A DNA stretch of 64,000 nucleotides. It comes from Proteiniphilum saccharofermentans (GTDB taxonomy: Bacteria > Bacteroidota > Bacteroidia > Bacteroidales > Dysgonomonadaceae). Positions 1-64,000 of the stretch are shown here, piece by piece; within the stretch, counting starts at the first letter, position 1; each line of letters starts with the position of its first letter. The stretch is taken from assembly GCF_900095135.1 (NCBI RefSeq), contig NZ_LT605205.1, positions 2,232,001 to 2,296,000 of the forward strand. The letters are read 5' to 3'. Under the pieces are notes generated by a model, which was given only the letters and a program-made list of their open reading frames with translations, searched no databases and was not told where the DNA came from. Both the position numbers and the translations under genes were made by a program.

Positions 1-337
1 CCATCACGCCGAATGCACGGGTGAGGAGCCCGGTCGGATCAGCCAGCATCGGATATTTAATTTTACGAATGCTTTCAGAAGCATCGTGCCATGCTTTGTG
101 AGTGAAGTGTTTGTCTGTACTTACCGAGTAAACTTCTACGCCTATTCTCTGCAGCTCTTCGTACTTTTCAGCTACATCCACCAATTCTGTGGGGCATACG
201 AATGTGAAATCCGCGGGATAAAAGAAGAAAATAGCCCATTTGCCCAATACATCGTTGTGGGTTACTGTTTTGAACTCGCCTTCGTGGTAGGCTTCTACTT
301 TAAACTCTGTCAGTTGTGAATTGATAATTGAACTCAT
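1..337 (-). CDS. ahpC: Alkyl hydroperoxide reductase subunit C (peroxiredoxin), 3' end cut by window edge
   Basis: Reading the minus strand from the ATG at 337 gives 112 residues of a typical 2-Cys peroxiredoxin. The family motif FTFVCPTE is present with the peroxidatic cysteine at about residue 48, and the thioredoxin-fold segment with KWAIFFFYPADF precedes it. The enzyme reduces peroxides in the cytoplasm and is normally recycled by AhpF or a thioredoxin system. The C-terminal part, including the resolving cysteine, lies beyond position 1. The start is supported by agreement with the usual AhpC N-terminus (MSSIINSQL). Confidence 0.93.
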   Translation of the reverse strand, partial: MSSIINSQLTEFKVEAYHEGEFKTVTHNDVLGKWAIFFFYPADFTFVCPTELVDVAEKYEELQRIGVEVYSVSTDKHFTHKAWHDASESIRKIKYPMLADPTGLLTRAFGVM

Positions 338-455
338 AATTTTTTCTGTTTTATAATTGAATGTTTCAGTATTGTGTAACATTTGATGTTTTGTAAATAT
401 TCCCGGAAGAACCTACCTTGAAAGAATACATTTATTATCGCTTATTGAAGCCCTC

Positions 456-490
456 AGAACCGGTTCTTCCTTATTAGTGTTACAAAGATA
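456..490 (-). promoter_or_regulatory. Putative ahpC promoter and palindrome
   Basis: On the minus strand TATCTTTG (490 to 483) fits the Bacteroidetes -7 element TAnnTTTG. No clean -33 TTTG is visible. Just downstream is a perfect 12-bp palindrome AGAACCGGTTCT (456-467). The half-site GGTTCTTCC recurs inverted at 405-413. These could be a regulator site, for example for an OxyR-type protein, but no consensus match is claimed. Confidence 0.4.
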
Positions 491-724
491 AGTAAAGATT
501 TTATTTATTGAAAAGTTTCTTTAATCGATAGTATTTATATGGCATTGACTTAAGTTTTTGGCTTGGGATAAGACATTTCACCTGTTTTTGTCAATCTTCT
601 GTCCGTCAGATAAATTCTGTAGTAATTGTTATTTTACTTCTACAGAAGTAGGTAATTATTTTGATACTCAATAGAAAACAGGTGAATATCCATTGGGAAT
701 TATACTATTATCAAATATAATTAT

Positions 725-732
725 TAATTTTG
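725..732 (+). promoter_or_regulatory. Candidate -7 element of the DUF433/DUF5615 pair
   Basis: TAATTTTG matches TAnnTTTG and lies 29 bp before the first ATG of the pair. The expected -33 TTTG is not at the usual distance. Confidence 0.35.
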
Positions 733-760
733 TGTTGGTACATCATTATTAATTACTTGA

Positions 761-1018
761 ATGATTATGGATAATATGGCTTCTTATATTTCAATTGATC
801 CGGAAATACGTTTTGGTAAACCGTGTATCAAAGGGACTCGTATCGCTGTTACGGATATTCTCCTATGGCTTGCCTCCGGTATGTCCAACAAAGAAATACT
901 GGATGATTATCCTATTTTGGAAGATAGTCATATTCGGGCTGCATTACATTTTGCTGCCGATAGAGAATCTTTTATTAAAATAATTCCTACAACCAATGTA
1001 GATCCGGCTATTGCTTGA
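761..1018 (+). CDS. DUF433 family protein, probable antitoxin
   Basis: An 85-residue protein with the DUF433 signature (the RFGKPCIKGTRIAVTDIL segment and the later LDDYPILEDSHIRAALHFAADRE-like helices). DUF433 proteins are small helix-turn-helix-like proteins usually encoded directly before a DUF5615 PIN-like protein, where they are taken to act as the antitoxin. The gene here has that arrangement, with its stop overlapping the next gene. ATGs at 761, 767 and 776 are possible starts, and SYISIDPEIR is the first conserved segment. The low-GC leader and paired arrangement suggest an accessory module. Confidence 0.85.
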   Translation: MIMDNMASYISIDPEIRFGKPCIKGTRIAVTDILLWLASGMSNKEILDDYPILEDSHIRAALHFAADRESFIKIIPTTNVDPAIA

Positions 1019-1337
1019 TGCAAATTTGTCATGGCGCTCAGTCAGTATATTGAAACAATATTTTGATGACTGTTGTCACGTAGATGATATAGGATTGTCG
1101 GTTCCCGCAAAAGACACGGAAATTTGGGAATATGCCAAACAGCAGGAAATGATTATTGTAACAAATGATGAAGATTTTTTACATCTTGCCGGCATAAAAG
1201 GCTTCCCGCCAAAAGTAATTTTATTACGTGTAGGCAACCAAAGCCGAAAACATATTGAACAACTTCTAATAAATATGAAATCTCAGATAACTTTGTTCAT
1301 AGATTCGCCGGAATATGGTGTTTTGGAACTGGTATAA
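1011..1337 (+). CDS. DUF5615 PIN-like protein, probable toxin
   Basis: A protein of about 108 residues with the PIN-like acidic pattern: LLDANLS near the N-terminus, then IVTNDEDFLHLA, with the aspartates that normally bind metal. Family members are paired with DUF433 and are presumed ribonuclease toxins. The start is unusual. TTG at 1011 is the only common start codon in frame. Family resemblance (I/M-R-L-L-L-D-A-N-L-S) begins three codons earlier at an ATC (1002), and TAG at 999-1001 blocks anything further upstream. Translation is probably coupled to the overlapping DUF433 stop (TGA 1016-1018). Confidence 0.8.
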   Translation: MLDANLSWRSVSILKQYFDDCCHVDDIGLSVPAKDTEIWEYAKQQEMIIVTNDEDFLHLAGIKGFPPKVILLRVGNQSRKHIEQLLINMKSQITLFIDSPEYGVLELV

Positions 1338-1552
1338 GCTTTCCGGCATAAATAAAGACGAGACTGTCTCGAAATGAAGAGGAAAAGAGTAACCTAAAGC
1401 AATTTATTTACATATTCTACAAAGGTTTTAGGATATCTGAAAAGTCTATTCATTTCTTATTAAAATAGGAATTAAGGCAAAAGTACTGCTTTCTAATGAA
1501 AGCGTAACTGATATTTTTCTATGAAGATTGATTTTGAATCAAACTTTATAAT

Positions 1553-1587
1553 AAACAAATCCCAGATGAAAAGCCTGGGATTTGTTT
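1553..1587. terminator. Bidirectional hairpin terminator
   Basis: Perfect 13-bp stem AAACAAATCCCAG / CTGGGATTTGTTT with a 9-nt loop, placed 20 bp past the stop of the prolyl oligopeptidase gene. T-rich flanks occur on both sides. It most likely ends that minus-strand transcript. Confidence 0.7.
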
Positions 1588-1606
1588 GGATTTGTTACAA
1601 AGAATA

Positions 1607-3724
1607 TTAGCTCCCTAATGGTCGTACTCCCATATTAAACAAAGTGAATGCCTGAATATCCGCATTTTCTTCTATAGTCTTGGATAGTGGTTTTCCTGCT
1701 CCGTGTCCCGCATTCACATCAACCCGGATAAGCACGGGATTTGTTCCGTTTTGGTTTTCCTGTAGCCCGGCTGCAAACTTAAAGCTGTGTGCGGGTACAA
1801 CCCTGTCATCGTGGTCGGCTGTGGTAATAAGTGTGGCAGGATATTCCACTCCCGGTTTTACGTTATGCACAGGAGAATATGCCAATAAATACTCAAACAT
1901 TTCCTTGCTTTGGTCGGCTGTTCCGTAATCATAAGCCCAACCGGCTCCTGCAGTAAAGGTATGGTAACGCAGCATATCCAAAACTCCAACTGCAGGAAGC
2001 GCTACTTTGAACAAATCAGGACGTTGTGTCATACAAGCGCCGACCAAAAGTCCCCCGTTAGAACCTCCTCTGATCGCCAGATAATCCGGTGAAGTATAAC
2101 CATTCTCAATCAGAAATTCTCCTGCAGCAATGAAATCATCAAATACATTTTGCTTTTGCGTTTGAGTTCCTGCTACGTGCCATTGTTTACCATATTCTCC
2201 TCCTCCTCTCAGATTCGGCACGGCATAAATTCCCCCGTTTTCCATCCAAACCGCATTGGCAATTGAAAAGCCCGGAGTAAGACTCACGTTAAATCCTCCG
2301 TAACCATAAAGAATGGTCGGATTTTTTCCGTTGAGTTTAATTCCTTTTTTGTGCGAAATAATCATAGGAATTTTTGTTCCGTCCTTCGAAGTATAAAACA
2401 CCTGTTTTGACTCGTAATCATCGGAATTGAATTTCGCTTTTGATTTTTCGTACACTTCTGTTTTTCCTTCTTTCGGTTCGTACGAGTATATCGTTCCTGC
2501 CGTAATATAATTCGTAAACGTGAAATAAAGTGTCGTATCTTCTTTTTTACCTCCGAATCCTCCTACTGATCCCACTCCCGGAAGCTCAACCTCACGAACT
2601 AAATTCCCATGGTAATCATATTGCTTTACCTGCGAAATCGCATCTTTCATATAGTGGGCAAAGAAATACCCCGAACCGGTGGAAGGAGAAAGTACATTCT
2701 CCGTTTCAGGAACAAAATCGACCCAGGGAGCAGAAGGGTTTTTGGCATCAGCTATCACGATTTTGCGGTTAGGTGCATCTTTATCGGTTACGATAAACAA
2801 TTTGTCCCCGTCATTTTCAATAACATAATGATCGTTATCGAAATTATTTACAAGAGTAACAATCTTACTGTTTGGATTTGTCAAATCTTTAATATACAAT
2901 TCATTTCCGTAAGTGGAATTAGCCGCAGTAATAATCAGATATTTATCATCTTCCGTTACATAACCCCCGATATAACGTCTTTTTTGGTCAAGTCCGAAAA
3001 CTATTTTGTCTTCCGATTGCGACGTTCCCAATTTATGGTAATACAATTTGTGCTGGTCTGTCATTGCGGAGAGTTCACTTCCTGTCGGCTTATCATAACT
3101 CGAATAATAGAATCCCTCGTTTCCTTTCCACGAAAGTCCGCTGAATTTAATATCAATAAGTGTATCTCCCAGAATTGCTTTGGAAGTTACATCCATAATG
3201 ATGACTTTTCTCCAGTCACTTCCCCCTTCCGAAATAGCATAAGCCACCGTTTTGCTGTCTTTGGAAAATTCCAGCCCTGCCAACGAAGTAGTTCCGTCCT
3301 CTGAGAAATTATTCGGATCAAGGAAGATCTCTTCATTTCCGTCTTTATCCCTTTTGTACAAAACGTACTGATTCTGTAATCCGTCGTTTTTGAGATAAAA
3401 AGTGTAATCTCCTTCGGTAAACGGAGCGCCGATTTTCTCGTAGTTCCACAAATCTTCCAGTTTGTTTTTAATTTGATTTCGGAAAGGAATTTTTTCCAGA
3501 TAACCAAATGTCACTTCGTTTTGCGCTTTAACCCAGGCTGCCGTTTCGTCTGAACGGTCATCTTCCAGCCAACGATACGGGTCTTTAATTTCCGTATCGA
3601 AATAGGTATCCACCGTATCCACTTTCCTGGTTTCAGGATAAGTAACCTCTACTACTTGTTTGTTTTCTTGCTTACACGAAACCAAAGCAGATACAATACA
3701 CATAAGGATAAGAACTTTTTTCAT
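1607..3724 (-). CDS. Prolyl oligopeptidase family serine peptidase (S9A), lipoprotein
   Basis: A 705-residue protein with a lipoprotein signal peptide (lipobox LVSC at residues 14-17), so it is probably anchored in the envelope facing the periplasm. The N-terminal half is the seven-bladed propeller of S9A peptidases. The C-terminal alpha/beta-hydrolase domain has the nucleophile motif RGGSNGG (Ser about 555), ADHDDRV (Asp about 639) and NAGHG (His about 674), so the catalytic triad is complete. It cleaves short peptides after proline. The length equals that of standard prolyl endopeptidases. It is a single-gene unit followed by the hairpin at 1553-1587. Confidence 0.93.
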
Positions 3725-3863
3725 ATGAAATGATTATTTAATTATTCACAAAAGTAGTTTTTTATAATCAAAGTCAAAAATAATTGTTAAAATGTTCTTC
3801 AAAAATTCCTGAATTTTGAATAGAAAAAAGATTAAATCCCTAAAATCTTGTTCGCTATAAATG

Positions 3864-4283
3864 CTATTGCACACTACGAATTTGTTTGAGCAGGAAATCC
3901 CTGTTTTTGATCCCTACGAAACGGTTTATCTCGACGCCGTTTTTGAACAGGATCATTGTGGGAATACTCCGCACATTGTATTTCCGGGCAAGCGACTGGT
4001 ATTGCTCGATATCTACCTTCCCGACATGGAGGTTCTCCGTCAGTTCATCGGCCACTTCGTTCAACACGGGGGCCATCATCCGGCAGGGAGTGCACCATGC
4101 CGCCCAGAAATCGACCAGCATTACTTTGCCTTTTGTCTGGTGCTGAAAGTTTTTATCCGTCAGGGTGATAATCTTTTGATGGTCGCCGACCATGGGAGTC
4201 TTTCTTATTTTAGCCTGGAGTCTGTACATATAAATAATAAAAGCCGGCGCGAGTAACCCGATAATAATTAAAACTGTTTGCAT
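3864..4283 (-). CDS. Membrane-anchored thioredoxin
   Basis: A 139-residue protein with one N-terminal membrane segment (residues 3-20) followed by a thioredoxin domain with the active site AAWCTPCRMM (Cys64, Cys67) and the cis-proline region VRSIPTMILFKNG. It starts one base after the trxB stop, so it is the last gene of a three-gene operon. The anchor would hold the thioredoxin domain at the membrane. The topology is not decided by the sequence, although TrxB is cytoplasmic. The active site WCTPC differs from the usual WCGPC. Confidence 0.88.
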   Translation of the reverse strand: MQTVLIIIGLLAPAFIIYMYRLQAKIRKTPMVGDHQKIITLTDKNFQHQTKGKVMLVDFWAAWCTPCRMMAPVLNEVADELTENLHVGKVDIEQYQSLARKYNVRSIPTMILFKNGVEINRFVGIKNRDFLLKQIRSVQ

Positions 4284-4284
4284 A

Positions 4285-5244
4285 TCATGCCGGAATTAGT
4301 TGTTTCTTCGTTTTCAAATTGTGCAAATAGGCGGACGCGCTGAGTGCTGCCACCGTTCCGTCTCCCACGGCCGTGGCGACCTGGCGGAAACGCTTGGCGA
4401 TGCAGTCTCCCGCGGCATATACGCCTTCGATGTTGGTAGACATGTCGGGATTTACCTGTATCTCTCCCCATTGGTTCAGTTTCACCTTGCCTTTCAGGAA
4501 CTCCGTATTGGGGATATAGCCGATAAAGATAAACACACCATCGATGCTGAAACGGCTCGTTTCGCCCCTCCTGAGGTTCTTTATATCCACGCTCTCCAGC
4601 TTATCGTTTCCAAAGAATGCTGTAATAGACGACTCCATGGTAAAATCTATTTTCGGATTGTTGCGGGCTTCTTCCACAGCATGTTCGAAAGCCTGGAAAT
4701 GATCGAACTGGTGGACGATATGGACCTTGGAGGCATATTTGGTGAGTGATACTGCCTCCTCAAGCGCTGAATTACCGCCGCCCAGCACAATAATTTCTTT
4801 ATCTGTAAAGAAATCACCGTCGCAAGTGGCGCAATAGGATATTCCCCGGCCTTTGAATGTATCTTCACCCGGCACGCCTAATGTCCGCGAACGTCCACCC
4901 GTAGCAAGGATGACGCTGTCGGATGTGTAGATGCTTCCGTCGGAAAGTGTCAGGCCTTTGGTTTCCCCCGCCAGTTCTAAACCGGAGATTGCGACATTAG
5001 ACCGGATATCGCATCCGAAGGACTTTGCCTGTTTTTTCATCATGTTGGCAAGTTGATAGCCGCTGATGCTTTCCACTCCGGGATAATTGGCAATTTCATG
5101 GGTAAGCACCATTTGTCCTCCCACCGTGCCCTCATTCACGATAAGCGTCCTGAGTTTCGCGCGCGACAGGTAAATGCCCGCCGTAAGCCCGGCGGGACCT
5201 GCCCCTATTACGATCGCATCATAATGATTGGTTGCGTTCATCAT
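4285..5244 (-). CDS. trxB: Thioredoxin-disulfide reductase
   Basis: A 319-residue low-molecular-weight thioredoxin reductase. An FAD-binding GAGPAG (residues 14-19), the redox-active CATC (Cys138, Cys141), an NADPH-binding GGGNSA (155-160) and a second FAD motif GVYAAGDC near the C-terminus are all present in the standard order. It uses NADPH to reduce thioredoxins. It sits between two thioredoxin-like genes, which are its probable substrates. The start could be the first or second Met (MMNATNHYD). Confidence 0.95.
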   Translation of the reverse strand: MMNATNHYDAIVIGAGPAGLTAGIYLSRAKLRTLIVNEGTVGGQMVLTHEIANYPGVESISGYQLANMMKKQAKSFGCDIRSNVAISGLELAGETKGLTLSDGSIYTSDSVILATGGRSRTLGVPGEDTFKGRGISYCATCDGDFFTDKEIIVLGGGNSALEEAVSLTKYASKVHIVHQFDHFQAFEHAVEEARNNPKIDFTMESSITAFFGNDKLESVDIKNLRRGETSRFSIDGVFIFIGYIPNTEFLKGKVKLNQWGEIQVNPDMSTNIEGVYAAGDCIAKRFRQVATAVGDGTVAALSASAYLHNLKTKKQLIPA

Positions 5245-5253
5245 CTCAATCAG

Positions 5254-5601
5254 TTAGTTTTTACCGAACTTCTCATCCAATATTGCGGTAACCTGCTCTC
5301 TGGTCTGAATGCTGGAAGTGGCTTTTACCACTTTGCCATTCTTGTAATAGATTGTAAAAGGAATTCCCATAAATCCCCTTACTTCGGGCAGGTTGCGGAT
5401 TACATACGCTTCGGGGTTGTCAAATTCCATGTCACAGAATTTTATGTGCGGGTATTCTTCTTCGAGTTCTTCGGCGATTCCATATACCGGGATACACATA
5501 GGCCCCATGCGTCCGCATATAACCATTACGTTTTCGTTCCCGTTGATGATGTCAGCATGATCTTCCGCTGTCTCAATGTGATGCAAATTTGTGTACAACA
5601 T
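5254..5601 (-). CDS. Thioredoxin-family protein with atypical CGRMGPMC site
   Basis: A 115-residue thioredoxin-fold protein. At the place of the classical CxxC there is ICGRMGPMCIPVY, with Cys29 and Cys36 six residues apart. The C-terminal half has the cis-proline segment GIPFTIYYKNGKVV and the final helix. Similar proteins accompany trxB in anaerobic bacteria. It is the first gene of the operon, 9 bp before trxB, and faces the Crp/Fnr gene. Whether Cys29/Cys36 form the redox pair is inference. Confidence 0.75.
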   Translation of the reverse strand: MLYTNLHHIETAEDHADIINGNENVMVICGRMGPMCIPVYGIAEELEEEYPHIKFCDMEFDNPEAYVIRNLPEVRGFMGIPFTIYYKNGKVVKATSSIQTREQVTAILDEKFGKN

Positions 5602-5637
5602 AATTCTGATAATATTAATTGTTTATACTTGACGATG

Positions 5638-5750
5638 CAAAATTACAGCGGCCAATGCGATAAATAAAGGAATTTACGCTCTTACAGGACAATATCCGCA
5701 TTGAGATCGGATAGCTTTTTTATTGAGAAAGATTAACTTTGCATCCGGAT
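5638..5750. promoter_or_regulatory. Divergent promoter region between the thioredoxin operon and the Crp/Fnr gene
   Basis: Minus-strand TAATTTTG (5645 to 5638) and plus-strand TAACTTTG (5734-5741) both fit TAnnTTTG. Between and after them lie TATCCG-N9-CGGATA (5693-5713) and ATCCGGAT (5743-5750). These share the same half-site and are candidate operators, possibly of the adjacent Crp/Fnr protein. No -33 element is clear. Confidence 0.45.
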
Positions 5751-5825
5751 ACTTTTTATTGAATGAGAAAAACTCGACTGATAATCAGATCTCTGACATT
5801 TTAGCGATAAACCGATTTTACCGTA

Positions 5826-6521
5826 ATGAAGACGATATTAGAAAACGACAACAATTTCGTATGTGACATACAGGCTCCCTGTTTTCAGATGTTGACGCCT
5901 GAAGAGGTTGAACTGGTACAGAAAAGCAAAACGCAGGTACTGTTCCGGAAAGGCGATAACCTGACCAAGCAAGGTGCTTTTGCCTCTTACGTGCTTTTTG
6001 TGATTGACGGTATGGTAAAACAATATATGGAGGGTGAGGGGAACAAAAGTTTTAATTTAAGAATTATCCGTCCCGGGGAATTCGTGGGACTATCCTCTGT
6101 TTTCCTCCGGAATACATTCAACTATTCATCGGTAGCCCTGACCGATTGCAGGGCATTCCTCGTGGAAAAGGATGCGATAGCCGGCGTGGTTAAACAAAAC
6201 GGAATGTTCGGATTCAATATCATCAAAAGATACTGCGAACAGAATGCCGATTTGCTGGAAACACTGCACACCGTGATTTATAACCAGATAAACGGCCGTA
6301 TGGCTAAAGCCTTGCTATATATCGACGGATTCAAGAAGGACTACCCTGAGATATTCCTGCTTCTCTCGCGAAAGGATATTGCCAACTTTGCCGGCACTTC
6401 TGTCGAAAGCGCAGTGAAACTGTTGAAAAATTTTGAGAAGGACGGATTAATACAGTTGAATGAAAAAGATATTTTGATTATCAACTACGAAGCACTGGCT
6501 GAAATAAGTAAAAGAGGTTAA
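5826..6521 (+). CDS. Crp/Fnr family transcriptional regulator with FNR-like cysteines
   Basis: A 231-residue protein with an N-terminal cyclic-nucleotide-binding fold (about residues 20-140), a long dimerisation helix and a C-terminal winged helix with SRKDIANFAGTSVESAVKLLKNFEKDG. Cysteines at 13 and 19 (CDIQAPC) and 108 (TDCRAFL) lie near the places of FNR iron-sulfur ligands, with a further Cys137. Only two N-terminal cysteines are present, so a classical four-Cys cluster is uncertain. It is transcribed divergently from the thioredoxin operon, which is the natural candidate target for redox or oxygen control. Confidence 0.85.
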   Translation: MKTILENDNNFVCDIQAPCFQMLTPEEVELVQKSKTQVLFRKGDNLTKQGAFASYVLFVIDGMVKQYMEGEGNKSFNLRIIRPGEFVGLSSVFLRNTFNYSSVALTDCRAFLVEKDAIAGVVKQNGMFGFNIIKRYCEQNADLLETLHTVIYNQINGRMAKALLYIDGFKKDYPEIFLLLSRKDIANFAGTSVESAVKLLKNFEKDGLIQLNEKDILIINYEALAEISKRG

Positions 6522-6577
6522 TAAAATTTATATTTTTGATTATTCTATTTCAATGCCCAGAGCAGATAATTGTTTGG

Positions 6578-6874
6578 TTATAATTCTAGGCGTTCAGGAT
6601 CTTGTCTATTATCCCAAAAAGAAAGTATATATAAGTTATTCTTTATCACGGTGTAATAGATAGCATAATCATGCATAACAGTGAGGCGTCTTACATTATC
6701 CCTGTTCTTCACTTTTTCACCGATAAGCCTGTTTTCTACTATTAGGTTTATCGCTTTGTCCGTTTCAGCTTCAATTTTTTCTGAATACGTTTCAGTCCCA
6801 TTACGTTTAACCCAATAACGCAAAATATCCGATTTTTCTTTTACGGCTCTATTGCTCCACTTTATAGATAGCAT
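6578..6874 (-). CDS. ParE/RelE-type toxin
   Basis: A protein of about 98 residues from ATG 6874 (MLSIKWSNRAV). It has the ParE/RelE pattern of an N-terminal beta strand, two helices, RRLTVMHDYAIYYTVIKNNLYILSFWDNRQDP-like strands and a C-terminal basic/aromatic edge. A longer frame from 6913 exists, but the start at 6874 fits the family better. The gene overlaps the end of the antitoxin gene by 26 bp, the usual arrangement of type II toxin-antitoxin pairs. Confidence 0.82.
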   Translation of the reverse strand: MLSIKWSNRAVKEKSDILRYWVKRNGTETYSEKIEAETDKAINLIVENRLIGEKVKNRDNVRRLTVMHDYAIYYTVIKNNLYILSFWDNRQDPERLEL

Positions 6875-7085
6875 TGTGAAATATTTTTTTCGCTTCACTA
6901 TGGGACATAACATTTCCGTTTTTCACGTCTTCCAATCCTCTATCTATTGCCTCCATTTCTGCAGCTGAAACTTCTATCTCATTTTCGTCGGTATGGCTCG
7001 TAAAGCGAATACGCATTTCTTTCAGGATAGACTTTACCAAGTTGCTTTGCCTTTCGTTTCCAGGTGTGATGATTATTGTTTCCAT
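6849..7085 (-). CDS. Antitoxin of the ParE/RelE pair (DUF2683-like)
   Basis: A 78-residue protein beginning METIIITPGNE, with the pattern of DUF2683-like antitoxins in Bacteroidetes: a short beta strand, a helix with VKSILKEMRI, an acidic linker and a helix ending near the C-terminus. It lies directly upstream of and overlaps the toxin gene. It probably autoregulates the pair, but no operator was identified. Confidence 0.75.
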   Translation of the reverse strand: METIIITPGNERQSNLVKSILKEMRIRFTSHTDENEIEVSAAEMEAIDRGLEDVKNGNVMSHSEAKKIFHNAIYKVEQ

Positions 7086-7441
7086 ACTGATCTCTTTTTT
7101 ATTTCTCGTAAAGATATACGATTTTTTCTTTTTATCAAATACCCATGCTTTTTTATCAGATAAAAAATAATAATAGAATGACCTCTGTCAAATTCGGGTT
7201 CGAATCCTAAAAGGTTAACCACTGGTACTTGAACCTTTTATCGGCCAATAATGAAATGGAGTATATGTGTTATCCTTTTAATATCAGGTGATTAAAAGAT
7301 AGGGACAATGCCTATATAGGATTCGATCCCTGTTAACCACAATTTTTGGAAGTGGGTGAGAATGAAAAACCCAAAAATATGGAATTCTGAAAATCAGTTG
7401 ATTGTAAAAAAATAAGCCTCAACTTGCGCTGAGACTTTGAG
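7086..7441. other. Intergenic region with tRNA-like 3' remnants and a hairpin
   Basis: No credible gene. On the plus strand GGGTTCGAATCCT (7196-7208) resembles a tRNA T-arm. It is followed at once by a hairpin with arms AAAAGGTT (7209-7216) and AACCTTTT (7232-7239). A second T-arm-like segment, GGATTCGATCCC, followed by TGTTAACCAC lies at 7319-7340. These look like decayed tRNA ends, but no full cloverleaf can be drawn. Confidence 0.35.
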
Positions 7442-7516
7442 TGAACTGTGCAGGATTCGAACCAGCGACCTCTGCCCTGTCAAGGCAGCGCTCTAAACCA
7501 GCTGAGCTAACAGTTC
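7442..7516 (-). tRNA. tRNA-Val (anticodon GAC)
   Basis: The minus strand folds into a cloverleaf: acceptor GAACTGT/ACAGTTC with discriminator A, a D-arm with TAGCTCAGCTGGTTTAGAGC, an anticodon stem CTGCC/GGCAG with loop TTGACAG (anticodon GAC), and T-loop TTCGAAT. The T-stem GCTGG/CCTGC has one central U-U mismatch. CCA is not encoded. Confidence 0.9.
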
Positions 7517-7568
7517 GAGCCGCAAAAGTACTGAAAAATATGATATGTTCATCATAATTTCTTTTTTT

Positions 7569-8381
7569 CTATCTCCAGAAATCAAAAAAATGATGAACAG
7601 GTCCGTGTCCTTTGCCGATTTCATATTCAGCGCCGACTAAAATAGCGCGATCTATATACTCTTTCGCTTTCCTTACAGCATCGTTGAGCGGCAACCCGTG
7701 CGCCAGAAAAGCGGCAATGGCCGAAGATAATGTACAACCTGTTCCATGGGTGTTTTTAGTTGTAATACGTTGGGAACTTAGTGCTGTCAATTCATCGGTT
7801 TCGGCATTATAAAACACATCTATCAACTCATCTTCTGCCAGATGTCCGGCTTTTAATAAGACCGATACGGAACGGCCAAAAGAAAGATCCTTTACAACTA
7901 ACGGTAAATCCTTTTGAGACCGGATCTCTTTCCCCAGTAATATCTCCGCTTCGGGAATATTGGGCGTTATGACGCGCACATGCGGTATCAACTCTTCTTT
8001 CAATGTACTGATGGCTTCGTCCTGCAGTAACTTGTCACCGGATGTGGCCACCATCACCGGATCCAGCACAATATCCCTGATGGCATATTCAGACAATGTG
8101 CCTTTTACCGACCGGATGAGCTCGGACGAATGGAGCATCCCTATTTTAATTGCATCCGCTCCGATATCATCCAGCACGGAACGGATTTGCCCTACAACAA
8201 ATGGTACAGGGACAGGGTGTACACCGGTTACACCTACCGTATTTTCATCTACCACGGCCACAATCACCGTCGCACCGTAGCATCCGCAGGCGGAGAATGT
8301 TTTTAAGTCAGCCTGGATTCCCGCGCCTCCACTCGGATCGCTGCCTGCAATGGATAAGGCTCTTCTATACTGTTTTTTCAT
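7569..8381 (-). CDS. thiD: Bifunctional hydroxymethylpyrimidine/phosphomethylpyrimidine kinase
   Basis: A 270-residue ribokinase-fold enzyme with the ThiD N-terminal motif GSDPSGGAGIQADLKTFSACGCYG (broken by no gaps), LDPVMVATSGD in the middle and the anion-hole segment THGTGCTLSSAIAA near the C-terminus. It phosphorylates HMP and HMP-P for thiamine synthesis or salvage. It is the last gene of thiM-thiE-tenA-thiD, 18 bp after tenA. Full family length. Confidence 0.95.
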   Translation of the reverse strand: MKKQYRRALSIAGSDPSGGAGIQADLKTFSACGCYGATVIVAVVDENTVGVTGVHPVPVPFVVGQIRSVLDDIGADAIKIGMLHSSELIRSVKGTLSEYAIRDIVLDPVMVATSGDKLLQDEAISTLKEELIPHVRVITPNIPEAEILLGKEIRSQKDLPLVVKDLSFGRSVSVLLKAGHLAEDELIDVFYNAETDELTALSSQRITTKNTHGTGCTLSSAIAAFLAHGLPLNDAVRKAKEYIDRAILVGAEYEIGKGHGPVHHFFDFWR

Positions 8382-8399
8382 TTGTTTTTTCTTTTAAAA

Positions 8400-9053
8400 T
8401 TAAACCGGCCATTGTTCCTGTCTGTAAGCGCTGTCCCAGAAAAGCCATTCAAGTTTGGTACTTATAATAAAAGACTCGGTCATAGCTTTTTTGCGGTCTT
8501 CGGTACATTGTTCCGCAATTTCATCGCAAATGGCGATAGCTGATATGACGGACCTTGCAAACTCTTCACCGCCATAGGTATCGATCCACTTTTGGTATGG
8601 ATTATTATCTTTCGTTTGATGCTCCAATATATAATCTCCCACTTCCTTATAAACCCAAAAACAAGGCAATACCGTAGCCAACGCCACTTCTATGGGTGCA
8701 TTGGCCAGTTGTTTCTGAAGAAAGGAAATGTATAACAGACAGCTTGGCGATGGTTCTATCGCTCCGTTGCTCTTTAGCTCCTGCATAAAGGATTGATGCA
8801 ATACTTTTTCGACCGCCAGAGTACCACCGGCAAAATGGATGAAAGCTTCGATATGCCCGGGATCATTTAATTTTGACGCAATCCCGGTCAATACTTTCCC
8901 ATAATCCGACAGATAAATAGCATCCTGCCGGATGTAAAACAGAAACGTTTCCTTGGGTAAGGTTCCATTGATCAGCCTTTTGATAAACGGAAGTGCCAAT
9001 ATTTTCTCATAAACAGGCTTTGTCGATTGCCATGCTTCTTCGCTCCACTTCAT
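8400..9053 (-). CDS. tenA: Thiaminase II / aminopyrimidine aminohydrolase
   Basis: A 217-residue all-helical TenA protein. The catalytic cysteine lies in LPCFWVYKEVG (Cys131), the catalytic glutamate in KLEWLFWD (about Glu202), and the substrate-site Asp in IRQDAIYLSDYG. TenA hydrolyses degraded thiamine or aminopyrimidines to HMP, which ThiD then phosphorylates. Its place between thiE and thiD in a riboswitch-controlled operon shows that it serves salvage. A 129-bp gap to thiE holds no visible gene. Confidence 0.93.
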   Translation of the reverse strand: MKWSEEAWQSTKPVYEKILALPFIKRLINGTLPKETFLFYIRQDAIYLSDYGKVLTGIASKLNDPGHIEAFIHFAGGTLAVEKVLHQSFMQELKSNGAIEPSPSCLLYISFLQKQLANAPIEVALATVLPCFWVYKEVGDYILEHQTKDNNPYQKWIDTYGGEEFARSVISAIAICDEIAEQCTEDRKKAMTESFIISTKLEWLFWDSAYRQEQWPV

Positions 9054-9182
9054 ACGATTTTTTTGTGTATGGAAATACTATAGATTCAATAATTTCAGGA
9101 CCCGTGTTTTGAAATAAAAAACTAAGGCGAAAGAACCTGTCTCATTCATTTCAAACACTCTTAATTCTTCACTTTTCACTTC

Positions 9183-9896
9183 TCACTCCGTTGATTTTCT
9201 GTCGTCACTCGGCATAGTGCAATCAAGCTTGCCTCTGCCCTCGTTCCTAAGAAAATTCACTTTTAATTTTGATTGATGGACGATATCCGACAGCTGTGAT
9301 GCCGCCAACCGGGGATCTGCCGCCGACATAATGGCCGAAACAACGGCAATACCGTCTGCGCCGGCTTGTATTATATCCCGGGCATTGCTGTTGTTGATTC
9401 CACCGATACCGACACTGGGATGTTTCGACAAGAGAGAAATCTCACGAACGCCTGTCAGGCCTAACTCTTTAGCAGTATCTGTCTTGGTCGGAGTACTGAA
9501 AACAGGAGATATCCCGATATAATCTATATCCAGCTTATTGGCCTCAAGCACATCCTGTACATTTTCAACGGACAGGCCGATTATTTTGTTCTTCCCTAAT
9601 ATTTTCCGCGCAACTTCATAGGGAAGATCGTATTGGCCGATATGCAGTCCTTCGGCTTCGCAGGCAAGCGCTATATCTAACCTGTCATTGATAATCAACG
9701 GAATATTGTAAGGCTTCAGACACGCTTTGATTGTAATCGCCTGCCGGTAAAATTCTTTTGAAGAACAGTCCTTTTCGCGCAACTGCACCATGGTAACCCC
9801 TCCTTTTACAGCCTCTTCCACTACATATTCCAACGGCCTGCCCAGGGACAATAAACGGTCGGTAACCAAATACAGACTTAAGTCGAAATTCTTCAT
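9183..9896 (-). CDS. thiE: Thiamine phosphate synthase
   Basis: A TIM-barrel protein of 237 residues with family motifs MVQLREKD (phosphate/pyrimidine site), LIINDRLDIALA, GLHIGQYDLP, ISPVFSTPTKTD and IGGINNSNARDIIQAGADGIAVVSAI. It joins HMP-PP and thiazole phosphate to thiamine phosphate. Its start overlaps the thiM stop by four bases (9893-9896), so the two are translationally coupled. The last 25-30 residues are a non-conserved tail. Confidence 0.94.
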   Translation of the reverse strand: MKNFDLSLYLVTDRLLSLGRPLEYVVEEAVKGGVTMVQLREKDCSSKEFYRQAITIKACLKPYNIPLIINDRLDIALACEAEGLHIGQYDLPYEVARKILGKNKIIGLSVENVQDVLEANKLDIDYIGISPVFSTPTKTDTAKELGLTGVREISLLSKHPSVGIGGINNSNARDIIQAGADGIAVVSAIMSAADPRLAASQLSDIVHQSKLKVNFLRNEGRGKLDCTMPSDDRKSTE

Positions 9897-10687
9897 AGTC
9901 GAATATTTTGCCTTATGGCATCTTCGTCGATATTGAAAAGTGTATCCAGAAAGTTTATTTGAAGACTGCCGTTTCCTTTCGAGGTTCTGGTCGCAATTTC
10001 TCCTGCGATACCCATAATAAACATGGCGTGGGTGGCCGCTTCAAGGAAGTTCGGGTTGATAGCGGTAAAAGTTCCTACGATAGCGGATGCGGTGCATCCC
10101 ATACCTGTCACTCTTGCCATCATCGGGTTCCCGTTCTTTACGGTCTCAACGGCGATTCCATCGGTTATATAATCCGTTTCCCCGCTGACAACCACGATTG
10201 CACCGGTTTCGTTAGCCAAAGCTTTAGCCGGATTTAATGCAGCTTCAGAACTGTTTGTACTGTCAACACCTTTGGTCCGCGCGTTGGCATTGGATAAGGC
10301 GATTATTTCCGAAGCATTGCCCCGGATGACCGAAGGCCTGCACTCTTCTATTATTTGCATACATACCCTCGACCGGTATGATGTGGCTCCGGCGCCCACA
10401 GGATCGAAGACAACCGGGATATGTCTATCCAATGCCGTCTTGCCTGCTATCAACATGGCTTTTACCCATTCGGCCTCAAGGGTGCCGATATTGATAACCA
10501 ACGAAGAAGCTATACCGGCCATTTCGGCAACTTCATCCAGCGAATGCGCCATTACCGGCGATGCGCCTACTGCCAGCAACGCATTTGCCGAATTATTCAT
10601 CGCCACATAATTGGTTATGTTATGTATGAGTGGGGACCTTTCTCTTACAAGGTTCAGGTCCCGAACCAAATTTTCAATACGTATCAT
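9893..10687 (-). CDS. thiM: Hydroxyethylthiazole kinase
   Basis: A 264-residue ThiM with HNITNYVAMNNSANALLAVGASPVMA near the N-terminus, FDPVGAGAT, and the C-terminal VTGMGCTASAIVG loop with the catalytic cysteine. It phosphorylates the thiazole alcohol for use by ThiE. It is the first gene behind the TPP riboswitch. The operon contains salvage genes only (no thiC, thiG or thiS in this window), so it points to thiamine salvage. Confidence 0.95.
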   Translation of the reverse strand: MIRIENLVRDLNLVRERSPLIHNITNYVAMNNSANALLAVGASPVMAHSLDEVAEMAGIASSLVINIGTLEAEWVKAMLIAGKTALDRHIPVVFDPVGAGATSYRSRVCMQIIEECRPSVIRGNASEIIALSNANARTKGVDSTNSSEAALNPAKALANETGAIVVVSGETDYITDGIAVETVKNGNPMMARVTGMGCTASAIVGTFTAINPNFLEAATHAMFIMGIAGEIATRTSKGNGSLQINFLDTLFNIDEDAIRQNIRL

Positions 10688-10781
10688 TTTTATTAGAATT
10701 TAGATAGAATATGATTTTAAACATTATATTGTCAGAGGCTTTGTCCCTTAATCAACAAAACTTTTATCCATTTTTCAGCAA

Positions 10782-10813
10782 TAAAAAAAGCCGTTCCATA
10801 TTGGTGAAACGGC
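10782..10813 (-). terminator. Intrinsic terminator of the TPP riboswitch
   Basis: On the minus strand GCCGTTTCACC...GGAACGGC forms a GC-rich stem followed by TTTTTTT. It lies between the aptamer and thiM. Its 5' arm contains CCGTTTC (10812 to 10806), complementary to the aptamer 3' end GAAACGG (10868 to 10862). This complementarity provides a terminator/antiterminator switch. Confidence 0.85.
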
Positions 10814-10859
10814 AATGATTGAATACATTGAATACTATGTAAACGTAATCTTTTTAAAT

Positions 10860-10942
10860 TTCCGTTTCCCTACGATGTCAATTACAACATATCAGGTTCA
10901 AGGGTTTGATCTCAGCTCTTTATAAAAAGCACCCCTAACAGA
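10860..10942 (-). promoter_or_regulatory. TPP riboswitch aptamer
   Basis: The minus strand carries the THI-box: GGGGTGC, GCTGAGA, ACCCTTGAACCTGAT and CGTAGGGAA in order. P1 can be drawn as TCTGTT (10942 to 10937) with AACGGA (10866 to 10861). Ligand-stabilised P1 would hold AACGGA and free the terminator arm downstream. Without TPP, GAAACGG can pair with the terminator arm and allow read-through into thiM. Confidence 0.95.
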
Positions 10943-10949
10943 GATATCA

Positions 10950-10957
10950 CAAAGATA
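10950..10957 (-). promoter_or_regulatory. Promoter -7 element of the thi operon
   Basis: TATCTTTG on the minus strand fits TAnnTTTG and stands 7 bp before the first base of aptamer stem P1. The transcript would therefore start at the aptamer itself. The -33 box is not clear. Confidence 0.6.
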
Positions 10958-11075
10958 TATATAAATGATGAATAATCCGGGTTTTGTCAATAAAAAACAT
11001 TTATTATTGAGGCACCAAAGCTGTATATAATTTCAAAACGAATTGAATAATACTTAATAAACCGATTTATTTTCG

Positions 11076-11083
11076 TATCTTTG
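11076..11083 (+). promoter_or_regulatory. Promoter -7 element of the rhlE/cold-shock pair
   Basis: TATCTTTG fits TAnnTTTG and lies about 180 bp before the helicase start. The predicted leader would be about 175 nt, long for a simple promoter and common for cold-induced genes. The rest of 10958-11265 has no visible gene. Confidence 0.5.
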
Positions 11084-11265
11084 TACCCATTAGCAATTAA
11101 GTTCATATTGGATCTTTCTTCATCAATGTTTTGCTCCGCTGTTTTTTGCGGGTCTTCCCATCGCCGAAATCGACATCAAAATCAACTTATTTGTTTAAGT
11201 TATCAATCAGTTGCAAGAATGTGCCCATACAATTTAACGTGACACATCTTGTTTAATATTAAAAC

Positions 11266-12381
11266 ATGACATTTAAAGAATTATCTATTGTAGAGCCGGT
11301 ATTGAGGGCTCTGAACGAAAAAGGACATACAATTCCCACACCAATACAACAACAGGCTATTGCCCCGGCACTTGACAACCGTGATATCTTAGGACTGGCA
11401 CAAACCGGCACAGGAAAGACCGCAGCTTTTGTACTTCCCATCATACAACAACTCTATTTGAATAAATCTCAGGGTCGAAAAAGAGAGATCAGAGCGTTGA
11501 TTTTAACACCTACGCGGGAACTGGCTATCCAGATCAACGAATGCCTGAGCGATTATATCCGCTATACGGGGCTTCGCCACTGTGTGATTTATGGTGGAGT
11601 AAAGCAGAATGCACAGGTAAATGCATTGAAACAGGGGATAGATATATTGGTAGCTACTCCGGGACGTCTGCTCGATTTAATGAACCAGAAGATCATCAGT
11701 CTCCAGTCTATCCGCCATTTTGTGCTGGATGAAGCTGACCGGATGCTGGATATGGGATTTATCCACGATATCAAGCGGTTGTTACCACAACTCCCCAGGG
11801 TGAAGCAAACCCTCTTCTTTTCGGCTACCATGCCGTCTTCTATAGCTGATCTCTCACGCTCTATCCTGCACAAGCCGGTCAGGGTAGAGGTGGCGCCGGT
11901 ATCGTCGGTAGTGGACACCATAGAGCAATATATCTATTTTGTAGAAAAACCGGAGAAGAAAAATCTGCTGATAGACCTGCTGAAAAAGGATAGAAAGAAA
12001 TCGGTACTGATATTTTCCCGCACCAAACATGGAGCGGATAAGATCGCAAGGATACTTAGCAAGTCCGGAATAAACAGTGCAGCCATCCACGGGAATAAAT
12101 CGCAGAATGCCAGACAAAAGGCGCTGTCTGATTTTAAATCGCACAAAATACAAACCCTTATCGCGACCGATATTGCAGCCAGGGGAATAGATATCAACAA
12201 TCTGGAACTGGTCATCAACTACGATCTTCCGGATGTGGCCGAGACCTATGTGCATCGCATCGGCCGCACGGGCAGGGCAGGGAATACAGGTACTGCGTTG
12301 ACGTTCTGTGCCGATGAAGAGAGGGATATGTTAAAAGATATCCAGAAATTGACGGGAAAAACCCTTGTGGTAGCAAGCTAA
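11266..12381 (+). CDS. rhlE: DEAD-box RNA helicase, RhlE type
   Basis: A 371-residue protein with the full helicase core: Q motif PTPIQQQAI, motif I AQTGTGKT (45-52), Ia PTREL, Ib TPGR, motif II DEAD (155-158), III SAT, and V-VI with ATDIAARGID and HRIGRTGRAG. The C-terminal extension is very short. It unwinds structured RNA in the cytoplasm. A cold-shock-domain gene follows 49 bp later on the same strand, so the pair is probably co-induced. Confidence 0.92.
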   Translation: MTFKELSIVEPVLRALNEKGHTIPTPIQQQAIAPALDNRDILGLAQTGTGKTAAFVLPIIQQLYLNKSQGRKREIRALILTPTRELAIQINECLSDYIRYTGLRHCVIYGGVKQNAQVNALKQGIDILVATPGRLLDLMNQKIISLQSIRHFVLDEADRMLDMGFIHDIKRLLPQLPRVKQTLFFSATMPSSIADLSRSILHKPVRVEVAPVSSVVDTIEQYIYFVEKPEKKNLLIDLLKKDRKKSVLIFSRTKHGADKIARILSKSGINSAAIHGNKSQNARQKALSDFKSHKIQTLIATDIAARGIDINNLELVINYDLPDVAETYVHRIGRTGRAGNTGTALTFCADEERDMLKDIQKLTGKTLVVAS

Positions 12382-12430
12382 ACAACAATTCAATAAACAA
12401 AAAATAAATAAAGATATTTCAGGTATAAAT

Positions 12431-12874
12431 ATGGCTAAATCAGTTTCGTATAACAAAAGAGACATAGAAAAGAAAAAACAGGAAAAACGTTTGGAAAAAC
12501 AAAAACGTAAAGAAGAGCGCAAAGCCAATGCAGGTTCCGGCTCATTGGATGATATGATCGCATATGTGGATGAAAACGGGGTGATCACCGACACTCCACC
12601 GGATCCGGTAAGAAAGCAGGAAATTGATATCGACAATATCGTGGTATCCACTCCAAAGAAGGAAGATGTCGTGGAGCCCGAACTCAAGGGACGGGTGGAA
12701 TATTTCAATCCCGACAAAGGATACGGCTTTATCAAGAATGCGGCCAATATGGATAAATACTTCTTCCATATCAGTAGCGCACCGGCTTCTATCGATGAAG
12801 GAGATAAGGTTACCTTCGAGTTGGAACGCGGCAAAAAAGGGATGAATGCCGTGAATATTGTCATTACGGATTAA
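12431..12874 (+). CDS. Cold-shock domain protein with basic N-terminal extension
   Basis: A 147-residue protein. Residues 1-80 are charged and probably unstructured, with a Lys/Arg/Glu-rich helix at 10-35. Residues about 86-147 are a cold-shock domain with RNP1 KGYGFI (96-101) and RNP2 YFFHI (110-114). This fold binds single-stranded RNA or DNA. The extension resembles that of Bacteroidetes cold-shock proteins found beside RhlE helicases. Confidence 0.9.
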   Translation: MAKSVSYNKRDIEKKKQEKRLEKQKRKEERKANAGSGSLDDMIAYVDENGVITDTPPDPVRKQEIDIDNIVVSTPKKEDVVEPELKGRVEYFNPDKGYGFIKNAANMDKYFFHISSAPASIDEGDKVTFELERGKKGMNAVNIVITD

Positions 12875-12962
12875 AGGATAGCCAACCGGACGAGATGACT
12901 TACAGTGGCTATTCAAAGATATAAATGCCATCCGTCAGAAGAGGTCTACATTGTAAACCGCA

Positions 12963-13600
12963 TTACTCCACAATCCATTGCCGGAATTCGGATGCCCGGT
13001 TCTTACTCACATAGATCCTTTCGGGGATTGCCGTATCAAGCGTCAATAGCAACCGGTTATCAAACCAGATGGTGATATCTTTCACGCTTTTCTTTGCTAC
13101 GATAAATTGTTTATTCGCCCGGAAGAATTCTTTCGGGTTTAATGTCGACATAATGCTGTCGAGCGTTTTCCTGTACGGATAGTTCTCACCGTTACGCATA
13201 AACACCCTTGTGTCATCGGACGAGGTATAGAAACAGGATACCTGGGCAAGGGACACAGGCAACAATTTGTCGTTTATGGGGATCAGGAGCCTTTCGGGAT
13301 AACCTTGTACAAGGCTCAGTTCCGGCATCTTGGACAAATACCGGTGAATTTCCGTACGCCCCAGTTTATGATATTTATCCAGCGCCCGTTTTAAATATAC
13401 TGGATCAATGGGTTTAAGGATGTAATCGATACTGTTTACCCTGAACGCCTCGATTGCATATTCATCATAAGCCGTAATAAATATAATAGGGATTTCTACC
13501 GTAATAGCCGAAAAAATATTGAACGCGGAGCCGTCAGACAAATGGATATCCATGAAAATCAGGTCCGGCGCATGGTTTTTTCCCAGCCATCGTTCGGATT
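12963..13600 (-). pseudogene. LytTR response regulator, 5' end missing
   Basis: The minus-strand frame encodes the end of a receiver domain (NHAPDLIFMDIHLSDG with the phospho-acceptor region, then IIFITAYDEYAIEAF and DYILKP) and a complete C-terminal LytTR DNA-binding domain. Similarity runs upstream through about WLGKNHAPDL, then stops near 13600. There the sequence becomes the coding strand of an outer-membrane receptor in the opposite direction. About the first 45 residues, including the acidic pair of the receiver domain, and any partner histidine kinase are absent. An internal ATG at 13553 exists, but the product would lack a complete receiver. Confidence 0.8.
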
Positions 13601-15056
13601 GCTCGATTTTGAAAAGGAAGACGACCGCATGGATTACAGTAGCAACGTCCCGGGTTCATTTGTCCGGAGCTTCCGGCTCTCGGAGAACGAAAACAACATG
13701 AAGATGGGAAATGTGGAATTCAATTACAGAAGGGATTTCAGTGAGAAGAGCAATCTGGACCTGACCGTTTCTCACCATGCAATGGATCGTGAGGAAGAAT
13801 CCCTGTTTACCCAGCAGTCCGAATTTGCCGATGGAAGCGAGAGCAGTTCCTACCAGTTTCAGCATCAGGATAATAAATCGAGGTCATGGGAGATACAACT
13901 CGATTATGTCACCGAGTTTGGACAGCAGAACAAGGTCGAAGCCGGTTACAAGGGAGATCTGTCGCGGACGGAAAGCCCGGTGGAAACTGTTTCGGGACCC
14001 ACTGAAGAATCCGCCGTGTTCGATGAGGACCTTTACAATTTTTTCCGGTATAATCAGGATGTGCATGCTTTGTACGCCACCTACTCGAAACGAATCAATC
14101 AATTCGGGTTCCAGACGGGATTAAGGGGTGAATATACGCGTATGGATACCAAATCCCTGGCCTACGGGGAAACGGAAGACAATGTAGCTCCTTATGAAGA
14201 TGATTACTTGAGTCTTTATCCCAGCGCTTTCATATCCTACACATTACCCGGAAATAACGAACTCCAGTTGAATTACACCCGAAGGGTTTCCCGCCCCCGC
14301 AGAGGGCAATTAAACCCTTTCATGAACGTAATGGATTCGACCAATATCACGTACGGGAACCCATACCTGACACCGCAATATTCCAATGCACTGGAACTGA
14401 ATTATATCAAAAGCTGGGATAATCACATGTTATCCACTTCGTTGTATTACCGGAATACGGCCGATGTGATCCAGCGGATCAACTATCTGAACGCCGACAA
14501 CATCATGATGAGTACGCACGCGAATGTGGCAAAAACACAATCTGCGGGCGTGGAGTTCATTGTCAAGAACAGCCTGTTCGGTTTTCTGGATCTCACTTCC
14601 ACCCTTAATCTCTATTACAATAGCATCTCCGGTTTCAGCTATCTTCCTGCCGGAGCACAGGAGCCGGTAACGGGCGAGGCAGACGACGATTTCTCCTGGA
14701 ACGGGCGTATCGTAGCCAATGCCGCCCTGCCATACGACATCACCATGCAGGTTACGGGAAATTATAATTCCAGGCAGATCATCTCGCAGGGATACACGAA
14801 GCCGAACGGGTCGGTCGACATCGGTTTCCGGAAATCATTCCTCAACCGGGCATTGCATCTGACACTCAACGGACGGGATATTTTTGAGACCCGGAGAAGG
14901 GTTACGGTCACTTCCGGCGCCGGATTCCACCAGGAGAATATGTTCAGGGTATCGGGAAGAACCATCGGTCTGACCCTTACTTATTCTTTCGGCAATATGA
15001 ACGGCGACCGGAACAATGATCGCCAGCAGCCAATGATGGACGACGAAGAATTCTGA
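13601..15056 (+). pseudogene. TonB-dependent-receptor-like outer membrane beta-barrel protein, 5' end missing
   Basis: About 480 residues of a beta-barrel with features of the outer-membrane-protein beta-barrel family related to TonB receptors: alternating aromatic strands, YGNPYLTPQYSNALELNY, and a terminal strand ending TLTYSFGN followed by a Met/Asp/Asn tail. The signal peptide, carboxypeptidase-like domain and plug are missing. Readable similarity starts near DFEKEDDRMDYSSN. It meets the truncated LytTR gene head-to-head, so one deletion or a false join could have removed both 5' ends. Confidence 0.8.
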
Positions 15057-15155
15057 AGTTATCCGCATTGACTTTTTATTATGTCTCTACATAATTAAAT
15101 TGATATATTTTGCTGCCATCGTTGACAAGAAAACGATCCTGTACCAGCCCGGGTT

Positions 15156-16202
15156 TTATTTATTCATTAAGGCATAAAGAGCAAAAGAGCCCAGCCAATG
15201 GCTGCCCATATAATCATCATCAGTTATATTATCCAGTGAATAGCTGAGGTGATGGTCCGCTATCGTTCTCAGATATTCCAGTTCAGGCAGTTTTTTCTCG
15301 ATAATATATAAACATGTCGCTCTACTGAAATTTAACCCGTCGAGGTGAACCAGATGGCCATCCGTACGGTCCGAGACTTCACCGGGTTCCAGCGAGAAAC
15401 CGGGATTAAATATCTCCGGCAGGAAATTCTTGAGCCATATACGGTATTCTTTTGTATCCAATACTTTGCTCATCAGCAAGGCTTCTTCAAGGCAAGGGGA
15501 AAGAAAGTCATTACCGCCGGGCTCATACGAGAGATTACAGTCTACGTCATTCCCATACAATCTTATTGCATGCTCTGTTATCAGTTGTTCAAACTCCTTA
15601 TCGCCTGTGCATCGGGCATAATCAACAGATAAAGACAGCCCGAAAGCTGTATTGTCATGTTGTCCGGTGCGGATAGGGTAGTAGAGCTTCGGCAAATATT
15701 CTTTATATTTACCCACGAGTATGTCTGCCAAAGGTTTCAGCGTTTGATTCCATCGTTGCGCATCGGGATCATCCCAAGAGTATAATTCACTTTGTAGTTG
15801 AAACAACCATGCCCATCCATAGGTACGCTCAAAGTTCCGGTTGTTATAATCCTCAAAAAAAGCCGATTCTACAAATACATTTTCCGGTGTTATATTCCTG
15901 TTCAGAATGGCCCTTACTTCTCCTGAGTTATCCAGTTGAGGATAATCCTTCAATAATTTTACAATGGACCAATAGCCGTGTACCGCTGAATGCCAGTCGA
16001 AACAGCCATAGAATACAGGACGCAACTCTTTCGGATTTTTCAGTTCATCCGTACTGCCTAATACCTGTCCCAGCTTATTGGGATATTCAACCTCTATACA
16101 ATGGACAGGCAGCCTGAATATCTTTTCTGCTTGTTGCAGATCCAGCGTTTGGGCATTCACATATCCGCAAAATAATAAGAAAATAATGAAATACTTTTTC
16201 AT
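15156..16202 (-). CDS. DUF2891 family secreted protein
   Basis: A 348-residue protein with a signal peptide (MKKYFIIFLLFCGYVNAQ, cleaved near residue 18). The family hallmark FYGCFDWHSAVHGYW lies near residue 65, and helical repeats continue to the C-terminal SHWLGSFALYALM. DUF2891 proteins look like alpha/alpha-barrel enzymes, but no reaction is established. It is encoded alone, 100 bp from the receptor remnant. Confidence 0.85.
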   Translation of the reverse strand: MKKYFIIFLLFCGYVNAQTLDLQQAEKIFRLPVHCIEVEYPNKLGQVLGSTDELKNPKELRPVFYGCFDWHSAVHGYWSIVKLLKDYPQLDNSGEVRAILNRNITPENVFVESAFFEDYNNRNFERTYGWAWLFQLQSELYSWDDPDAQRWNQTLKPLADILVGKYKEYLPKLYYPIRTGQHDNTAFGLSLSVDYARCTGDKEFEQLITEHAIRLYGNDVDCNLSYEPGGNDFLSPCLEEALLMSKVLDTKEYRIWLKNFLPEIFNPGFSLEPGEVSDRTDGHLVHLDGLNFSRATCLYIIEKKLPELEYLRTIADHHLSYSLDNITDDDYMGSHWLGSFALYALMNK

Positions 16203-16364
16203 TGTACAAATTTAAGAAGTTATTGGGAATAAGGTATATTATACATCATGAAAAAATCTTTCAACTCTCATCTGCATATCATTGCCAGAAAAAGAAGTTG
16301 AAAGATTCAGAGGTTTTGATGTGACTTTCCGTTTCAACAATACGGATGCTTACAAGCTGTTTTA

Positions 16365-16706
16365 TTACTGTTCAGCGGCGAATGTTGAGATCAACTCAAA
16401 TTCTTCAAAAGTCATATTCAGGTCTTTACGGTTTATGGGTTCTTTCCCCATTTCTTTCCTTAGCTTATACTTGTCGATATGCGACTGGGAGTGCTCTTTG
16501 CTGGCATGCCATTTCTCCTGGGATTCCTTGTCTTTCCAGTAAATAAGCACTTTTATTATATCAAAATCGTCCGCCTCTCTGTTGACCAATATATCGCGGC
16601 GAATAAAACCTTCTGCTTTACTAGACCTGGAAGGGAGCGATAAATCCTCAATGACTGCGTGCGTGAGATTCTTCGCCACCTTCATATTACGTGACATTAC
16701 ATACAT
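16365..16706 (-). CDS. Antibiotic biosynthesis monooxygenase (ABM) domain protein
   Basis: A 113-residue ferredoxin-like dimeric ABM domain: VIEDLSLPSRSSKAEGFIRRDILVN-like start, then IIKVLIYWKDKESQEKWHASKEHSQSH, typical of IsdG/ABM folds. The family includes haem-degrading and quinol monooxygenases, and the substrate cannot be read here. A small Cys-containing protein lies 36 bp upstream on the same strand. Confidence 0.75.
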   Translation of the reverse strand: MYVMSRNMKVAKNLTHAVIEDLSLPSRSSKAEGFIRRDILVNREADDFDIIKVLIYWKDKESQEKWHASKEHSQSHIDKYKLRKEMGKEPINRKDLNMTFEEFELISTFAAEQ

Positions 16707-16742
16707 AACTGTGAATTTTTAAAACGTTTATTAATTACTATA

Positions 16743-17000
16743 CTATTTATTGCGGACAAGCGTATCCAGTAACATTTTTAAATTATACCAGCAGGTGTTT
16801 TCCTTATTGATTGTCCGGACCAGAATATCCTGTTCATTCATAGGGACACCTAAAATCCTAAAAATGTCAAAAACTTCCCGTTCCGCTACATTTACACAAT
16901 ATAGCCTTTTCTCATGTTCAGCATGTTTCATACAATTATCGCATGCTGAATTTAAATAACTGACCATCACTGTAATTTTTATTTGTTCTGACTTAAACAT
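16743..17000 (-). CDS. Small hypothetical protein with four cysteines
   Basis: An 85-residue protein, family not recognised. It has SACDNCMKHAEHEKRLYC (a CxxC and a third Cys) near residues 20-35 and a fourth Cys in ENTCWYNLK. The metal- or redox-like cysteines are an observation, not a function. The start at 17000 is backed by AGGGAG eight bases upstream. It is followed 36 bp later by the ABM gene, so both may be co-transcribed. Confidence 0.6.
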   Translation of the reverse strand: MFKSEQIKITVMVSYLNSACDNCMKHAEHEKRLYCVNVAEREVFDIFRILGVPMNEQDILVRTINKENTCWYNLKMLLDTLVRNK

Positions 17001-17188
17001 CCATCTCCCTGGGGAGCTCTCAATTAAAAAATAAAATTACTCCTTTGCGATTAATTGTGCAATACCCTAAAATAATGATTTTTCACCCGTAAATTAATCT
17101 GTTTTGGGGATAACAGGGCTACTTACTCTCCTTAACTCCTTCATCCATATCGGAAGAATAACCGATGCCATAGCAGGGATAGGGTAGT

Positions 17189-17554
17189 CTATACTGCCTT
17201 TCCCACTATATTTTCCCGGTGTTCCAATCCCCATTCCACCATTACGTCCAATACTTTGGTCAGGGACTGGCCTGATCTTGTCAATTCATATTCAACGGTA
17301 ACAGGGACACTATCATATACCGTTCTTGTCACAATTCCGTTCATCTCCAGATCCCTTAACTCTTTGGACAACATCCGCGGAGTGATCTTCGGGATGTTCC
17401 TCTCCAGCTCCTTGAAGCGTTTCTTGCCGAAAAACAATGCCCCGATGATGGGTAACTTCCATTTGCCGCTGACAACATTCATCGTATCATTGATTGCCAG
17501 TACATAACTGCCGGCACATTGCTTTGCTTTATTCAGTTCAATCGAAGGACTCAT
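17189..17554 (-). CDS. HxlR family transcriptional regulator
   Basis: A 121-residue winged-helix protein with the HxlR pattern VVSGKWKLPIIGALFFGKKRFKEL, ITPRMLSKELRDLEMNGIVTRTVYDSVPVTVEYELT and a final helix. The N-terminal cysteine (KQCAGSYVLA) is at the place used for redox sensing in several HxlR proteins. It is transcribed divergently from a nitroreductase gene across a large dyad (17574-17611), so it probably controls that gene and itself. Confidence 0.9.
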   Translation of the reverse strand: MSPSIELNKAKQCAGSYVLAINDTMNVVSGKWKLPIIGALFFGKKRFKELERNIPKITPRMLSKELRDLEMNGIVTRTVYDSVPVTVEYELTRSGQSLTKVLDVMVEWGLEHRENIVGKAV

Positions 17555-17573
17555 ATATATCTGATTTTGTTAA

Positions 17574-17611
17574 TACTATACTAAAGTATACCGATATACA
17601 TAAGTATAGTA
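17574..17611. promoter_or_regulatory. HxlR-type operator dyad
   Basis: Two nested inverted repeats share the centre 17592.5: TACTATACT (17574-17582) with AGTATAGTA (17603-17611), and GTATA (17586-17590) with TATAC (17595-17599). Candidate -7 boxes flank it: TAAATTTG on plus (17638-17645) and TATATTTG on minus (17635 to 17628). The symmetry fits a dimeric winged-helix regulator. Confidence 0.7.
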
Positions 17612-17699
17612 GTTACATATTATATAGCAAATATAGCTAAATTTGCATCATCAAAGTGATTTTATCAATAAAAATTACAGTAATATCAAATTAAAAAAT

Positions 17700-18332
17700 A
17701 TGTCATTAATAAACAATTTGAACTGGCGCTACGCCACAAAGAAAATGAACGGACAGGCCGTTCAGCAGGAAAAACTGGATTACATTCTCGAAGCAGCAAG
17801 ACTTGCACCATCCTCCTCCGGATTACAACCTTACAGGGTTTTTGTCATCAGCGACAGGAAGGTACTCGAAAAAATAAAAGAAGCGGCTTTCAACCAAAGC
17901 CAGATAACAGACTGTTCCCATCTGATCGTATGGGCTGCCTGGGACAGCTATTCAGCCGAAAAGATCGGGAATGTAATGGAAAAGACATCAAGGGAACGCG
18001 GGTTGCCGGATAATGCGATGGGTGAATATGCCCAGTCGCTTTGGGCAAATTATCAATCCCTGGGTGAAGAATGGCATAAAAACCATACAGCCAAACAAGC
18101 CTATATATCATTCGGATTAGCGATTGCCGCAGCGGCAGAGCAACAGGTCGATGCCACCCCTATGGAAGGCTTCGACTCTGCTAAATTAGATGAAATCCTC
18201 GGCCTTGACGCATTGGGTCTAAAGAGTGTCGTTATCCTGCCCATAGGCTACAGGGATGGCCAACACGATTGGCTTGTAAACCTCAAAAAAGTGCGCACAC
18301 CCAAAGAAGAATTTATCACAGTAATTGATTAA
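17700..18332 (+). CDS. NAD(P)H-dependent nitroreductase-family flavoprotein
   Basis: A 210-residue protein from ATG 17700 with the nitroreductase fold: RYATKKMNG and ARLAPSSSGLQPYRVFVI (FMN site) at the N-terminus, and a C-terminal LGLKSVVILPIGYRDG. It reduces quinones or nitro compounds with NAD(P)H and FMN. An upstream in-frame start at 17643 would overlap the -7 element, so 17700 is chosen. The HxlR gene faces it, and a VOC protein follows. Confidence 0.9.
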   Translation: MSLINNLNWRYATKKMNGQAVQQEKLDYILEAARLAPSSSGLQPYRVFVISDRKVLEKIKEAAFNQSQITDCSHLIVWAAWDSYSAEKIGNVMEKTSRERGLPDNAMGEYAQSLWANYQSLGEEWHKNHTAKQAYISFGLAIAAAAEQQVDATPMEGFDSAKLDEILGLDALGLKSVVILPIGYRDGQHDWLVNLKKVRTPKEEFITVID

Positions 18333-18400
18333 TTCATACAACAAAAAATTTATGGCAGCTCCGGATTCATCATCAAAACTATTCATATTTACTTGTGGTT

Positions 18401-19264
18401 ATGGTAAAAGATAGAATGAAATTCGGGGCTGTCCATTTGGAAGTGACCCACAGGGGAAAATCACTTTGGTTTTACAGGGATATTATCGGGTTACGGTTGC
18501 GGAAAGAAAACGGGTATCTGGAAATGGGGACGGATACCGAAACATTGGTCGTATTGCACCCAACGGCAAAACTATCCGGGAAGCATGGATATAGCGGACT
18601 TTACCACTTTGCAATTCATCTGCAATCCGAGGCAGAGTTCGCCCGTGTTCTCGCCCGCCTTATTTCCAAACGATACCCCATTTCACCGACAGACCATACC
18701 ATTTCGAAAGCAATCTATCTTAATGATCCGGATGGAATTACGGTAGAAATAACGTTTGAAACCCCCGAACGTTTCTCTGAATATATTGTAAAAAACGGAA
18801 GATTCCTTTCCCTTGACAGAGACGGGACAGAGAGATTGTCGGCGGCACCGCTTGACGTTGGAACCTTGATGCAAATCGTCCCCCATGACGGCATACAAAA
18901 ACCGCTACCCGCAGATACCGTTATCGGGCATATTCACTTATATGTGGGTAATCTTGAAAAAGCAAATGATTTCTATAAGCAAATTGGCTTTGAAGAACAT
19001 TCTTTTTCCCCTCAAATAAAATTTGCCGATTTGAGCGCGGGTGGTGTTTTCAAACACAGAATGGCGATCAATACCTGGCAAGGTCTGAATGCACCACAGC
19101 CGCCGGACGGTACGGCAAGAATGAGACATTTCACCATTAAATATGTTTCGGAAGAAGGCCTGAAATCGGCATTGGCAAATGTATCAAAGTTCGAGAAAAC
19201 TGATAAAGGCTATATTGTATTTGATCCATCGGGTACCAGAATAATTCTGACAACTGGGGACTGA
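18401..19264 (+). CDS. Two-domain VOC (glyoxalase/catechol dioxygenase-like) protein
   Basis: About 287 residues with two vicinal-oxygen-chelate units: FGAVHLEVTHRGKSLWFYRDIIGL near the start, with YHFAIHL, and IGHIHLYVGNLEKANDFYKQIGF near residue 180, with RMRHFTIKY. The architecture matches CatE-like extradiol dioxygenases of the HxlR/nitroreductase regulons of other bacteria, where they remove catechols and quinones. The substrate is inferred. ATG 18401 is preferred to GTG 18395. It is 68 bp downstream of the nitroreductase gene. Confidence 0.85.
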   Translation: MVKDRMKFGAVHLEVTHRGKSLWFYRDIIGLRLRKENGYLEMGTDTETLVVLHPTAKLSGKHGYSGLYHFAIHLQSEAEFARVLARLISKRYPISPTDHTISKAIYLNDPDGITVEITFETPERFSEYIVKNGRFLSLDRDGTERLSAAPLDVGTLMQIVPHDGIQKPLPADTVIGHIHLYVGNLEKANDFYKQIGFEEHSFSPQIKFADLSAGGVFKHRMAINTWQGLNAPQPPDGTARMRHFTIKYVSEEGLKSALANVSKFEKTDKGYIVFDPSGTRIILTTGD

Positions 19265-19303
19265 TTGAATTTGATCAATGGTTCTGAAAGTTTATATTTT
19301 CCA

Positions 19304-19855
19304 TCAGACTTTAGTCCACACAGGGTTTAATTTCAAAATTTCTTTATATACAGGGCAATCTTCTCTATGTGCACCGGGTAGATAACCAATGCTCATCAAA
19401 AACTCGTTGACGATTTCCCCGCCTGTAAAGCGGAATGTCTTTTTAAACAGCTTTGTCCATTCTTCTTTTGTCCTGGGATGATTGGTTTCCAACCATTTGT
19501 TGAATGAACCATATTCTCTTTGTAACGAACAAATCGTTTTCGCATTTTCTATGGCTGCGTTAATTTTCAAACGGTTACGAATAATACCCGGATCGTTCAG
19601 TAGTCTCTCTCTGTCAGTTTCCGTATAAGAAGCCACTTTTGTAATATCAAAATTATCATACGCTTCTCTGAACGATTTTTCTTTTTTTAAAATCGTTTCC
19701 CAACTCAAGCCTGCCTGGTTGATTTCCATGATTAACCGTCCGAACAATTCATTGTCATCGTGAATTGGAAAACCATAATGATTATCGTGGTAATTCTTGT
19801 GCAGCGCTTTTCGCCCTTCCGGTTCCAGGGCGTCTATATAAAAACAGTAGGACAT
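19304..19855 (-). CDS. tag: DNA-3-methyladenine glycosylase I
   Basis: A 183-residue Tag protein. Motifs: NYHDNHYGFPIHDDNELF, INQAGLSWETILKK, LNDPGIIRNRLKINAAIENA and FKKTFRFTGGEIVNEFLMSIGYLPGAH. It removes 3-methyladenine from DNA. The zinc-binding residues seen at the N-terminus of E. coli Tag are only partly present (Cys4, and His and Cys near GAHREDC). It lies downstream of a small membrane peptide and an NTF2-like remnant on the same strand. Confidence 0.92.
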   Translation of the reverse strand: MSYCFYIDALEPEGRKALHKNYHDNHYGFPIHDDNELFGRLIMEINQAGLSWETILKKEKSFREAYDNFDITKVASYTETDRERLLNDPGIIRNRLKINAAIENAKTICSLQREYGSFNKWLETNHPRTKEEWTKLFKKTFRFTGGEIVNEFLMSIGYLPGAHREDCPVYKEILKLNPVWTKV

Positions 19856-19865
19856 TATTTTCGGT

Positions 19866-19961
19866 TTATTTACTTTCTTCTACTATGATTGCCTTGTATA
19901 TCCCTATCGTTGTAAATAATAGGATTACAAATATATAAAATAATGTCTTATTCCTTTTCAT
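19866..19961 (-). CDS. Possible 31-residue single-pass membrane peptide
   Basis: ATG 19961 to TAA 19866 encodes a basic start (MKRNKTLF), one hydrophobic segment of about 18 residues (IFVILLFTTIGIYKAII) and a short acidic tail. It begins 3 bases after the stop of the NTF2-like remnant and ends 10 bp before tag. The topology is plausible for a small membrane protein. There is no family assignment. Confidence 0.4.
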   Translation of the reverse strand: MKRNKTLFYIFVILLFTTIGIYKAIIVEESK

Positions 19962-19964
19962 TTA

Positions 19965-20075
19965 TTACGCATTGCTGAGCATGATTTCCAAACGGGTAAT
20001 CTTGTTATCCGTTATCATCAGATGATAATCCAGGGCAACCGGGCTTCCATCAAAATCTCCTGAAACTACATTTGC
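19965..20075 (-). pseudogene. 3' remnant of a SnoaL/NTF2-like gene
   Basis: The minus strand encodes VVSGDFDGSPVALDYHLMIT followed by NKITRLEIMLSNA, the conserved C-terminal end of SnoaL-like NTF2-fold proteins. The frame stays open into the start region of the HxlR gene opposite, but similarity stops near 20075. The remainder (about 90 residues) is missing. It is best read as a leftover of rearrangement. Confidence 0.55.
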
Positions 20076-20083
20076 ACTTATGT

Positions 20084-20446
20084 ATGAAAGAAACGTTAAG
20101 TTTGAATTGCGGTCTTGACCTGATTGGTGAAGTCCTCTACGGCAAATGGAAGATCCGTTTATTGTGGTTTATCCATAAAGGATATAAGCGCCCGAGTGAA
20201 TTACAACGTAAAATACCCGATGCTTCCCGGAGAGTTCTGAACATCCAGTTGAAAGAACTGGAAGCACACGAATTGATTACCAAAACTATTTATCCGGTAG
20301 TTCCACCAAAGGTCGAGTACAGTCTGACTGAATTTGGAGAAACACTGATTCCTGTTATTTCGGTATTGGGTCAGTGGGGTGATGAACATCAGGAACGTTT
20401 ACGGCATCTCATCCTGAAACGATTAGGTCAACTGCCGCTGGATTAA
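20084..20446 (+). CDS. HxlR family transcriptional regulator (second copy)
   Basis: A protein of about 120 residues from ATG 20084 with the HxlR core GLDLIGEVLYGKWKIRLLWFI, RKIPDASRRVLNIQLKELEAHELI and VEYSLTEFGETLIPVISVLGQWGDEH. A cysteine precedes the core (LNCG). It is divergent from the remnant NTF2-like gene, tag and the small peptide, so the original target may have been the lost gene. A TTG 12 bases upstream is a weaker start. Confidence 0.88.
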   Translation: MKETLSLNCGLDLIGEVLYGKWKIRLLWFIHKGYKRPSELQRKIPDASRRVLNIQLKELEAHELITKTIYPVVPPKVEYSLTEFGETLIPVISVLGQWGDEHQERLRHLILKRLGQLPLD

Positions 20447-20453
20447 AAGCGAT

Positions 20454-20939
20454 TTAACTAACAATACATTCATAGAATAAGCTATCAGGATTAATTTTCG
20501 TCTTATCCCCACGGATCTCTCTTGCATCTGATTTCTCCCTGTCTTTCCTTATGGAATACGGTCCGGTATAACTTTTTTCGATACAATTCATTATACCCGG
20601 TCTCATTCTATATTTATCGGCAAGCTGTCCAAAATCATCTATTTGTCCTTCCCCGAAGCATTTTAAACATATTTCAGCGCAGGCTCGTGCATCATGTTCT
20701 GCCCGGTGATGTTTAAGTGGGATATTGAAATAATCACAAATTGCATTCAGGTTATCTTTCCAGATAGAATCAAATTCAGGGGAGTTCTCAGTATCTTCCG
20801 GTGTGATCCCATGTATCCGGATATTAAAATTATCATATAAATTGTCTTTGGGCCTGATAAGAGAGGAATACGTATCCACTATTTCTCCGTTTTCAACAAA
20901 CGAAAGTCCGATTTCGCAGACATTGGATAATTTTTTCGG
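20454..20939 (-). pseudogene. DEDDh 3'-5' exonuclease, 5' end missing
   Basis: The frame encodes SNVCEIGLSFVENGEIVDTY, then LIRPKDN, HGITPEDT and HHRAEHDARACAEICLKCF, the middle and last motifs of a DnaQ-like exonuclease (Exo II and the Exo III His-x4-Asp). The first motif with the catalytic Asp-Glu (IDFETA) should lie directly upstream, but a TAA interrupts at 20940-20942 and no such segment is visible in any frame. A GTG at 20879 could start a shorter product, which would still be inactive. Confidence 0.7.
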
Positions 20940-20977
20940 TTATAATTACCTTTCTAAGAATTCCCATGATCAAATAA

Positions 20978-21136
20978 TTATTTTATAAACCGAATTTGGA
21001 GATTCAGTTTGAGATACTGTTCACCTCCATCCTTATAAATTACTCCAAAATCATGTCTTGAGGTACTGGCAGTTTCAAATTTAGTGTTGTTCAGCAAATA
21101 GTCTTCAAATTCATTTTTATTGTATATATGAACAAG
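20978..21136 (-). pseudogene. C-terminal remnant of a HpaII-like type II restriction endonuclease
   Basis: About 50 codons, open only to TGA at 21137-21139, encode HIYNKNEFEDYLL, TKFETASTSRHDFGVIYKDG and a terminal LKLNLQIRFIK. This matches my recollection of the end of HpaII-family restriction enzymes. No methyltransferase gene is next to it. The assignment rests on this short segment. The region 21140-21233 has no clear gene. Confidence 0.45.
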
Positions 21137-21233
21137 TCAACAATCGGGATTTTAACCGTATGGGATTCCATACAGTTAGAAATGGAGAAGGAAGATTGCT
21201 TAATGAAGCAGTCTATCATGATTTCATATTCTT

Positions 21234-22118
21234 TTACTCGTTTTCTTCATAATAATAGGAATAGTCAATCCCTTTCATGAATATTTCCCGGCTGTTGATT
21301 TCATCTGTGAGTGCATCTTTTAGTAAAGTCTTTAGTCTAACACTGTTGGAGGAACTTTGTATCATTGCATTCATATAATCGTCTTTACCGATCTTGCTCC
21401 AATCGACACATCGTTTCAGTCTTTTCTTCAAGATCAGATCCAGCCAGATTCTGGTACTTCGACCGTTACCTTCCATGAATGGATGAGCAATATTCATTTC
21501 CACATATTTATCGACTATCTCCTCGAAACTGTCTTCCGGCATCTGTTCAATTTGTTTCAATGTGGTACCTAAAAACTGTGCTACTGCAAACTGGAAGCCC
21601 CCTTTCGAAATGTTCTTTTGTCTGATTTGACCGGCAAAATCATATAACCCCCCGAAAATATAGGCATGAATTTTCTGTAGACTTTTTGTCGTTCCGACTT
21701 CCTCGTCTTCGATAAGATTGCTTTCGAAGAGGGAATACGCCTTCTTCTTGCTTTGTCCATCAATACTGTTGTCGTTGTATGTGAACCAGTCGAGAAATTT
21801 GATGGCTTTATTATTGGGAAAATGCTTGGCAAGAGAAATAACGCCATCATAATCAAGGACGTTTGAAAGTCTCCTTTTCCCATCAGGTGCTTTTAATTTC
21901 AACTGGGTAGTGACGCTACCCAGTTCATTTCCTTCTTTTCTCAGTTTGGCTTTGAGGTATTTCCAATAATTTCGTGTTTTGGTATAGTCGTCTTGGCTTG
22001 TAAGAACAGCAACAATATCCAAGACGGAAAACCACCATTTGTTGTTTTCTTCGTCCCAAATAGCACGAACTTCACGGTCATCGAAAAAACGGATGGATAT
22101 TTTTGTCTTATCGCTCAT
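21234..22118 (-). CDS. BRO-N domain fused to a Fic/Doc domain
   Basis: A 294-residue protein. Residues about 5-112 resemble a BRO-N/prophage antirepressor domain ([44 protein letters not shown]). Residues about 125-270 form a Fic fold with the complete catalytic loop [12 protein letters not shown] (His212, Arg220). Fic enzymes transfer AMP or another nucleotide-derived group to proteins. No clear S/T-xxx-E-G/N inhibitory helix is visible. Next to it on the same strand lies a nuclease-helicase, with restriction and exonuclease remnants on the other side, so the setting is a defence or accessory island. Confidence 0.85.
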
Positions 22119-22175
22119 TGCTATGTCTATTTTTTCTTTTCAAACACTACCTCGAATACGGGATCAAGACAATAT

Positions 22176-24149
22176 TTATATTGTTTGTAATCCGATTTCT
22201 TTCAAATAATTATATGTGCCATCGTAATACTCTTTTTTACGGGTATGATCTTCCTCATTCCCTTCAGGAATAACAATCACCATTCCTTGCCTTGCACGAG
22301 TAAGTAAAACCCGATAGGCGTTTAGCAAATATTTCTTACGCTCAATATTATGTATGTTCTGCCATCTATTGCCTTTGAAAGAGAAAGTTTTCCATCCACT
22401 TGGAGAATACCGCATATCGCCATCCCAGACAACGCAGCTCCAGTCTAATTCCAGACCTTGTATGTGAAATTCAGTGGCAACATCTTCCAAATAAAAGGAA
22501 GAACGAACATCGTCTTTGCCATCTAAGAACCAATGGACATGATTCATCGGTGTTTTTACATCAATAGCAAATGGCTTTAACCGTAATGCCTGTGAAGAAA
22601 CAACAATACCGTAGCGCTCGCTCCCTCTTGCTTTTTCTTTGAGCCACTGTTTTGCTTTCAGAATATCACGGGTTAATACGATTGGGTATTTTTCAGCAAT
22701 TTGTAAAAAATCTTCTTTGGCCTTCTCTATTTCGATATCCAAAATATTTTTGACAAACGAAGATAATTTTTCAGCTCGGAAGGAACGCATTGAGACAGAT
22801 AAGTGTAAGTCTTCACTAAAATGAACCTTACCTTTATTCTCCAAAATTTGAATTGTCTCCATAGCTGCATATTCCGAATCAGTGAGATTAGGTGAAATAT
22901 AGACACTCCAATCGGAAAAAGTTTTATCTATCGCGTGGAGCCACTCGGAGATACCAGCTTCTCCGGTATTAATTTCTTGTCCACCTCCCACTAAACAAAT
23001 AATGACAGCCCAGTCTTTATGTCTGTTTAAGCATGAAATCAGAAACTCCGGTTCTGAATAATCAAAATCGGGAATGCCTTTTTTCTGCTTCATAAATTTG
23101 ATCGTCTGTTCTTTATTCCATGCCCGTTGTGCTTCATCAAAAATTGCGACATGGTCATATGGAGCTTCTTGATTTTTCAGATATTCGTCCCTGTAGTGAT
23201 GTATAATTTGAATAAATGTCTTGACCGCCTGCTTGGCACTTATTTTCGTTATTTTGTTACCTTTTTCTCGTTCTCTCTGTACTTTGTCTCTTGCTAATGC
23301 TTCTTGCAATATATCCACCAATGGTTTATTCCCAGACAAATAAACGCTTGCATTTCCGTTTTCATTGTCGAGATGAGAAGTGGCAACATTTAGCCCAACA
23401 AGCGTCTTCCCTGCTCCGGGAACACCCGTAACAAAGCAAATGATTTTTTTATGCTCATTTCGGGCAATATCAATTATCTCAGATATTTTGTCTGTAGTCA
23501 GTGTAAGATTCTTTGCACTTGCATCACTTCGGGTAATATTTTCAACACTATGGCTTGTGTAGAGAGATACAGCAGCTTCGATGATTGTCGGTGTTGGCAT
23601 ATATCCTCCATCCACATATTTGGGTATATTTATTTCCGGTTCGTCAGAAAAGAAGCATAAGGCATTTTGAATGACTTCTTTCAGTCCTTTGCTGTTAACT
23701 TTTACAGGCAATGTAAGATTGTCATTGTGTGAAGTAAGGACAATCTCCGTAAAAGATGTCTTGGACTCAGTCGCAATCAAAACAGGGACTAAAACAACAT
23801 TGTGACTTGTTTTGTGAAAGTTTTTTAGGTCCAAAGCATAATCCCAAACCTGCTCAATGTTGGAGTTTAAAAAATGGCTTTCTCCAACTTTAAATTCTAC
23901 TACGAAAACTATATTTTTAATGATGATAAGCGTATCGACTCTTTTACCCATCCGAGGAATGGAGAACTCAAAAAAGATTTCTCCTTGAAAATCCTGTAAA
24001 GCATTTTTTAGAATGGGTATTTGCAGTTCCCATGATTTGTTTTGAAAAAATATCACATCAAATTCACTGGCACGATTAATTGAACCAATGATTTCGTCAG
24101 TGCTTTTTTGTAGAAAATTACTTATTGTATTTCGATAGTAATAATTCAT
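22176..24149 (-). CDS. DUF2075 helicase with N-terminal PD-(D/E)XK-like domain
   Basis: A 657-residue protein. The N-terminal 130 residues have a nuclease-like core: GKRVDTLIIIKNIVFVVEFK, with Asp72, Glu85 and Lys87 in the PD-(D/E)XK spacing. A P-loop helicase follows, with Walker A GVPGAGKT (242-249), HVAIFDEAQRAW as Walker B (about 335-346), and C-terminal motifs including FHIQGLELDWSCVVW and NAYRVLLTRARQGMVIVIPEG, typical of DUF2075. It probably acts on DNA or RNA with ATP, and similar proteins lie in defence islands. It precedes the BRO-N/Fic gene by 57 bp on the same strand. Confidence 0.85.
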   Translation of the reverse strand: MNYYYRNTISNFLQKSTDEIIGSINRASEFDVIFFQNKSWELQIPILKNALQDFQGEIFFEFSIPRMGKRVDTLIIIKNIVFVVEFKVGESHFLNSNIEQVWDYALDLKNFHKTSHNVVLVPVLIATESKTSFTEIVLTSHNDNLTLPVKVNSKGLKEVIQNALCFFSDEPEINIPKYVDGGYMPTPTIIEAAVSLYTSHSVENITRSDASAKNLTLTTDKISEIIDIARNEHKKIICFVTGVPGAGKTLVGLNVATSHLDNENGNASVYLSGNKPLVDILQEALARDKVQREREKGNKITKISAKQAVKTFIQIIHHYRDEYLKNQEAPYDHVAIFDEAQRAWNKEQTIKFMKQKKGIPDFDYSEPEFLISCLNRHKDWAVIICLVGGGQEINTGEAGISEWLHAIDKTFSDWSVYISPNLTDSEYAAMETIQILENKGKVHFSEDLHLSVSMRSFRAEKLSSFVKNILDIEIEKAKEDFLQIAEKYPIVLTRDILKAKQWLKEKARGSERYGIVVSSQALRLKPFAIDVKTPMNHVHWFLDGKDDVRSSFYLEDVATEFHIQGLELDWSCVVWDGDMRYSPSGWKTFSFKGNRWQNIHNIERKKYLLNAYRVLLTRARQGMVIVIPEGNEEDHTRKKEYYDGTYNYLKEIGLQTI

Positions 24150-24223
24150 TAAAACAGATGACTAAGTTTATCAATTTTACAAATAGCGTTTTAATAAAAA
24201 CTCATAAAGATACTCGATAATGA

Positions 24224-25054
<831 letters not shown>

Positions 25055-25151
25055 TAAAAGTGATTTATTAAGGAGAGACTAATTAGTGGGAGGATTAAAT
25101 CCTTGCACGATACTTTAGAAACTGTTTAAATTTTATTGCTATGCTATTTTG

Positions 25152-25183
25152 AATCTATTTTGGGATAGATTTTTTATTTTTTT
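25152..25183 (+). terminator. Hairpin terminator inside the IS left end
   Basis: AATCTAT (25152-25158) pairs with ATAGATT (25165-25171) and is followed by TTTTATTTTTTT. It would stop plus-strand transcripts entering the element. Confidence 0.5.
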
Positions 25184-25307
25184 CTTGCGGATTTAGCGGG
25201 CTAAATCAAAAGGAAAAAGAGAAAAAGATACGCAAAAGAGACCAAAATGGTAGCAAAGAAAAATAGACTGTACAATTATAAAAATATTTCGGTAAAATTT
25301 AAAATGA

Positions 25308-26261
25308 TTATCCGCAATAGTTCCTATTATAAATTCTTGATTTGAAATCGGGCGTGTAAGTGAGGGCAGCTACCAGAAGCCTGTCAAACTGCTTCTCACC
25401 GAAATAACGCCTGTTGAACTTGTAACAGAACTGATTTAGATAATATTGTAAGTATTCGGGTTTCATTTTGTAATATACGCCCAATAATTGTCGCTTGGCA
25501 TTACTTATTGCCGTATGGACCCAGGGCAGGACACTGGGGAGCTCCTTGGGTGGGATGACAGATGCCGTATGCGAATGGACATGTTCTTTTAATTGTGTAT
25601 AGGAAGTCGAATCATCGGTGGTTAAATCCGCCGTGTTCTCGATGTGTTCTTTGACATTCTTTGTGATTGTATCGGACTTCAAATCGTTGATTACTTTCAT
25701 TTTCAGGTATCTGACCTTCTTTGGTTTTTTGCCTGCTTTTGGGCTTTCAACTGTTTTGCTTTCAGCCATTACCAATACTTTGGTTTTTTTCTGACTGCCG
25801 CGGCCGCGTTTCAACGGTTTATCCCTGTCTTCAAGGGATATTTCCGTGGAAAAGAAGGCATCGTCCAGCTCGATGGCACCTTCAAGAGTGTACTCATCAT
25901 CACGCTTGCCCATCACGTCACGCAGCTTATTGACCATTTCCCATATCGGCTGATAGCGCTTGTGTCCTAATTGGCGTTGCAGTTCAGCCGTAGAGAAGGA
26001 ACCTTTGGTGGCTGTGAGCAGGTGCATGGCGACGAACCAGTAACGGTAAGGCAGGTTGGAGTGTTGCATGACAGTGCCTGAACGCAAGGTTTGGCGGGCA
26101 TGGCAACGCTTGCATTCGTAGGCTTGTTTGTTTTGAAGCCAGTAATGTTCTTTACAATTACAATGACGACAAGTTATACCCATTTGGTCTCTTAGTTCTT
26201 TGAATTTTTTCCGACAGGACTCCTCATCGGGGTAATTTATGGCAAAATCCAGGATATTCAT
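25308..26261 (-). CDS. IS1595-family transposase
   Basis: A protein of about 317 residues from ATG 26261 (MNILDFAINYPDEESC). An N-terminal zinc ribbon with CRHCNCKEHYWLQ and CKRCHARQ (two CxxC pairs) is followed by the DDE-type core: IELDDAFF, DDSTSYTQL and the C-terminal YYLNQFCYKFNRRYF. The frame is intact, so the element may be active. A longer frame to 26324 has a poor N-terminus. Confidence 0.9.
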   Translation of the reverse strand: MNILDFAINYPDEESCRKKFKELRDQMGITCRHCNCKEHYWLQNKQAYECKRCHARQTLRSGTVMQHSNLPYRYWFVAMHLLTATKGSFSTAELQRQLGHKRYQPIWEMVNKLRDVMGKRDDEYTLEGAIELDDAFFSTEISLEDRDKPLKRGRGSQKKTKVLVMAESKTVESPKAGKKPKKVRYLKMKVINDLKSDTITKNVKEHIENTADLTTDDSTSYTQLKEHVHSHTASVIPPKELPSVLPWVHTAISNAKRQLLGVYYKMKPEYLQYYLNQFCYKFNRRYFGEKQFDRLLVAALTYTPDFKSRIYNRNYCG

Positions 26262-26596
26262 AGCTCGAATTATTTTATTGTTATTGATGTAAATATAATG
26301 AATATCAATGAATTGTGCAAACATTTTTTGAAACTTATTTATAACTTTTTCCCGCTAAATTCTTTAGGAAGAACTGCGGATAATCATTAAATTTAAACAG
26401 TTTCTTAGTCTTTTGGTGCAAAATTAGGGGATATGCCGGGTTCATACAAGTACGGAAAAAATAAATCGGATAGGGATAAATTTCTGTCCGGAAATAATAA
26501 TACAATTTTAATCACTTGTGGATAACTTTAATTGGTTTTGGTTTGTTATAAGGCCAGGTAGTGTTACATAACTAAAAAAATTTATAACTCTTCCTT

Positions 26597-27061
26597 ATGA
26601 AAAGATTACTGAATTTATTGCTGCCGGTGGTGGTTTGTTTTATGGTTGGTTTCACAGCCAGTTACTTTCAATCGGATGCCATTGAATCGTGGTATCCCTA
26701 TCTGAATAAACCCGCTTTGACGCCTCCCAATGCTGTCTTTCCGATTGCCTGGGGCATCATCTATGTATGTATGGGGATTTCCATCGGCCTTATTTTGAAT
26801 TCAAAAGATAAAAAAAAGAATTTCTTCTTATTATTGTTCGGCATACAGTTGTTTCTGAATTTCTTATGGAGCCTCTCTTTCTTTTATCTGCAAAACCCGT
26901 TACTGGGGCTTATCAATATCGTGCTGCTCGACCTGGCCGTATTGTACTACATCCTGAAAACCTATCCGACACAAAAGGCAAGCGCCTTGCTGTTTATCCC
27001 ATACGCCCTGTGGTTGTTCTTTGCGACTTACCTCAACGCGTATATCCTGGTATATAATTAA
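26597..27061 (+). CDS. TspO/MBR family membrane protein
   Basis: A 154-residue protein with five hydrophobic segments and TspO motifs: WYPYLNKPALTPPNAVFPIAWGIIYVCMGIS in loop 1 and helix 2, LNFLWSLSFF, and the C-terminal LLFIPYALWLFFATYLNAYI. TspO proteins bind porphyrins and tryptophan-like ligands and are linked to tetrapyrrole and stress control. It is monocistronic. The 190-bp gap to the IS holds no gene. Confidence 0.92.
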   Translation: MKRLLNLLLPVVVCFMVGFTASYFQSDAIESWYPYLNKPALTPPNAVFPIAWGIIYVCMGISIGLILNSKDKKKNFFLLLFGIQLFLNFLWSLSFFYLQNPLLGLINIVLLDLAVLYYILKTYPTQKASALLFIPYALWLFFATYLNAYILVYN

Positions 27062-27108
27062 GGGAGGGAACCGACTTACATTGCAAGGGTGGTTCGTACG
27101 CTATAAAC

Positions 27109-27140
27109 TTTTAATTATGGCGAATTCGCTATAATTAAAA
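27109..27140. terminator. 32-bp near-perfect palindrome between convergent genes
   Basis: TTTTAATTATGGCGAA followed by TTCGCTATAATTAAAA is symmetrical about 27124.5 with a single G/T mismatch (27119 and 27130). It lies between tspO (plus) and the HigA-like gene (minus), so it probably terminates both transcripts. Its symmetry would also suit an operator. Confidence 0.6.
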
Positions 27141-27211
27141 TGCGGACGATAACTCCCGGATATAAACCCCTTGAACAAGATACGAAAGGCCCTGACGGAA
27201 ATAGAAATGTT

Positions 27212-27538
27212 TTAGCATATCTTTTTTGTTATTTCAAAGCGTAACCCAAGCGCATCGATGATCCGGTAAAACGTTCCTGAGCCAGGTTCTATATCCCCAT
27301 TCTCAATTTTTGAGATATAGGATTTGTTCACTCCTATACGGCTTGCCAGTTCCGCCTGGGTCACTTTTTCACTTTTACGTGCGTTGTATATTATTTGCCC
27401 CATGTAATAGGCGTATGCTTCGCGACGAAAAGCCTCGCGTTCCTGCGTGCCGACTTTCCCGAATTTGGCATCAAGTACCGCATCGTAATCAACAATTTGG
27501 TGGTTATTGGTATGTTTCTTTGTCTGCATAATATTCAT
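27212..27538 (-). CDS. HigA-like helix-turn-helix antitoxin
   Basis: A protein of about 108 residues. The XRE-type helix-turn-helix covers residues 48-100 (ARKSEKVTQAELASRIGVNKSYISKIENGDI), and an N-terminal part with VLDAKFGKVGTQEREAF is typical of HigA proteins paired with HigB toxins. Start codons at 27538 and 27529 are both possible. The matching toxin gene upstream survives only as a remnant, so this is probably an orphan antitoxin. Confidence 0.8.
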   Translation of the reverse strand: MNIMQTKKHTNNHQIVDYDAVLDAKFGKVGTQEREAFRREAYAYYMGQIIYNARKSEKVTQAELASRIGVNKSYISKIENGDIEPGSGTFYRIIDALGLRFEITKKIC

Positions 27539-27660
27539 TTTTAATTTTAATTGCTTTTTCGATTTCACTTTTTGGCGTTTTACGGGTTAATCCAATGAAT
27601 AGTTCACGAAATAGGGGTTTGATTTTATCTGTTTTTAGCGATGCACGGAGTGGGTTTTCG
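27504..27660 (-). pseudogene. HigB-like toxin remnant
   Basis: The minus-strand frame ending at TAA 27504-27506 encodes RASLKTDKI, then LTRKTPKSEIEKAIKIKNEY, matching the end of Gp49/HigB toxins. In a normal HigB about 15 residues (the FCFFDEG-like strand) stand between TDKI and the Thr-Pro segment. Here that piece is altered. The N-terminal half is replaced by the end of the helicase gene. It overlaps the HigA start by about 30 bp, as intact pairs do. Confidence 0.5.
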
Positions 27661-29000
27661 CTATTCAACTCTTTTAATAACATCCCTGGCTACTTCTATC
27701 TTGTACTTTTTGCCCTTCATTTTTTCATCCCGGATATTTGCCAGCAGCGTTTTCACGGCAGACGCGCGAACGGCGGCAAAAGAGATAAAATCTTTCACTT
27801 CAACCAGCCCCAGGTCGGATTTGTCGAGTTTCCCTTTTTGTAAAAAGAAACCGACAATATCGCTTTTATTCAACTTGTTCTTCCTGCCGCCGCTGACATA
27901 AATTGTCCGGTATCCGGGGGGATCGGGCAATGGTTTTCCTGGTGTAACCGGCAAGACATCCATATTACCGGAAATATATTCCGGCATTTTATCCTCTCTG
28001 AACTGTATGATATAAGCGGTTCCCGAAGCATGCATCCGGGCCGTACGCCCGTTACGATGGATAAATTCACTTTCTGTGGCCGGAAGATGATAGTGTATTA
28101 CATGATTCATCTCGGGGATATCCAGGCCCCTGGCAGCCAGATCGGTTGTCACCAGATAATGTAAACTTCCGTTCCTGAACCGGACGAGGATTCTCTCCCT
28201 GTCGTCCTGATCCATGCCGCCGTGGTAATATCCGGTTTGTATTCCTTTCTTATTCAGTAAACCGCTGATACGTTCCGTGACTTCCCTGTGATTACAGAAG
28301 ATAAGCGCCGGCCCGGGATCGAGGGAGCAGAGAAGATGGAACAATGTGTCGATCTTGTCTTTTTCCGGAGATAAAACCAGTTTGACCGAAAGAGCCTCGT
28401 TTTTCTCTTCTTCCGTATAATCAAGCGTTATAGGTGATTCCATCCTTACAAAGGCCGGAATTTCTATATCGGATGTGGCTGAAAGCAGGACTCTTTTTTG
28501 TAAGCCGGGCAGTCGGCTGATGATTGTATTCATTTCATCCAGGAAACCTAACTGTAAAGATTTATCGAATTCATCCAGCACCAGGGTTTTAATGGAACCG
28601 GTATCAAAAGATTTTCTTTCCAGATGGTCGGTCAACCGTCCGGGTGTCCCGATAAGCAAAGCCGGAGGACTGCCCAGGTTTTTCAGTTCGGTATCGATAG
28701 AGTGTCCGCCATAGCAGACATTTACCTTGAATTTTGTTCCCATCTTTTTCCATACCTGCTCTGTCTGAAGGGCCAGTCTCTCGACGGTACAACGATTAAG
28801 CATTGTACTTTTGTTATGTCCTCATCCAATAATTGAAGAATGGGAAGGAGAAAAGCAAGGGTTTTTCCCGAACCGGTAGGGGACAATAACAGTACATTTT
28901 GTTCTTTAATTATCGCGTGCTGAGCTGCTATCTGCATCTCATTCAGGCTGTCGATCCCCAGATTGGATAGTATGTTTTTGTTTTGATCTTCTGCATTCAT
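27661..29000 (-). pseudogene. DEAD/DEAH RNA helicase with DbpA-like C-terminus, frameshifted
   Basis: Two overlapping frames make one helicase. The first (from ATG 29000) carries SLNEMQIAAQHAI and LLSPTGSGKTLAFLLPILQLL, up to CLIVVPSR. The second continues LALQTEQVWKKMG, TPGRLTDHL, VLDEFDKSL, LSATSDIEIP and RNGRTARMHASGTAY, then a C-terminal RNA-binding domain near residues 300-380 (DIVGFFLQKGKLDKSDLGLVEV). One base is missing near 28776 between GA and CTG of the motif expected to read Ser-Arg-Glu-Leu-Ala. Motif II is DEFD. It is either a true frameshift or a sequencing error. Confidence 0.85.
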
Positions 29001-29166
29001 AGCACAAAGATAATTTTTTATTCTTAGCCGTTATTTATTGTGTTTTTAAGGTTTGGCTGTTTTTAAACCTCTCGAATTCGATGGGTTTAGGATAGTTCAC
29101 GAGAAACTTCTCTTGAATCTTCCTGCTGAACTATCCGGAAAATCCGGATAGTTAAAATGAAAGTAA

Positions 29167-29859
29167 TCATTCCACTTTGCCGGTAATATCATATATCTCT
29201 TTGATTTTCGCAAGCTCCCCTTCAAAATCAAAATGAAGGTCATGAAGGCGGGCATCTTCGATGTCGAATACCCATCCGGCCACTTTGGGGTATCCGTTCT
29301 TGTAATATGACTTTTGTACTTCTGCCATTTTTAATACATTTCGGCATTGCTCATAGGTATTGATTTCAACAAAACGGCGGTACCTGGCTTCCATATCTTC
29401 AATAGCATTGAGCTCTTTCTGATGGAGACGGTAGACATCCCGTATGCTGCGCAACCAGGGATTAAGGATGCCATAGTCCAGATTCTGCATAGCCGCCTGA
29501 ATACCTCCGCATCCATAGTGACCGCAAATGATGATGTATCTCACTTTAAGATATTCAACCCCATAGTTAATCACTGAAAGAGCGCTCAGATCAATGGAAT
29601 TCACCATATTCGCGATATTACGGTGGATAAAAACCTCACCCGGCTTTAACCCCATCACCTGATTCGGATGCACCCTGCTGTCTGAACAGCCGATATACAG
29701 AAAATCAGGATGTTGCTCTGCTGCCAGTAGTTCGAATAATTCGGGATTATCTACCTTATTCTTTTCGATCCATTTTCTATTGGATTCGAATATTTGATCA
29801 TACTTTTCCTGATCAGACATATCCATGAATTTTAAATAATATGCGTTTTGTGGGTTCAC
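29167..29859 (-). CDS. Beta-class carbonic anhydrase
   Basis: A 230-residue protein with the zinc ligands of beta-carbonic anhydrases: CSDSRVHP (Cys58, Asp60, Arg62) and HYGCGG (His114, Cys117). The helical N-terminus is standard. It interconverts CO2 and bicarbonate in the cytoplasm and so supplies carboxylases. It appears monocistronic. The gap to the helicase (29001-29166) has no gene. Confidence 0.94.
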   Translation of the reverse strand: MNPQNAYYLKFMDMSDQEKYDQIFESNRKWIEKNKVDNPELFELLAAEQHPDFLYIGCSDSRVHPNQVMGLKPGEVFIHRNIANMVNSIDLSALSVINYGVEYLKVRYIIICGHYGCGGIQAAMQNLDYGILNPWLRSIRDVYRLHQKELNAIEDMEARYRRFVEINTYEQCRNVLKMAEVQKSYYKNGYPKVAGWVFDIEDARLHDLHFDFEGELAKIKEIYDITGKVE

Positions 29860-30062
29860 TTATCGAAAACATTCCATGCAGGCCTGTTTCTTTGTTTCCT
29901 TTTCGCACTACTTAACAAAATAACGGTATTATTTGTTGCAGGCTATATAGTAATAGAGGGTTAAATCTTCAGATCACGAAATCACTACAAAGCTATTTCA
30001 AAGAAATATTGATTTTTAGATATTTCAGAATATATTCAAAATTTTTCAAGGAGAGACAGGGA

Positions 30063-30311
30063 CTAAGCGTTGTTGATGAGTTTCTCGACTAATTTACGGC
30101 TTTTCCATTTTTTTACTTCTCTTTCCCGTTGTCCAGCTAACACTTTTGTTTCAAAGCTTTCTGTATATATTATGATCCAGTCATTTGTCCGACCGGTAAA
30201 GCCTCTGTGGTTTGAGTTGTGCCTTCTTAATCGCTCACTGATTTCATCTCCGGTTGAACCAATGTAGTACCTGTCTAATTTTTCGGAGTATAAGATATAA
30301 AACTTGTACAT
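30063..30311 (-). CDS. GIY-YIG endonuclease domain protein
   Basis: An 82-residue protein from ATG 30311. The motif FYILYSEKLDRYYIGSTG carries the GIY-YIG pattern (YIL...YIG), followed by RLRRHNSNHRGFTGRTNDW (catalytic Arg) and a C-terminal REREVKKWKSRKLVEKLI helix. This UvrC/SLX-type short form is common in Bacteroidetes, and its function is unclear. It lies immediately downstream of tRNA-Val on the same strand (35 bp), a usual landing place for such genes. Confidence 0.85.
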   Translation of the reverse strand: MYKFYILYSEKLDRYYIGSTGDEISERLRRHNSNHRGFTGRTNDWIIIYTESFETKVLAGQREREVKKWKSRKLVEKLINNA

Positions 30312-30346
30312 AACAAAAAAGGTTGCCAACTTATCGACAACCTTTG

Positions 30347-30421
30347 TGGGCGTTGACGGATTCGAACCGCCGACCCTCTGCTTGTAAGGCAGATGCTCTG
30401 AACCAGCTGAGCTAAACGCCC
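30347..30421 (-). tRNA. tRNA-Val (anticodon TAC)
   Basis: The cloverleaf on the minus strand is complete: acceptor GGGCGTT/AACGCCC, a D-arm with TAGCTCAGCTGGTTCAGAGC, an anticodon stem TCTGC/GCAGA with loop CTTACAA (TAC), a T-arm GGCGG-TTCGAAT-CCGTC, and discriminator A. CCA is not encoded. Two degenerate copies stand directly upstream (30422-30605). Confidence 0.93.
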
Positions 30422-30605
30422 GGAATATTTAGAATAAAAATTTAAAGACCTTTTCGTTGGTACCGACCCCTCCGATGTAGCGGAGTGCTCTGAACCAGCT
30501 GAGCTAAACGCCCGGAATATTTAGAATAAAAATTTAAAGACCTTTTCGTTGGTACCGACCCCTCCGATGTAGCGGAGTGCTCTGAACCAGCTGAGCTAAA
30601 CGCCC
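30422..30605 (-). repeat. Two exact 92-bp tandem repeats derived from a tRNA-Val
   Basis: Units 30422-30513 and 30514-30605 are identical. Each holds, on the minus strand, the tRNA 5' half GGGCGTTTAGCTCAGCTGG plus TTCAGAGC, an anticodon-like arm CTCCG-CTACAT-CGGAG with TAC, then GTCGGTACCAACG. Compared with a normal tRNA the T-loop segment is missing between GGT and ACC, and the 3' acceptor CCC is gone. The rest of the unit is an AT-rich spacer (TTTAAATTTTTATTC). They are tRNA pseudogenes, or an array made by unequal crossing-over. Confidence 0.85.
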
Positions 30606-30731
30606 GGAAGTTTAAAGACCTTTTTAGTAACCCTCTTCAATCCGATTCAATCTCTTGGAGTATTTAAGCGAGTTGGCCTAAATTTGTATAATTTGAAAGA
30701 TCTTTAGTAGTTGCTTTCCTGAAAAGCGATG

Positions 30732-30762
30732 CAAAGATACGTCGATTTTATTTTTCTGCAAA
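30732..30762 (-). promoter_or_regulatory. Promoter of the tRNA-Val array
   Basis: On the minus strand TTTG (30762 to 30759), a 19-bp spacer and TATCTTTG (30739 to 30732) match the Bacteroidetes consensus TTTG-N19-TAnnTTTG exactly. Transcription would run through both tandem repeats into tRNA-Val(TAC). Confidence 0.75.
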
Positions 30763-30813
30763 ACTTTTTACAAATATTTTTTATGAAAATTTTCACGGGT
30801 CTATTATTATCCC

Positions 30814-30821
30814 TATTTTTG
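30814..30821 (+). promoter_or_regulatory. Candidate -7 element of purB
   Basis: TATTTTTG fits TAnnTTTG and has TTTC 19 bp upstream (30791-30794), one base off the -33 box. The leader would be about 70 nt. Confidence 0.45.
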
Positions 30822-30897
30822 TACCATCAAAATAGGGGTAGCGATTATATTAATCCGCAATAAACGTTTTCGTTAGGAAATACGAATACAAGTTACA

Positions 30898-32235
30898 ATG
30901 AATTTAGATCAACTGACAGCTATTTCACCCGTCGACGGACGATACAGGGATAAGACCGCAGATCTGGATGCGTTCTTTTCCGAGTACGCACTCATCCGGT
31001 ACCGCGTTCAGGTGGAGATCGATTACTTTATCTCTCTCTGTGAAGAGGGAATCCTTCCGTTGAAGGATGAAGCCATCTTCAGACAATTAAGGGATTTGTA
31101 CCGAAATTTCAGTGAAGAGGACGCCCGGCAGATCAAAGAGATCGAAAAAATCACCAATCATGACGTGAAGGCGGTGGAATATTTCCTGAAAGAGAAATTC
31201 GATGCGCTTCAGCTGTCAGATCATAAGGAATTCATTCATTTCGGATTGACATCGCAGGATATTAATAATACCGCTACGCCGATGATGTGGCGGGATGCAC
31301 TGCACAAGGTCTATATCCCCGAATTGGAAAAACTGGTTTCCCGGATCGATACACTGGCAGATGAGTGGAAGGACATCCCCATGCTGGCACGTACACACGG
31401 GCAACCGGCATCACCCACACGCCTGGGAAAAGAGATGAAGGTTTTTAGTTATAGGTTGACCGGTCAGATTGAAGTGCTGAAAAAGATTCCGGCCAAAGCC
31501 AAATTCGGTGGGGCAACCGGAAATTTCAACGCGCACCGGGTGGCTTATCCCCATATCGACTGGAAACTGTTCGGTAACCGTTTCCTGCAGGAGAAACTGG
31601 GTCTGCACCGCGAAGAGTACACCACGCAGATATCCAATTACGACGCTTTTGCCGCATCATTCGACGCGATGAAACGCATCCATACCATACTGATCGACTT
31701 CACAAGGGATATATGGCAATATATATCGATGGAGTATTTCAAGCAGAAGATCAAGGAAGGTGAAGTCGGTTCGTCGGCCATGCCCCACAAGGTGAACCCG
31801 ATCGACTTCGAGAATGCCGAGGGTAACCTGGGTATTGCCAACGCATTATTGGAACACCTTGCGGCAAAACTGCCCGTCTCACGGTTGCAGCGCGACCTTA
31901 CCGATTCCACGGTAATCAGGAATATCGGCGTACCTATGGCACATGGATTAATTGCGTTAAAAAGTGCAACAAAAGGGCTTCATAAATTGTTATTAAACAG
32001 AGAGGCAATAGAGAGGGATCTGGAAAATAACTGGGCAGTGGTTGCCGAAGGAATCCAGACCATTTTAAGACGCGAAGGATATCCGAAACCCTATGAAGCA
32101 CTGAAAGCTTTGACACGAACCAATGCGCGTATCACCCGGGAGAGTATTTCGGAATTTATTGACAATTTGGATGTAAATGAACAGGTGAAAAAAGAATTGA
32201 AAGAAATCACACCCCAAAATTATACAGGATTTTAA
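30898..32235 (+). CDS. purB: Adenylosuccinate lyase
   Basis: A 445-residue member of the fumarase/aspartase superfamily. AISPVDGRYRDK begins the E. coli-type PurB, the Ser-loop signature GSSAMPHKVNP lies near residue 297, and TSQDINNTA and ARTHGQPASPT supply the active-site His/Thr. It performs two steps of purine synthesis: SAICAR to AICAR, and adenylosuccinate to AMP. It is monocistronic in the window. Confidence 0.95.
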   Translation: MNLDQLTAISPVDGRYRDKTADLDAFFSEYALIRYRVQVEIDYFISLCEEGILPLKDEAIFRQLRDLYRNFSEEDARQIKEIEKITNHDVKAVEYFLKEKFDALQLSDHKEFIHFGLTSQDINNTATPMMWRDALHKVYIPELEKLVSRIDTLADEWKDIPMLARTHGQPASPTRLGKEMKVFSYRLTGQIEVLKKIPAKAKFGGATGNFNAHRVAYPHIDWKLFGNRFLQEKLGLHREEYTTQISNYDAFAASFDAMKRIHTILIDFTRDIWQYISMEYFKQKIKEGEVGSSAMPHKVNPIDFENAEGNLGIANALLEHLAAKLPVSRLQRDLTDSTVIRNIGVPMAHGLIALKSATKGLHKLLLNREAIERDLENNWAVVAEGIQTILRREGYPKPYEALKALTRTNARITRESISEFIDNLDVNEQVKKELKEITPQNYTGF

Positions 32236-32540
32236 GAAGACATTTTCGTGAAGTAAACCAAGCAAAGAACAAACAAACTTACCTCCTGCCATAACGAGAA
32301 CTATTTCGTTGAATAAGGGCAGAGACAGTTTATTTGATCTGCCAAACACAAGAAATAGTCCAAAGTACTTGAAACAGTACAATAAAGATAGGAATGACTA
32401 ATTTTAATTGAACAGTAAATAATAATTGAAAGAAATCCGGTTCCGGTCATGTTAGCCGGGCGGTAGAAATTTGAAAAAATGCGATTTAAAAAAGAAAAAA
32501 CCGTGAGGTTTCATTAAGTAATCAAAAAGTAAATGCAACA
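32236..32540 (+). other. Leader between purB and rluB
   Basis: About 305 bp without a credible gene. A-rich throughout, with AATAATTGAAAG and a run of A just before the rluB start. The rluB 5' leader probably lies here. No recognisable RNA element is seen. Confidence 0.3.
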
Positions 32541-33740
32541 ATGACAACAAACAATGACGAATCGCGCCCAAGGCGGAGTTATCACAGCGCGAACAATGAG
32601 AGACACGCTTCCTCGAACAGAAATTACGGCAATGAGCGGAGAACACAGCATGATGGTTATTATTCGGATAGACCGTCCTATAATCAGGACAGACAGTCGT
32701 ACAATTCGGAGAGGTCTTCCTACAATCAGGATAGATCGTACCATCAGGAAAGACCGTCTTACAACCCGAACTACAGGGATTCCCGCCAGGAAAGCTATGG
32801 TGGGAACAGCGAAGGCGGCATGAGAAAACGGCGTCCCCGGGTAGGTGAACGTCCGCAGTCGCCACAGCGGGTTACCGGTGGCGGCGGTTATAACAACCGG
32901 GGCTGGGGCAACCAACCATCAACCGGGCCGGGCAGACCCAATAAGCCTGCCAAGCCGGTGAAAAAGCTGAAAAAGAAAAAGCCGTTCAAGCAGATCAAGT
33001 ACAAAGAAAATGCGGATCCCAATGCTCCTATCCGTCTGAACAAATATCTGGCCAATGCCGGAGTATGCTCCCGTCGTGAGGCTGATGAGTTCATCCAGGC
33101 CGGTGTGGTAAAAGTAAACGGAGAGGTGGTAACGGAACTGGGTACCAAGATCACCCGTGCCGATCAGGTGATGTTCCACAACCAGCCGGTACAACTTGAA
33201 AGCAAGGTGTATGTACTGCTGAACAAGCCGAAAGGATTTGTGACTACGACCGATGATCCAGAGAACCGCAAGACGGTGATGGAACTGGTAAAAAGCGCCG
33301 CTTCCGAGAGGATATATCCGGTGGGACGACTGGACAGGGCTACCACAGGGGTATTGCTGCTGACCAACGATGGCGACCTGGCATCGAAATTAACACATCC
33401 GAAGTACGAAAAACGGAAAATCTATCAGGTATGGCTTGACAAGCCGGTAGCAATGGAGCATATGCAGATGATCGCCGACGGTATTGAACTGGAAGACGGT
33501 GAGATCCATGCTGATGCGATCAGCTATGTGACGGAAGAAGACCTTACCCAGGTGGGTATTGAGATCCACTCCGGCAGGAACCGGATCATCCGCCGTATCT
33601 TCGAGAAATTGGGCTACAGGGTGATGAAACTCGACAGGGTCTATTTCGCGGGACTGACCAAGAAAAAACTTTCACGCGGAAAATGGCGTTACCTCACAGA
33701 ACAAGAGGTCAACATGCTTCGGATGGGTGCGTTCGATTAA
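32541..33740 (+). CDS. rluB: 23S rRNA pseudouridine synthase (RluB/RsuA family) with long disordered N-terminus
   Basis: A 399-residue protein. Residues 1-160 are low-complexity: tyrosine-, serine-, arginine- and asparagine-rich repeats of the type SYNQDR/SYNSER, then a Lys-rich stretch. Residues about 163-205 are an S4 RNA-binding domain (IRLNKYLANAGVCSRREA). The rest is the synthase core with catalytic Asp265 in VGRLDRATTG. Bacteroidetes RluB proteins often carry such extensions. It isomerises a uridine in helix 89/90 of 23S rRNA, by analogy. It starts with an ATG in an A-rich leader. Confidence 0.93.
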   Translation: MTTNNDESRPRRSYHSANNERHASSNRNYGNERRTQHDGYYSDRPSYNQDRQSYNSERSSYNQDRSYHQERPSYNPNYRDSRQESYGGNSEGGMRKRRPRVGERPQSPQRVTGGGGYNNRGWGNQPSTGPGRPNKPAKPVKKLKKKKPFKQIKYKENADPNAPIRLNKYLANAGVCSRREADEFIQAGVVKVNGEVVTELGTKITRADQVMFHNQPVQLESKVYVLLNKPKGFVTTTDDPENRKTVMELVKSAASERIYPVGRLDRATTGVLLLTNDGDLASKLTHPKYEKRKIYQVWLDKPVAMEHMQMIADGIELEDGEIHADAISYVTEEDLTQVGIEIHSGRNRIIRRIFEKLGYRVMKLDRVYFAGLTKKKLSRGKWRYLTEQEVNMLRMGAFD

Positions 33741-33934
33741 TGAACAACACTCCCATAGAGAGTCATCTCGTCTCAAAACGACTAATGTAATTGAATGATA
33801 ATCCTGTTCCTGTGCGGTTTCGTGCAGGAACAGACTGGATATTTATAGGGTAATTTAATCGAAGAGTAGCATAATCATTCATGCAAGAGTGGGTGATTAA
33901 TGTGAGTTGCTTGCGATATTGAAGTATATAGTGT

Positions 33935-35332
33935 ATGAAACAACTAAAACGAACAAAAATTTCAGAAGCATTACGACTTACAAATTTCGGTGAGGAAGTC
34001 AATGTAAAAGGATGGGTGCGTACCCGCAGAGGAAACAAAAATGTCGGATTTGTCGCTTTGAACGACGGATCGACTATCAATAACATACAAATTGTTATTG
34101 ATATAGCTAATTTTGGCGAAGAGTTACTTCGTCCTGTCACCACGGGAGCCTGCATCAGCGTGAACGGCGAACTGGTGGAGTCGCAGGGCAAAGGCCAGTC
34201 GGTAGAGATACGGGCAACGGAGATCGAAGTCTACGGATCTGCTGATCCTGCCACCTATCCGTTACAGAAAAAAGGGCACTCACTGGAGTTCCTTCGCGAA
34301 ATAGCCCATCTGCGGCCGCGTACCAATACTTTCGGTGCTATCTTCAGGATGCGGCATCATATGTCGTATGCTATTCACAAATATTTCAACGACAGAGGAT
34401 TTTATTATTTTCATACGCCTATCATCACCGCGTCCGACGCAGAAGGTGCCGGCTCCATGTTCGAAGTATCCACGCTCGATATAGAAAATCCGCCGCGTAA
34501 CAAAGAAGGCAAGGTGGATTTCTCACAGGATTTCTTCGGACGCCAGACCAACCTCACCGTCTCCGGACAACTTGAAGGAGAGTTGGGTGCTATGGCATTG
34601 GGTGCCATCTATACTTTCGGACCTACATTCCGTGCAGAAAATTCCAATACGCCCCGTCACCTGGCGGAGTTCTGGATGATCGAACCGGAAATGGCATTTT
34701 ATGATATCCACGACAATATGGATCTGGCGGAAGATTTCCTGAAATATCTCATTCGTTACGCTTTAGAGCATTGCAGGGAGGATATCGAATTCCTGGCTAA
34801 GATGTACGACGAAGAACTGACAGACCGCCTGAATTTTGTGGTAGAGAATGATTTTGTCCGTCTGACCTATACTGAGGGAGTAAAGATACTGGAAGAGTCG
34901 GGACAAAAATTCGAGTTCCCCGTACACTGGGGTACCGACCTGCAGTCGGAGCACGAACGCTACCTGGTAGAAAAACATTTCAAACGTCCGGTTATCCTGA
35001 CCGACTATCCGAGGGAGATCAAATCGTTCTATATGAAGCAGAATGACGATGGCAAGACCGTCCGCGCGATGGACGTACTTTTCCCCAAGATCGGCGAGAT
35101 CATCGGCGGATCGGAGCGTGAAGCGGATTATGATAAGCTGATGAACAGGGTAGAGGAGACCGGAATGCATACCGAACCGATCTGGTGGTACCTCGAAACC
35201 CGTAAGTTCGGCACCGCACCCCATTCAGGTTTCGGCCTCGGCTTTGAACGGTTGATGCTGTTCATTACCGGTATGGCTAATATCCGTGACGTGATTCCTT
35301 TCCCGAGAACTCCTAATAATGCTGACTTTTAA
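33935..35332 (+). CDS. asnS: Asparaginyl-tRNA synthetase
   Basis: A 465-residue class II synthetase: an N-terminal OB fold ([25 protein letters not shown]), motif 2 region [22 protein letters not shown] and motif 3 [16 protein letters not shown]. It charges tRNA-Asn in the cytoplasm. The presence of AsnRS means that the indirect GatCAB route is not needed for Asn. It is followed by lepA on the same strand. Confidence 0.96.
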
Positions 35333-35337
35333 AAGAC

Positions 35338-35430
35338 TGGGAGACTTTGTGATTAGGGGACCGGGAGGCCGGGGAGAGTGGGAGACTGGGGACTCGGAGA
35401 TGGGGTGACCGGGAAGTTTTGGAAGAAGAG
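35338..35430 (+). repeat. G-rich purine tract between asnS and lepA
   Basis: Repeated GGGAGACT/GGGGACC-type words with many runs of three or four G on the coding strand. It lies 40-130 bp before lepA in a 140-bp gap. It could form a G-quadruplex in RNA or DNA. Confidence 0.6.
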
Positions 35431-35472
35431 TAATCCCGGGAAACGGGAGAATTAGAGCAAGAAAAAAGCTAA

Positions 35473-37260
35473 ATGAAGAATATACGCAATTTTTGTATCA
35501 TTGCACATATAGACCACGGCAAGAGTACGCTGGCCGACCGTCTGCTGGAGTTCACCAAGACCGTAGAAGGAAAGGACCTGCAGGCGCAGGTGCTCGACAG
35601 CATGGACCTGGAAAGGGAACGGGGCATCACGATCAAAAGCCACGCGATACAGATGGATTATGAATATGAGGGTGAGAAATATACCTTCAACCTGATCGAC
35701 ACGCCGGGGCACGTGGATTTCTCATACGAGGTGTCGCGTTCCATTGCCGCCTGCGAAGGCGCACTGCTGGTGGTCGATGCTGCCCAGGGTATCCAGGCAC
35801 AGACCATCTCAAACGTCTATATGGCTATCGAGCATGATCTGGAGATCATCCCTATCCTTAACAAGATCGACCTCGACAGCGCCATGCCTGATGAAGTGGA
35901 AGACCAGATCGTGCAACTGCTGGGTGTTCCCCGTACAGATATCATCCGTGCAAGCGGAAAGACAGGCATCGGCATCGAAGAGATACTCCATGCCATCATT
36001 GAGCGGGTGCCCGCCCCCCAGGGGGATCCGGATGCACCATTGCAGGCACTGATCTTCGACTCGGTGTTTAACCCCTTCCGTGGTATCATTGCTTACTATA
36101 AGATTGTGAATGGCAGCCTGCGGAAAGGCGATATGGTGAAATTCATCAATACCGGCAAAGAGTACGATGCCGACGAGGTGGGTATCCTGCGCTTGAATAT
36201 GGTGCCGAAAGAAGAGGTAGGCTGTGGCGATGTGGGTTATATTATCTCCGGCATCAAAACCTCAAAAGAGGTGAAGGTAGGAGATACCATCACCCATATG
36301 AAACGTCCTGCCTCCAAGGCCATCGAAGGGTTTGAAGAGGTGAAGCCGATGGTTTTTGCCGGCGTATACCCCATTGACAGCGAGGATTTTGAGAACCTTC
36401 GTTCATCCCTCGAAAAGCTGCAACTCAACGATGCGTCGCTCACTTTCCAGCCCGAATCGTCCGTGGCGTTAGGCTTCGGCTTCCGGTGCGGCTTTCTCGG
36501 ATTGCTCCATATGGAAATCGTCCAGGAGCGGTTGGAACGGGAATTCAATATGGATGTAATTACCACGGTACCCAACGTTTCCTACAAGGTGTACGACAAG
36601 AAGGGAAATATGAAAGAGGTGCATAATCCCGGCGGTCTGCCTGATGTCACGCTTATCGAAAGCATCGAGGAGCCTTTTATCCGTGCTTCGGTCATCACCA
36701 ACACCGCCTATATCGGCCCTATCATGACCCTTTGCCTCGGTAAGAGGGGCATCCTGATCAAACAGGAGTATGTTTCGGGGGATAGGGTAGAGATCATTTA
36801 CGATCTGCCGCTGGGTGAGATTGTGATCGACTTCTACGACAAGCTGAAAAGTATATCGAAAGGATATGCCTCTTTCGATTACCATATTCATGATTACCGC
36901 CCGTCGAAGCTGGTAAAGCTGGATATCCTGCTAAACGGCGAACAGGTGGATGCACTCTCGACGCTTACCCATATAGACAATGCACAGAGTTTCGGTCGGC
37001 GCATGTGCGAGAAACTGAAAGAGCTGATCCCGCGCCAGCAGTTTGATATCGCTATTCAGGCGGCTATCGGAGCGAAAATCGTCGCCCGCGAAACGGTGAA
37101 GGCTGTCCGGAAGGATGTGACCGCAAAATGTTACGGTGGTGATATCTCACGTAAACGCAAGCTGCTCGAAAAGCAGAAAGAAGGGAAGAAACGAATGAAA
37201 CAGGTCGGCAATGTGGAGGTTCCGCAGAAAGCGTTCCTGGCAGTGCTGAAGCTGGATTAA
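35473..37260 (+). CDS. lepA: Elongation factor 4
   Basis: A 595-residue translational GTPase with G1 [14 protein letters not shown]2 RERGIT, G3 DTPGHVDF, G4 NKID and the LepA C-terminal domain ([27 protein letters not shown], then [27 protein letters not shown]-like tail). It binds the ribosome and acts in elongation and assembly. All family landmarks are complete. Confidence 0.96.
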
Positions 37261-37288
37261 GTACCTGCATGTTTATTCCATGCAGGTG

Positions 37289-37771
37289 CTATTGTGCTGT
37301 ACCATGAGCGGCTGAATGCATCCGGTGAGTAATATCTATCATATTGTCATCCTCGATCCGGTACAGCCGCTGGTTGGTAGTCCTCTTATTTAACCCTCCG
37401 AGCGTTTCGATATAAGGGCCGGTCTTTACGAAATCAAAATGATCCTTTGAATTCTCCGGCAGCCTGTCGCTTCCCGAATACCACGCCGTTTTGATCCTTC
37501 CTCCCCGGCTTTTCCGGACGAAATCCGCCAACCGGTATAATTCACCGGTATCGGCATCGCCTCCCATAAAACATATACAGGTAATTGCCTTTTCGTATGA
37601 CTGCAGCAGTCCGGCAAGCGCAGATTCATTCAACTCTTTCCCTATATCCTGTTGCAGGTGTGGACTGTGGCATCCCCTACAACGGTAGGGGCAATTCGAC
37701 AGGTTGACCGCCAACGTTACTTCATCGGGGATTTCCTGAAAGACAATATCATAATCGACATATTTCAACAT
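37289..37771 (-). CDS. nrdG: Anaerobic ribonucleotide reductase activating protein
   Basis: A 160-residue radical-SAM protein. The cluster motif CPYRCRGCHSP (CxxxCxxC) is near residue 28, with CICFMGGDADTGELY later. It uses S-adenosylmethionine and a 4Fe-4S cluster to place the glycyl radical on NrdD. It lies 81 bp downstream of nrdD on the same strand, under the same cobalamin riboswitch. Confidence 0.94.
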   Translation of the reverse strand: MLKYVDYDIVFQEIPDEVTLAVNLSNCPYRCRGCHSPHLQQDIGKELNESALAGLLQSYEKAITCICFMGGDADTGELYRLADFVRKSRGGRIKTAWYSGSDRLPENSKDHFDFVKTGPYIETLGGLNKRTTNQRLYRIEDDNMIDITHRMHSAAHGTAQ

Positions 37772-37852
37772 ACAAACAGCTTATTTTCAGCGAACCTTAT
37801 CCTGATCCGTTTCTTTTAATATATCGCATTTATTTTAATACATCACGTTTAT

Positions 37853-39970
37853 TTAATATCCCACCGTCTCTTTCTCCGATTCCAGCTTCCCGTAAAACCT
37901 TTTGGATGCTTCTGCCTGACGCGGAACAGAGAAGTTACTTACCCGTTTCATATAACCGATGATACGTGTAAGATAATCCAGATTCCTGGAAGCGCATACG
38001 GGGCACTGTTTCAGATAGCGTTTATCGATCTTTCCGCAATCGTTACATACCGTATTCGGAATATTAAAGGTGAAGTAATTGCACCCTTCTGCGGCTGCTA
38101 CCCGCAGCAGCTGGCGGTATTGCGCTTTTGAGAGATGTTCTTCCAGGTTCATATGGAGCGCAGATCCGCCTGTCAGGTGCTCGATATAATCGCGTCCATG
38201 CAGGCGGAACTTATCGATCACATTCAGGGATGAGTCTTCCACCCGGTAGAAATAGCTGTTATAGCAATCACGGGGTACTGAATATCCATCCTCCCTGTCC
38301 CATTTGGCATGCTTTACACCCACATTTTCGGCAGGGATCATTTCGCAGTTGAACATCAGTTCTTTCGACCGGTATTTTTTATTGTACCTTTCGATGATCC
38401 CCAATATTTCCTGTACAAATGCCACGTAACGGGGATTATGGTTGATCTCGATGCCCAGTGATTCGGCAGCTTCTACCAACCCGTTCACGCCGATGGTCAG
38501 GTACTGTCGGCTGATATTGATAAATCCCGCATCGAACAGGGGCAGCATCCCTTTCTGCTGGAACATTTTCAGGTTTTCATTATAAGCGGTCTGTACTTTG
38601 TGGGTTAAATCGACCACCTCTTCGAGAAATGCCGTGTAGGATTGTCCGGTACGTTTCGCGAACTGGATGCAGCGGTTCAGGTTGATGGTAAGCACGCTTT
38701 TCGAACCGGTGGAGACTCCTCCGGCTCCCAATGTGTAGCTGAACCCGTTGTCCTGAATTTCATTGCGCAGGCGACAGCAACTCGACAGCGAGTCGGCATT
38801 GTCGCTCATGTAGGTGAAGAACGAGTGCCCTTTGGCATACATTTCAGCCGTAAAATCGGCATATTCGGTATCCATCACATCATCCTCTTTCGAGAGCAAC
38901 GCCATGGTTTCTACCGGAAAGGTGAGTACGGTCTTGGTCCGCTCTTTGTTGAACCACCGCATAAAGCGTTTCTGCAGCCAACTGAGTGAATCCCATACCG
39001 GACGGGAGCCGTCGGGAAACTGAAATTCGCCGAACAGGTTTTCGAAGTAGTATTTGTCGTAGTAGGAGATATTCCAGAAGACAGCCTGGAAATTACGTGC
39101 CCCGGTGGGCTGGTTGATGGAGTAGACGATTTGCTCGAAGCAGTCGGTGATCACCTTGTCGAGGGAGCGTTGTCGTTTAGAGAGGTCGACCACATCCCTG
39201 TGGCGTGTAAAATAGTCGTCGCCATACTCTTTGCGGATGAAATAGTCCAGGTACATCAGAAACTCAGGTGTAGCGCAGGCGCCGCTCAGCATGCTCGACA
39301 CCATGAATACCATATTGATGAATCCGCCGCAAAACGATTTCAGGTTGGTCGGCGGTGTAGAGTTCCCGCCGATGGCAAGGGTACCGTTCAGTAGCCAGGG
39401 ATACATGGTGATGCTGGCGCAATAGTTGGCCAGACTGGTTTCATCGTTTTTATAGATGAAATGCTCGTTCAGCATGCCGATATATTTATCCGCCAGTTCC
39501 TTCCCGTACATCTCCTTCAGCCGGTCGGTGATCATCTTCCGATTCAGGTCGATAAAGCTCTTTTTGGGTAGTTCGCCGATAAGCGTGGCGATGTTTTTCT
39601 TCTCCACATTGGCATTGGAGTCGAATTTACTTCCCGTGGCAGCATTTTGCGCATCGCAATAATTCATCAGGAAGTTCAGGTTGTCCCGGATCTCACGCGT
39701 TTCGGTATGCTTTTGGCGGTAAAGCATATAGGATTTCGCGACGGCAAAATATTTTTCTGCCATCAGCGCCGTTTCCACCTGGTTCTGGATCTCTTCCACG
39801 GTCATCCCGTCGGAGATGTGAAGGCGCGAGAGGATAGCGATGAAATCATCTTCGGTGGCGAATGCGCCTACCGAGAGAAATGCTTTTGCAACGGCATTTT
39901 CTATCTTTTTAATAGAGAAGGGGACATGTTTACCGTCCCGTTTCAGGATCTGAATTGTTTGGTTTCCCAT
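37853..39970 (-). CDS. nrdD: Anaerobic (class III) ribonucleoside-triphosphate reductase
   Basis: A 705-residue protein. An ATP cone covers residues 1-90 (ILKRDGKHVPFSIKKIENAVAKAF). The barrel contains CGGF, NISRQYLTIGVNGLVEAAE and GVKHAKW. A zinc site follows with CNDCGKIDKRYLKQCPVC, and the glycyl-radical segment is TRIIGYM (Gly about 672). It makes dNTPs without oxygen and without B12. The cobalamin riboswitch at 40147-40385 stands in its leader. Confidence 0.96.
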   Translation of the reverse strand: MGNQTIQILKRDGKHVPFSIKKIENAVAKAFLSVGAFATEDDFIAILSRLHISDGMTVEEIQNQVETALMAEKYFAVAKSYMLYRQKHTETREIRDNLNFLMNYCDAQNAATGSKFDSNANVEKKNIATLIGELPKKSFIDLNRKMITDRLKEMYGKELADKYIGMLNEHFIYKNDETSLANYCASITMYPWLLNGTLAIGGNSTPPTNLKSFCGGFINMVFMVSSMLSGACATPEFLMYLDYFIRKEYGDDYFTRHRDVVDLSKRQRSLDKVITDCFEQIVYSINQPTGARNFQAVFWNISYYDKYYFENLFGEFQFPDGSRPVWDSLSWLQKRFMRWFNKERTKTVLTFPVETMALLSKEDDVMDTEYADFTAEMYAKGHSFFTYMSDNADSLSSCCRLRNEIQDNGFSYTLGAGGVSTGSKSVLTINLNRCIQFAKRTGQSYTAFLEEVVDLTHKVQTAYNENLKMFQQKGMLPLFDAGFINISRQYLTIGVNGLVEAAESLGIEINHNPRYVAFVQEILGIIERYNKKYRSKELMFNCEMIPAENVGVKHAKWDREDGYSVPRDCYNSYFYRVEDSSLNVIDKFRLHGRDYIEHLTGGSALHMNLEEHLSKAQYRQLLRVAAAEGCNYFTFNIPNTVCNDCGKIDKRYLKQCPVCASRNLDYLTRIIGYMKRVSNFSVPRQAEASKRFYGKLESEKETVGY

Positions 39971-40146
39971 ACGAATTTATTTTTTAGTGTGTGAACAGAG
40001 ATGTCAATACCATTACACTTTTCGATACGGGAAAACATTTGCCATTGCGGCGGTAAGCTTATACAGATAGAGCAGTTAAAAAAGGTGTATAAACCTCTGT
40101 TTTCGACTCTCTTTTTACCCGAAAGAGATCAAAAAGTGTACACATC

Positions 40147-40385
40147 TGGCAGGTCTTCTGACTTACTCCTCCTTTTGCGCTTCCTTCCCGGCCTTTCATC
40201 AACCCTCTCACAGGAAAGAGTTCAAGCCAGTGGATGTGAGTATTGCGCAAAGGTTTTATGCAGAGCTTACAGCAGCGGGAACTGTTGCCGACTTTCACGG
40301 CATTCCCTTTTCATTTTATTCGCAGCATTCGTAATCCTATTCCATTGGAGGTATCATCCTGCCTGGTCCATCGGGAGTAGGTTGA
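40147..40385 (-). promoter_or_regulatory. Cobalamin riboswitch upstream of nrdDG
   Basis: The minus strand has the B12-box AAGTCAGAAGACCTGCC (40163 to 40147 region) and the core GGGAATGCCGTGAAAGTCGG followed by CAACAG and CCCGCTGCTGTAAGC. The P-stem bases differ from the other two copies in this window but pair among themselves (GCC/GGC). A small stem AGGT...ACCT with TTTTTT (about 40088-40100, minus) is a possible expression platform. Confidence 0.9.
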
Positions 40386-40447
40386 CCCCGTGAAGACGTA
40401 GAGTTGATCCCCGAATAGGTTGTGCAAATAAAAAACCAAATGCACAA

Positions 40448-40481
40448 CAAAGGTAATTTATCTTCAATGATAAAGTGCAAA
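40448..40481 (-). promoter_or_regulatory. Candidate promoter of the nrdDG transcript
   Basis: Minus-strand TTTG (40481 to 40478), a 22-bp spacer and TACCTTTG (40455 to 40448) resemble the Bacteroidetes promoter. It lies about 60 bp before the riboswitch core. Confidence 0.55.
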
Positions 40482-40762
40482 GTTTCCCAAAAAAGTTATC
40501 AACAATATTTTTATTACCAATTATTTATTTGTTTATTAATATATTATATTTTTGATCCGGCAATTTATATAGGAAAAACAGAAGATTAAGTTTTCTTTTT
40601 TATTATTTTCATTAGATATTTTACATCTAACGAATTGAGTGGCGACGACTCCATTATTGTTTTTATCCTAAACTTTTTCTTTTACAATAAGGGAATTATG
40701 TTTTCTCGGGAAACAGGAAAAAACGGAAGAACAAAAACGGAAGTACCTTACCAAAGCAAAAA

Positions 40763-40795
40763 GAAAGGCAAACCAATCTGTCTGGAATGCCTTTC
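40763..40795 (-). terminator. Terminator of the B12 uptake operon
   Basis: Arms GAAAGGCA and TGCCTTTC with an intervening loop, followed in the minus direction by TTTTTG. It lies 275 bp past the last gene of the operon. The rest of 40482-41069 has no gene. A further stem with ATGGCGT (41013-41019) and ACGCCAT (41044-41050) is seen close to the last stop codon. Confidence 0.6.
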
Positions 40796-41069
40796 CTGTC
40801 AAAATAATAAATAAAAAAGTAGAGAAGTGTGTGTTCCCGAACTTTATTCCTTATGAGCCTGTCATCGCAGGTGGGCGACGGACATCTTTGCGTAAAGAGG
40901 GGAACAGGGAAACTGAGGCTTCAAACAACCCAAAAAGCGCTGTTGAATACACCAGATCGCCCAATATAGTGTTTTTGAAGAAGGGTATTCCCGCTGCGTA
41001 GCAAGCGACTAAATGGCGTCTGCTGTAATATGCCGCACGAATAACGCCATGCCGCCTATGGGTGCGAAG

Positions 41070-43079
41070 TTATATCTGTTTCCATTTTCCTGCTTTGAGA
41101 TCATCGATTGTCGGATTGTAAGCATTATTTCTGACCGTCCATGTGGATTCCCCTTCTAATACTTTTCCAAGAGCGTTTTTGAGCCCTTCAAAGGATGTCA
41201 GAGCTTTTTGTGCTTGTATTGTCACATTGCCTCCGATATAGGTAAGCGCCGAAAATGTATCCAGATCTTTGATATAATTATTTTCCGGATTGGAGAAAGC
41301 AGTAAGCTGGAAATAATCACCCACATAAGCCAATTGAGGAAACGAAATATTGGCCACGATCGAGCTGTTGCCACTTGTCTGTATTACAAAATAAGTTTCG
41401 GATCGGGTCAACGAAGGAAATGACAAATCGACAGGAGTTGGTTGACCCTGGGAATAGTATGAAAAAGACCCGACTTTTTCCAATAACGGAAAATTGAATT
41501 CTATTCCGAACTGGTTATTGAACATAAATCTTGCACCTACCTCTTTTAATGCAGGCATTTTATAACTCATGCAATTGGAACCATACTCGAAGATCAGATC
41601 GTTTTGTACGCTTTCTATTTCATTCAATTCAACAGTTGTAATGTTATTGCATCCCGATATATGTAAACCTTTCAGGTGTTTTATACCCGAAAGATCAGGG
41701 AGTTTTTTGATTGTCAGATACCAGAGAGCAATCTCCGTTTCACAGGTTTCACCCGCTATGAGCTTTACAGGATTCGATGTTCCCTGAAAAATCAGTTTTC
41801 CTGCTTTCAATTTAGTTAAATCCAATTCCGATATGTTCGGCAGGTTATTCAGGGTGAGTTCCCCGACATCTGCCAACGCAGGTAAAATATCACTTAAGCT
41901 TGTCGCTTCGTTATTGGATATCTGTAACTTACCACCCACCATAGCCAGCGACTTTATCCAGTCAGCAGCGGTGATTTTCGGAAAACCGGGCATAGTGAAA
42001 TCACCTCCTATGGCAATTAAAGAGGAAAAATCAATGGTAGTGATATTGTCGTTCGTCACTGAAAGATTCAGCCTGGTTTCAATCTTTTCAAGAGAAGGGA
42101 ATTCAATCTTTACCAGTTTACTAAGCGATGCTATATTCAATTCACGTACACCTGACAGTTTCGGGAAAACAGTTTCGGTTACTTCTTTCCAGTTAGTGAT
42201 ATCCAGTTTTCCGCCGATTTTCTCCAATGCCGGAAAGTCAATTACTTTTAGCTTATTGGTATTCCAACCGGCTTGGAATGTCACATTATTCACCACACTT
42301 TTCAGTTTGGGGAACTCCATTACCAAAAGCGAATCCAGGTTTATAAATGATATTTCATCATCCACCTTAAGCAATTCGGGGAACTGTATTGTTTCCACTC
42401 TACTCTGTTTGATAATTAATCCCAGCATGACGGCCTGTAGTCTGGGGAACGTCACGGTTTTCAGCTTCTTGTTCTGGTCTATTTGCAGCGATCCGATCAA
42501 CTCCAGATTTTCCAGTCCGGTGAGGTCGTCGCCGGCATAAGTAGGATTAATTGTAAGGTCGTATTTCACTTTTTTAAGTTTCTCCAGTCCCTCCAGCGAG
42601 TAGATGGAATCCTGTCCTGTAACGGCACCAATGGTAAGGCTTCCGTTCAATTCACTGAGCCCGAGTGCTGCAAAAGCATCGACATCGGCTTGTGTAAGCA
42701 ATACCACATCGCCATCTTTCGAAACCGCATTGTGTTCGACTCGATAGACATAGGTCTGTGTATTGCCGTTGTAGGATGTAACGGTAAATGTCTGTTCATT
42801 GTCCCAATCGGTAATGGATGACGGATCGGGAGAGATGGTCGCCAGTTCGCTGATGGTGACGGTGGCTGTTGCTCCTTCGAGCGATAAATTCGCGGGAACG
42901 GTTACCACCAGATTTCCTTCTGAGATGGCCGCATAGAAAGTCTGCTCACCCTGTTTTAATTGGAACGATACTATATTATTATCATTACCCGAGAACGCGC
43001 TATTGTCATCGTCACATGCAATCATAAAGAGACCGGCAAACAGCGATATGATGATTGTTTTTATATTGATATTGTTCAT
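41070..43079 (-). CDS. Surface lipoprotein with leucine-rich/receptor-L-like repeats
   Basis: A 669-residue lipoprotein (lipobox near MIAC, Cys22, followed by acidic residues DDDN, the Bacteroidetes surface-export pattern). Residues about 35-115 form a DUF5018-like beta domain (VVTVPANLSLEGATATVTIS). From about 140 to the end stand irregular repeats of 20-25 residues of the type LxxIxFPxLxxI, as in receptor-L or leucine-rich solenoids. It is the last gene of the btuB operon and a paralog of the disrupted gene before it. A role in binding a ligand at the cell surface, perhaps corrinoids or a carrier, is inference from the operon only. Confidence 0.8.
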   Translation of the reverse strand: MNNINIKTIIISLFAGLFMIACDDDNSAFSGNDNNIVSFQLKQGEQTFYAAISEGNLVVTVPANLSLEGATATVTISELATISPDPSSITDWDNEQTFTVTSYNGNTQTYVYRVEHNAVSKDGDVVLLTQADVDAFAALGLSELNGSLTIGAVTGQDSIYSLEGLEKLKKVKYDLTINPTYAGDDLTGLENLELIGSLQIDQNKKLKTVTFPRLQAVMLGLIIKQSRVETIQFPELLKVDDEISFINLDSLLVMEFPKLKSVVNNVTFQAGWNTNKLKVIDFPALEKIGGKLDITNWKEVTETVFPKLSGVRELNIASLSKLVKIEFPSLEKIETRLNLSVTNDNITTIDFSSLIAIGGDFTMPGFPKITAADWIKSLAMVGGKLQISNNEATSLSDILPALADVGELTLNNLPNISELDLTKLKAGKLIFQGTSNPVKLIAGETCETEIALWYLTIKKLPDLSGIKHLKGLHISGCNNITTVELNEIESVQNDLIFEYGSNCMSYKMPALKEVGARFMFNNQFGIEFNFPLLEKVGSFSYYSQGQPTPVDLSFPSLTRSETYFVIQTSGNSSIVANISFPQLAYVGDYFQLTAFSNPENNYIKDLDTFSALTYIGGNVTIQAQKALTSFEGLKNALGKVLEGESTWTVRNNAYNPTIDDLKAGKWKQI

Positions 43080-43093
43080 ACGATTATTCTATT

Positions 43094-44336
43094 TTACGGT
43101 TTCACCCATTTGTTATCCAACAGATCCTGATAGGCAGGATTATAGCCATTGTTTTCAACACTCCAGGCGCTTGCCGGAAACGATGATATGGCTTTACTGA
43201 ATCCTTCATACGAGATTAATCCCTGATGCCTCACAATTTCGACACCTTTTACCGATTCAAGCGCTGAAAATCCATCGAGATCCGTAAACCGTTCATTTAT
43301 ATAGTTATCACCTCCATCCAGATAAGGTTTAAGTGTTATTTTTCCGCCTATGGTTTTTAACATGGGGAAAGATAAACTCTTCATGTCGCGACCGTAAGGG
43401 TCCCACTGAGACGTTGACGCATACCCCGTTCCTATTATTAAATTACCTGCAACATAGGTTAAGGCAGGGAGTTCCAGCGCAATTATATCTCTTGAGGCGG
43501 TGGTAATCCTGAAGTCGCCGCCCACCGATTTCAGTTTTGGAATAATGAACACTGAATCCTCTACCGATACAGAAGAAAGGTGATTGATAACGAAGTTACC
43601 GCCTACTTCTTCCAGATCGGGCAGGCTGAGCCCAATCAGATTGTTATTAGGAATATGAAATCCTTTGTTTATTTTTCGTATACCTTTCATCTCCAGATTT
43701 CTGAGATTGGATATATAGTTGCCGTATGATATGGAGTCTATTTCATGGAAACCCTCAAAAACAGGAGATACCCAGTCATACGTTCTACCGTTTTGGGTAT
43801 CAAAACTTACTATTCCGTGAAACACGTCGTCACCAATAATTTTGATACCGTTTACCGCATCCCGTTCAATCGACAGTTCTCCAAGGTTCATCCCTTTTAT
43901 ATTGATTTCAGCGAAATTGCGATCCACATTCTGATTGTAGATGGTTAACTTTTCAATTCGCCTGATTGAGGAAGGAATTGAAAGGGTTCTCATTTCAGAC
44001 ATTTCCATAAGCCGGAGTTCACCTTCTATCTTTTCCAGTTTGTCAAATCCTGTTGAAATACCGGAAAGCGTAGTGTTCTGGATGCTAAGATTTGTAATAG
44101 CTGCAAGTTTGGGAAAATGAAGCAGCCCCAATTCGGCTCCTTTGACCTCGACCGTATTTGCCTGACGCATTTCGGGGAAGCTCAATTCCGACAACTTTGA
44201 AACATCAGGAAGAGTGATAGTACCTGTCGATACTTCCAGTTTAGGAGCATCGATAAAGGCAAGCACAGTAAGCCAGTTTAATTTAATATCGCCTACTTCT
44301 TTCAATTCGGGGAGTAATATCTTTGTCAACGACGGA
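43094..44336 (-). pseudogene. C-terminal part of the split LRR-like surface lipoprotein
   Basis: About 411 residues of LRR-like repeats (TKILLPELKEVGDIKLNW, then FPEMRQANTVEVKGAELG) with the ending YNPAYQDLLDNKWVK, which parallels YNPTIDDLKAGKWKQ of the neighbouring paralog. It is in the same direction as the N-terminal part at 45648-46534 and is separated from it by the IS4-family element. Both ends share the 9-bp duplication AACGACGGA, so they were one gene of about 710 codons. Confidence 0.88.
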
Positions 44337-45647
44337 CACTACTGGACACTTAGATCCAGTTGATTTTTAATTGTTTATAATCGAGCTCTTTGACATTTTT
44401 GTAATCGCAATTCGTAAGTATCTCTCTTATAGGAGTTTTGTCCAGTAGGGAGATACTGAGTATTTGCAGAATTTCGTAGATTGGACGCTCAACTTTCAAT
44501 TCGTAACCAATCAAGGCTACCAGACAGTAAGCGATGATAGCACAATATAACTGGATTTTAACGGCGTTGATGGTCGTTCCCCAGAAGTTTTTTACTTTCA
44601 GGTGTTGTTTTATCCATTTGAAGAACAGCTCAACCATCCAGCGTTTTTTATACAGTAGCGCTATCTCGACGGCCGTCAAGTCCATGTTATTGGTTATAAA
44701 AACGAAGTCCTGCCCAGTTCCACGTCGTGATACTTGATTCTGCGCAGTTTGCCGGGATAGTCCTTTTGCTGGTAGAATCCCTCCAGTTTCCCGATCTGGT
44801 CGCATTGCACGCCCGTCGACTTGTCAACTTCCCGGGAATACATCCTGCGGAACTTGAAGTTCTTCTTGGCCCGCGTGACAAACCAGGCTTCGGATTCATT
44901 CACCCGGTACAACCTGTCAAAGTCCACGTATCCGCGGTCGAAGATATAAAAGCTCCCGGATTCATAATGAAGATAATCCATCGCGTTCATATCATTGACC
45001 TTTGCGCTGGTGATCAACACGAAAGTCGGAATGGAAGTCTTCAGGTCATACAATGTATGCAACTTGATGCCTCCCTTGTGCTTGCGGAACTCCGCCCACC
45101 AGAAGACACTCAGGCACAGGTCGATGGTGGAGGAGTCAAAGGCATAGACGTTCCCGTCCACCTTGACTTCGAAGTCCTCCCTGTAATGACTTTGACGGGC
45201 CTTGTCCATCATCACATAGGCAAAATCCTCAAAGATTTTATAGCTACGGTTACGATTGGCTTTACCCAGATTTGTCCGGGTTACGCTTGCCCCCAGTCCC
45301 AAATGGTAATATTTGGATTGATGGGCTTCCAGGCTCAGCATCAAGTCCCGCATACTGTCACGGGCTGTCAATTGTCCAAAGATCATGCATAGCATCTGGT
45401 TCCAGCAGGTGAAACTTCGGACTTTCTTGTTTCCATCGTGTCTGGATACGATATTGTCAAATACCCTGCGTGGTAGAAAATCTGTAAGCTGCGCGAAAAT
45501 ATATTTGCCTTGATTCATGATTTTTACTTTTGGGCAAAGTAAAATATAATCATCGCATTTCAAATCGTCACACAACTAAAATTTCTCAAAACTGCGATCT
45601 ACAAAAGATTTCAAAGAACTATTTTTTTATTTAAGTGCCCACTAATG
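44337..45647. mobile_element. IS4-family insertion sequence with 9-bp target duplication
   Basis: A 1311-bp element. The ends CACTACTGGACACTTA and CATTAGTGGGCACTTA (right end, complement) are imperfect inverted repeats with 13 of 16 matches. AACGACGGA stands on both sides (44328-44336 and 45648-45656). It disrupts a surface lipoprotein gene of the B12 operon. The target duplication is perfect, so the insertion appears recent. Confidence 0.93.
44350..45518 (-). pseudogene. IS4-family transposase (DUF4372 N-terminus), frameshifted
   Basis: The first frame (from ATG 45518, MNQGKYIFAQLTDFLPRR) carries the DUF4372 domain and the catalytic region with FYIFDRGYVDFDRLYRV. It ends after DVELGR at about 44705. 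The second frame continues QDFVFITNNMDLTAVEIALLYKKRWMVELFFKWIK (conserved Y-2-R-3-E region) to the end. The frames join if one base is restored in GGCAGGAC. The transposase is probably inactive, unless a slip occurs or the base was lost in assembly. Confidence 0.85.
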
Positions 45648-46534
45648 AACGACGGAAGGAAATAAACCACTATGCTTTCGGCTTTCTCCAACGATGGAAA
45701 TGCTACTGAAGTAATCATCGCATCCCTGTCTTCCAAATGAATACTTTGCACCTGTTTCAGGTGGGGAAAACTGATACCGCCCAACGGGCATTGCAGTGTG
45801 ATGGCCTTTGTTACATTCTCCAGCCGGCTAAATATTACCTCTCCAAGCTTCGAATTTTTAAAGAATACCGATCCGGCCGACTGTAATTTAGGGAAGCTCA
45901 CTTTTTCGATATTGGCTGCGGTTGAATAAATATCGCCGCCTACTTTTTCCAAAGCGTCGAAACCGGCCAATTCTGCCGCTGCAAAACTGGGATGGATCGT
46001 CAACGAGTAAGTGATCTCCTTCAGTTTTGCCAATGGGCCCAGATCCCTGATAGAGTCGGTACCGGTGGTGCTGCCGATGATCAGGCTTCCTCCGATGGCA
46101 GTAATATCGCTTGCCCCGAAAGCATCCACGTCGGCTTGTGTAGCCAGTATTACCGTTTCGTTCGCATCGATATGGCTCCGGATGACGCTGTATTTATAGC
46201 TTAGCTGCGTTGTACCGTCAAAAGCGGTTACGGCAAACAGTATTTCCTCGTCCCATTGGGTAATGTCCGCGGGATCGGGGTATATCGAAGCATTTTCACT
46301 CAATTTCACCGTCGCCGTGGCGCCTTTCAGCGATATACCTTCCGGTACCTTTACGGTGATGAGCCGCTCAGTAATTTCGGCATTAAAAACCGTCTCGCCT
46401 TGTTGTAAACTGAAAGACGTGATATAGCTGTCGGTACCTGCAAACGGATCATCTTCGTTAGTACAGGCCAACAAAACCAACAGGCTCACCATCAGCATGA
46501 AAAAGATATTTTTATAACTATATATTACATTCAT
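45648..46534 (-). pseudogene. N-terminal part of the split LRR-like surface lipoprotein
   Basis: It encodes a signal peptide with lipobox LLAC, an acidic stretch (TNEDDPFAG), a DUF5018-like domain (ITVKVPEGISLKGATATVKLS) and the first LRR-like repeats up to the IS at YFLPSF. The layout and wording are close to those of the paralog at 41070-43079, for instance LATQADVDAFGA/LLTQADVDAFAA. It starts 19 bp after the preceding lipoprotein gene, in the btuB operon. Confidence 0.88.
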
Positions 46535-46553
46535 TGCTTTATGCGTTTGATTG

Positions 46554-48239
46554 TTAGAAATTCAAGTTAGTAGGACATCCCGGTTCGGTAGATATCTCTC
46601 CAACCGCATTGCCTTTGGCCGCCATGCCTGTATGTACTTTCACAAAGTCGATGTGTGTCAGGTTTGCCGGTGATCCGTCGACCTGGATTGCATCTTCGAT
46701 CCAGAAATGTCCGCTTGGGCGGTTGGGATCGGTATTGTAGTTATCCACATATCCCCAGGGAAAATCCCTGGCATAGACTATGCCTGTGGAAGAATCAATA
46801 CTTGAAGCAAGACAGGTTCCCACCACCGTATAATAATCCTCCTCGATAAACATCGGGAAATAATAGTCCTGCGTATGGTACCCGTTATAATCTACCGAAT
46901 TGGAACCGCCGAAATTGTCTGTCCACAATACATCTGCTTTTTTCTTGTTGGGCTTATAATAAGTAAGCGCGTAACGTTGACGGGTTTCAGATTTTCCTGT
47001 CTCGCTGCCTTTCAGTTCATACCATGTGTCGTCGGGTAACCCGTTCCCGTTTACATCCTGCATCACCCATACAATTCCGGGTTCACTCCATCCGGCAAAA
47101 GCATTTCCACCAATAAACAGGTCGGCTTTCTCTTCCACATTCCTGACACTATGGTCGAATCCGACGATCCAATAACCGCCGTAAGCACCGATATAAGGAG
47201 CGCCACCTCTGTTCAATGCATTTTGCAGATCATTTAAAGCACGGGTTTTTGTTGATCCTATCTGGTAGTTAATAAACTGTCCGGGGGCAGGGACATAATC
47301 GAAGGCCAGGGCCGCAGTGGCTTTGCTGGTTTCAGTTTTTTCCCGGAAGTAGGTACCTTCGGGTTTTGTACAGGTTACTTCAACCTCAGCTTTTGCCTGT
47401 GTGCTTTGCTCGGTAACCGTAATAAGATAAACCCTTTCGGTTGAGGGAGTAAAGGTAAAAAACTCCGAAGTTTCGGATTGGGTCACCCCATCCACCGTCC
47501 ACTGGAATGTTCCCGGATCTTCTATATTGCAAATAACAGGGGCCAGTACGAGGCTTTTTCCGACAGGGACTGCCATCTTACGTAATTCATCTTTGTTGGT
47601 CACCGTCCGGTAATGCCCGTCATCAAAAAACAATTCCGGTTCGGGAACAGGCAGGTTTGTGATGGTGAATACTTTCAGGTCGGAGCCGTCTTCGGTCTCC
47701 ACTTTTAATGAAAGCGTCTGGGAACCCAGTGAGACTTCGTTAAACACATACGTCTTTTCTTCCGATACAACCATACCGTTCAACTTCCATACATAGTGTG
47801 CTTCGTCGGCATACAGCACCTCGGCTGTAAGTTCGTTATCTTTCCCTGCATAAGCAATGAACATGGACGGCATATCGATCTCCGGAGGGAGTTTGTCGAG
47901 TACGCTCACTTTCACCTGTTGTTCGGCATATCCGTTCTCTGCATCGACACGGAAATTAACGAAATATTCGCCCGCATATTCACCCCCGAATTCGAACTCC
48001 TGCTCGGTTGAGATGATTTTACCATCCAATTTCCATGAATAGATGGGTTTCACAGCGTTCTCCACCGTGGCGGACAAGAGAACCGATTTCCCTTTCTTTA
48101 CTTTATACTCCCCGTTTTCCGCCTCAATTTTAATGACCGGGGCGCCGAGATCTATCACGGGATCATCTTCTGAACAAGAGATGATAAAAACCGATAGAAG
48201 TGTAAGGAGTAACAGCTTCATTCCTGTTGTTTTGATCAT
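46554..48239 (-). CDS. Surface lipoprotein with PKD/Ig-like domains
   Basis: A 561-residue lipoprotein with lipobox FIISC then SEDD. Three consecutive beta-sandwich domains (residues about 30-300) repeat the pattern of a Y/W-x-W-K-L-x-G core (YSWKLDGKIIS, YVWKLNGMVVS, FQWTVDGVTQS). The C-terminal 230 residues contain GAYGGYWIVGFDHSV, a Ca-binding-like DVNGNGLPDDTW and a closing CPTNLNF. Similar proteins are encoded in Bacteroides B12 uptake loci next to btuG. Its ligand is not known. ATG at 48221 is an alternative start. Confidence 0.8.
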   Translation of the reverse strand: MIKTTGMKLLLLTLLSVFIISCSEDDPVIDLGAPVIKIEAENGEYKVKKGKSVLLSATVENAVKPIYSWKLDGKIISTEQEFEFGGEYAGEYFVNFRVDAENGYAEQQVKVSVLDKLPPEIDMPSMFIAYAGKDNELTAEVLYADEAHYVWKLNGMVVSEEKTYVFNEVSLGSQTLSLKVETEDGSDLKVFTITNLPVPEPELFFDDGHYRTVTNKDELRKMAVPVGKSLVLAPVICNIEDPGTFQWTVDGVTQSETSEFFTFTPSTERVYLITVTEQSTQAKAEVEVTCTKPEGTYFREKTETSKATAALAFDYVPAPGQFINYQIGSTKTRALNDLQNALNRGGAPYIGAYGGYWIVGFDHSVRNVEEKADLFIGGNAFAGWSEPGIVWVMQDVNGNGLPDDTWYELKGSETGKSETRQRYALTYYKPNKKKADVLWTDNFGGSNSVDYNGYHTQDYYFPMFIEEDYYTVVGTCLASSIDSSTGIVYARDFPWGYVDNYNTDPNRPSGHFWIEDAIQVDGSPANLTHIDFVKVHTGMAAKGNAVGEISTEPGCPTNLNF

Positions 48240-48307
48240 AATTCCTACTATTTATATTTAAAGTTTTTGTAATATGATAATTCATTCAGGTCCCGCAAGT
48301 CGTATGA

Positions 48308-49498
48308 TTAATTGTTTCCAGCTACCAGCGATGAAATCCCCTGCAACCGATACCTCGTAAATACGATATGCGCAGGAATTTCTCCCGTCACCACAGCCCA
48401 TTTGCGTTTACCATACTTATCAAAACAATACAATACACCCGGACTGACATAATCCTTTGCATCGGTTACGTAAATATCCCTGTTTTCCGGGTGGACGGCG
48501 ATACCATAGGGCGTTACAATCTGTTTGTCCGTCCTGTCCGTAATGAAATTACGGGATACCACTGTCTGTGTTTTTGTGTTGACAATTGCGTAGGTGATGG
48601 TGTTTCTCTGGGTGATATGGCTCCATTCAACACTGTACATATAGATAGAGTCTCCTATTGCTGTCATTTCAGAACAGGGCAGATTGAGTGATTTGGTCAC
48701 CATATCGTTCTTTCCGATGATATAAGTATTGGAAGAGGTGTACTTGTAATCTCCCCGGGAACTTACATAGATATTGTGATCGCTATCGAGTTCCAACCGG
48801 TGCAGATTGATACCGACCGTTATCTTTTTCACTTCCCGGAAATTATCCAGGTCTATCACCGACACGGTATTGTCGTAGTCCGGCACACGGTAGCCTCCCG
48901 AATTGGCGACATATAGTTTATTATCCCGGATCACCATCTCTTCGGGTTGATACCCCACAGTAACACGCCCGACTTCTCTCATGGTTACGGTGTCTATTTT
49001 GACCACGCATCCGAGCGGTGCATCCGGTTCAATCTTTACCGGGCCGTTATAGGAACTCACATAGGCATATCCTTTGTCAAAAACGATATAACGACAGTTA
49101 GGTATCGTCAGGGAATTCACATGTTTCCCGGTTTTCACGTCCATCACCTCGATATATCCCGACACATTGATCACGGCATACAACTTGTCGCCATAGATCT
49201 GGATATCATTGCCTACATCGCCCAGCTCATGCGCTATGGTCGGATTAATGAGAGGATAAATATTCTGATAATAGTATCCCGACTCACTGTCGAAATAATC
49301 AATGGAGGCTTTGTTACTTCCCATATTGGCCTCGTTCAGCAGGAAAAATCCTTTTACAGGACCCGACTCTCCCGGCGCAACGGGGGTGACCACGGGCGGG
49401 ATAAGTTCCTCTTCTTCACCCCTGCATGAGTCGAAAAGAATGAGGCCAATGATTAAAAGGGGCCACAAAATTTTATGTAAATCTATCTGCATCTGCAA
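48308..49498 (-). CDS. btuG: BtuG-like surface corrinoid-binding lipoprotein (beta-propeller)
   Basis: A 396-residue lipoprotein (Cys25 in LFDSCRGEEEE) with YncE-like seven-bladed propeller repeats: IYGDKLYAVINVSGYIEVMD, NKLYVANSGG, TVSVIDLDNFREVKKITVG and YGIAVHPENRDIYVTDAK. In Bacteroides, BtuG proteins of this type bind B12 at the cell surface and form a complex with BtuB. The gene lies 7 bp after btuB and under the same riboswitch, which supports the assignment. Confidence 0.88.
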   Translation of the reverse strand: MQMQIDLHKILWPLLIIGLILFDSCRGEEEELIPPVVTPVAPGESGPVKGFFLLNEANMGSNKASIDYFDSESGYYYQNIYPLINPTIAHELGDVGNDIQIYGDKLYAVINVSGYIEVMDVKTGKHVNSLTIPNCRYIVFDKGYAYVSSYNGPVKIEPDAPLGCVVKIDTVTMREVGRVTVGYQPEEMVIRDNKLYVANSGGYRVPDYDNTVSVIDLDNFREVKKITVGINLHRLELDSDHNIYVSSRGDYKYTSSNTYIIGKNDMVTKSLNLPCSEMTAIGDSIYMYSVEWSHITQRNTITYAIVNTKTQTVVSRNFITDRTDKQIVTPYGIAVHPENRDIYVTDAKDYVSPGVLYCFDKYGKRKWAVVTGEIPAHIVFTRYRLQGISSLVAGNN

Positions 49499-49505
49499 AA
49501 AGTAG

Positions 49506-51545
49506 TTATAATGTAATGTTGAGAATAAATTTATAATTTGTACCCGGCATCGGGTAATTCAATACCACATCATAAGCCTGGTTAAACAGGTTATTCACTT
49601 CCACCGTTGCTTTCAAGTCTGACTTATTCCACCGGAACGAACGCCCCAATGCCAGATCGCTTGTGTACCACGGTTGCAGCCGGTTACGGGCAATATTGGC
49701 ACTTCCGGTAAACCGTTCGCCGGTATAAATAAAACTGTATGACAGAGTCCATGAGCGGTAAGCAGCACTCAGAATTGCCGATCCGCTATGGGTCGGGATG
49801 TAAGCGATCTGTCCCTTGTAAGTGATGGTATCGCTCTCTACGGTGATAGGGCTGTAATCCTGTGCTTTCTGCCAGGTGTAGTTTAGTTGCGCATCGATGG
49901 TCAGTTCTTTACTGAACCGGTTCGTAGCCGAGAGTGACATATCTATGCCCTTTATCTTTACAAAGCCCACATTCATCATCGTCCACCGGAAATTCACTCC
50001 GCCGGGGACTGCCAGAAGCTTATCGGTCACTTCATTATAGTAGGCATCCACCTGTCCCTGCATATACAATGAAGGGGTGACATTTTTTGAATACAGGATA
50101 CCTATATTGTGTTGCTTCGTAAATTCAGGCTTCAGGTAGGACGAGAGACTTCCCATGTAGGCCAGATGCATCTCGGCAAATGTAGGCATGCGGAATATAT
50201 CCTTATAAAAAGCCCTCAGAAAAAGCTGCTCTTCATGAAACGGCTGCCATGAAGCCATCACGGTAGGTGTCACTTTTTGCCAGTCACGCTGGATATCCTT
50301 TTTATCTTCCCGGGTCGTTTCATGCACAAAAGTTCCCAGGATACTTGCCTGTATTTTCAGCCTTTGCAGGTCGAACGACGTTGCCGCCGCAATCCAGCCA
50401 GACCAGCGTTGCGGATAGATAAATTCCTTTATATCGGAATTCATTTTATTCCATTGAAAATCCGCAGAGATATTGGCCGTCCAAAAGGGGAGAATCCCGA
50501 ACAGATTGGCCGACGAGATATAAAAATCGTGCAGCATATATGTGTTACGCAGTTTCTGTATCAGGGTATCGGACTCATAATAGAGGTAATCGTAGGCATA
50601 CTTTCCGGATAGTCTGATCGAGTAGGAGTCTGTAATCCGTTTCCTTATGGATGTCTGCAGGAAGATATTCCGGTCTTTTTGGCGATCTTCGTGTTTAAAG
50701 CGTCCCGGTTCTTCTTTGACGATCGCTCCCGGATAACCTCGTTCCGAGGCATAAAAATAGAGACGTGTTTTCCATTCCCCGTCCTTTATTTTGCCGAACA
50801 GCGCCTGTTCCAGCCTGAACAATTGGATATCCCCGTTCTGCCGAACAGCGGTTGTATCATACCCGCCCCGGTCGTCCAGCTTATTATCCACTTTATACCT
50901 GAACTTATATTTTCCCGAAGAGTTGGTATAATCGAGGCTTAGGGAAGAAGATAATCTGTCTGAGAACTTTTGTTCCCAATATACCGATGGGTTGATCAGG
51001 TCAAAAGATCCTGTTTTAAATGTGAATTTTATATTACGTTTTTTTTCGCCTTCGAACGCCGGGATTTTCGCATTCATATAGATGGAACTGGCGGAGGCAT
51101 AATCTTTGGCCGGTTGGAATATGGCGCTTTTCTGGCCGTTATAGAGCGACACGGCCTCTATATTATCCAGGGAATATCTACCTAAATCGACCACACCGTT
51201 TTGTGGGTTGTCAATCTCTATACCGTCATAAAACACTCCCACATGCTGGCTCCCCATGCTTCTCACATTCACTGTCTTAAGCCCACCGATCCCTCCGTAG
51301 TCTTTAAGTTGCACGCCGGAGAAATAGCGCAGGGCATCGGCTACCGAATGGGCACTCAGGTTTTCCAGGAGCTGACCCGACAGTGTCTGCACCGGGATCA
51401 CATCCATTTGAATCCTTCGCGCCGACACCACGAGTTCCTCCAACGAATAGGTGGTGATGGAGTCGGTATCCTGCGCAGCAACGGAATTGACCACAAGAAG
51501 AACAGCGGCAATAAAGCCGGTTCTGACAATAATGAAAAATCTCAT
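49506..51545 (-). CDS. btuB: TonB-dependent vitamin B12 receptor
   Basis: A 679-residue outer-membrane receptor: a signal peptide ending near SVAAQ, a TonB-box-like segment TTYSLEELVVSA, a plug domain (ADALRYFSGVQLKDYGGIGGLKTVNVRSMG) and a 22-stranded barrel ending NYKFILNITL with a hydrophobic last residue. The B12-specific role follows from the cobalamin riboswitch directly upstream and btuG downstream. It imports corrinoids into the periplasm. No inner-membrane BtuCDF genes lie in this window. Confidence 0.92.
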   Translation of the reverse strand: MRFFIIVRTGFIAAVLLVVNSVAAQDTDSITTYSLEELVVSARRIQMDVIPVQTLSGQLLENLSAHSVADALRYFSGVQLKDYGGIGGLKTVNVRSMGSQHVGVFYDGIEIDNPQNGVVDLGRYSLDNIEAVSLYNGQKSAIFQPAKDYASASSIYMNAKIPAFEGEKKRNIKFTFKTGSFDLINPSVYWEQKFSDRLSSSLSLDYTNSSGKYKFRYKVDNKLDDRGGYDTTAVRQNGDIQLFRLEQALFGKIKDGEWKTRLYFYASERGYPGAIVKEEPGRFKHEDRQKDRNIFLQTSIRKRITDSYSIRLSGKYAYDYLYYESDTLIQKLRNTYMLHDFYISSANLFGILPFWTANISADFQWNKMNSDIKEFIYPQRWSGWIAAATSFDLQRLKIQASILGTFVHETTREDKKDIQRDWQKVTPTVMASWQPFHEEQLFLRAFYKDIFRMPTFAEMHLAYMGSLSSYLKPEFTKQHNIGILYSKNVTPSLYMQGQVDAYYNEVTDKLLAVPGGVNFRWTMMNVGFVKIKGIDMSLSATNRFSKELTIDAQLNYTWQKAQDYSPITVESDTITYKGQIAYIPTHSGSAILSAAYRSWTLSYSFIYTGERFTGSANIARNRLQPWYTSDLALGRSFRWNKSDLKATVEVNNLFNQAYDVVLNYPMPGTNYKFILNITL

Positions 51546-51710
51546 TTCGCCGGTTATTATTCGCTAATAAACAGCTTTGCGCGAGAAATGCACACATGAA
51601 GAGGGTATCTCCTTCCGGAATATAAAAATGATCGAGAACGGATATATAAGGAATGGTTCCTCCTGATGTAGTAAGCTCTAATCTCCGAAAGCTTAAAACT
51701 CTATATATTT

Positions 51711-51895
51711 CTGGCAGGTCTTCTGACTTACTCCCGTGTCTGAACGCCTTCCCATCCCGGTTTATCGGGACAGTGGCAATTGAGGTTTTTGTCCAGCACG
51801 TAAGCGGAGCTTACAGCAGCGGGTCTGTTCAGGATTTGCACCTGATTCCCTTTTCATCATTCATTTCGAAGCCGTGTGAAATGAATAACACCAAA
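51711..51895 (-). promoter_or_regulatory. Cobalamin riboswitch upstream of btuB
   Basis: The minus strand contains GGGAATCAGGTGCAAATCCT, then GAACAGACCCGCTGCTGTAAG and, at the 3' end, the B12-box AAGTCAGAAGACCTGCC. The order and spacing fit the family. About 165 bp separate it from the btuB ATG. Confidence 0.95.
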
Positions 51896-51903
51896 ATTCA
51901 AGG

Positions 51904-51911
51904 CAAAGATA
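51904..51911 (-). promoter_or_regulatory. Promoter -7 element of the btuB operon
   Basis: TATCTTTG on the minus strand fits TAnnTTTG and stands just upstream of the riboswitch. An ATTG at 51937 to 51934 is 22 bp further up. Confidence 0.5.
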
Positions 51912-51966
51912 GGTTATTCTTTTGGGATTTATTCAATAAATTTGTGAAAATGGTACAAGAATGTTG

Positions 51967-52068
51967 TTAAATCCCTGACTTGTGAAAATCCTCTATCATT
52001 TCTCTCAGACATCGGGGGTAAATGCCGTCGGAGTACATGGAGTCGATGCGAAATGCCAGATCAGTCAT
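51967..52068 (-). CDS. Possible 33-residue small protein
   Basis: ATG 52068 to TAA 51967 encodes MTDLAFRIDSMYSDG followed by a Cys and an acidic helix ending HKSGI. The purine-rich stretch GGTGGAAGAG lies directly before the ATG, about 10 bp after the carboxyltransferase stop, so it could be the last gene of the carboxylase operon. The family is not recognised. Coding is plausible, but the length is marginal. Confidence 0.4.
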   Translation of the reverse strand: MTDLAFRIDSMYSDGIYPRCLREMIEDFHKSGI

Positions 52069-52078
52069 CTCTTCCACC

Positions 52079-53611
52079 TTATAACGGAATATTGCCATGT
52101 TTTTTTGGCGGATTAGTCTCCGTTTTGTTAGCCGTCATTTCCAGTGCCTGGATCAACTTGTAGCGGGTATCTTTCGGCAGGATAATCTCATCGATATATC
52201 CTTTTTCCGCAGCCCGGTAAGGATTGGCAAACAGCTCTTTGTATTCGCTCAGCGCTTTTTGCCGCTCCGTCTCGTCGGATGAACGATACAGGATATTCAC
52301 CGCACCTGCTGCACCCATTACCGCAATCTCGGCATTCGGATAAGCTAAGTTCACGTCTGCTCCCGACTCTTTGGACGCCATGACAACATACGCGCCTCCG
52401 TACGCCTTACGCGTTATAAGTGTGATCTTCGGGACGGTCGCTTCCACATAGGCAAACACCACCTTGGCTCCGTGACGGATAATACCGTTATGCTCCTGGT
52501 CGCGTCCGGGAAGAAAACCCGGCACATCTTCGAAAGTAATGATAGGGATGTCGAAACAATCGCAGAAACGGATGAACCGTGCTGCTTTGTCCGATGCGTC
52601 GATATCCAGTACGCCGGCCAGATAAGCCGGTTGATTAGCCACAATCCCTACTGTGCGGCCCCCCATGCGGGCGAATCCTATCACGATATTTTGTGCGAAT
52701 TGCGACATGATCTCGAAGAAGTAATGTTCGTCCACCACCTCTTCAATCAGTTTTTTCATATCATATGGAATATTCGGATCATCAGGGATCAGCGTCTGCA
52801 ATTTGGGAGATTGTCGATAGATGCTGTCGTGTGTAGGCACTACCGGAGGATCTTCCATATTGTTGGAAGGGAGAAAACTCAGCAGTTCACGGATCATCAT
52901 AAGCGTTTCTTCCTCGTCCTCGCCTACGAAATGAGCCACCCCGCTTTTGGATGCGTGAGTAGTTGCCCCGCCCAGCTCTTCCTTGGTCAGTTCTTCGTGT
53001 GTGACTGTTTTCACCACATCAGGACCGGTGACAAACATATAGCTTTTCTCTTTCACCATAAAGATGAAGTCGGTAAGTGCCGGAGAGTAGCAGGCGCCGC
53101 CGGCACAAGGGCCGAGGATAGCGGAAATCTGGGGTACGACTCCCGAAGCTTTGATATTCTGATAAAAAATATCTGAAAAGCCACTGAGTGCCATCACGCC
53201 TTCCTGAATGCGTGCACCCCCCGAATCGTTCAGGGCAATGATCGGCGCCCCGTTTTTCATCGCCAGCTTCTGTACCTTTACAATTTTATTGGCATTCGTG
53301 CGGCTCAGTGAACCGCCGTACACCGTGAAATCATAAGCATAGACATACACCAATCGTCCGTCTATCTTTCCGTAACCGGCCACTACGCCGTCGCCGGGGA
53401 TACGGCTGTTCTGCATGCCATAGTGGTTACATTCGTGAAGTATGAATTTGTCGATTTCAACAAATGTATTATCGTCCAATAACATATCGATCCGTTCACG
53501 GGCTGTCTGTTTACCGGATTGCTTTTGTTTTTCGATCGCTTTCTCTCCACCGCCGGCTTCGGCAGCTTTGTTTTTTTCTTCAAAAGACTGATATATTTCC
53601 TGTAGTGTCAT
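52079..53611 (-). CDS. Acyl-CoA carboxylase carboxyltransferase subunit (propionyl/methylmalonyl-CoA type)
   Basis: A 510-residue crotonase-fold carboxyltransferase with NDSGGARIQEGV, ILGPCAGGACYSPALTDFIFMV in the N-half (CoA site) and DVPGFLPGRDQEHNGIIRHGAK and KAYGGAYVVMASK in the C-half (biotin site). The fold is that of PccB/MmdA. With a biotin carboxylase and a biotin carrier in the same operon it forms a propionyl-CoA-type carboxylase. Its product, methylmalonyl-CoA, is the substrate or product of a B12-dependent mutase, which links it by pathway to the adjacent B12 uptake locus. Confidence 0.92.
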   Translation of the reverse strand: MTLQEIYQSFEEKNKAAEAGGGEKAIEKQKQSGKQTARERIDMLLDDNTFVEIDKFILHECNHYGMQNSRIPGDGVVAGYGKIDGRLVYVYAYDFTVYGGSLSRTNANKIVKVQKLAMKNGAPIIALNDSGGARIQEGVMALSGFSDIFYQNIKASGVVPQISAILGPCAGGACYSPALTDFIFMVKEKSYMFVTGPDVVKTVTHEELTKEELGGATTHASKSGVAHFVGEDEEETLMMIRELLSFLPSNNMEDPPVVPTHDSIYRQSPKLQTLIPDDPNIPYDMKKLIEEVVDEHYFFEIMSQFAQNIVIGFARMGGRTVGIVANQPAYLAGVLDIDASDKAARFIRFCDCFDIPIITFEDVPGFLPGRDQEHNGIIRHGAKVVFAYVEATVPKITLITRKAYGGAYVVMASKESGADVNLAYPNAEIAVMGAAGAVNILYRSSDETERQKALSEYKELFANPYRAAEKGYIDEIILPKDTRYKLIQALEMTANKTETNPPKKHGNIPL

Positions 53612-53632
53612 TGCTGTGATTTTTAATTGCTT

Positions 53633-54136
53633 TTAATTGGTTTTAAAAGATATGAGTAACTGATCGCGGGCTACGGAATCGCCTTCCTCTACGTGGATTT
53701 TGTCCACGATAGCATTCTGGGCCGCCGTATAAGTGCTCTGCATCTTCATGGCTTCCACCACAATAAGCGGATCACCCTGTTTTACTTCCATACCTTCGGA
53801 AACCATTATTTTTATGATCTTGCCCGGCATAGGGGAGGTAATGGTTTCCTGTGCTTCTTCCGGGGTGGATTGACGTCCTCTGATATATTTTTTCTGCGGA
53901 TTTGACAGTTCGATGTCGAAATAACGAAAATTGGTGGTGATGGTATATTTCCCTTCCGAATGGCGTACCGATTCAGCGTTGTAGGAACGTCCTTCGTGAA
54001 GAATGGAACAGAATCCGCTCTCCGACATTACCACATCGATATCATATATTTTCCCGTCCACTGAGATTTCGACTCTGTTTCCATCTTTGGATATCAGTTC
54101 CACCTCACATGTCCTGTTGCCTATCTTTGCCTTCAT
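53633..54136 (-). CDS. Biotin carboxyl carrier protein
   Basis: A 167-residue protein with a C-terminal biotinyl domain (residues 95-167) holding the biotin lysine in VVEAMKMQST (Lys131). The first 85 residues are a conserved beta domain typical of the carrier subunit of propionyl/methylmalonyl-CoA carboxylases. It is 21 bp upstream of the carboxyltransferase gene. Confidence 0.93.
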   Translation of the reverse strand: MKAKIGNRTCEVELISKDGNRVEISVDGKIYDIDVVMSESGFCSILHEGRSYNAESVRHSEGKYTITTNFRYFDIELSNPQKKYIRGRQSTPEEAQETITSPMPGKIIKIMVSEGMEVKQGDPLIVVEAMKMQSTYTAAQNAIVDKIHVEEGDSVARDQLLISFKTN

Positions 54137-54226
54137 ACGATTATTTTATTTGCTTACATCAATGCATATGGAACATTTCAGAACCAAGACAAAAAATCTT
54201 GAATCTTAAATCTTGAATTTTGAATC

Positions 54227-55735
54227 TCATATCCTCAAAACTCCCTTTTGTTTACCGAATGCGCGCCAGCGACTTATGGGAAGATTATCGGCAGGCGATG
54301 ATGAAGGTGCATCATTGCTGTTCACTATATGGTCTATATAGGCAGCGATGATGGCCATGTCTTCTATCTCGTTGTCATTGCCGCCACTTTCCTGCAGCTT
54401 CTTGCTATTGTCTTCGATAAAATGCGTGGTATAATTTCCTTTTACGAAATCACGTGTGTCCATAATGCGGCGAAGGTAATCGATATTGGTCTTTACCCCC
54501 GTGATTTTATATTCGTATAGCACACGGCGCATCCGCTCCAGCGCATAAATGCGGCTGGTTGCCCACACAATCAGTTTACCGAGCATCGAGTCGTAATAGA
54601 CCGGGATTTCGTATCCATCGTAAATAAAACTGTCCACCCGCACACCTATGCCTTCGGGTGTTTGAATATGCCGGATAATACCGGGCGACGGTGCGAAGTT
54701 ATTTTCAGGATCTTCAGCGCATATACGGCATTCAATGGCATGACCACGCTGATGTAAATGCTTCTGGCGTAAACGTAGTTTTTTTCCGTTGGCAATATGT
54801 ATCTGTTCTTTTACCAGGTCAACGCCCAGTACCTCTTCAGTAATAGGATGTTCCACCTGGAGGCGGGTATTCATCTCCAGGAAATAGAAGTTCATATCGC
54901 CATCCACCAGAAATTCTATTGTACCGGCCCCGACATAGCCGATAGACCTGGCTGCCTTGACGGCGATGGCGCCCATGGCCTGACGGGTCTTGTCATCGAT
55001 AAAAGGGGAGGGGCTTTCCTCCACGATCTTCTGGTGACGGCGCTGTACCGAGCATTCACGGTCGAACAGATGTATCACATTCCCGTGGGCATCACCCAAG
55101 AACTGTATTTCGATATGGTGAGGCGATTCGATATATTTTTCGATATATACCGAGTCGTTCCCGAATGAGGCCCTTGCTTCTGACTTTGCGGCTTCGTAGG
55201 CCTCGTACAATTGTTTTTCTTCATAGACCAGACGCATACCTTTACCGCCGCCTCCGGCCGTTGCTTTAATAATGACAGGAAGTCCTATCCTACGGCAGAC
55301 ACGGAACAGGTCCCTCGGCTTCAGGTCTTCCGATGTACCGGGCACCACAGGTACCTTGGCTTTTATCATCTGCCGGCGAGCCGATATCTTATCACCCATG
55401 GCTTCGATACTTTCTGCCGACGGGCCAATGAAAATAATACCCTCTTCCTTGCAACGACGTGCAAAATCGGCATTTTCACTCAGAAATCCGTATCCCGGAT
55501 GAATAGCGTCTGCTTTGAACTGTTTTGCGGCTTTGATGATTTTATCGGCATTCAGATAGCTCTCCTGCGAAGAGGCCAGACCGATACATACCGCTTCGTC
55601 GGCATAAGAGACGTGCCTTGAGGTACGGTCGGCCTCGGAATAGACGGCCACCGTACGGATACCCATCTCTTTACATGTGCGCATCACACGCACAGCAATT
55701 TCGCCCCGATTTGCAATTAGAATTTTTTGTATCAT
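54227..55735 (-). CDS. accC: Biotin carboxylase subunit of acyl-CoA carboxylase
   Basis: A 502-residue ATP-grasp enzyme with ILIANRGEIAVRVMRTCKEMG, the glycine-rich GGGGKGMRLVY (ATP lid), YFLEMNTRLQVEHPITEEVLG and the C-terminal RICAEDPENNFAPSPG. It carboxylates the biotin carrier with bicarbonate and ATP. The C-terminal 40 residues are a non-conserved tail. It is the first gene of the operon (90 bp upstream of the carrier gene). It may equally serve fatty-acid synthesis, hence the symbol is the family one. Confidence 0.93.
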   Translation of the reverse strand: MIQKILIANRGEIAVRVMRTCKEMGIRTVAVYSEADRTSRHVSYADEAVCIGLASSQESYLNADKIIKAAKQFKADAIHPGYGFLSENADFARRCKEEGIIFIGPSAESIEAMGDKISARRQMIKAKVPVVPGTSEDLKPRDLFRVCRRIGLPVIIKATAGGGGKGMRLVYEEKQLYEAYEAAKSEARASFGNDSVYIEKYIESPHHIEIQFLGDAHGNVIHLFDRECSVQRRHQKIVEESPSPFIDDKTRQAMGAIAVKAARSIGYVGAGTIEFLVDGDMNFYFLEMNTRLQVEHPITEEVLGVDLVKEQIHIANGKKLRLRQKHLHQRGHAIECRICAEDPENNFAPSPGIIRHIQTPEGIGVRVDSFIYDGYEIPVYYDSMLGKLIVWATSRIYALERMRRVLYEYKITGVKTNIDYLRRIMDTRDFVKGNYTTHFIEDNSKKLQESGGNDNEIEDMAIIAAYIDHIVNSNDAPSSSPADNLPISRWRAFGKQKGVLRI

Positions 55736-56074
55736 CGTTAAAAAATGGAATTACACTTTATATACCTATTTCAATCTTTCATATGATTAAAAAATTTAGA
55801 CACAAGAGCCAAGAATCAAGACACAAGACTAAACTAATGAGCTAATTGAATTTCCAATCATCACTACTTCCCGATAAATCGGGACAAGTTCCCGAAGGAT
55901 CGGGACAAGTTATCCCGACTTGTCGGGATCGTTAATCAGTAAATCATCACATCAATCAAATTCCCGACTCTTGATTCTTACACTCATTTCAAAAGGAGTA
56001 TAATTCAAACAAATCTTTTGTAATATTTGTTCTCAATGAGCACAATTCCAATTGAAAATAAAACAGCAAAATTA
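55736..56074. repeat. Intergenic region with three short TCCCGA/TCGGGA hairpins
   Basis: No gene. Three consecutive hairpins lie at 55869-55884 (TCCCGATAAATCGGGA), 55890-55905 (TCCCGAAGGATCGGGA) and 55912-55929 (ATCCCGACTTGTCGGGAT), linked by GGGACAAG. An AAGAATCAAGACACAAGAC-type purine repeat lies at about 55802-55830. They may act as a terminator cluster for nrdF. Confidence 0.6.
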
Positions 56075-57070
56075 TCAAATCTCCATCTCCAATTCTTTTT
56101 TCATGTCGAAATCACCGTCGTGAAGATACACTATTTCGAGGGTTTTTTCGTAATTGGTCGATTTTTTGGAAAAGAAATCGTGTTGTGTCGTTTCCACATT
56201 CAGCCCGTTCAGTACGATCGGGTTTACCTCATTGATTTCGTAGCGCGGCTCGAAGCCGAGGTTCATCAACGCCTTGTTGCCGTTATACCGGATATATTCC
56301 TTTACCTCGGCTCCGAGGCCGATATCGCTGTAGACATGATCGGTATACTTCATCTCGTTTTCATAAAGGATGTCCATCAGGGCGAGTAGATCAGCTTTGA
56401 GTTTTTCCTTTTTCTTTTCGTTGAAAGTATCGAATATCTCCTGTGCCAACAGCCCGACAAACACACCGTGGATGGATTCGTCGGCGATGATCTTCTTGAT
56501 AATATCACAACTGGCGACCATCTGCCCTTGACCAGCCAGCCATAAGGGAAGGAAGAAGCCGCTGTAGAACAGGAATGTCTCAAGCATAACGGAAGCCACC
56601 AACGCCATATATACCTCTTCTTTCGATACATGCTCTTTGTCGAGCTTGCGGTAATAGCTATCGATCGTTTTGGCTTTGAACTGGAGTTGTTCATTGGTAG
56701 ATGCCCATTCAAAAATGGCATCGATTTCGGTGGTGGAAGCCACTGTCGTAAAAATAGTGGAATAGGATTTGGCATGGATGGCTTCCATCATACACATATA
56801 GGAAAGTACCGATTTGTTTTGCAACCCCTCGATATTGTCGATCACCTTAGGCATACCGGTATGGCTCTGCAGGGTATCGAGCAGGGTCAATCCCCCCAAT
56901 GCTTTTTTATATGCTTCGCGCAGTTCGGGCGAAAGCGATTTCCAGGAATCGATATCTTTTGAAGGGATATATTCGGTATCGATCCAGAACTGTTTCAGGT
57001 TTTGTTCCCAGAACATCTCTACGTAGTCGTTCTCGGGAGTATTCCAGTTGACGGCTTTAAATTGTTTCAT
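56075..57070 (-). CDS. nrdF: Class Ib ribonucleotide reductase beta subunit
   Basis: About 331 residues from ATG 57070 (MKQFKAVNWN). Ferritin-like with the ligand/radical helix CMMEAIHAKSYSTIF (the radical tyrosine is the first Tyr of the SYSTIF segment), a preceding LQSHTG, and ADESIHGVFVGLLAQEIF for the last ligands. It gives the tyrosyl radical, in class Ib assembled with manganese and NrdI. It is 340 bp downstream of nrdE, separated by a long palindrome. Confidence 0.93.
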   Translation of the reverse strand: MKQFKAVNWNTPENDYVEMFWEQNLKQFWIDTEYIPSKDIDSWKSLSPELREAYKKALGGLTLLDTLQSHTGMPKVIDNIEGLQNKSVLSYMCMMEAIHAKSYSTIFTTVASTTEIDAIFEWASTNEQLQFKAKTIDSYYRKLDKEHVSKEEVYMALVASVMLETFLFYSGFFLPLWLAGQGQMVASCDIIKKIIADESIHGVFVGLLAQEIFDTFNEKKKEKLKADLLALMDILYENEMKYTDHVYSDIGLGAEVKEYIRYNGNKALMNLGFEPRYEINEVNPIVLNGLNVETTQHDFFSKKSTNYEKTLEIVYLHDGDFDMKKELEMEI

Positions 57071-57253
57071 TATGATTAATATTAGAGCCAAGAATCAAGA
57101 GCCAAGACACAAGACTATTCAGTCCTGTAATAGGAAGCAAAAGGGTTTTGCTAATGCTGGCCGTTGGTTCATGTTTGTTTTTTATAATATTGTTGTTTTT
57201 ATTTTCGCGTGTGTCTTTGGAATATGACTGAGACTAAAGCGGAGACCTTTTAG

Positions 57254-57363
57254 ATATTTTGTGGGGACCCATTGCTCGTGAGTAGCGTTAAAAGAGTAGC
57301 TGTTTGAGCGAAGCGAGTTCTACTCTTTTAGCGTAGCACGAGCTGTAATGGGTCACAAAATAT
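57254..57363. repeat. 110-bp near-perfect inverted repeat between nrdE and nrdF
   Basis: Left arm from ATATTTTGTG (57254) through ACCCATT, GCTCGTG and GCGTTAAAAGAGTAG. The right arm mirrors it: CTACTCTTTTAGCG, CACGAGC, AATGGGT and CACAAAATAT (ending 57363). Three small interruptions leave arms of about 45 bp. The apical part holds GAGCGAAGCGAG. It could be a palindromic repetitive element or an RNA stem setting nrdE/nrdF stoichiometry. Confidence 0.85.
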
Positions 57364-57410
57364 CGTCAGTCGATGATTTAGTTGTAGTCATACCTCTTTG
57401 CAAAAATCAA

Positions 57411-59501
57411 TTACACCGAGCAGGAGATACAGTCTTCGACTGTCGTTTTCCTTGTCCGGGTATAATACAATGATTTCAATCCCGCCTTATGGGCGTAGAT
57501 ATAGTACCGCGCCAGGTCGCGGGTCGTATGGCTGCTTTTGGTATGCAGTATGGTCGATATACCCTGATCCACATGCCGTTGGATCACCGAGATCAGCCTT
57601 ATCACTTTCATCTGATCCATATCATATGCCGATTTGTAAAAGAAATAATTGTCGTTGGTGAGGTAAGGCATCGGATAGAACGAAGTGCTGTCGCCATATT
57701 CGCGCACCTCTATCGTATCCACCGCGGGCATTACCGAAGCGGTGGAACTCATGATATAGGAAGTCGACTGGTTGGGCGCTATCGCCAGCCGGTAGGCATG
57801 ATACAGCCCGTGTTGCATTACCTGTTCTTTCAGGTTCTTCCACTCTTCGATCCCGGGAATACCGATCCCTTCGAATAACTCCTTTACCTTGTCGGTTTTA
57901 GGCAGATAATCCTGCCCGGTATATTTATCGAAGTATGTCCCTTTGGCGTATTCCGACTTGTCAAAATCCTTAAAGACGATTCCTTTTTCGCGGGCGATCT
58001 CCATGGAACGCTCCAGCGAATAGAAATTCATCATCATGAAAAACACGTTGCAGAAGTCGAGCGCCTCGGTACTTTCGTACGAAATAAAATTCTTGGCAAA
58101 CAACCCGTGCAGGTTCATTGCTCCCAGTCCCACGCTGTGCAGCTCTTCGTTGGCTTTTTTGATGGAGGGGACAATTGCGATATCCGAGATATCCGAAACA
58201 ACCGTCAGGGAGCTGATGGCGGTCTTCACCGCTTCCCTGATCCGTTTGTTATCCATCACGGTCACGATGTTCAGCGAACCCAGGTTACAGGAAATACCGC
58301 GGCGGATCACATCCTCCTCGTAATAATCGTTGATCTCCGATACTTCCGACAATTGCATTATCTCTGTGCACAGGTTGGAGAATTTCACTTCACCGATATC
58401 TTTCAACGCATGCCCGCGGTTGGCATTGTCCTTGAAGAAGAGATAAGGATAACCGCTCTCTTTCTGTGTCTGGGCGATCTTTACCAGCATCAGGCGGGCA
58501 TTGAGCCTTTTCTTCCTTACTTTGGGGTTATCGACCAGTTCGGTATACATTACATTGATATCCATATCGTCGAGGTACTGCCCGTATGCCTGAAACACGG
58601 TATGCGGATAGAACACATAGAACGGCTCATCCTTTTTGGCAAGCTCCATGAACTTGTCGGGAACCACTACGCCGATGGAGAGGGATTTGATACGCACTTT
58701 CTCATCCACGTTGATCTTTTTACAATCGAGGAATTCCTCGATATCGGAGTGGAATACATTGAGGTAAACCGCCCCGGCGCCCGGCCGTTGCCCTAATTGG
58801 TTGGCATAGGAGAACACATCCTCTAAAAGCTTCATCACCGGCAATACGCCGCTGGCACGGCCTTCCACTCCTTTTATCGCTTCCGAACGTCCGCGCAGCT
58901 TGGAGAGATTAAGCGAAACACCACCGCCGATGGACGAAAGTTTCATGGAAGAATTAATCCCGTAACCGATCCCGTTCAGGCTGTCGCCGATCTCGTCGAG
59001 GAAGCACGACACCAACTCTCCCGAGCGTTTTTTGCCGGCATTCAGGAAGGTGGGGGTGGCGGGTTGGTATTCCTGATTGATAAACAATTCGGCATACTCC
59101 ATTGCCTTATTTATATCGCCACGGCCGAGATAAAGCGCAGCACATGCCAACCGGTCCTCATACCGTTCCAGAAATTTCTCCCCGCTATCATCCCGCAGGG
59201 CATAATTCTGGAAGAATTTGAACGCACTGATATAGGACGGAAAACGGAATTTCTTCTCGTACATCAGGCTGTACACCTCTTTGATCTCGTCGAAGGAATA
59301 CCATTCCAGCAAATTCTCGTAATAGTTGTTTTCGATCAGGTAATCTATCTTTTCTTTCAACGTATAGAAAAATACGGTGTTTTTATTGACATATTCGAGA
59401 AAATAGGAGCGTACCGCCTCTTTGTCCTTCTCGAACTGAAACTCATCGTCCTTTTTCACCATTACCTGGTTGTTGAGCAATATCCAGTTTTTTACTTTCA
59501 T
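57411..59501 (-). CDS. nrdE: Class Ib ribonucleoside-diphosphate reductase alpha subunit
   Basis: A 696-residue alpha subunit without an ATP cone at the N-terminus. Motifs: ATPTFLNAGKKRSGELVSCF, SSIGGGVSLNLSKLRG, RRGISCNLGSLNI (active-site cysteine region), GLGAMNLHG and APNQSTSYIMSSTASVMPA. The C-terminal redox pair is in CISCSV (Cys691, Cys694). The absence of the ATP cone and the link to nrdI/nrdH identify class Ib. It lies downstream of the third cobalamin riboswitch with nrdH and nrdI. Confidence 0.95.
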   Translation of the reverse strand: MKVKNWILLNNQVMVKKDDEFQFEKDKEAVRSYFLEYVNKNTVFFYTLKEKIDYLIENNYYENLLEWYSFDEIKEVYSLMYEKKFRFPSYISAFKFFQNYALRDDSGEKFLERYEDRLACAALYLGRGDINKAMEYAELFINQEYQPATPTFLNAGKKRSGELVSCFLDEIGDSLNGIGYGINSSMKLSSIGGGVSLNLSKLRGRSEAIKGVEGRASGVLPVMKLLEDVFSYANQLGQRPGAGAVYLNVFHSDIEEFLDCKKINVDEKVRIKSLSIGVVVPDKFMELAKKDEPFYVFYPHTVFQAYGQYLDDMDINVMYTELVDNPKVRKKRLNARLMLVKIAQTQKESGYPYLFFKDNANRGHALKDIGEVKFSNLCTEIMQLSEVSEINDYYEEDVIRRGISCNLGSLNIVTVMDNKRIREAVKTAISSLTVVSDISDIAIVPSIKKANEELHSVGLGAMNLHGLFAKNFISYESTEALDFCNVFFMMMNFYSLERSMEIAREKGIVFKDFDKSEYAKGTYFDKYTGQDYLPKTDKVKELFEGIGIPGIEEWKNLKEQVMQHGLYHAYRLAIAPNQSTSYIMSSTASVMPAVDTIEVREYGDSTSFYPMPYLTNDNYFFYKSAYDMDQMKVIRLISVIQRHVDQGISTILHTKSSHTTRDLARYYIYAHKAGLKSLYYTRTRKTTVEDCISCSV

Positions 59502-59679
59502 TTAATTAAAATTTAGAGCCAGGAATCAAGACTGATTGAAATTATGAGTTATAAATTATAATTTATTAATTCCCAATTAATTATAAAATCATGAACCTTC
59601 AAATCATCCCATTATCACATCAATATATTGATCCTTATGCCCGTTTGTATAATTTCTATTTTTATTACAGGCACACTGC

Positions 59680-60069
59680 TTACATAACCAGTGCCTGTAG
59701 TTGTGCCTTATAGGCATTAACTTTCTCTATATAGGCGTTTACATCCCGTTCCAATCCCGACAGTTCGAATTTCAGCAAGAGCGGTATCCCGTATCTCGTC
59801 GCAATCTTGTCGGCTGCCACGGCAAAGTTCGCACCCCAGTTCATATTCCCGCTCGACGAGACGGTTAAGATAAACGGGGAGTTCGCCTGCATGAAACGCC
59901 CAGTAGAGTAGGGTACCTGACCTATCTTAGTAGTATAGGTAATAAGGTGACCGGGGCTTGAAACGATCAAATCTTCAGATATTTTCAGGCATTGCCATCC
60001 GGTTCTTGCTGATACCTTACGCACAAAACGTTCCACATTGCCCGTTCTGCTATCGTAATAGATTGTCAT
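59680..60069 (-). CDS. nrdI: NrdI flavodoxin-like protein
   Basis: A 129-residue protein with MTIYYDSRTGNVERFVRK (phosphate loop), QVPYSTGRFM and VSSSGNMNWGANFAVAADKIATRY, all NrdI hallmarks. It reduces oxygen to superoxide to assemble the dimanganese-tyrosyl cofactor of NrdF. The start overlaps nrdH by four bases, and 178 bp without a gene separate it from nrdE. Confidence 0.92.
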   Translation of the reverse strand: MTIYYDSRTGNVERFVRKVSARTGWQCLKISEDLIVSSPGHLITYTTKIGQVPYSTGRFMQANSPFILTVSSSGNMNWGANFAVAADKIATRYGIPLLLKFELSGLERDVNAYIEKVNAYKAQLQALVM

Positions 60070-60305
60070 AGTTGTGCTACCATTGTATTCAACTTCTCCG
60101 GATCATAACCCACAATGCGTACTAATTCCTCGCTCCCATCAACCAGGATAGTAGTGGGAACAGAACGTATTTTATATTTCATTGCCAGTTCCGGACTGTT
60201 AAACGGGTTGACAGCTTCAAAAGCAATGTTCTTATCTTCAAGGAATCTCGACACCATCAGGCACGGATTGCAATCTTCTTTTTCAAATTTGACGATCTTT
60301 CTCAT
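60066..60305 (-). CDS. NrdH-like thioredoxin/glutaredoxin
   Basis: A 79-residue thioredoxin-fold protein with the active site EDCNPCLMVSRFL (Cys12, Cys15), cis-Pro IRSVPTTILV and a final VGYDP helix. It probably reduces the NrdE C-terminal disulfide, as NrdH does. It lies first in the operon after the riboswitch. The CNPC motif is thioredoxin-like rather than the CVQC of classical NrdH. Confidence 0.88.
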   Translation of the reverse strand: MRKIVKFEKEDCNPCLMVSRFLEDKNIAFEAVNPFNSPELAMKYKIRSVPTTILVDGSEELVRIVGYDPEKLNTMVAQL

Positions 60306-60526
60306 TTTGATGCAATTTTACAGGTTATTAAACAGCCCATATATGCACAACACATCCTGTCATGCATGGGATAAACAAACATCGGATTGAATTTTTTACT
60401 TCTGAACTATTTTTTTAAGTCACATGAATAGTAGATAAGTTTTCTTATTCTACAACTTAATAAAAAACAGTTTAGCTTTATTGCACATTTCCTTTATAAA
60501 CCCGAAAGAAAATTTATTTCTTGTTT

Positions 60527-60699
60527 TGGCAGGTCTTCTGACTTACTCTGTTTCCGGCGGCCTTCCCTTTACATATAATAAAAGTGGCAAAAAGAATTGC
60601 AGAAACGCTTGAATGAGTTTACAGCAGCGGGTTCTGTTCAGGATTTGCACCTGATTCCCTTTTCATTCCGGTCACGAGGACTCGTAATCGGAACACCAA
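60527..60699 (-). promoter_or_regulatory. Cobalamin riboswitch upstream of nrdHIEF
   Basis: Minus strand: GGGAATCAGGTGCAAATCCT, then GAACAGAACCCGCTGCTGTAAA, and the B12-box AAGTCAGAAGACCTGCC at the 3' end. It stands about 220 bp upstream of the nrdH-like ATG. A strong promoter box is not clear upstream. Confidence 0.95.
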
Positions 60700-60900
60700 A
60701 ATGTCCAACAAATATCGAATAAAAAAACGGAATAGATACTTAAAACGGAATATATTTTTCTATGGAATATCGATAAAGTTTATCAAAATGGAAAATTTTT
60801 CAATTTAAAATTGGAGTAAAGTTTTCCATTTTTAAAATTACAGGGCGATTTTATTTTTCCAAGTCTTCTGTTTTGTAAAAATTGCGGATCGTTTTCTGAG

Positions 60901-61722
60901 TTATTGTTGCCTGCTTTCCAGATATCTGATCAATGCTTCGCTTTTCTCTTTTTCCAGTTTCAGCTGTTCTATATCCAGCAGCAAGGAGGAGAGTTCGAAC
61001 GAGTCGCTGACACCTTTTTTAGCGGCGTCGGTCATTTTGACTGTGATGGTACGGTTACCAATAAATTGAACGGTGAGTGGTTGATCGCGGAAGGTATAGA
61101 TGAATCCGGCGACTCCGTTTTCACTGCCCCCACTATAACGGACAATCTCATAAGCTCTGTCCAGGGTATTAAAACGGTAATTCAATCCGTCGGAAGTGAC
61201 GGGGAGGGTCTCTACAAAATTACCGTCGTCGGTAGTTATTTTGATTTTGTTATGCTTGATGTGGCTTCCTGAAAGGATACTTTCGATAAAGAGTATTCCT
61301 TTTTCCCTCACACCCGAACGGAGTCCATTTCGACTCAGGGAAGAGTGATAGGGGTATGCTTTGGGGTAATACTCTCCAAACTCCTGGTACCGCTCATCCC
61401 GTACATAATCGAAAAGGTTGAGCTTCTCTTTGAGTTCGGAATATTTCTCATTCAGCATCGAGTCGCAATAGACAATATTCCGCCTGTTTTCCGCCATGCG
61501 TATCTCCTGCATAAGCGTGAACCCGGCGTTGATTTCATCAAAAGATTTAGGAAAAAGAATTTTAATGCTGTCAATCTTCAACTTGGCCAGCGGATAATTG
61601 CCTTCCTGATATGCTTTTCCCGCCTGGGAAAGATATTCTTTCGCCCCCCTGTTTTTCCCCGAACAGGAAAAAAGGAGAAGTACAGAAAGGAACAGTACAG
61701 TGGTCTGAAAAGAAAAACGCAT
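60901..61722 (-). CDS. Hypothetical lipoprotein, TPR-like N-terminus
   Basis: A 273-residue lipoprotein (lipobox LFSC then SGKN). Residues about 28-75 look like a TPR or coiled region (YLSQAGKAYQEGNYPLAKLKI), the middle is beta-rich, and a C-terminal coiled coil (QLKLEKEKSEALIRYLESRQQ) ends the protein. No catalytic motif is seen. It is divergent from the cca gene and monocistronic. The 200-bp gap to the nrd riboswitch shows only AT-rich sequence. Confidence 0.75.
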   Translation of the reverse strand: MRFSFQTTVLFLSVLLLFSCSGKNRGAKEYLSQAGKAYQEGNYPLAKLKIDSIKILFPKSFDEINAGFTLMQEIRMAENRRNIVYCDSMLNEKYSELKEKLNLFDYVRDERYQEFGEYYPKAYPYHSSLSRNGLRSGVREKGILFIESILSGSHIKHNKIKITTDDGNFVETLPVTSDGLNYRFNTLDRAYEIVRYSGGSENGVAGFIYTFRDQPLTVQFIGNRTITVKMTDAAKKGVSDSFELSSLLLDIEQLKLEKEKSEALIRYLESRQQ

Positions 61723-61779
61723 CTCAATAATAGCATTTTATGAGCACGGAAGATCGCCCCCCGGCCTTGTTTACCTCTG

Positions 61780-61839
61780 CAAAATTACAAATATATTCCT
61801 CATCAAAAGCTGTTATAAAGCACAATTATTGTAATTTTG
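61780..61839. promoter_or_regulatory. Divergent -7 elements
   Basis: TAATTTTG appears on the minus strand at 61787 to 61780 for the lipoprotein, and on the plus strand at 61832-61839 for cca. The -33 elements are not clear. The minus one has TTTG with a short 16-bp spacer. Confidence 0.4.
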
Positions 61840-61977
61840 CAATTCGTAACAGATAATACGCTGTAATGTAATTACTTCGGCAGGACAACTATTCCACAGT
61901 CCGTAAAGGGAACCCTTTGCTTTAATGGCAGGGACAGGCGGCAAGTTACGAAAAACCAGACATATAAAAAATTATTT

Positions 61978-63411
61978 ATGGAGATATTGCAGGAAGAGAT
62001 ACAGGCGCACCTAAACAAAAAGATTTTCAAATTGATTTCAGAAACAGCCGATGAAATGGGAGTGGCATGTTATCTGATCGGTGGTTATGTACGTGATTTC
62101 TTTCTATACCGCCCGTCGAAAGATATCGACGTGGTGGCTGTCGGCCAGGGGATCGAGTTGGCAAAAGCAGTATCTGAAAAACTGGGCAAGAAAAGCCGGA
62201 TTTCCGTTTTCAAAAACTTTGGTACAGCACAGATAAAGTACAAAGAGTACGAAATTGAGTTCGTGGGTGCCAGGAAAGAATCTTACCGTCTGGATTCGCG
62301 TAAACCTATCGTGGAAGACGGCACTTTGGAAGATGACCAGCGGAGGCGTGATTTCACCATCAATGCCATGGCTTTCTGCCTGAACGGGAACCGATACGGA
62401 GAACTGCTGGATCCTTTTAACGGGATTCAGGACCTGGAAGATTTGGTTATACGCACACCTCTCGATCCGGACATCACTTTCAGCGACGATCCCTTGCGGA
62501 TGATGCGTGCCATCCGGTTTGCCAGCCAACTCGGGTTCGATATCTATCCCGACACATTTGATGCTATCGGCCGCAATAAAGAACGTATATCTATCCTCTC
62601 GATGGAGCGGGTGATTGATGAACTCAACAAAATCATTCTCTCGCCCAAGCCCTCCGTGGGATTCATCCTATTGGAAAAAGCCGGCCTCCTCGATATCATC
62701 TTCCCTGAGCTGACAGCGTTGAAGGGAGCCGAAACCAAAGACGGGGTAGGGCACAAGGACAATTTTTACCATACCCTTACTGTATTGGACAATATCGCAC
62801 GGCAGACAGATAACCTTTGGCTGCGTTGGTCAGCCCTTCTCCACGACATCGCCAAGCCTGTCACAAAAAGGTGGGATCCACGGCTCGGATGGACATTCCA
62901 TAACCATAATTATATAGGTGAAAAGATGGTGCCTAAGATCTTCCGGAGAATGAAGCTGCCCCAGAATGAAAAGATGAAGTATGTGCAGAAAATGGTTTCA
63001 CTCCATATGCGTCCCATGCAACTGGTGGAAGAGGAGGTGACAGACTCTGCGGTACGGCGCCTGTTGTTTGATGCCGGGGATGATATCGACGACCTGATGA
63101 CACTTTGCGAGGCCGATATCACATCGAAGAATCCGGAAAAGGTACGCCGGTTTCTCAACAACTTCAAGGTTGTGCGAAGAAAACTGGAAGAGATAGAGGA
63201 GAAAGACCGGGTACGCAATTTCCAGCCTCCGGTGGATGGAAATGAAATCATGGAGATCTTCGGTCTCCCGCAATGCCGGGAGATAGGGCTCCTTAAATCA
63301 GCCATCAAGGAAGCGATATTGGAAGGGGAAATACCTAACGAGAGGGAGGCCGCTTTTCAGTTTATGCTAAAAAAGGCTGCGGAAATGGGGTTAAGGCTAA
63401 GTGAAGAATGA
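61978..63411 (+). CDS. cca: CCA-adding enzyme / tRNA nucleotidyltransferase with HD domain
   Basis: A 477-residue class II nucleotidyltransferase: a GGYVRD helix-turn (35-40), catalytic Asp49 and Asp51 in [43 protein letters not shown] and an HD phosphohydrolase domain with HTLTVLDNI and ALLHDIAKP. It adds or repairs the 3' CCA of tRNAs. That fits the tRNA genes of the window, which do not encode CCA. The stop is followed by a heptamer repeat. Confidence 0.94.
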
Positions 63412-63458
63412 AGAATGAAGAGTGAAGAGTGAAGAATGAAGAGTGAAGAGTGAAGAAT
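63403..63458 (+). repeat. Eight tandem 7-bp repeats GAAGARt
   Basis: Units GAAGAAT or GAAGAGT follow one another eight times from the last codons of cca (its stop is within the second unit) into the intergenic region. Simple slippage repeat. Confidence 0.9.
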
Positions 63459-63531
63459 GAACTTTTTGACCCGTAAAATGTTGTAGTGGGGTAAATTTCT
63501 TAGGTTATATCAATTTTATACATTCTCACAA

Positions 63532-64000
63532 ATGGAAGTAAATTCCGCGTTTTGGATAGGATTCATCATCCTCATTATCGTATTATTATTGCTCGACATG
63601 TTTGCCTTTCACAAAAAAGGTGAAGTGGTCAACGTGAAGAAAGCTTTGTGGCTGAGTTTTTTTTGGATTTCCCTCGCACTTATTTTTAATGCGGGGATTT
63701 ATTTTGTCTTCGGTAAAGAACCGGCACTCGAATTTTTCACGGCCTATCTGATTGAAAAATCATTGAGTGTGGACAATCTTTTTGTCTTCATACTCATTTT
63801 CACTTCATTCAAGATTGCCCCCAAATATCAGCATGATGTACTCTTCTGGGGCATTCTGGGTGCTTTGGTCTTCAGGGCTATCTTTATTTTTGCGGGAATT
63901 GCGCTGTTGGAACGTTTTGCATGGATCATGTATGTGTTCGGAGGCTTCCTGGTGATTACCGGAATAAAAATGGTAGTGGACTTTATCCATAAAAAAAGAG
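63532..64000 (+). CDS. TerC family integral membrane protein, 3' end cut by window edge
   Basis: From ATG 63532 to the window end there are 156 residues, with no stop. At least five hydrophobic segments are seen (IGFIILIIVLLLLDMF, LWLSFFWISLALIFNAGIYFVF, LFVFILIFTSF, VLFWGILGALVFRAIFIFAGI, YVFGGFLVITGIKMV). TerC features are EKSLSVDNLFVF with the metal-coordinating acid/Asn residues. TerC/Alx proteins export manganese or take part in metal loading. The start is preceded by a short leader. Confidence 0.88.
   Translation, partial: MEVNSAFWIGFIILIIVLLLLDMFAFHKKGEVVNVKKALWLSFFWISLALIFNAGIYFVFGKEPALEFFTAYLIEKSLSVDNLFVFILIFTSFKIAPKYQHDVLFWGILGALVFRAIFIFAGIALLERFAWIMYVFGGFLVITGIKMVVDFIHKKR

Follow-up and report, generated by a model that had tools for sequence, protein, structure and literature searches.

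Control of B12-independent isozymes by B12 riboswitches is known, with nrdDG or nrdD cases in print from 2004, 2013 and 2021. In Streptomyces, work by Borovok in 2006 reportedly placed a B12-independent ribonucleotide reductase under B12 control through a riboswitch on nrdABS. The 2004 case concerns Desulfovibrio vulgaris and Desulfuromonas, where B12 elements were found before nrdDG (PMC545781). In Propionibacterium acnes, nrdAB and nrdDG were annotated with cobalamin riboswitches and nrdRJ without one in 2013 (PMC3848588), and Chlorobium was described in 2021 as having cobalamin riboswitches before btuB, btuF, metE and nrdD (PMC8620254). A preliminary description of the DNA studied here had described class III enzymes as a less common target of such control, which understates this literature (PMC545781, PMC3848588, PMC8620254). 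Import genes are also known targets, as Bacteroides btuB-btuG loci carry a B12 riboswitch (PMC6143338), and class Ib reductase has been described as controlled by NrdR (PMC4428469).

The locus compared with these systems lies in a stretch of 64,000 nucleotides from Proteiniphilum saccharofermentans (hereafter, the window). A cmscan search of the whole window at gathering thresholds returned three RF00174 matches, all on the minus strand and each covering model positions 1-189. They stand before nrdHIEF, btuB-btuG and nrdDG, as had been described from the sequence, and their scores (104.7, 102.0 and 77.9 bits, respectively) confirm that description against a gathering threshold of 31.5 bits. 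Specifically, the nrdHIEF aptamer occupies 60511..60715 (minus strand; E 3.7e-25), 205 nt 5′ of the nrdH start, and the btuB-btuG aptamer 51696..51910 (minus strand; E 2.2e-24), 150 nt 5′ of the btuB start. For these two the intervals first proposed (60527-60699 and 51711-51895) were correctly placed, with ends 15-16 bases off the RF00174 match on both sides.

The nrdDG aptamer (40131..40455, minus strand) is less regular. Its RF00174 match covers 40131-40344 (E 1.7e-17), it is separated from the nrdD start codon by 160 nt, and its 5′ edge was set by comparison with the 242-base homologue of P. acetatigenes (L029), relative to which it is about 83 bases longer. Of the interval 40147-40385 given for it originally, the 3′ edge holds to within 16 bases and the 5′ edge does not, as the latter lies near 40455, at neither 40385 nor 40344, with a promoter-like TACCTTTG at 40448-40455. 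The extra bases enlarge the first peripheral hairpin's loop, and the arms that flank them have retained their complementarity. A repeat origin for this insert was ruled out, the surrounding 96 bases matching the genome once. The insert could impair the aptamer of the window's nrdD.

Cobalamin riboswitches carry, 3′ of the aptamer, a hairpin with a loop that base-pairs with the aptamer's CCCG loop. Directly 3′ of the nrdH aptamer, a hairpin at 60488..60511 (minus strand) carries a CGGG loop complementary to the aptamer CCCG and is its probable kissing-loop partner; the corresponding loop is also CGGG for nrdD, and CGGA, a shorter match, for btuB. CGGG is present 3′ of the aptamer in 31 of 33 distinct leaders and absent only from those of the window's btuB (CGGA) and the metE of a sister genome (G060). 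By RF00174 score and loop complementarity the three elements are classed as cobalamin riboswitches and are predicted to bind a cobamide.

The genes under these aptamers are all on the minus strand. In the class Ib row, nrdI (assembly flavoprotein, 59680..60069; TIGR00333 97.6 bits, cut-off 74.65), nrdE (alpha subunit, 57411..59501; TIGR04170 1029 bits, cut-off 750) and nrdF (beta subunit, 56075..57091; TIGR04171 446.2 bits, cut-off 355) all exceed their NCBIfam cut-offs, with internal gaps of 178 and 319 bases. The first gene, nrdH (60069..60305), is assigned as glutaredoxin/thioredoxin-like from Pfam thioredoxin/glutaredoxin matches barely above cut-offs, its position and the conserved gene order. 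The class III (anaerobic) reductase nrdD (37853..39970; TIGR02827 952.7 bits, cut-off 568.3) is accompanied by its activase nrdG (37289..37771; TIGR02826 166.6 bits, cut-off 151.7), and the NrdD C-terminus carries the stretch RIIGY, a GY motif near the C end being a class III feature. Between the two reductase operons lie a TonB-dependent B12 transporter gene, btuB (49506..51545), whose product falls far under the NCBIfam TIGR01779 cut-off, and btuG (48308..49498), for a B12-binding beta-propeller lipoprotein on which NCBIfam profiles gave no telling match. Their best solved-structure matches are chains A and B of one entry, 8blw: 8blw_A (BtuB1) at E 1.9e-125 for BtuB and 8blw_B at E 1.3e-38 for BtuG, which also matches 3dsm_A at E 1.6e-12 (3DSM is BtuG2; PMC6143338). 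The proteins of the corresponding locus in P. acetatigenes DSM 18083 share 90-100% identity with those of the window.

Outside the window, the complete genome encodes a class II NrdJ of 856 aa (TIGR02504 582.7 bits, cut-off 399.95; model positions 2-604 of 606). The preliminary description had expected such an enzyme elsewhere and had made the presence of nrdJ the genomic half of its own refutation test; the genome does contain the gene, full length and at its own locus (L007), where no RF00174 match was found. All five RF00174 matches of the genome are away from nrdJ, and the two that lie beyond the window stand at the head of B12 synthesis operons. NrdJ, NrdHIEF and NrdDG are the only reductases found in the complete genome, and no class Ia enzyme was detected there. 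Most of the anaerobic-type B12 pathway is encoded as well, in genes that the preliminary description, confined to the window, did not see; the bacterium should therefore make B12, and the switches would sense endogenous as well as imported cofactor. As MetE had no match in the genome, B12 would still be required for methionine, if methionine comes from MetH.

We consider it very probable that B12 represses both backup reductase operons, nrdHIEF and nrdDG. The proposal draws on the aptamers, the genes, NrdJ, the absence of other reductase matches and conservation in relatives, all of which are observed; from these we infer the ligand, the sign of the response and the mechanism. The three operons would be made as separate transcripts, each starting with a cobalamin aptamer. 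When abundant, adenosylcobalamin or a related cobamide would bind the aptamers, and expression of btuBG, nrdHIEF and nrdDG would drop, DNA precursors then being supplied by the B12-dependent NrdJ, which has no riboswitch of its own; when B12 is scarce, all three operons would switch on. Class III reductases need the absence of oxygen and class Ib its presence, whereas class II is indifferent to it, and two backups may have been retained because neither alone can replace NrdJ. The direction of the response is supported by Bacteroides thetaiotaomicron, in which B12 represses the riboswitch-controlled btu locus 2 about 70-fold (PMC6143338).

Conservation in relatives fits this exchange logic, some exceptions aside. 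Among 21 relatives with a TIGR02827-type nrdD and usable upstream sequence, which are not all independent (the L023 and L027 aptamers are identical and some others nearly so), a riboswitch stands ahead of nrdD in 20. In 18 of these the aptamer is directly upstream, 37-226 nt from the start, and in two (G054 and G088) it heads a gene row that includes nrdD, nrdDG being placed after the btuB operon in G088. The one comparable locus without an aptamer (G086) has kept the nrdD promoter region and lacks the entire leader. Class Ib operons were found in nine of 101 family genomes, eight of them with an aptamer, at 115-228 nt from nrdH. The ninth (G040) has both NrdJ and nrdHIEF and no aptamer before nrdH, and a search of the 1.5 kb upstream for a degraded aptamer found none at E up to 5. 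None of the 15 nearest class Ib operons found outside the family has an aptamer, and in four of those 15 genomes NrdJ is above the cut-off, so that the pairing of aptamer and class Ib operon is not general. In the sister genome G060, a B12-independent metE lies in the same stretch, behind its own aptamer.

These comparisons also bear on other explanations. The aptamers before nrdHIEF and nrdDG might be degraded or decoy copies whose regulation has been lost, as the window's nrdD aptamer has the lowest score of the three as well as an insert, and as G040 and G086 each live with one nrd operon that has no aptamer. However, core sequence and loop complementarity are retained, as the CGGG count above illustrates, the nrdD insert is confined to a loop between arms that can still pair, and the aptamer is directly ahead of the gene in 18/21 nrdD and 8/9 nrdH loci; loss of regulation is thus highly improbable. 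Slightly less improbable, though still unlikely, is that control of the reductases by the riboswitches serves an end unrelated to exchange with NrdJ, such as saving iron or manganese, or reading B12 as a signal of anoxia. Class Ib and class III enzymes do require metal centres and work in opposite oxygen states, and the genome holds most of an anaerobic-type B12 pathway, but in G060 metE, another B12-independent counterpart of a B12 enzyme, likewise lies behind an aptamer, and the sole lost nrdD switch found belongs to a genome with no detected NrdJ match (G086). The latter is a weak point, because that genome is only 78% complete.

Bacteroidota make little use of Shine-Dalgarno sites. For nrdD, control is likely translational, with two strands competing for a third, all on the minus strand: strand A (40128-40139) with the hairpin that follows it (40109-40127, loop CGGG), together the proposed platform at 40109..40139; strand B (40015..40035), complementary both to strand A with the hairpin loop and to the start codon region; and strand C (39963..39975), the start codon region itself. 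In the unbound leader A and B would pair and leave the start codon free, and in the bound one the hairpin loop would kiss the aptamer, freeing B to shut the start codon. In the window's nrdD leader, B-C pairing has z -2.9 against 200 shuffles, and A-B pairing has z -2.3. B-C pairing reached p <=0.05 in four of 18 tested nrdD leaders, two of these near-identical, in none of eight nrdH leaders, and neither before btuB nor before the TonB-cobU operon. A-B pairing at z -2 or below occurred in six of 28 leaders checked, none of them nrdH leaders, and the three-strand model is therefore confined to some nrdD leaders; for nrdH the analysis revealed no platform of this kind. A change in nrdD codon 2 (GGA/GGT) together with a leader change was considered as compensation, but the register of the pairing differs by one base between the two forms, and covariation is not claimed. 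We hold the three-strand mechanism only tentatively, at somewhat below an even chance, and regard the same repression through premature termination of transcription (intrinsic or Rho-dependent) as the lesser, though far from negligible, possibility. Room for a terminator is available (the nrdH distances given above, and 150 and 160 nt in the window's btuB and nrdD), and by eye a stem of four pairs (AGGT/ACCT) with five T after it is seen at 40078-40096. Consensus scans, which need five stem pairs and would miss that stem, show no terminator on the minus strand in the interval from the aptamer to the start codon of nrdD, btuB or nrdH, and cobalamin riboswitches in Chlorobi are described as mainly translational (PMC8620254).

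A wider evolutionary reading, which taken as a whole we think doubtful, treats riboswitch and nrdHIEF as a cassette that can be transferred. Dysgonomonadaceae would have taken in a class Ib operon whose relatives are in Fusobacteriota and Sphingobacteriaceae; there the operon would have acquired its riboswitch a single time, the two then spreading jointly between Proteiniphilum and Dysgonomonas, and copies of the same riboswitch would have come to head gene rows ending in nrdD in Dysgonomonas. The result would be an RNA-addressed exchange between one oxygen-indifferent B12 enzyme and an oxygen-specialised B12-free pair, with a three-strand start-codon lock as the nrdD switch.

The locus would extend the targets of B12 riboswitches to a class Ib reductase, and one gene island gathers B12 import with B12-free twins of B12 enzymes, each separately switched. 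Natural variants (switch absent, switch shared with btuB, unswitched operon) allow a direct test of the exchange model, and in the nrdD leader there is a concrete candidate structure for riboswitch action in Bacteroidota. If the model is true, nrdD and nrdE may stay silent in B12-rich media, which matters for annotation.

Among the closest known systems is that of P. acnes, where class I and anaerobic B12-independent reductases are likewise annotated with riboswitches, the class II enzyme has none and the authors' logic is identical; however, class I is nrdAB there and class Ib nrdHIEF here, the phylum is different, and in the window btuBG is located between the two nrd operons (PMC3848588). 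Desulfovibrio and Desulfuromonas resemble it in having class III behind a B12 element, NrdJ present and repression proposed, but the accessible part of that report mentions no class Ib operon (PMC545781), and nor does that of the Chlorobium report, which shares switched btuB, metE and nrdD with the island of G060 (PMC8620254). Bacteroides has btuB-btuG with a B12 riboswitch as in the window, but that report concerns import and describes B. thetaiotaomicron as lacking the B12 synthesis pathway (PMC6143338), most of which the window's genome has. The Streptomyces nrdABS, judging from the title of the 2006 report, is class Ia and apparently one operon, unlike the unusual class Ib and class III pair found here. 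Among the open-access papers searched, none was found to describe a cobalamin riboswitch ahead of a class Ib operon. As far as that search reached, what appears to be new relative to these systems is the class Ib target, the cases of gain and loss among relatives and the putative start-codon switch of nrdD.

The observation of three switched operons is right: scanned against Rfam, the window holds three cobalamin riboswitch aptamers (RF00174), all on the minus strand, which precede nrdH-nrdI-nrdE-nrdF (60511-60715), btuB-btuG (51696-51910) and nrdD-nrdG (40131-40344 as scanned), as the preliminary description had stated. The interval it gave for the last of these (40147-40385) is sound as to place but falls short at the 5′ edge, since comparison with the Proteiniphilum acetatigenes counterpart (locus L029; 242 bases, 100.4 bits) puts the true start near 40455. 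The window's nrdD aptamer is about 83 bases longer than this counterpart, the excess falling within the loop of the first peripheral hairpin (region 40323-40435), whose arms remain complementary on both sides of the insert; the 96 bases around the insert have a single match in the genome and are single copy. A TPP riboswitch also lies on the minus strand of the window (10850-10946; 58.5 bits, threshold 54.3).

The genome is a single contig of 4,414,963 bases, estimated to be 100% complete. Genome-wide, there are two large-subunit matches (NrdE and NrdJ), one NrdD and one small subunit (NrdF); therefore class II (B12-dependent), class Ib and class III are present, and no class Ia reductase was found in the genome. 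The presence of nrdJ outside the window, which had been proposed as a check, is borne out, the protein being full length and above its cut-off; no riboswitch match was found at its locus. The earlier interpretation (B12 turns off the B12-free reductases and NrdJ is used) is very likely right in outline. Five cobalamin riboswitches were found genome-wide. The fourth heads an operon of CbiK-like, CbiH/CbiC-like, CbiET, CbiGF, CbiL, BtuF-like, BtuC-/BtuD-like and CbiJD genes, with CobB adjoining just upstream, and the fifth heads an operon that runs from a TonB receptor through CobU, CobT, CobS, CobQ and a CobD-like decarboxylase to CbiB (CbiK, CbiC, CbiG, CbiJ, CobU, CobD and the ABC transporter parts score under curated cut-offs and were assigned by best family and context). 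Given these riboswitch-headed operons, the bacterium should make B12 besides importing it.

Among the 101 family genomes, nine have a large subunit of class I type and 94 have NrdJ above its cut-off, and in an order-wide draw of 393 genomes (including six members of Dysgonomonadaceae) the class Ib cut-off is passed by the window's own genome only. The NrdE records of P. acetatigenes DSM 18083 and Proteiniphilum sp. UBA5384 stand at 98 and 96% identity. An aptamer lies 115-228 nt before nrdH in eight of the nine class Ib family genomes, one of which (G008, L056 95-2182) has a single stop codon inside nrdE and another (G031, L052 3064-3267 and 3714-3918) two aptamers in tandem; in the ninth, G040, none was found before nrdH, also with the E limit relaxed to 5. 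Named genomes, searched by pattern, gave 179 NrdE relatives, of which the best 80 were retained, comprising eight family loci (the window's own not among them), the next 15 by identity (NrdE 55-80%), which were compared, and another 57 (about 25-28% identical), which were left out. The 15 belong, as we take it from organism names, to Fusobacteriota (seven), Sphingobacteriaceae (five) and Bacillota (three). None has a cobalamin aptamer in the stretch examined (for L100 only 175 bases before nrdH), while 12/15 of these genomes carry one elsewhere and 4/15 have NrdJ above cut-off, so NrdJ can coexist with an unswitched class Ib operon.

For class III, TIGR02827 scores above cut-off in 23/101 family genomes, the window's own counted; 21 of the 22 others were compared, G094 being left out with nrdD at a contig edge. 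An aptamer lies 37-226 nt before the nrdD start in 18 of these 21 (including G080, where nrdD is split across two open frames), although the loci are not independent, e.g. the aptamers of L023 and L027 are identical. In G054 the aptamer heads a gene for a 124-aa lipoprotein that ends 33 nt before nrdD. In G088 (L171 547-13204) nrdDG lies 107 nt after an aptamer-headed btuB-btuG row and has no aptamer of its own, so that a single switch may serve both. In G086 (L172 ~5633-5830) the alignment with the window is kept up to the promoter-like TTATCTTTG and again in the last bases before the nrdD start codon, the entire riboswitch leader between them being absent; NrdJ has no match in this genome, which is 78% complete. 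In several genomes aptamers also lie close to a second NrdD type, which has weak TIGR02827 scores and is left out of these counts. In two loci of Dysgonomonas-type genomes (L041 880-1101 and L042 727-948) a gene for a cysteine-rich 73-aa protein stands between aptamer and nrdD.

The leaders share further features. TAnnTTTG, the Bacteroidota minus-7 box, is found at the aptamer 5′ edge in 23/32 distinct leaders (about 0.003 expected from surrounding sequence), and eight of the nine misses are nrdH aptamers, most of which are one base off; the window's nrdD leader, left out of this count, has the box at 40448-40455. A hairpin whose loop CGGG faces the aptamer's CCCG follows the aptamer in 31/33 distinct leaders. 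Within the nrdD leader of the window, this loop together with strand A (40128-40139) is predicted to pair with strand B (40015-40035; duplex -20.0, z -2.3), and strand B also with the start codon region, strand C (39963-39975; -16.4, z -2.9); these energies take no account of the aptamer or of the kissing contact. The B-C pairing is matched by 1/200 shuffles, and the predicted unpaired value of the start codon is 0.01 in the window vs 0.28 in shuffles. Sharing strand B, the two pairings would be mutually exclusive, and repression would follow if ligand binding holds the hairpin of strand A in the kissing contact. Backing in other leaders is uneven: A-B pairing reaches z -2 or lower in 6/28 leaders, and B-C pairing p 0.05 or less in 4/18 nrdD and 0/8 nrdH leaders. 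Folded freely from aptamer end to start, the leaders of the window, L019 and L024 take the closed B-C form, those of L022 and L030 the open A-B form, so the balance between them is not predicted.

When 37 aptamers are placed in a tree, the nine that precede nrdH, at eight Proteiniphilum and Dysgonomonas loci, form one group (support 99/97), which also takes in three aptamers of the Dysgonomonas-type genomes G030, G031 and G033 (two head a 73-aa gene and then nrdD, the third three small genes and then nrdD) and leaves out the btuB, cbi and nrdD aptamers of the genome that holds the window. Because the bootstrap is unsettled and the sequences are short, the tree suggests, rather than proves, that the nrdH switch arrived with its operon and was not supplied by a genomic neighbour.

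The order nrdG-nrdD-btuB operon-carboxylase genes-nrdHIEF is the same in P. acetatigenes and the window, and the sister genome G060 has, between nrdF and the carboxylase genes, a B12-independent metE with its own aptamer (L057 10655-13060 and 13108-13295); judged by this order and the switched metE, the island is a collection of B12-free twins of B12 enzymes, each behind a switch. The window lacks metE at the island, and no MetE match was found in its genome. The biotin-dependent acyl-CoA carboxylase genes (MmdA-like, biotinyl carrier and biotin carboxylase; 52079-55735) begin 339 bases after nrdF, and methylmalonyl-CoA mutase ties their pathway to B12. The riboswitch-headed btuB row continues past btuG with genes for large lipoprotein-like proteins (PKD-like, DUF5018, LRR-like; 41070-48239), possibly further B12-binding proteins. 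Inside this row lies an IS4-type transposase in two overlapping frames (44350-45575), which P. acetatigenes (L058) lacks between the coding stretches on either side.

In the open-access papers searched, no earlier description of class Ib genes behind a cobalamin riboswitch was found. Related systems have been described: nrdDG preceded by B12 elements, NrdJ being encoded elsewhere and the logic proposed being the same (PMC545781, 2004), nrdAB and nrdDG both with cobalamin riboswitches and nrdRJ with none (PMC3848588, 2013), Chlorobium targets comprising btuB, btuF, metE and nrdD (PMC8620254, 2021), and a Bacteroides thetaiotaomicron btu locus repressed about 70-fold by B12 (PMC6143338). On those accounts, the first system and the window both have nrdDG behind a B12 element with NrdJ elsewhere, and the second likewise switches two reductases and not nrdJ, but its class I operon is nrdAB, whereas here it is nrdHIEF. 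The present case belongs to a type of regulation already known; its target is unusual, and the material for comparison is good.
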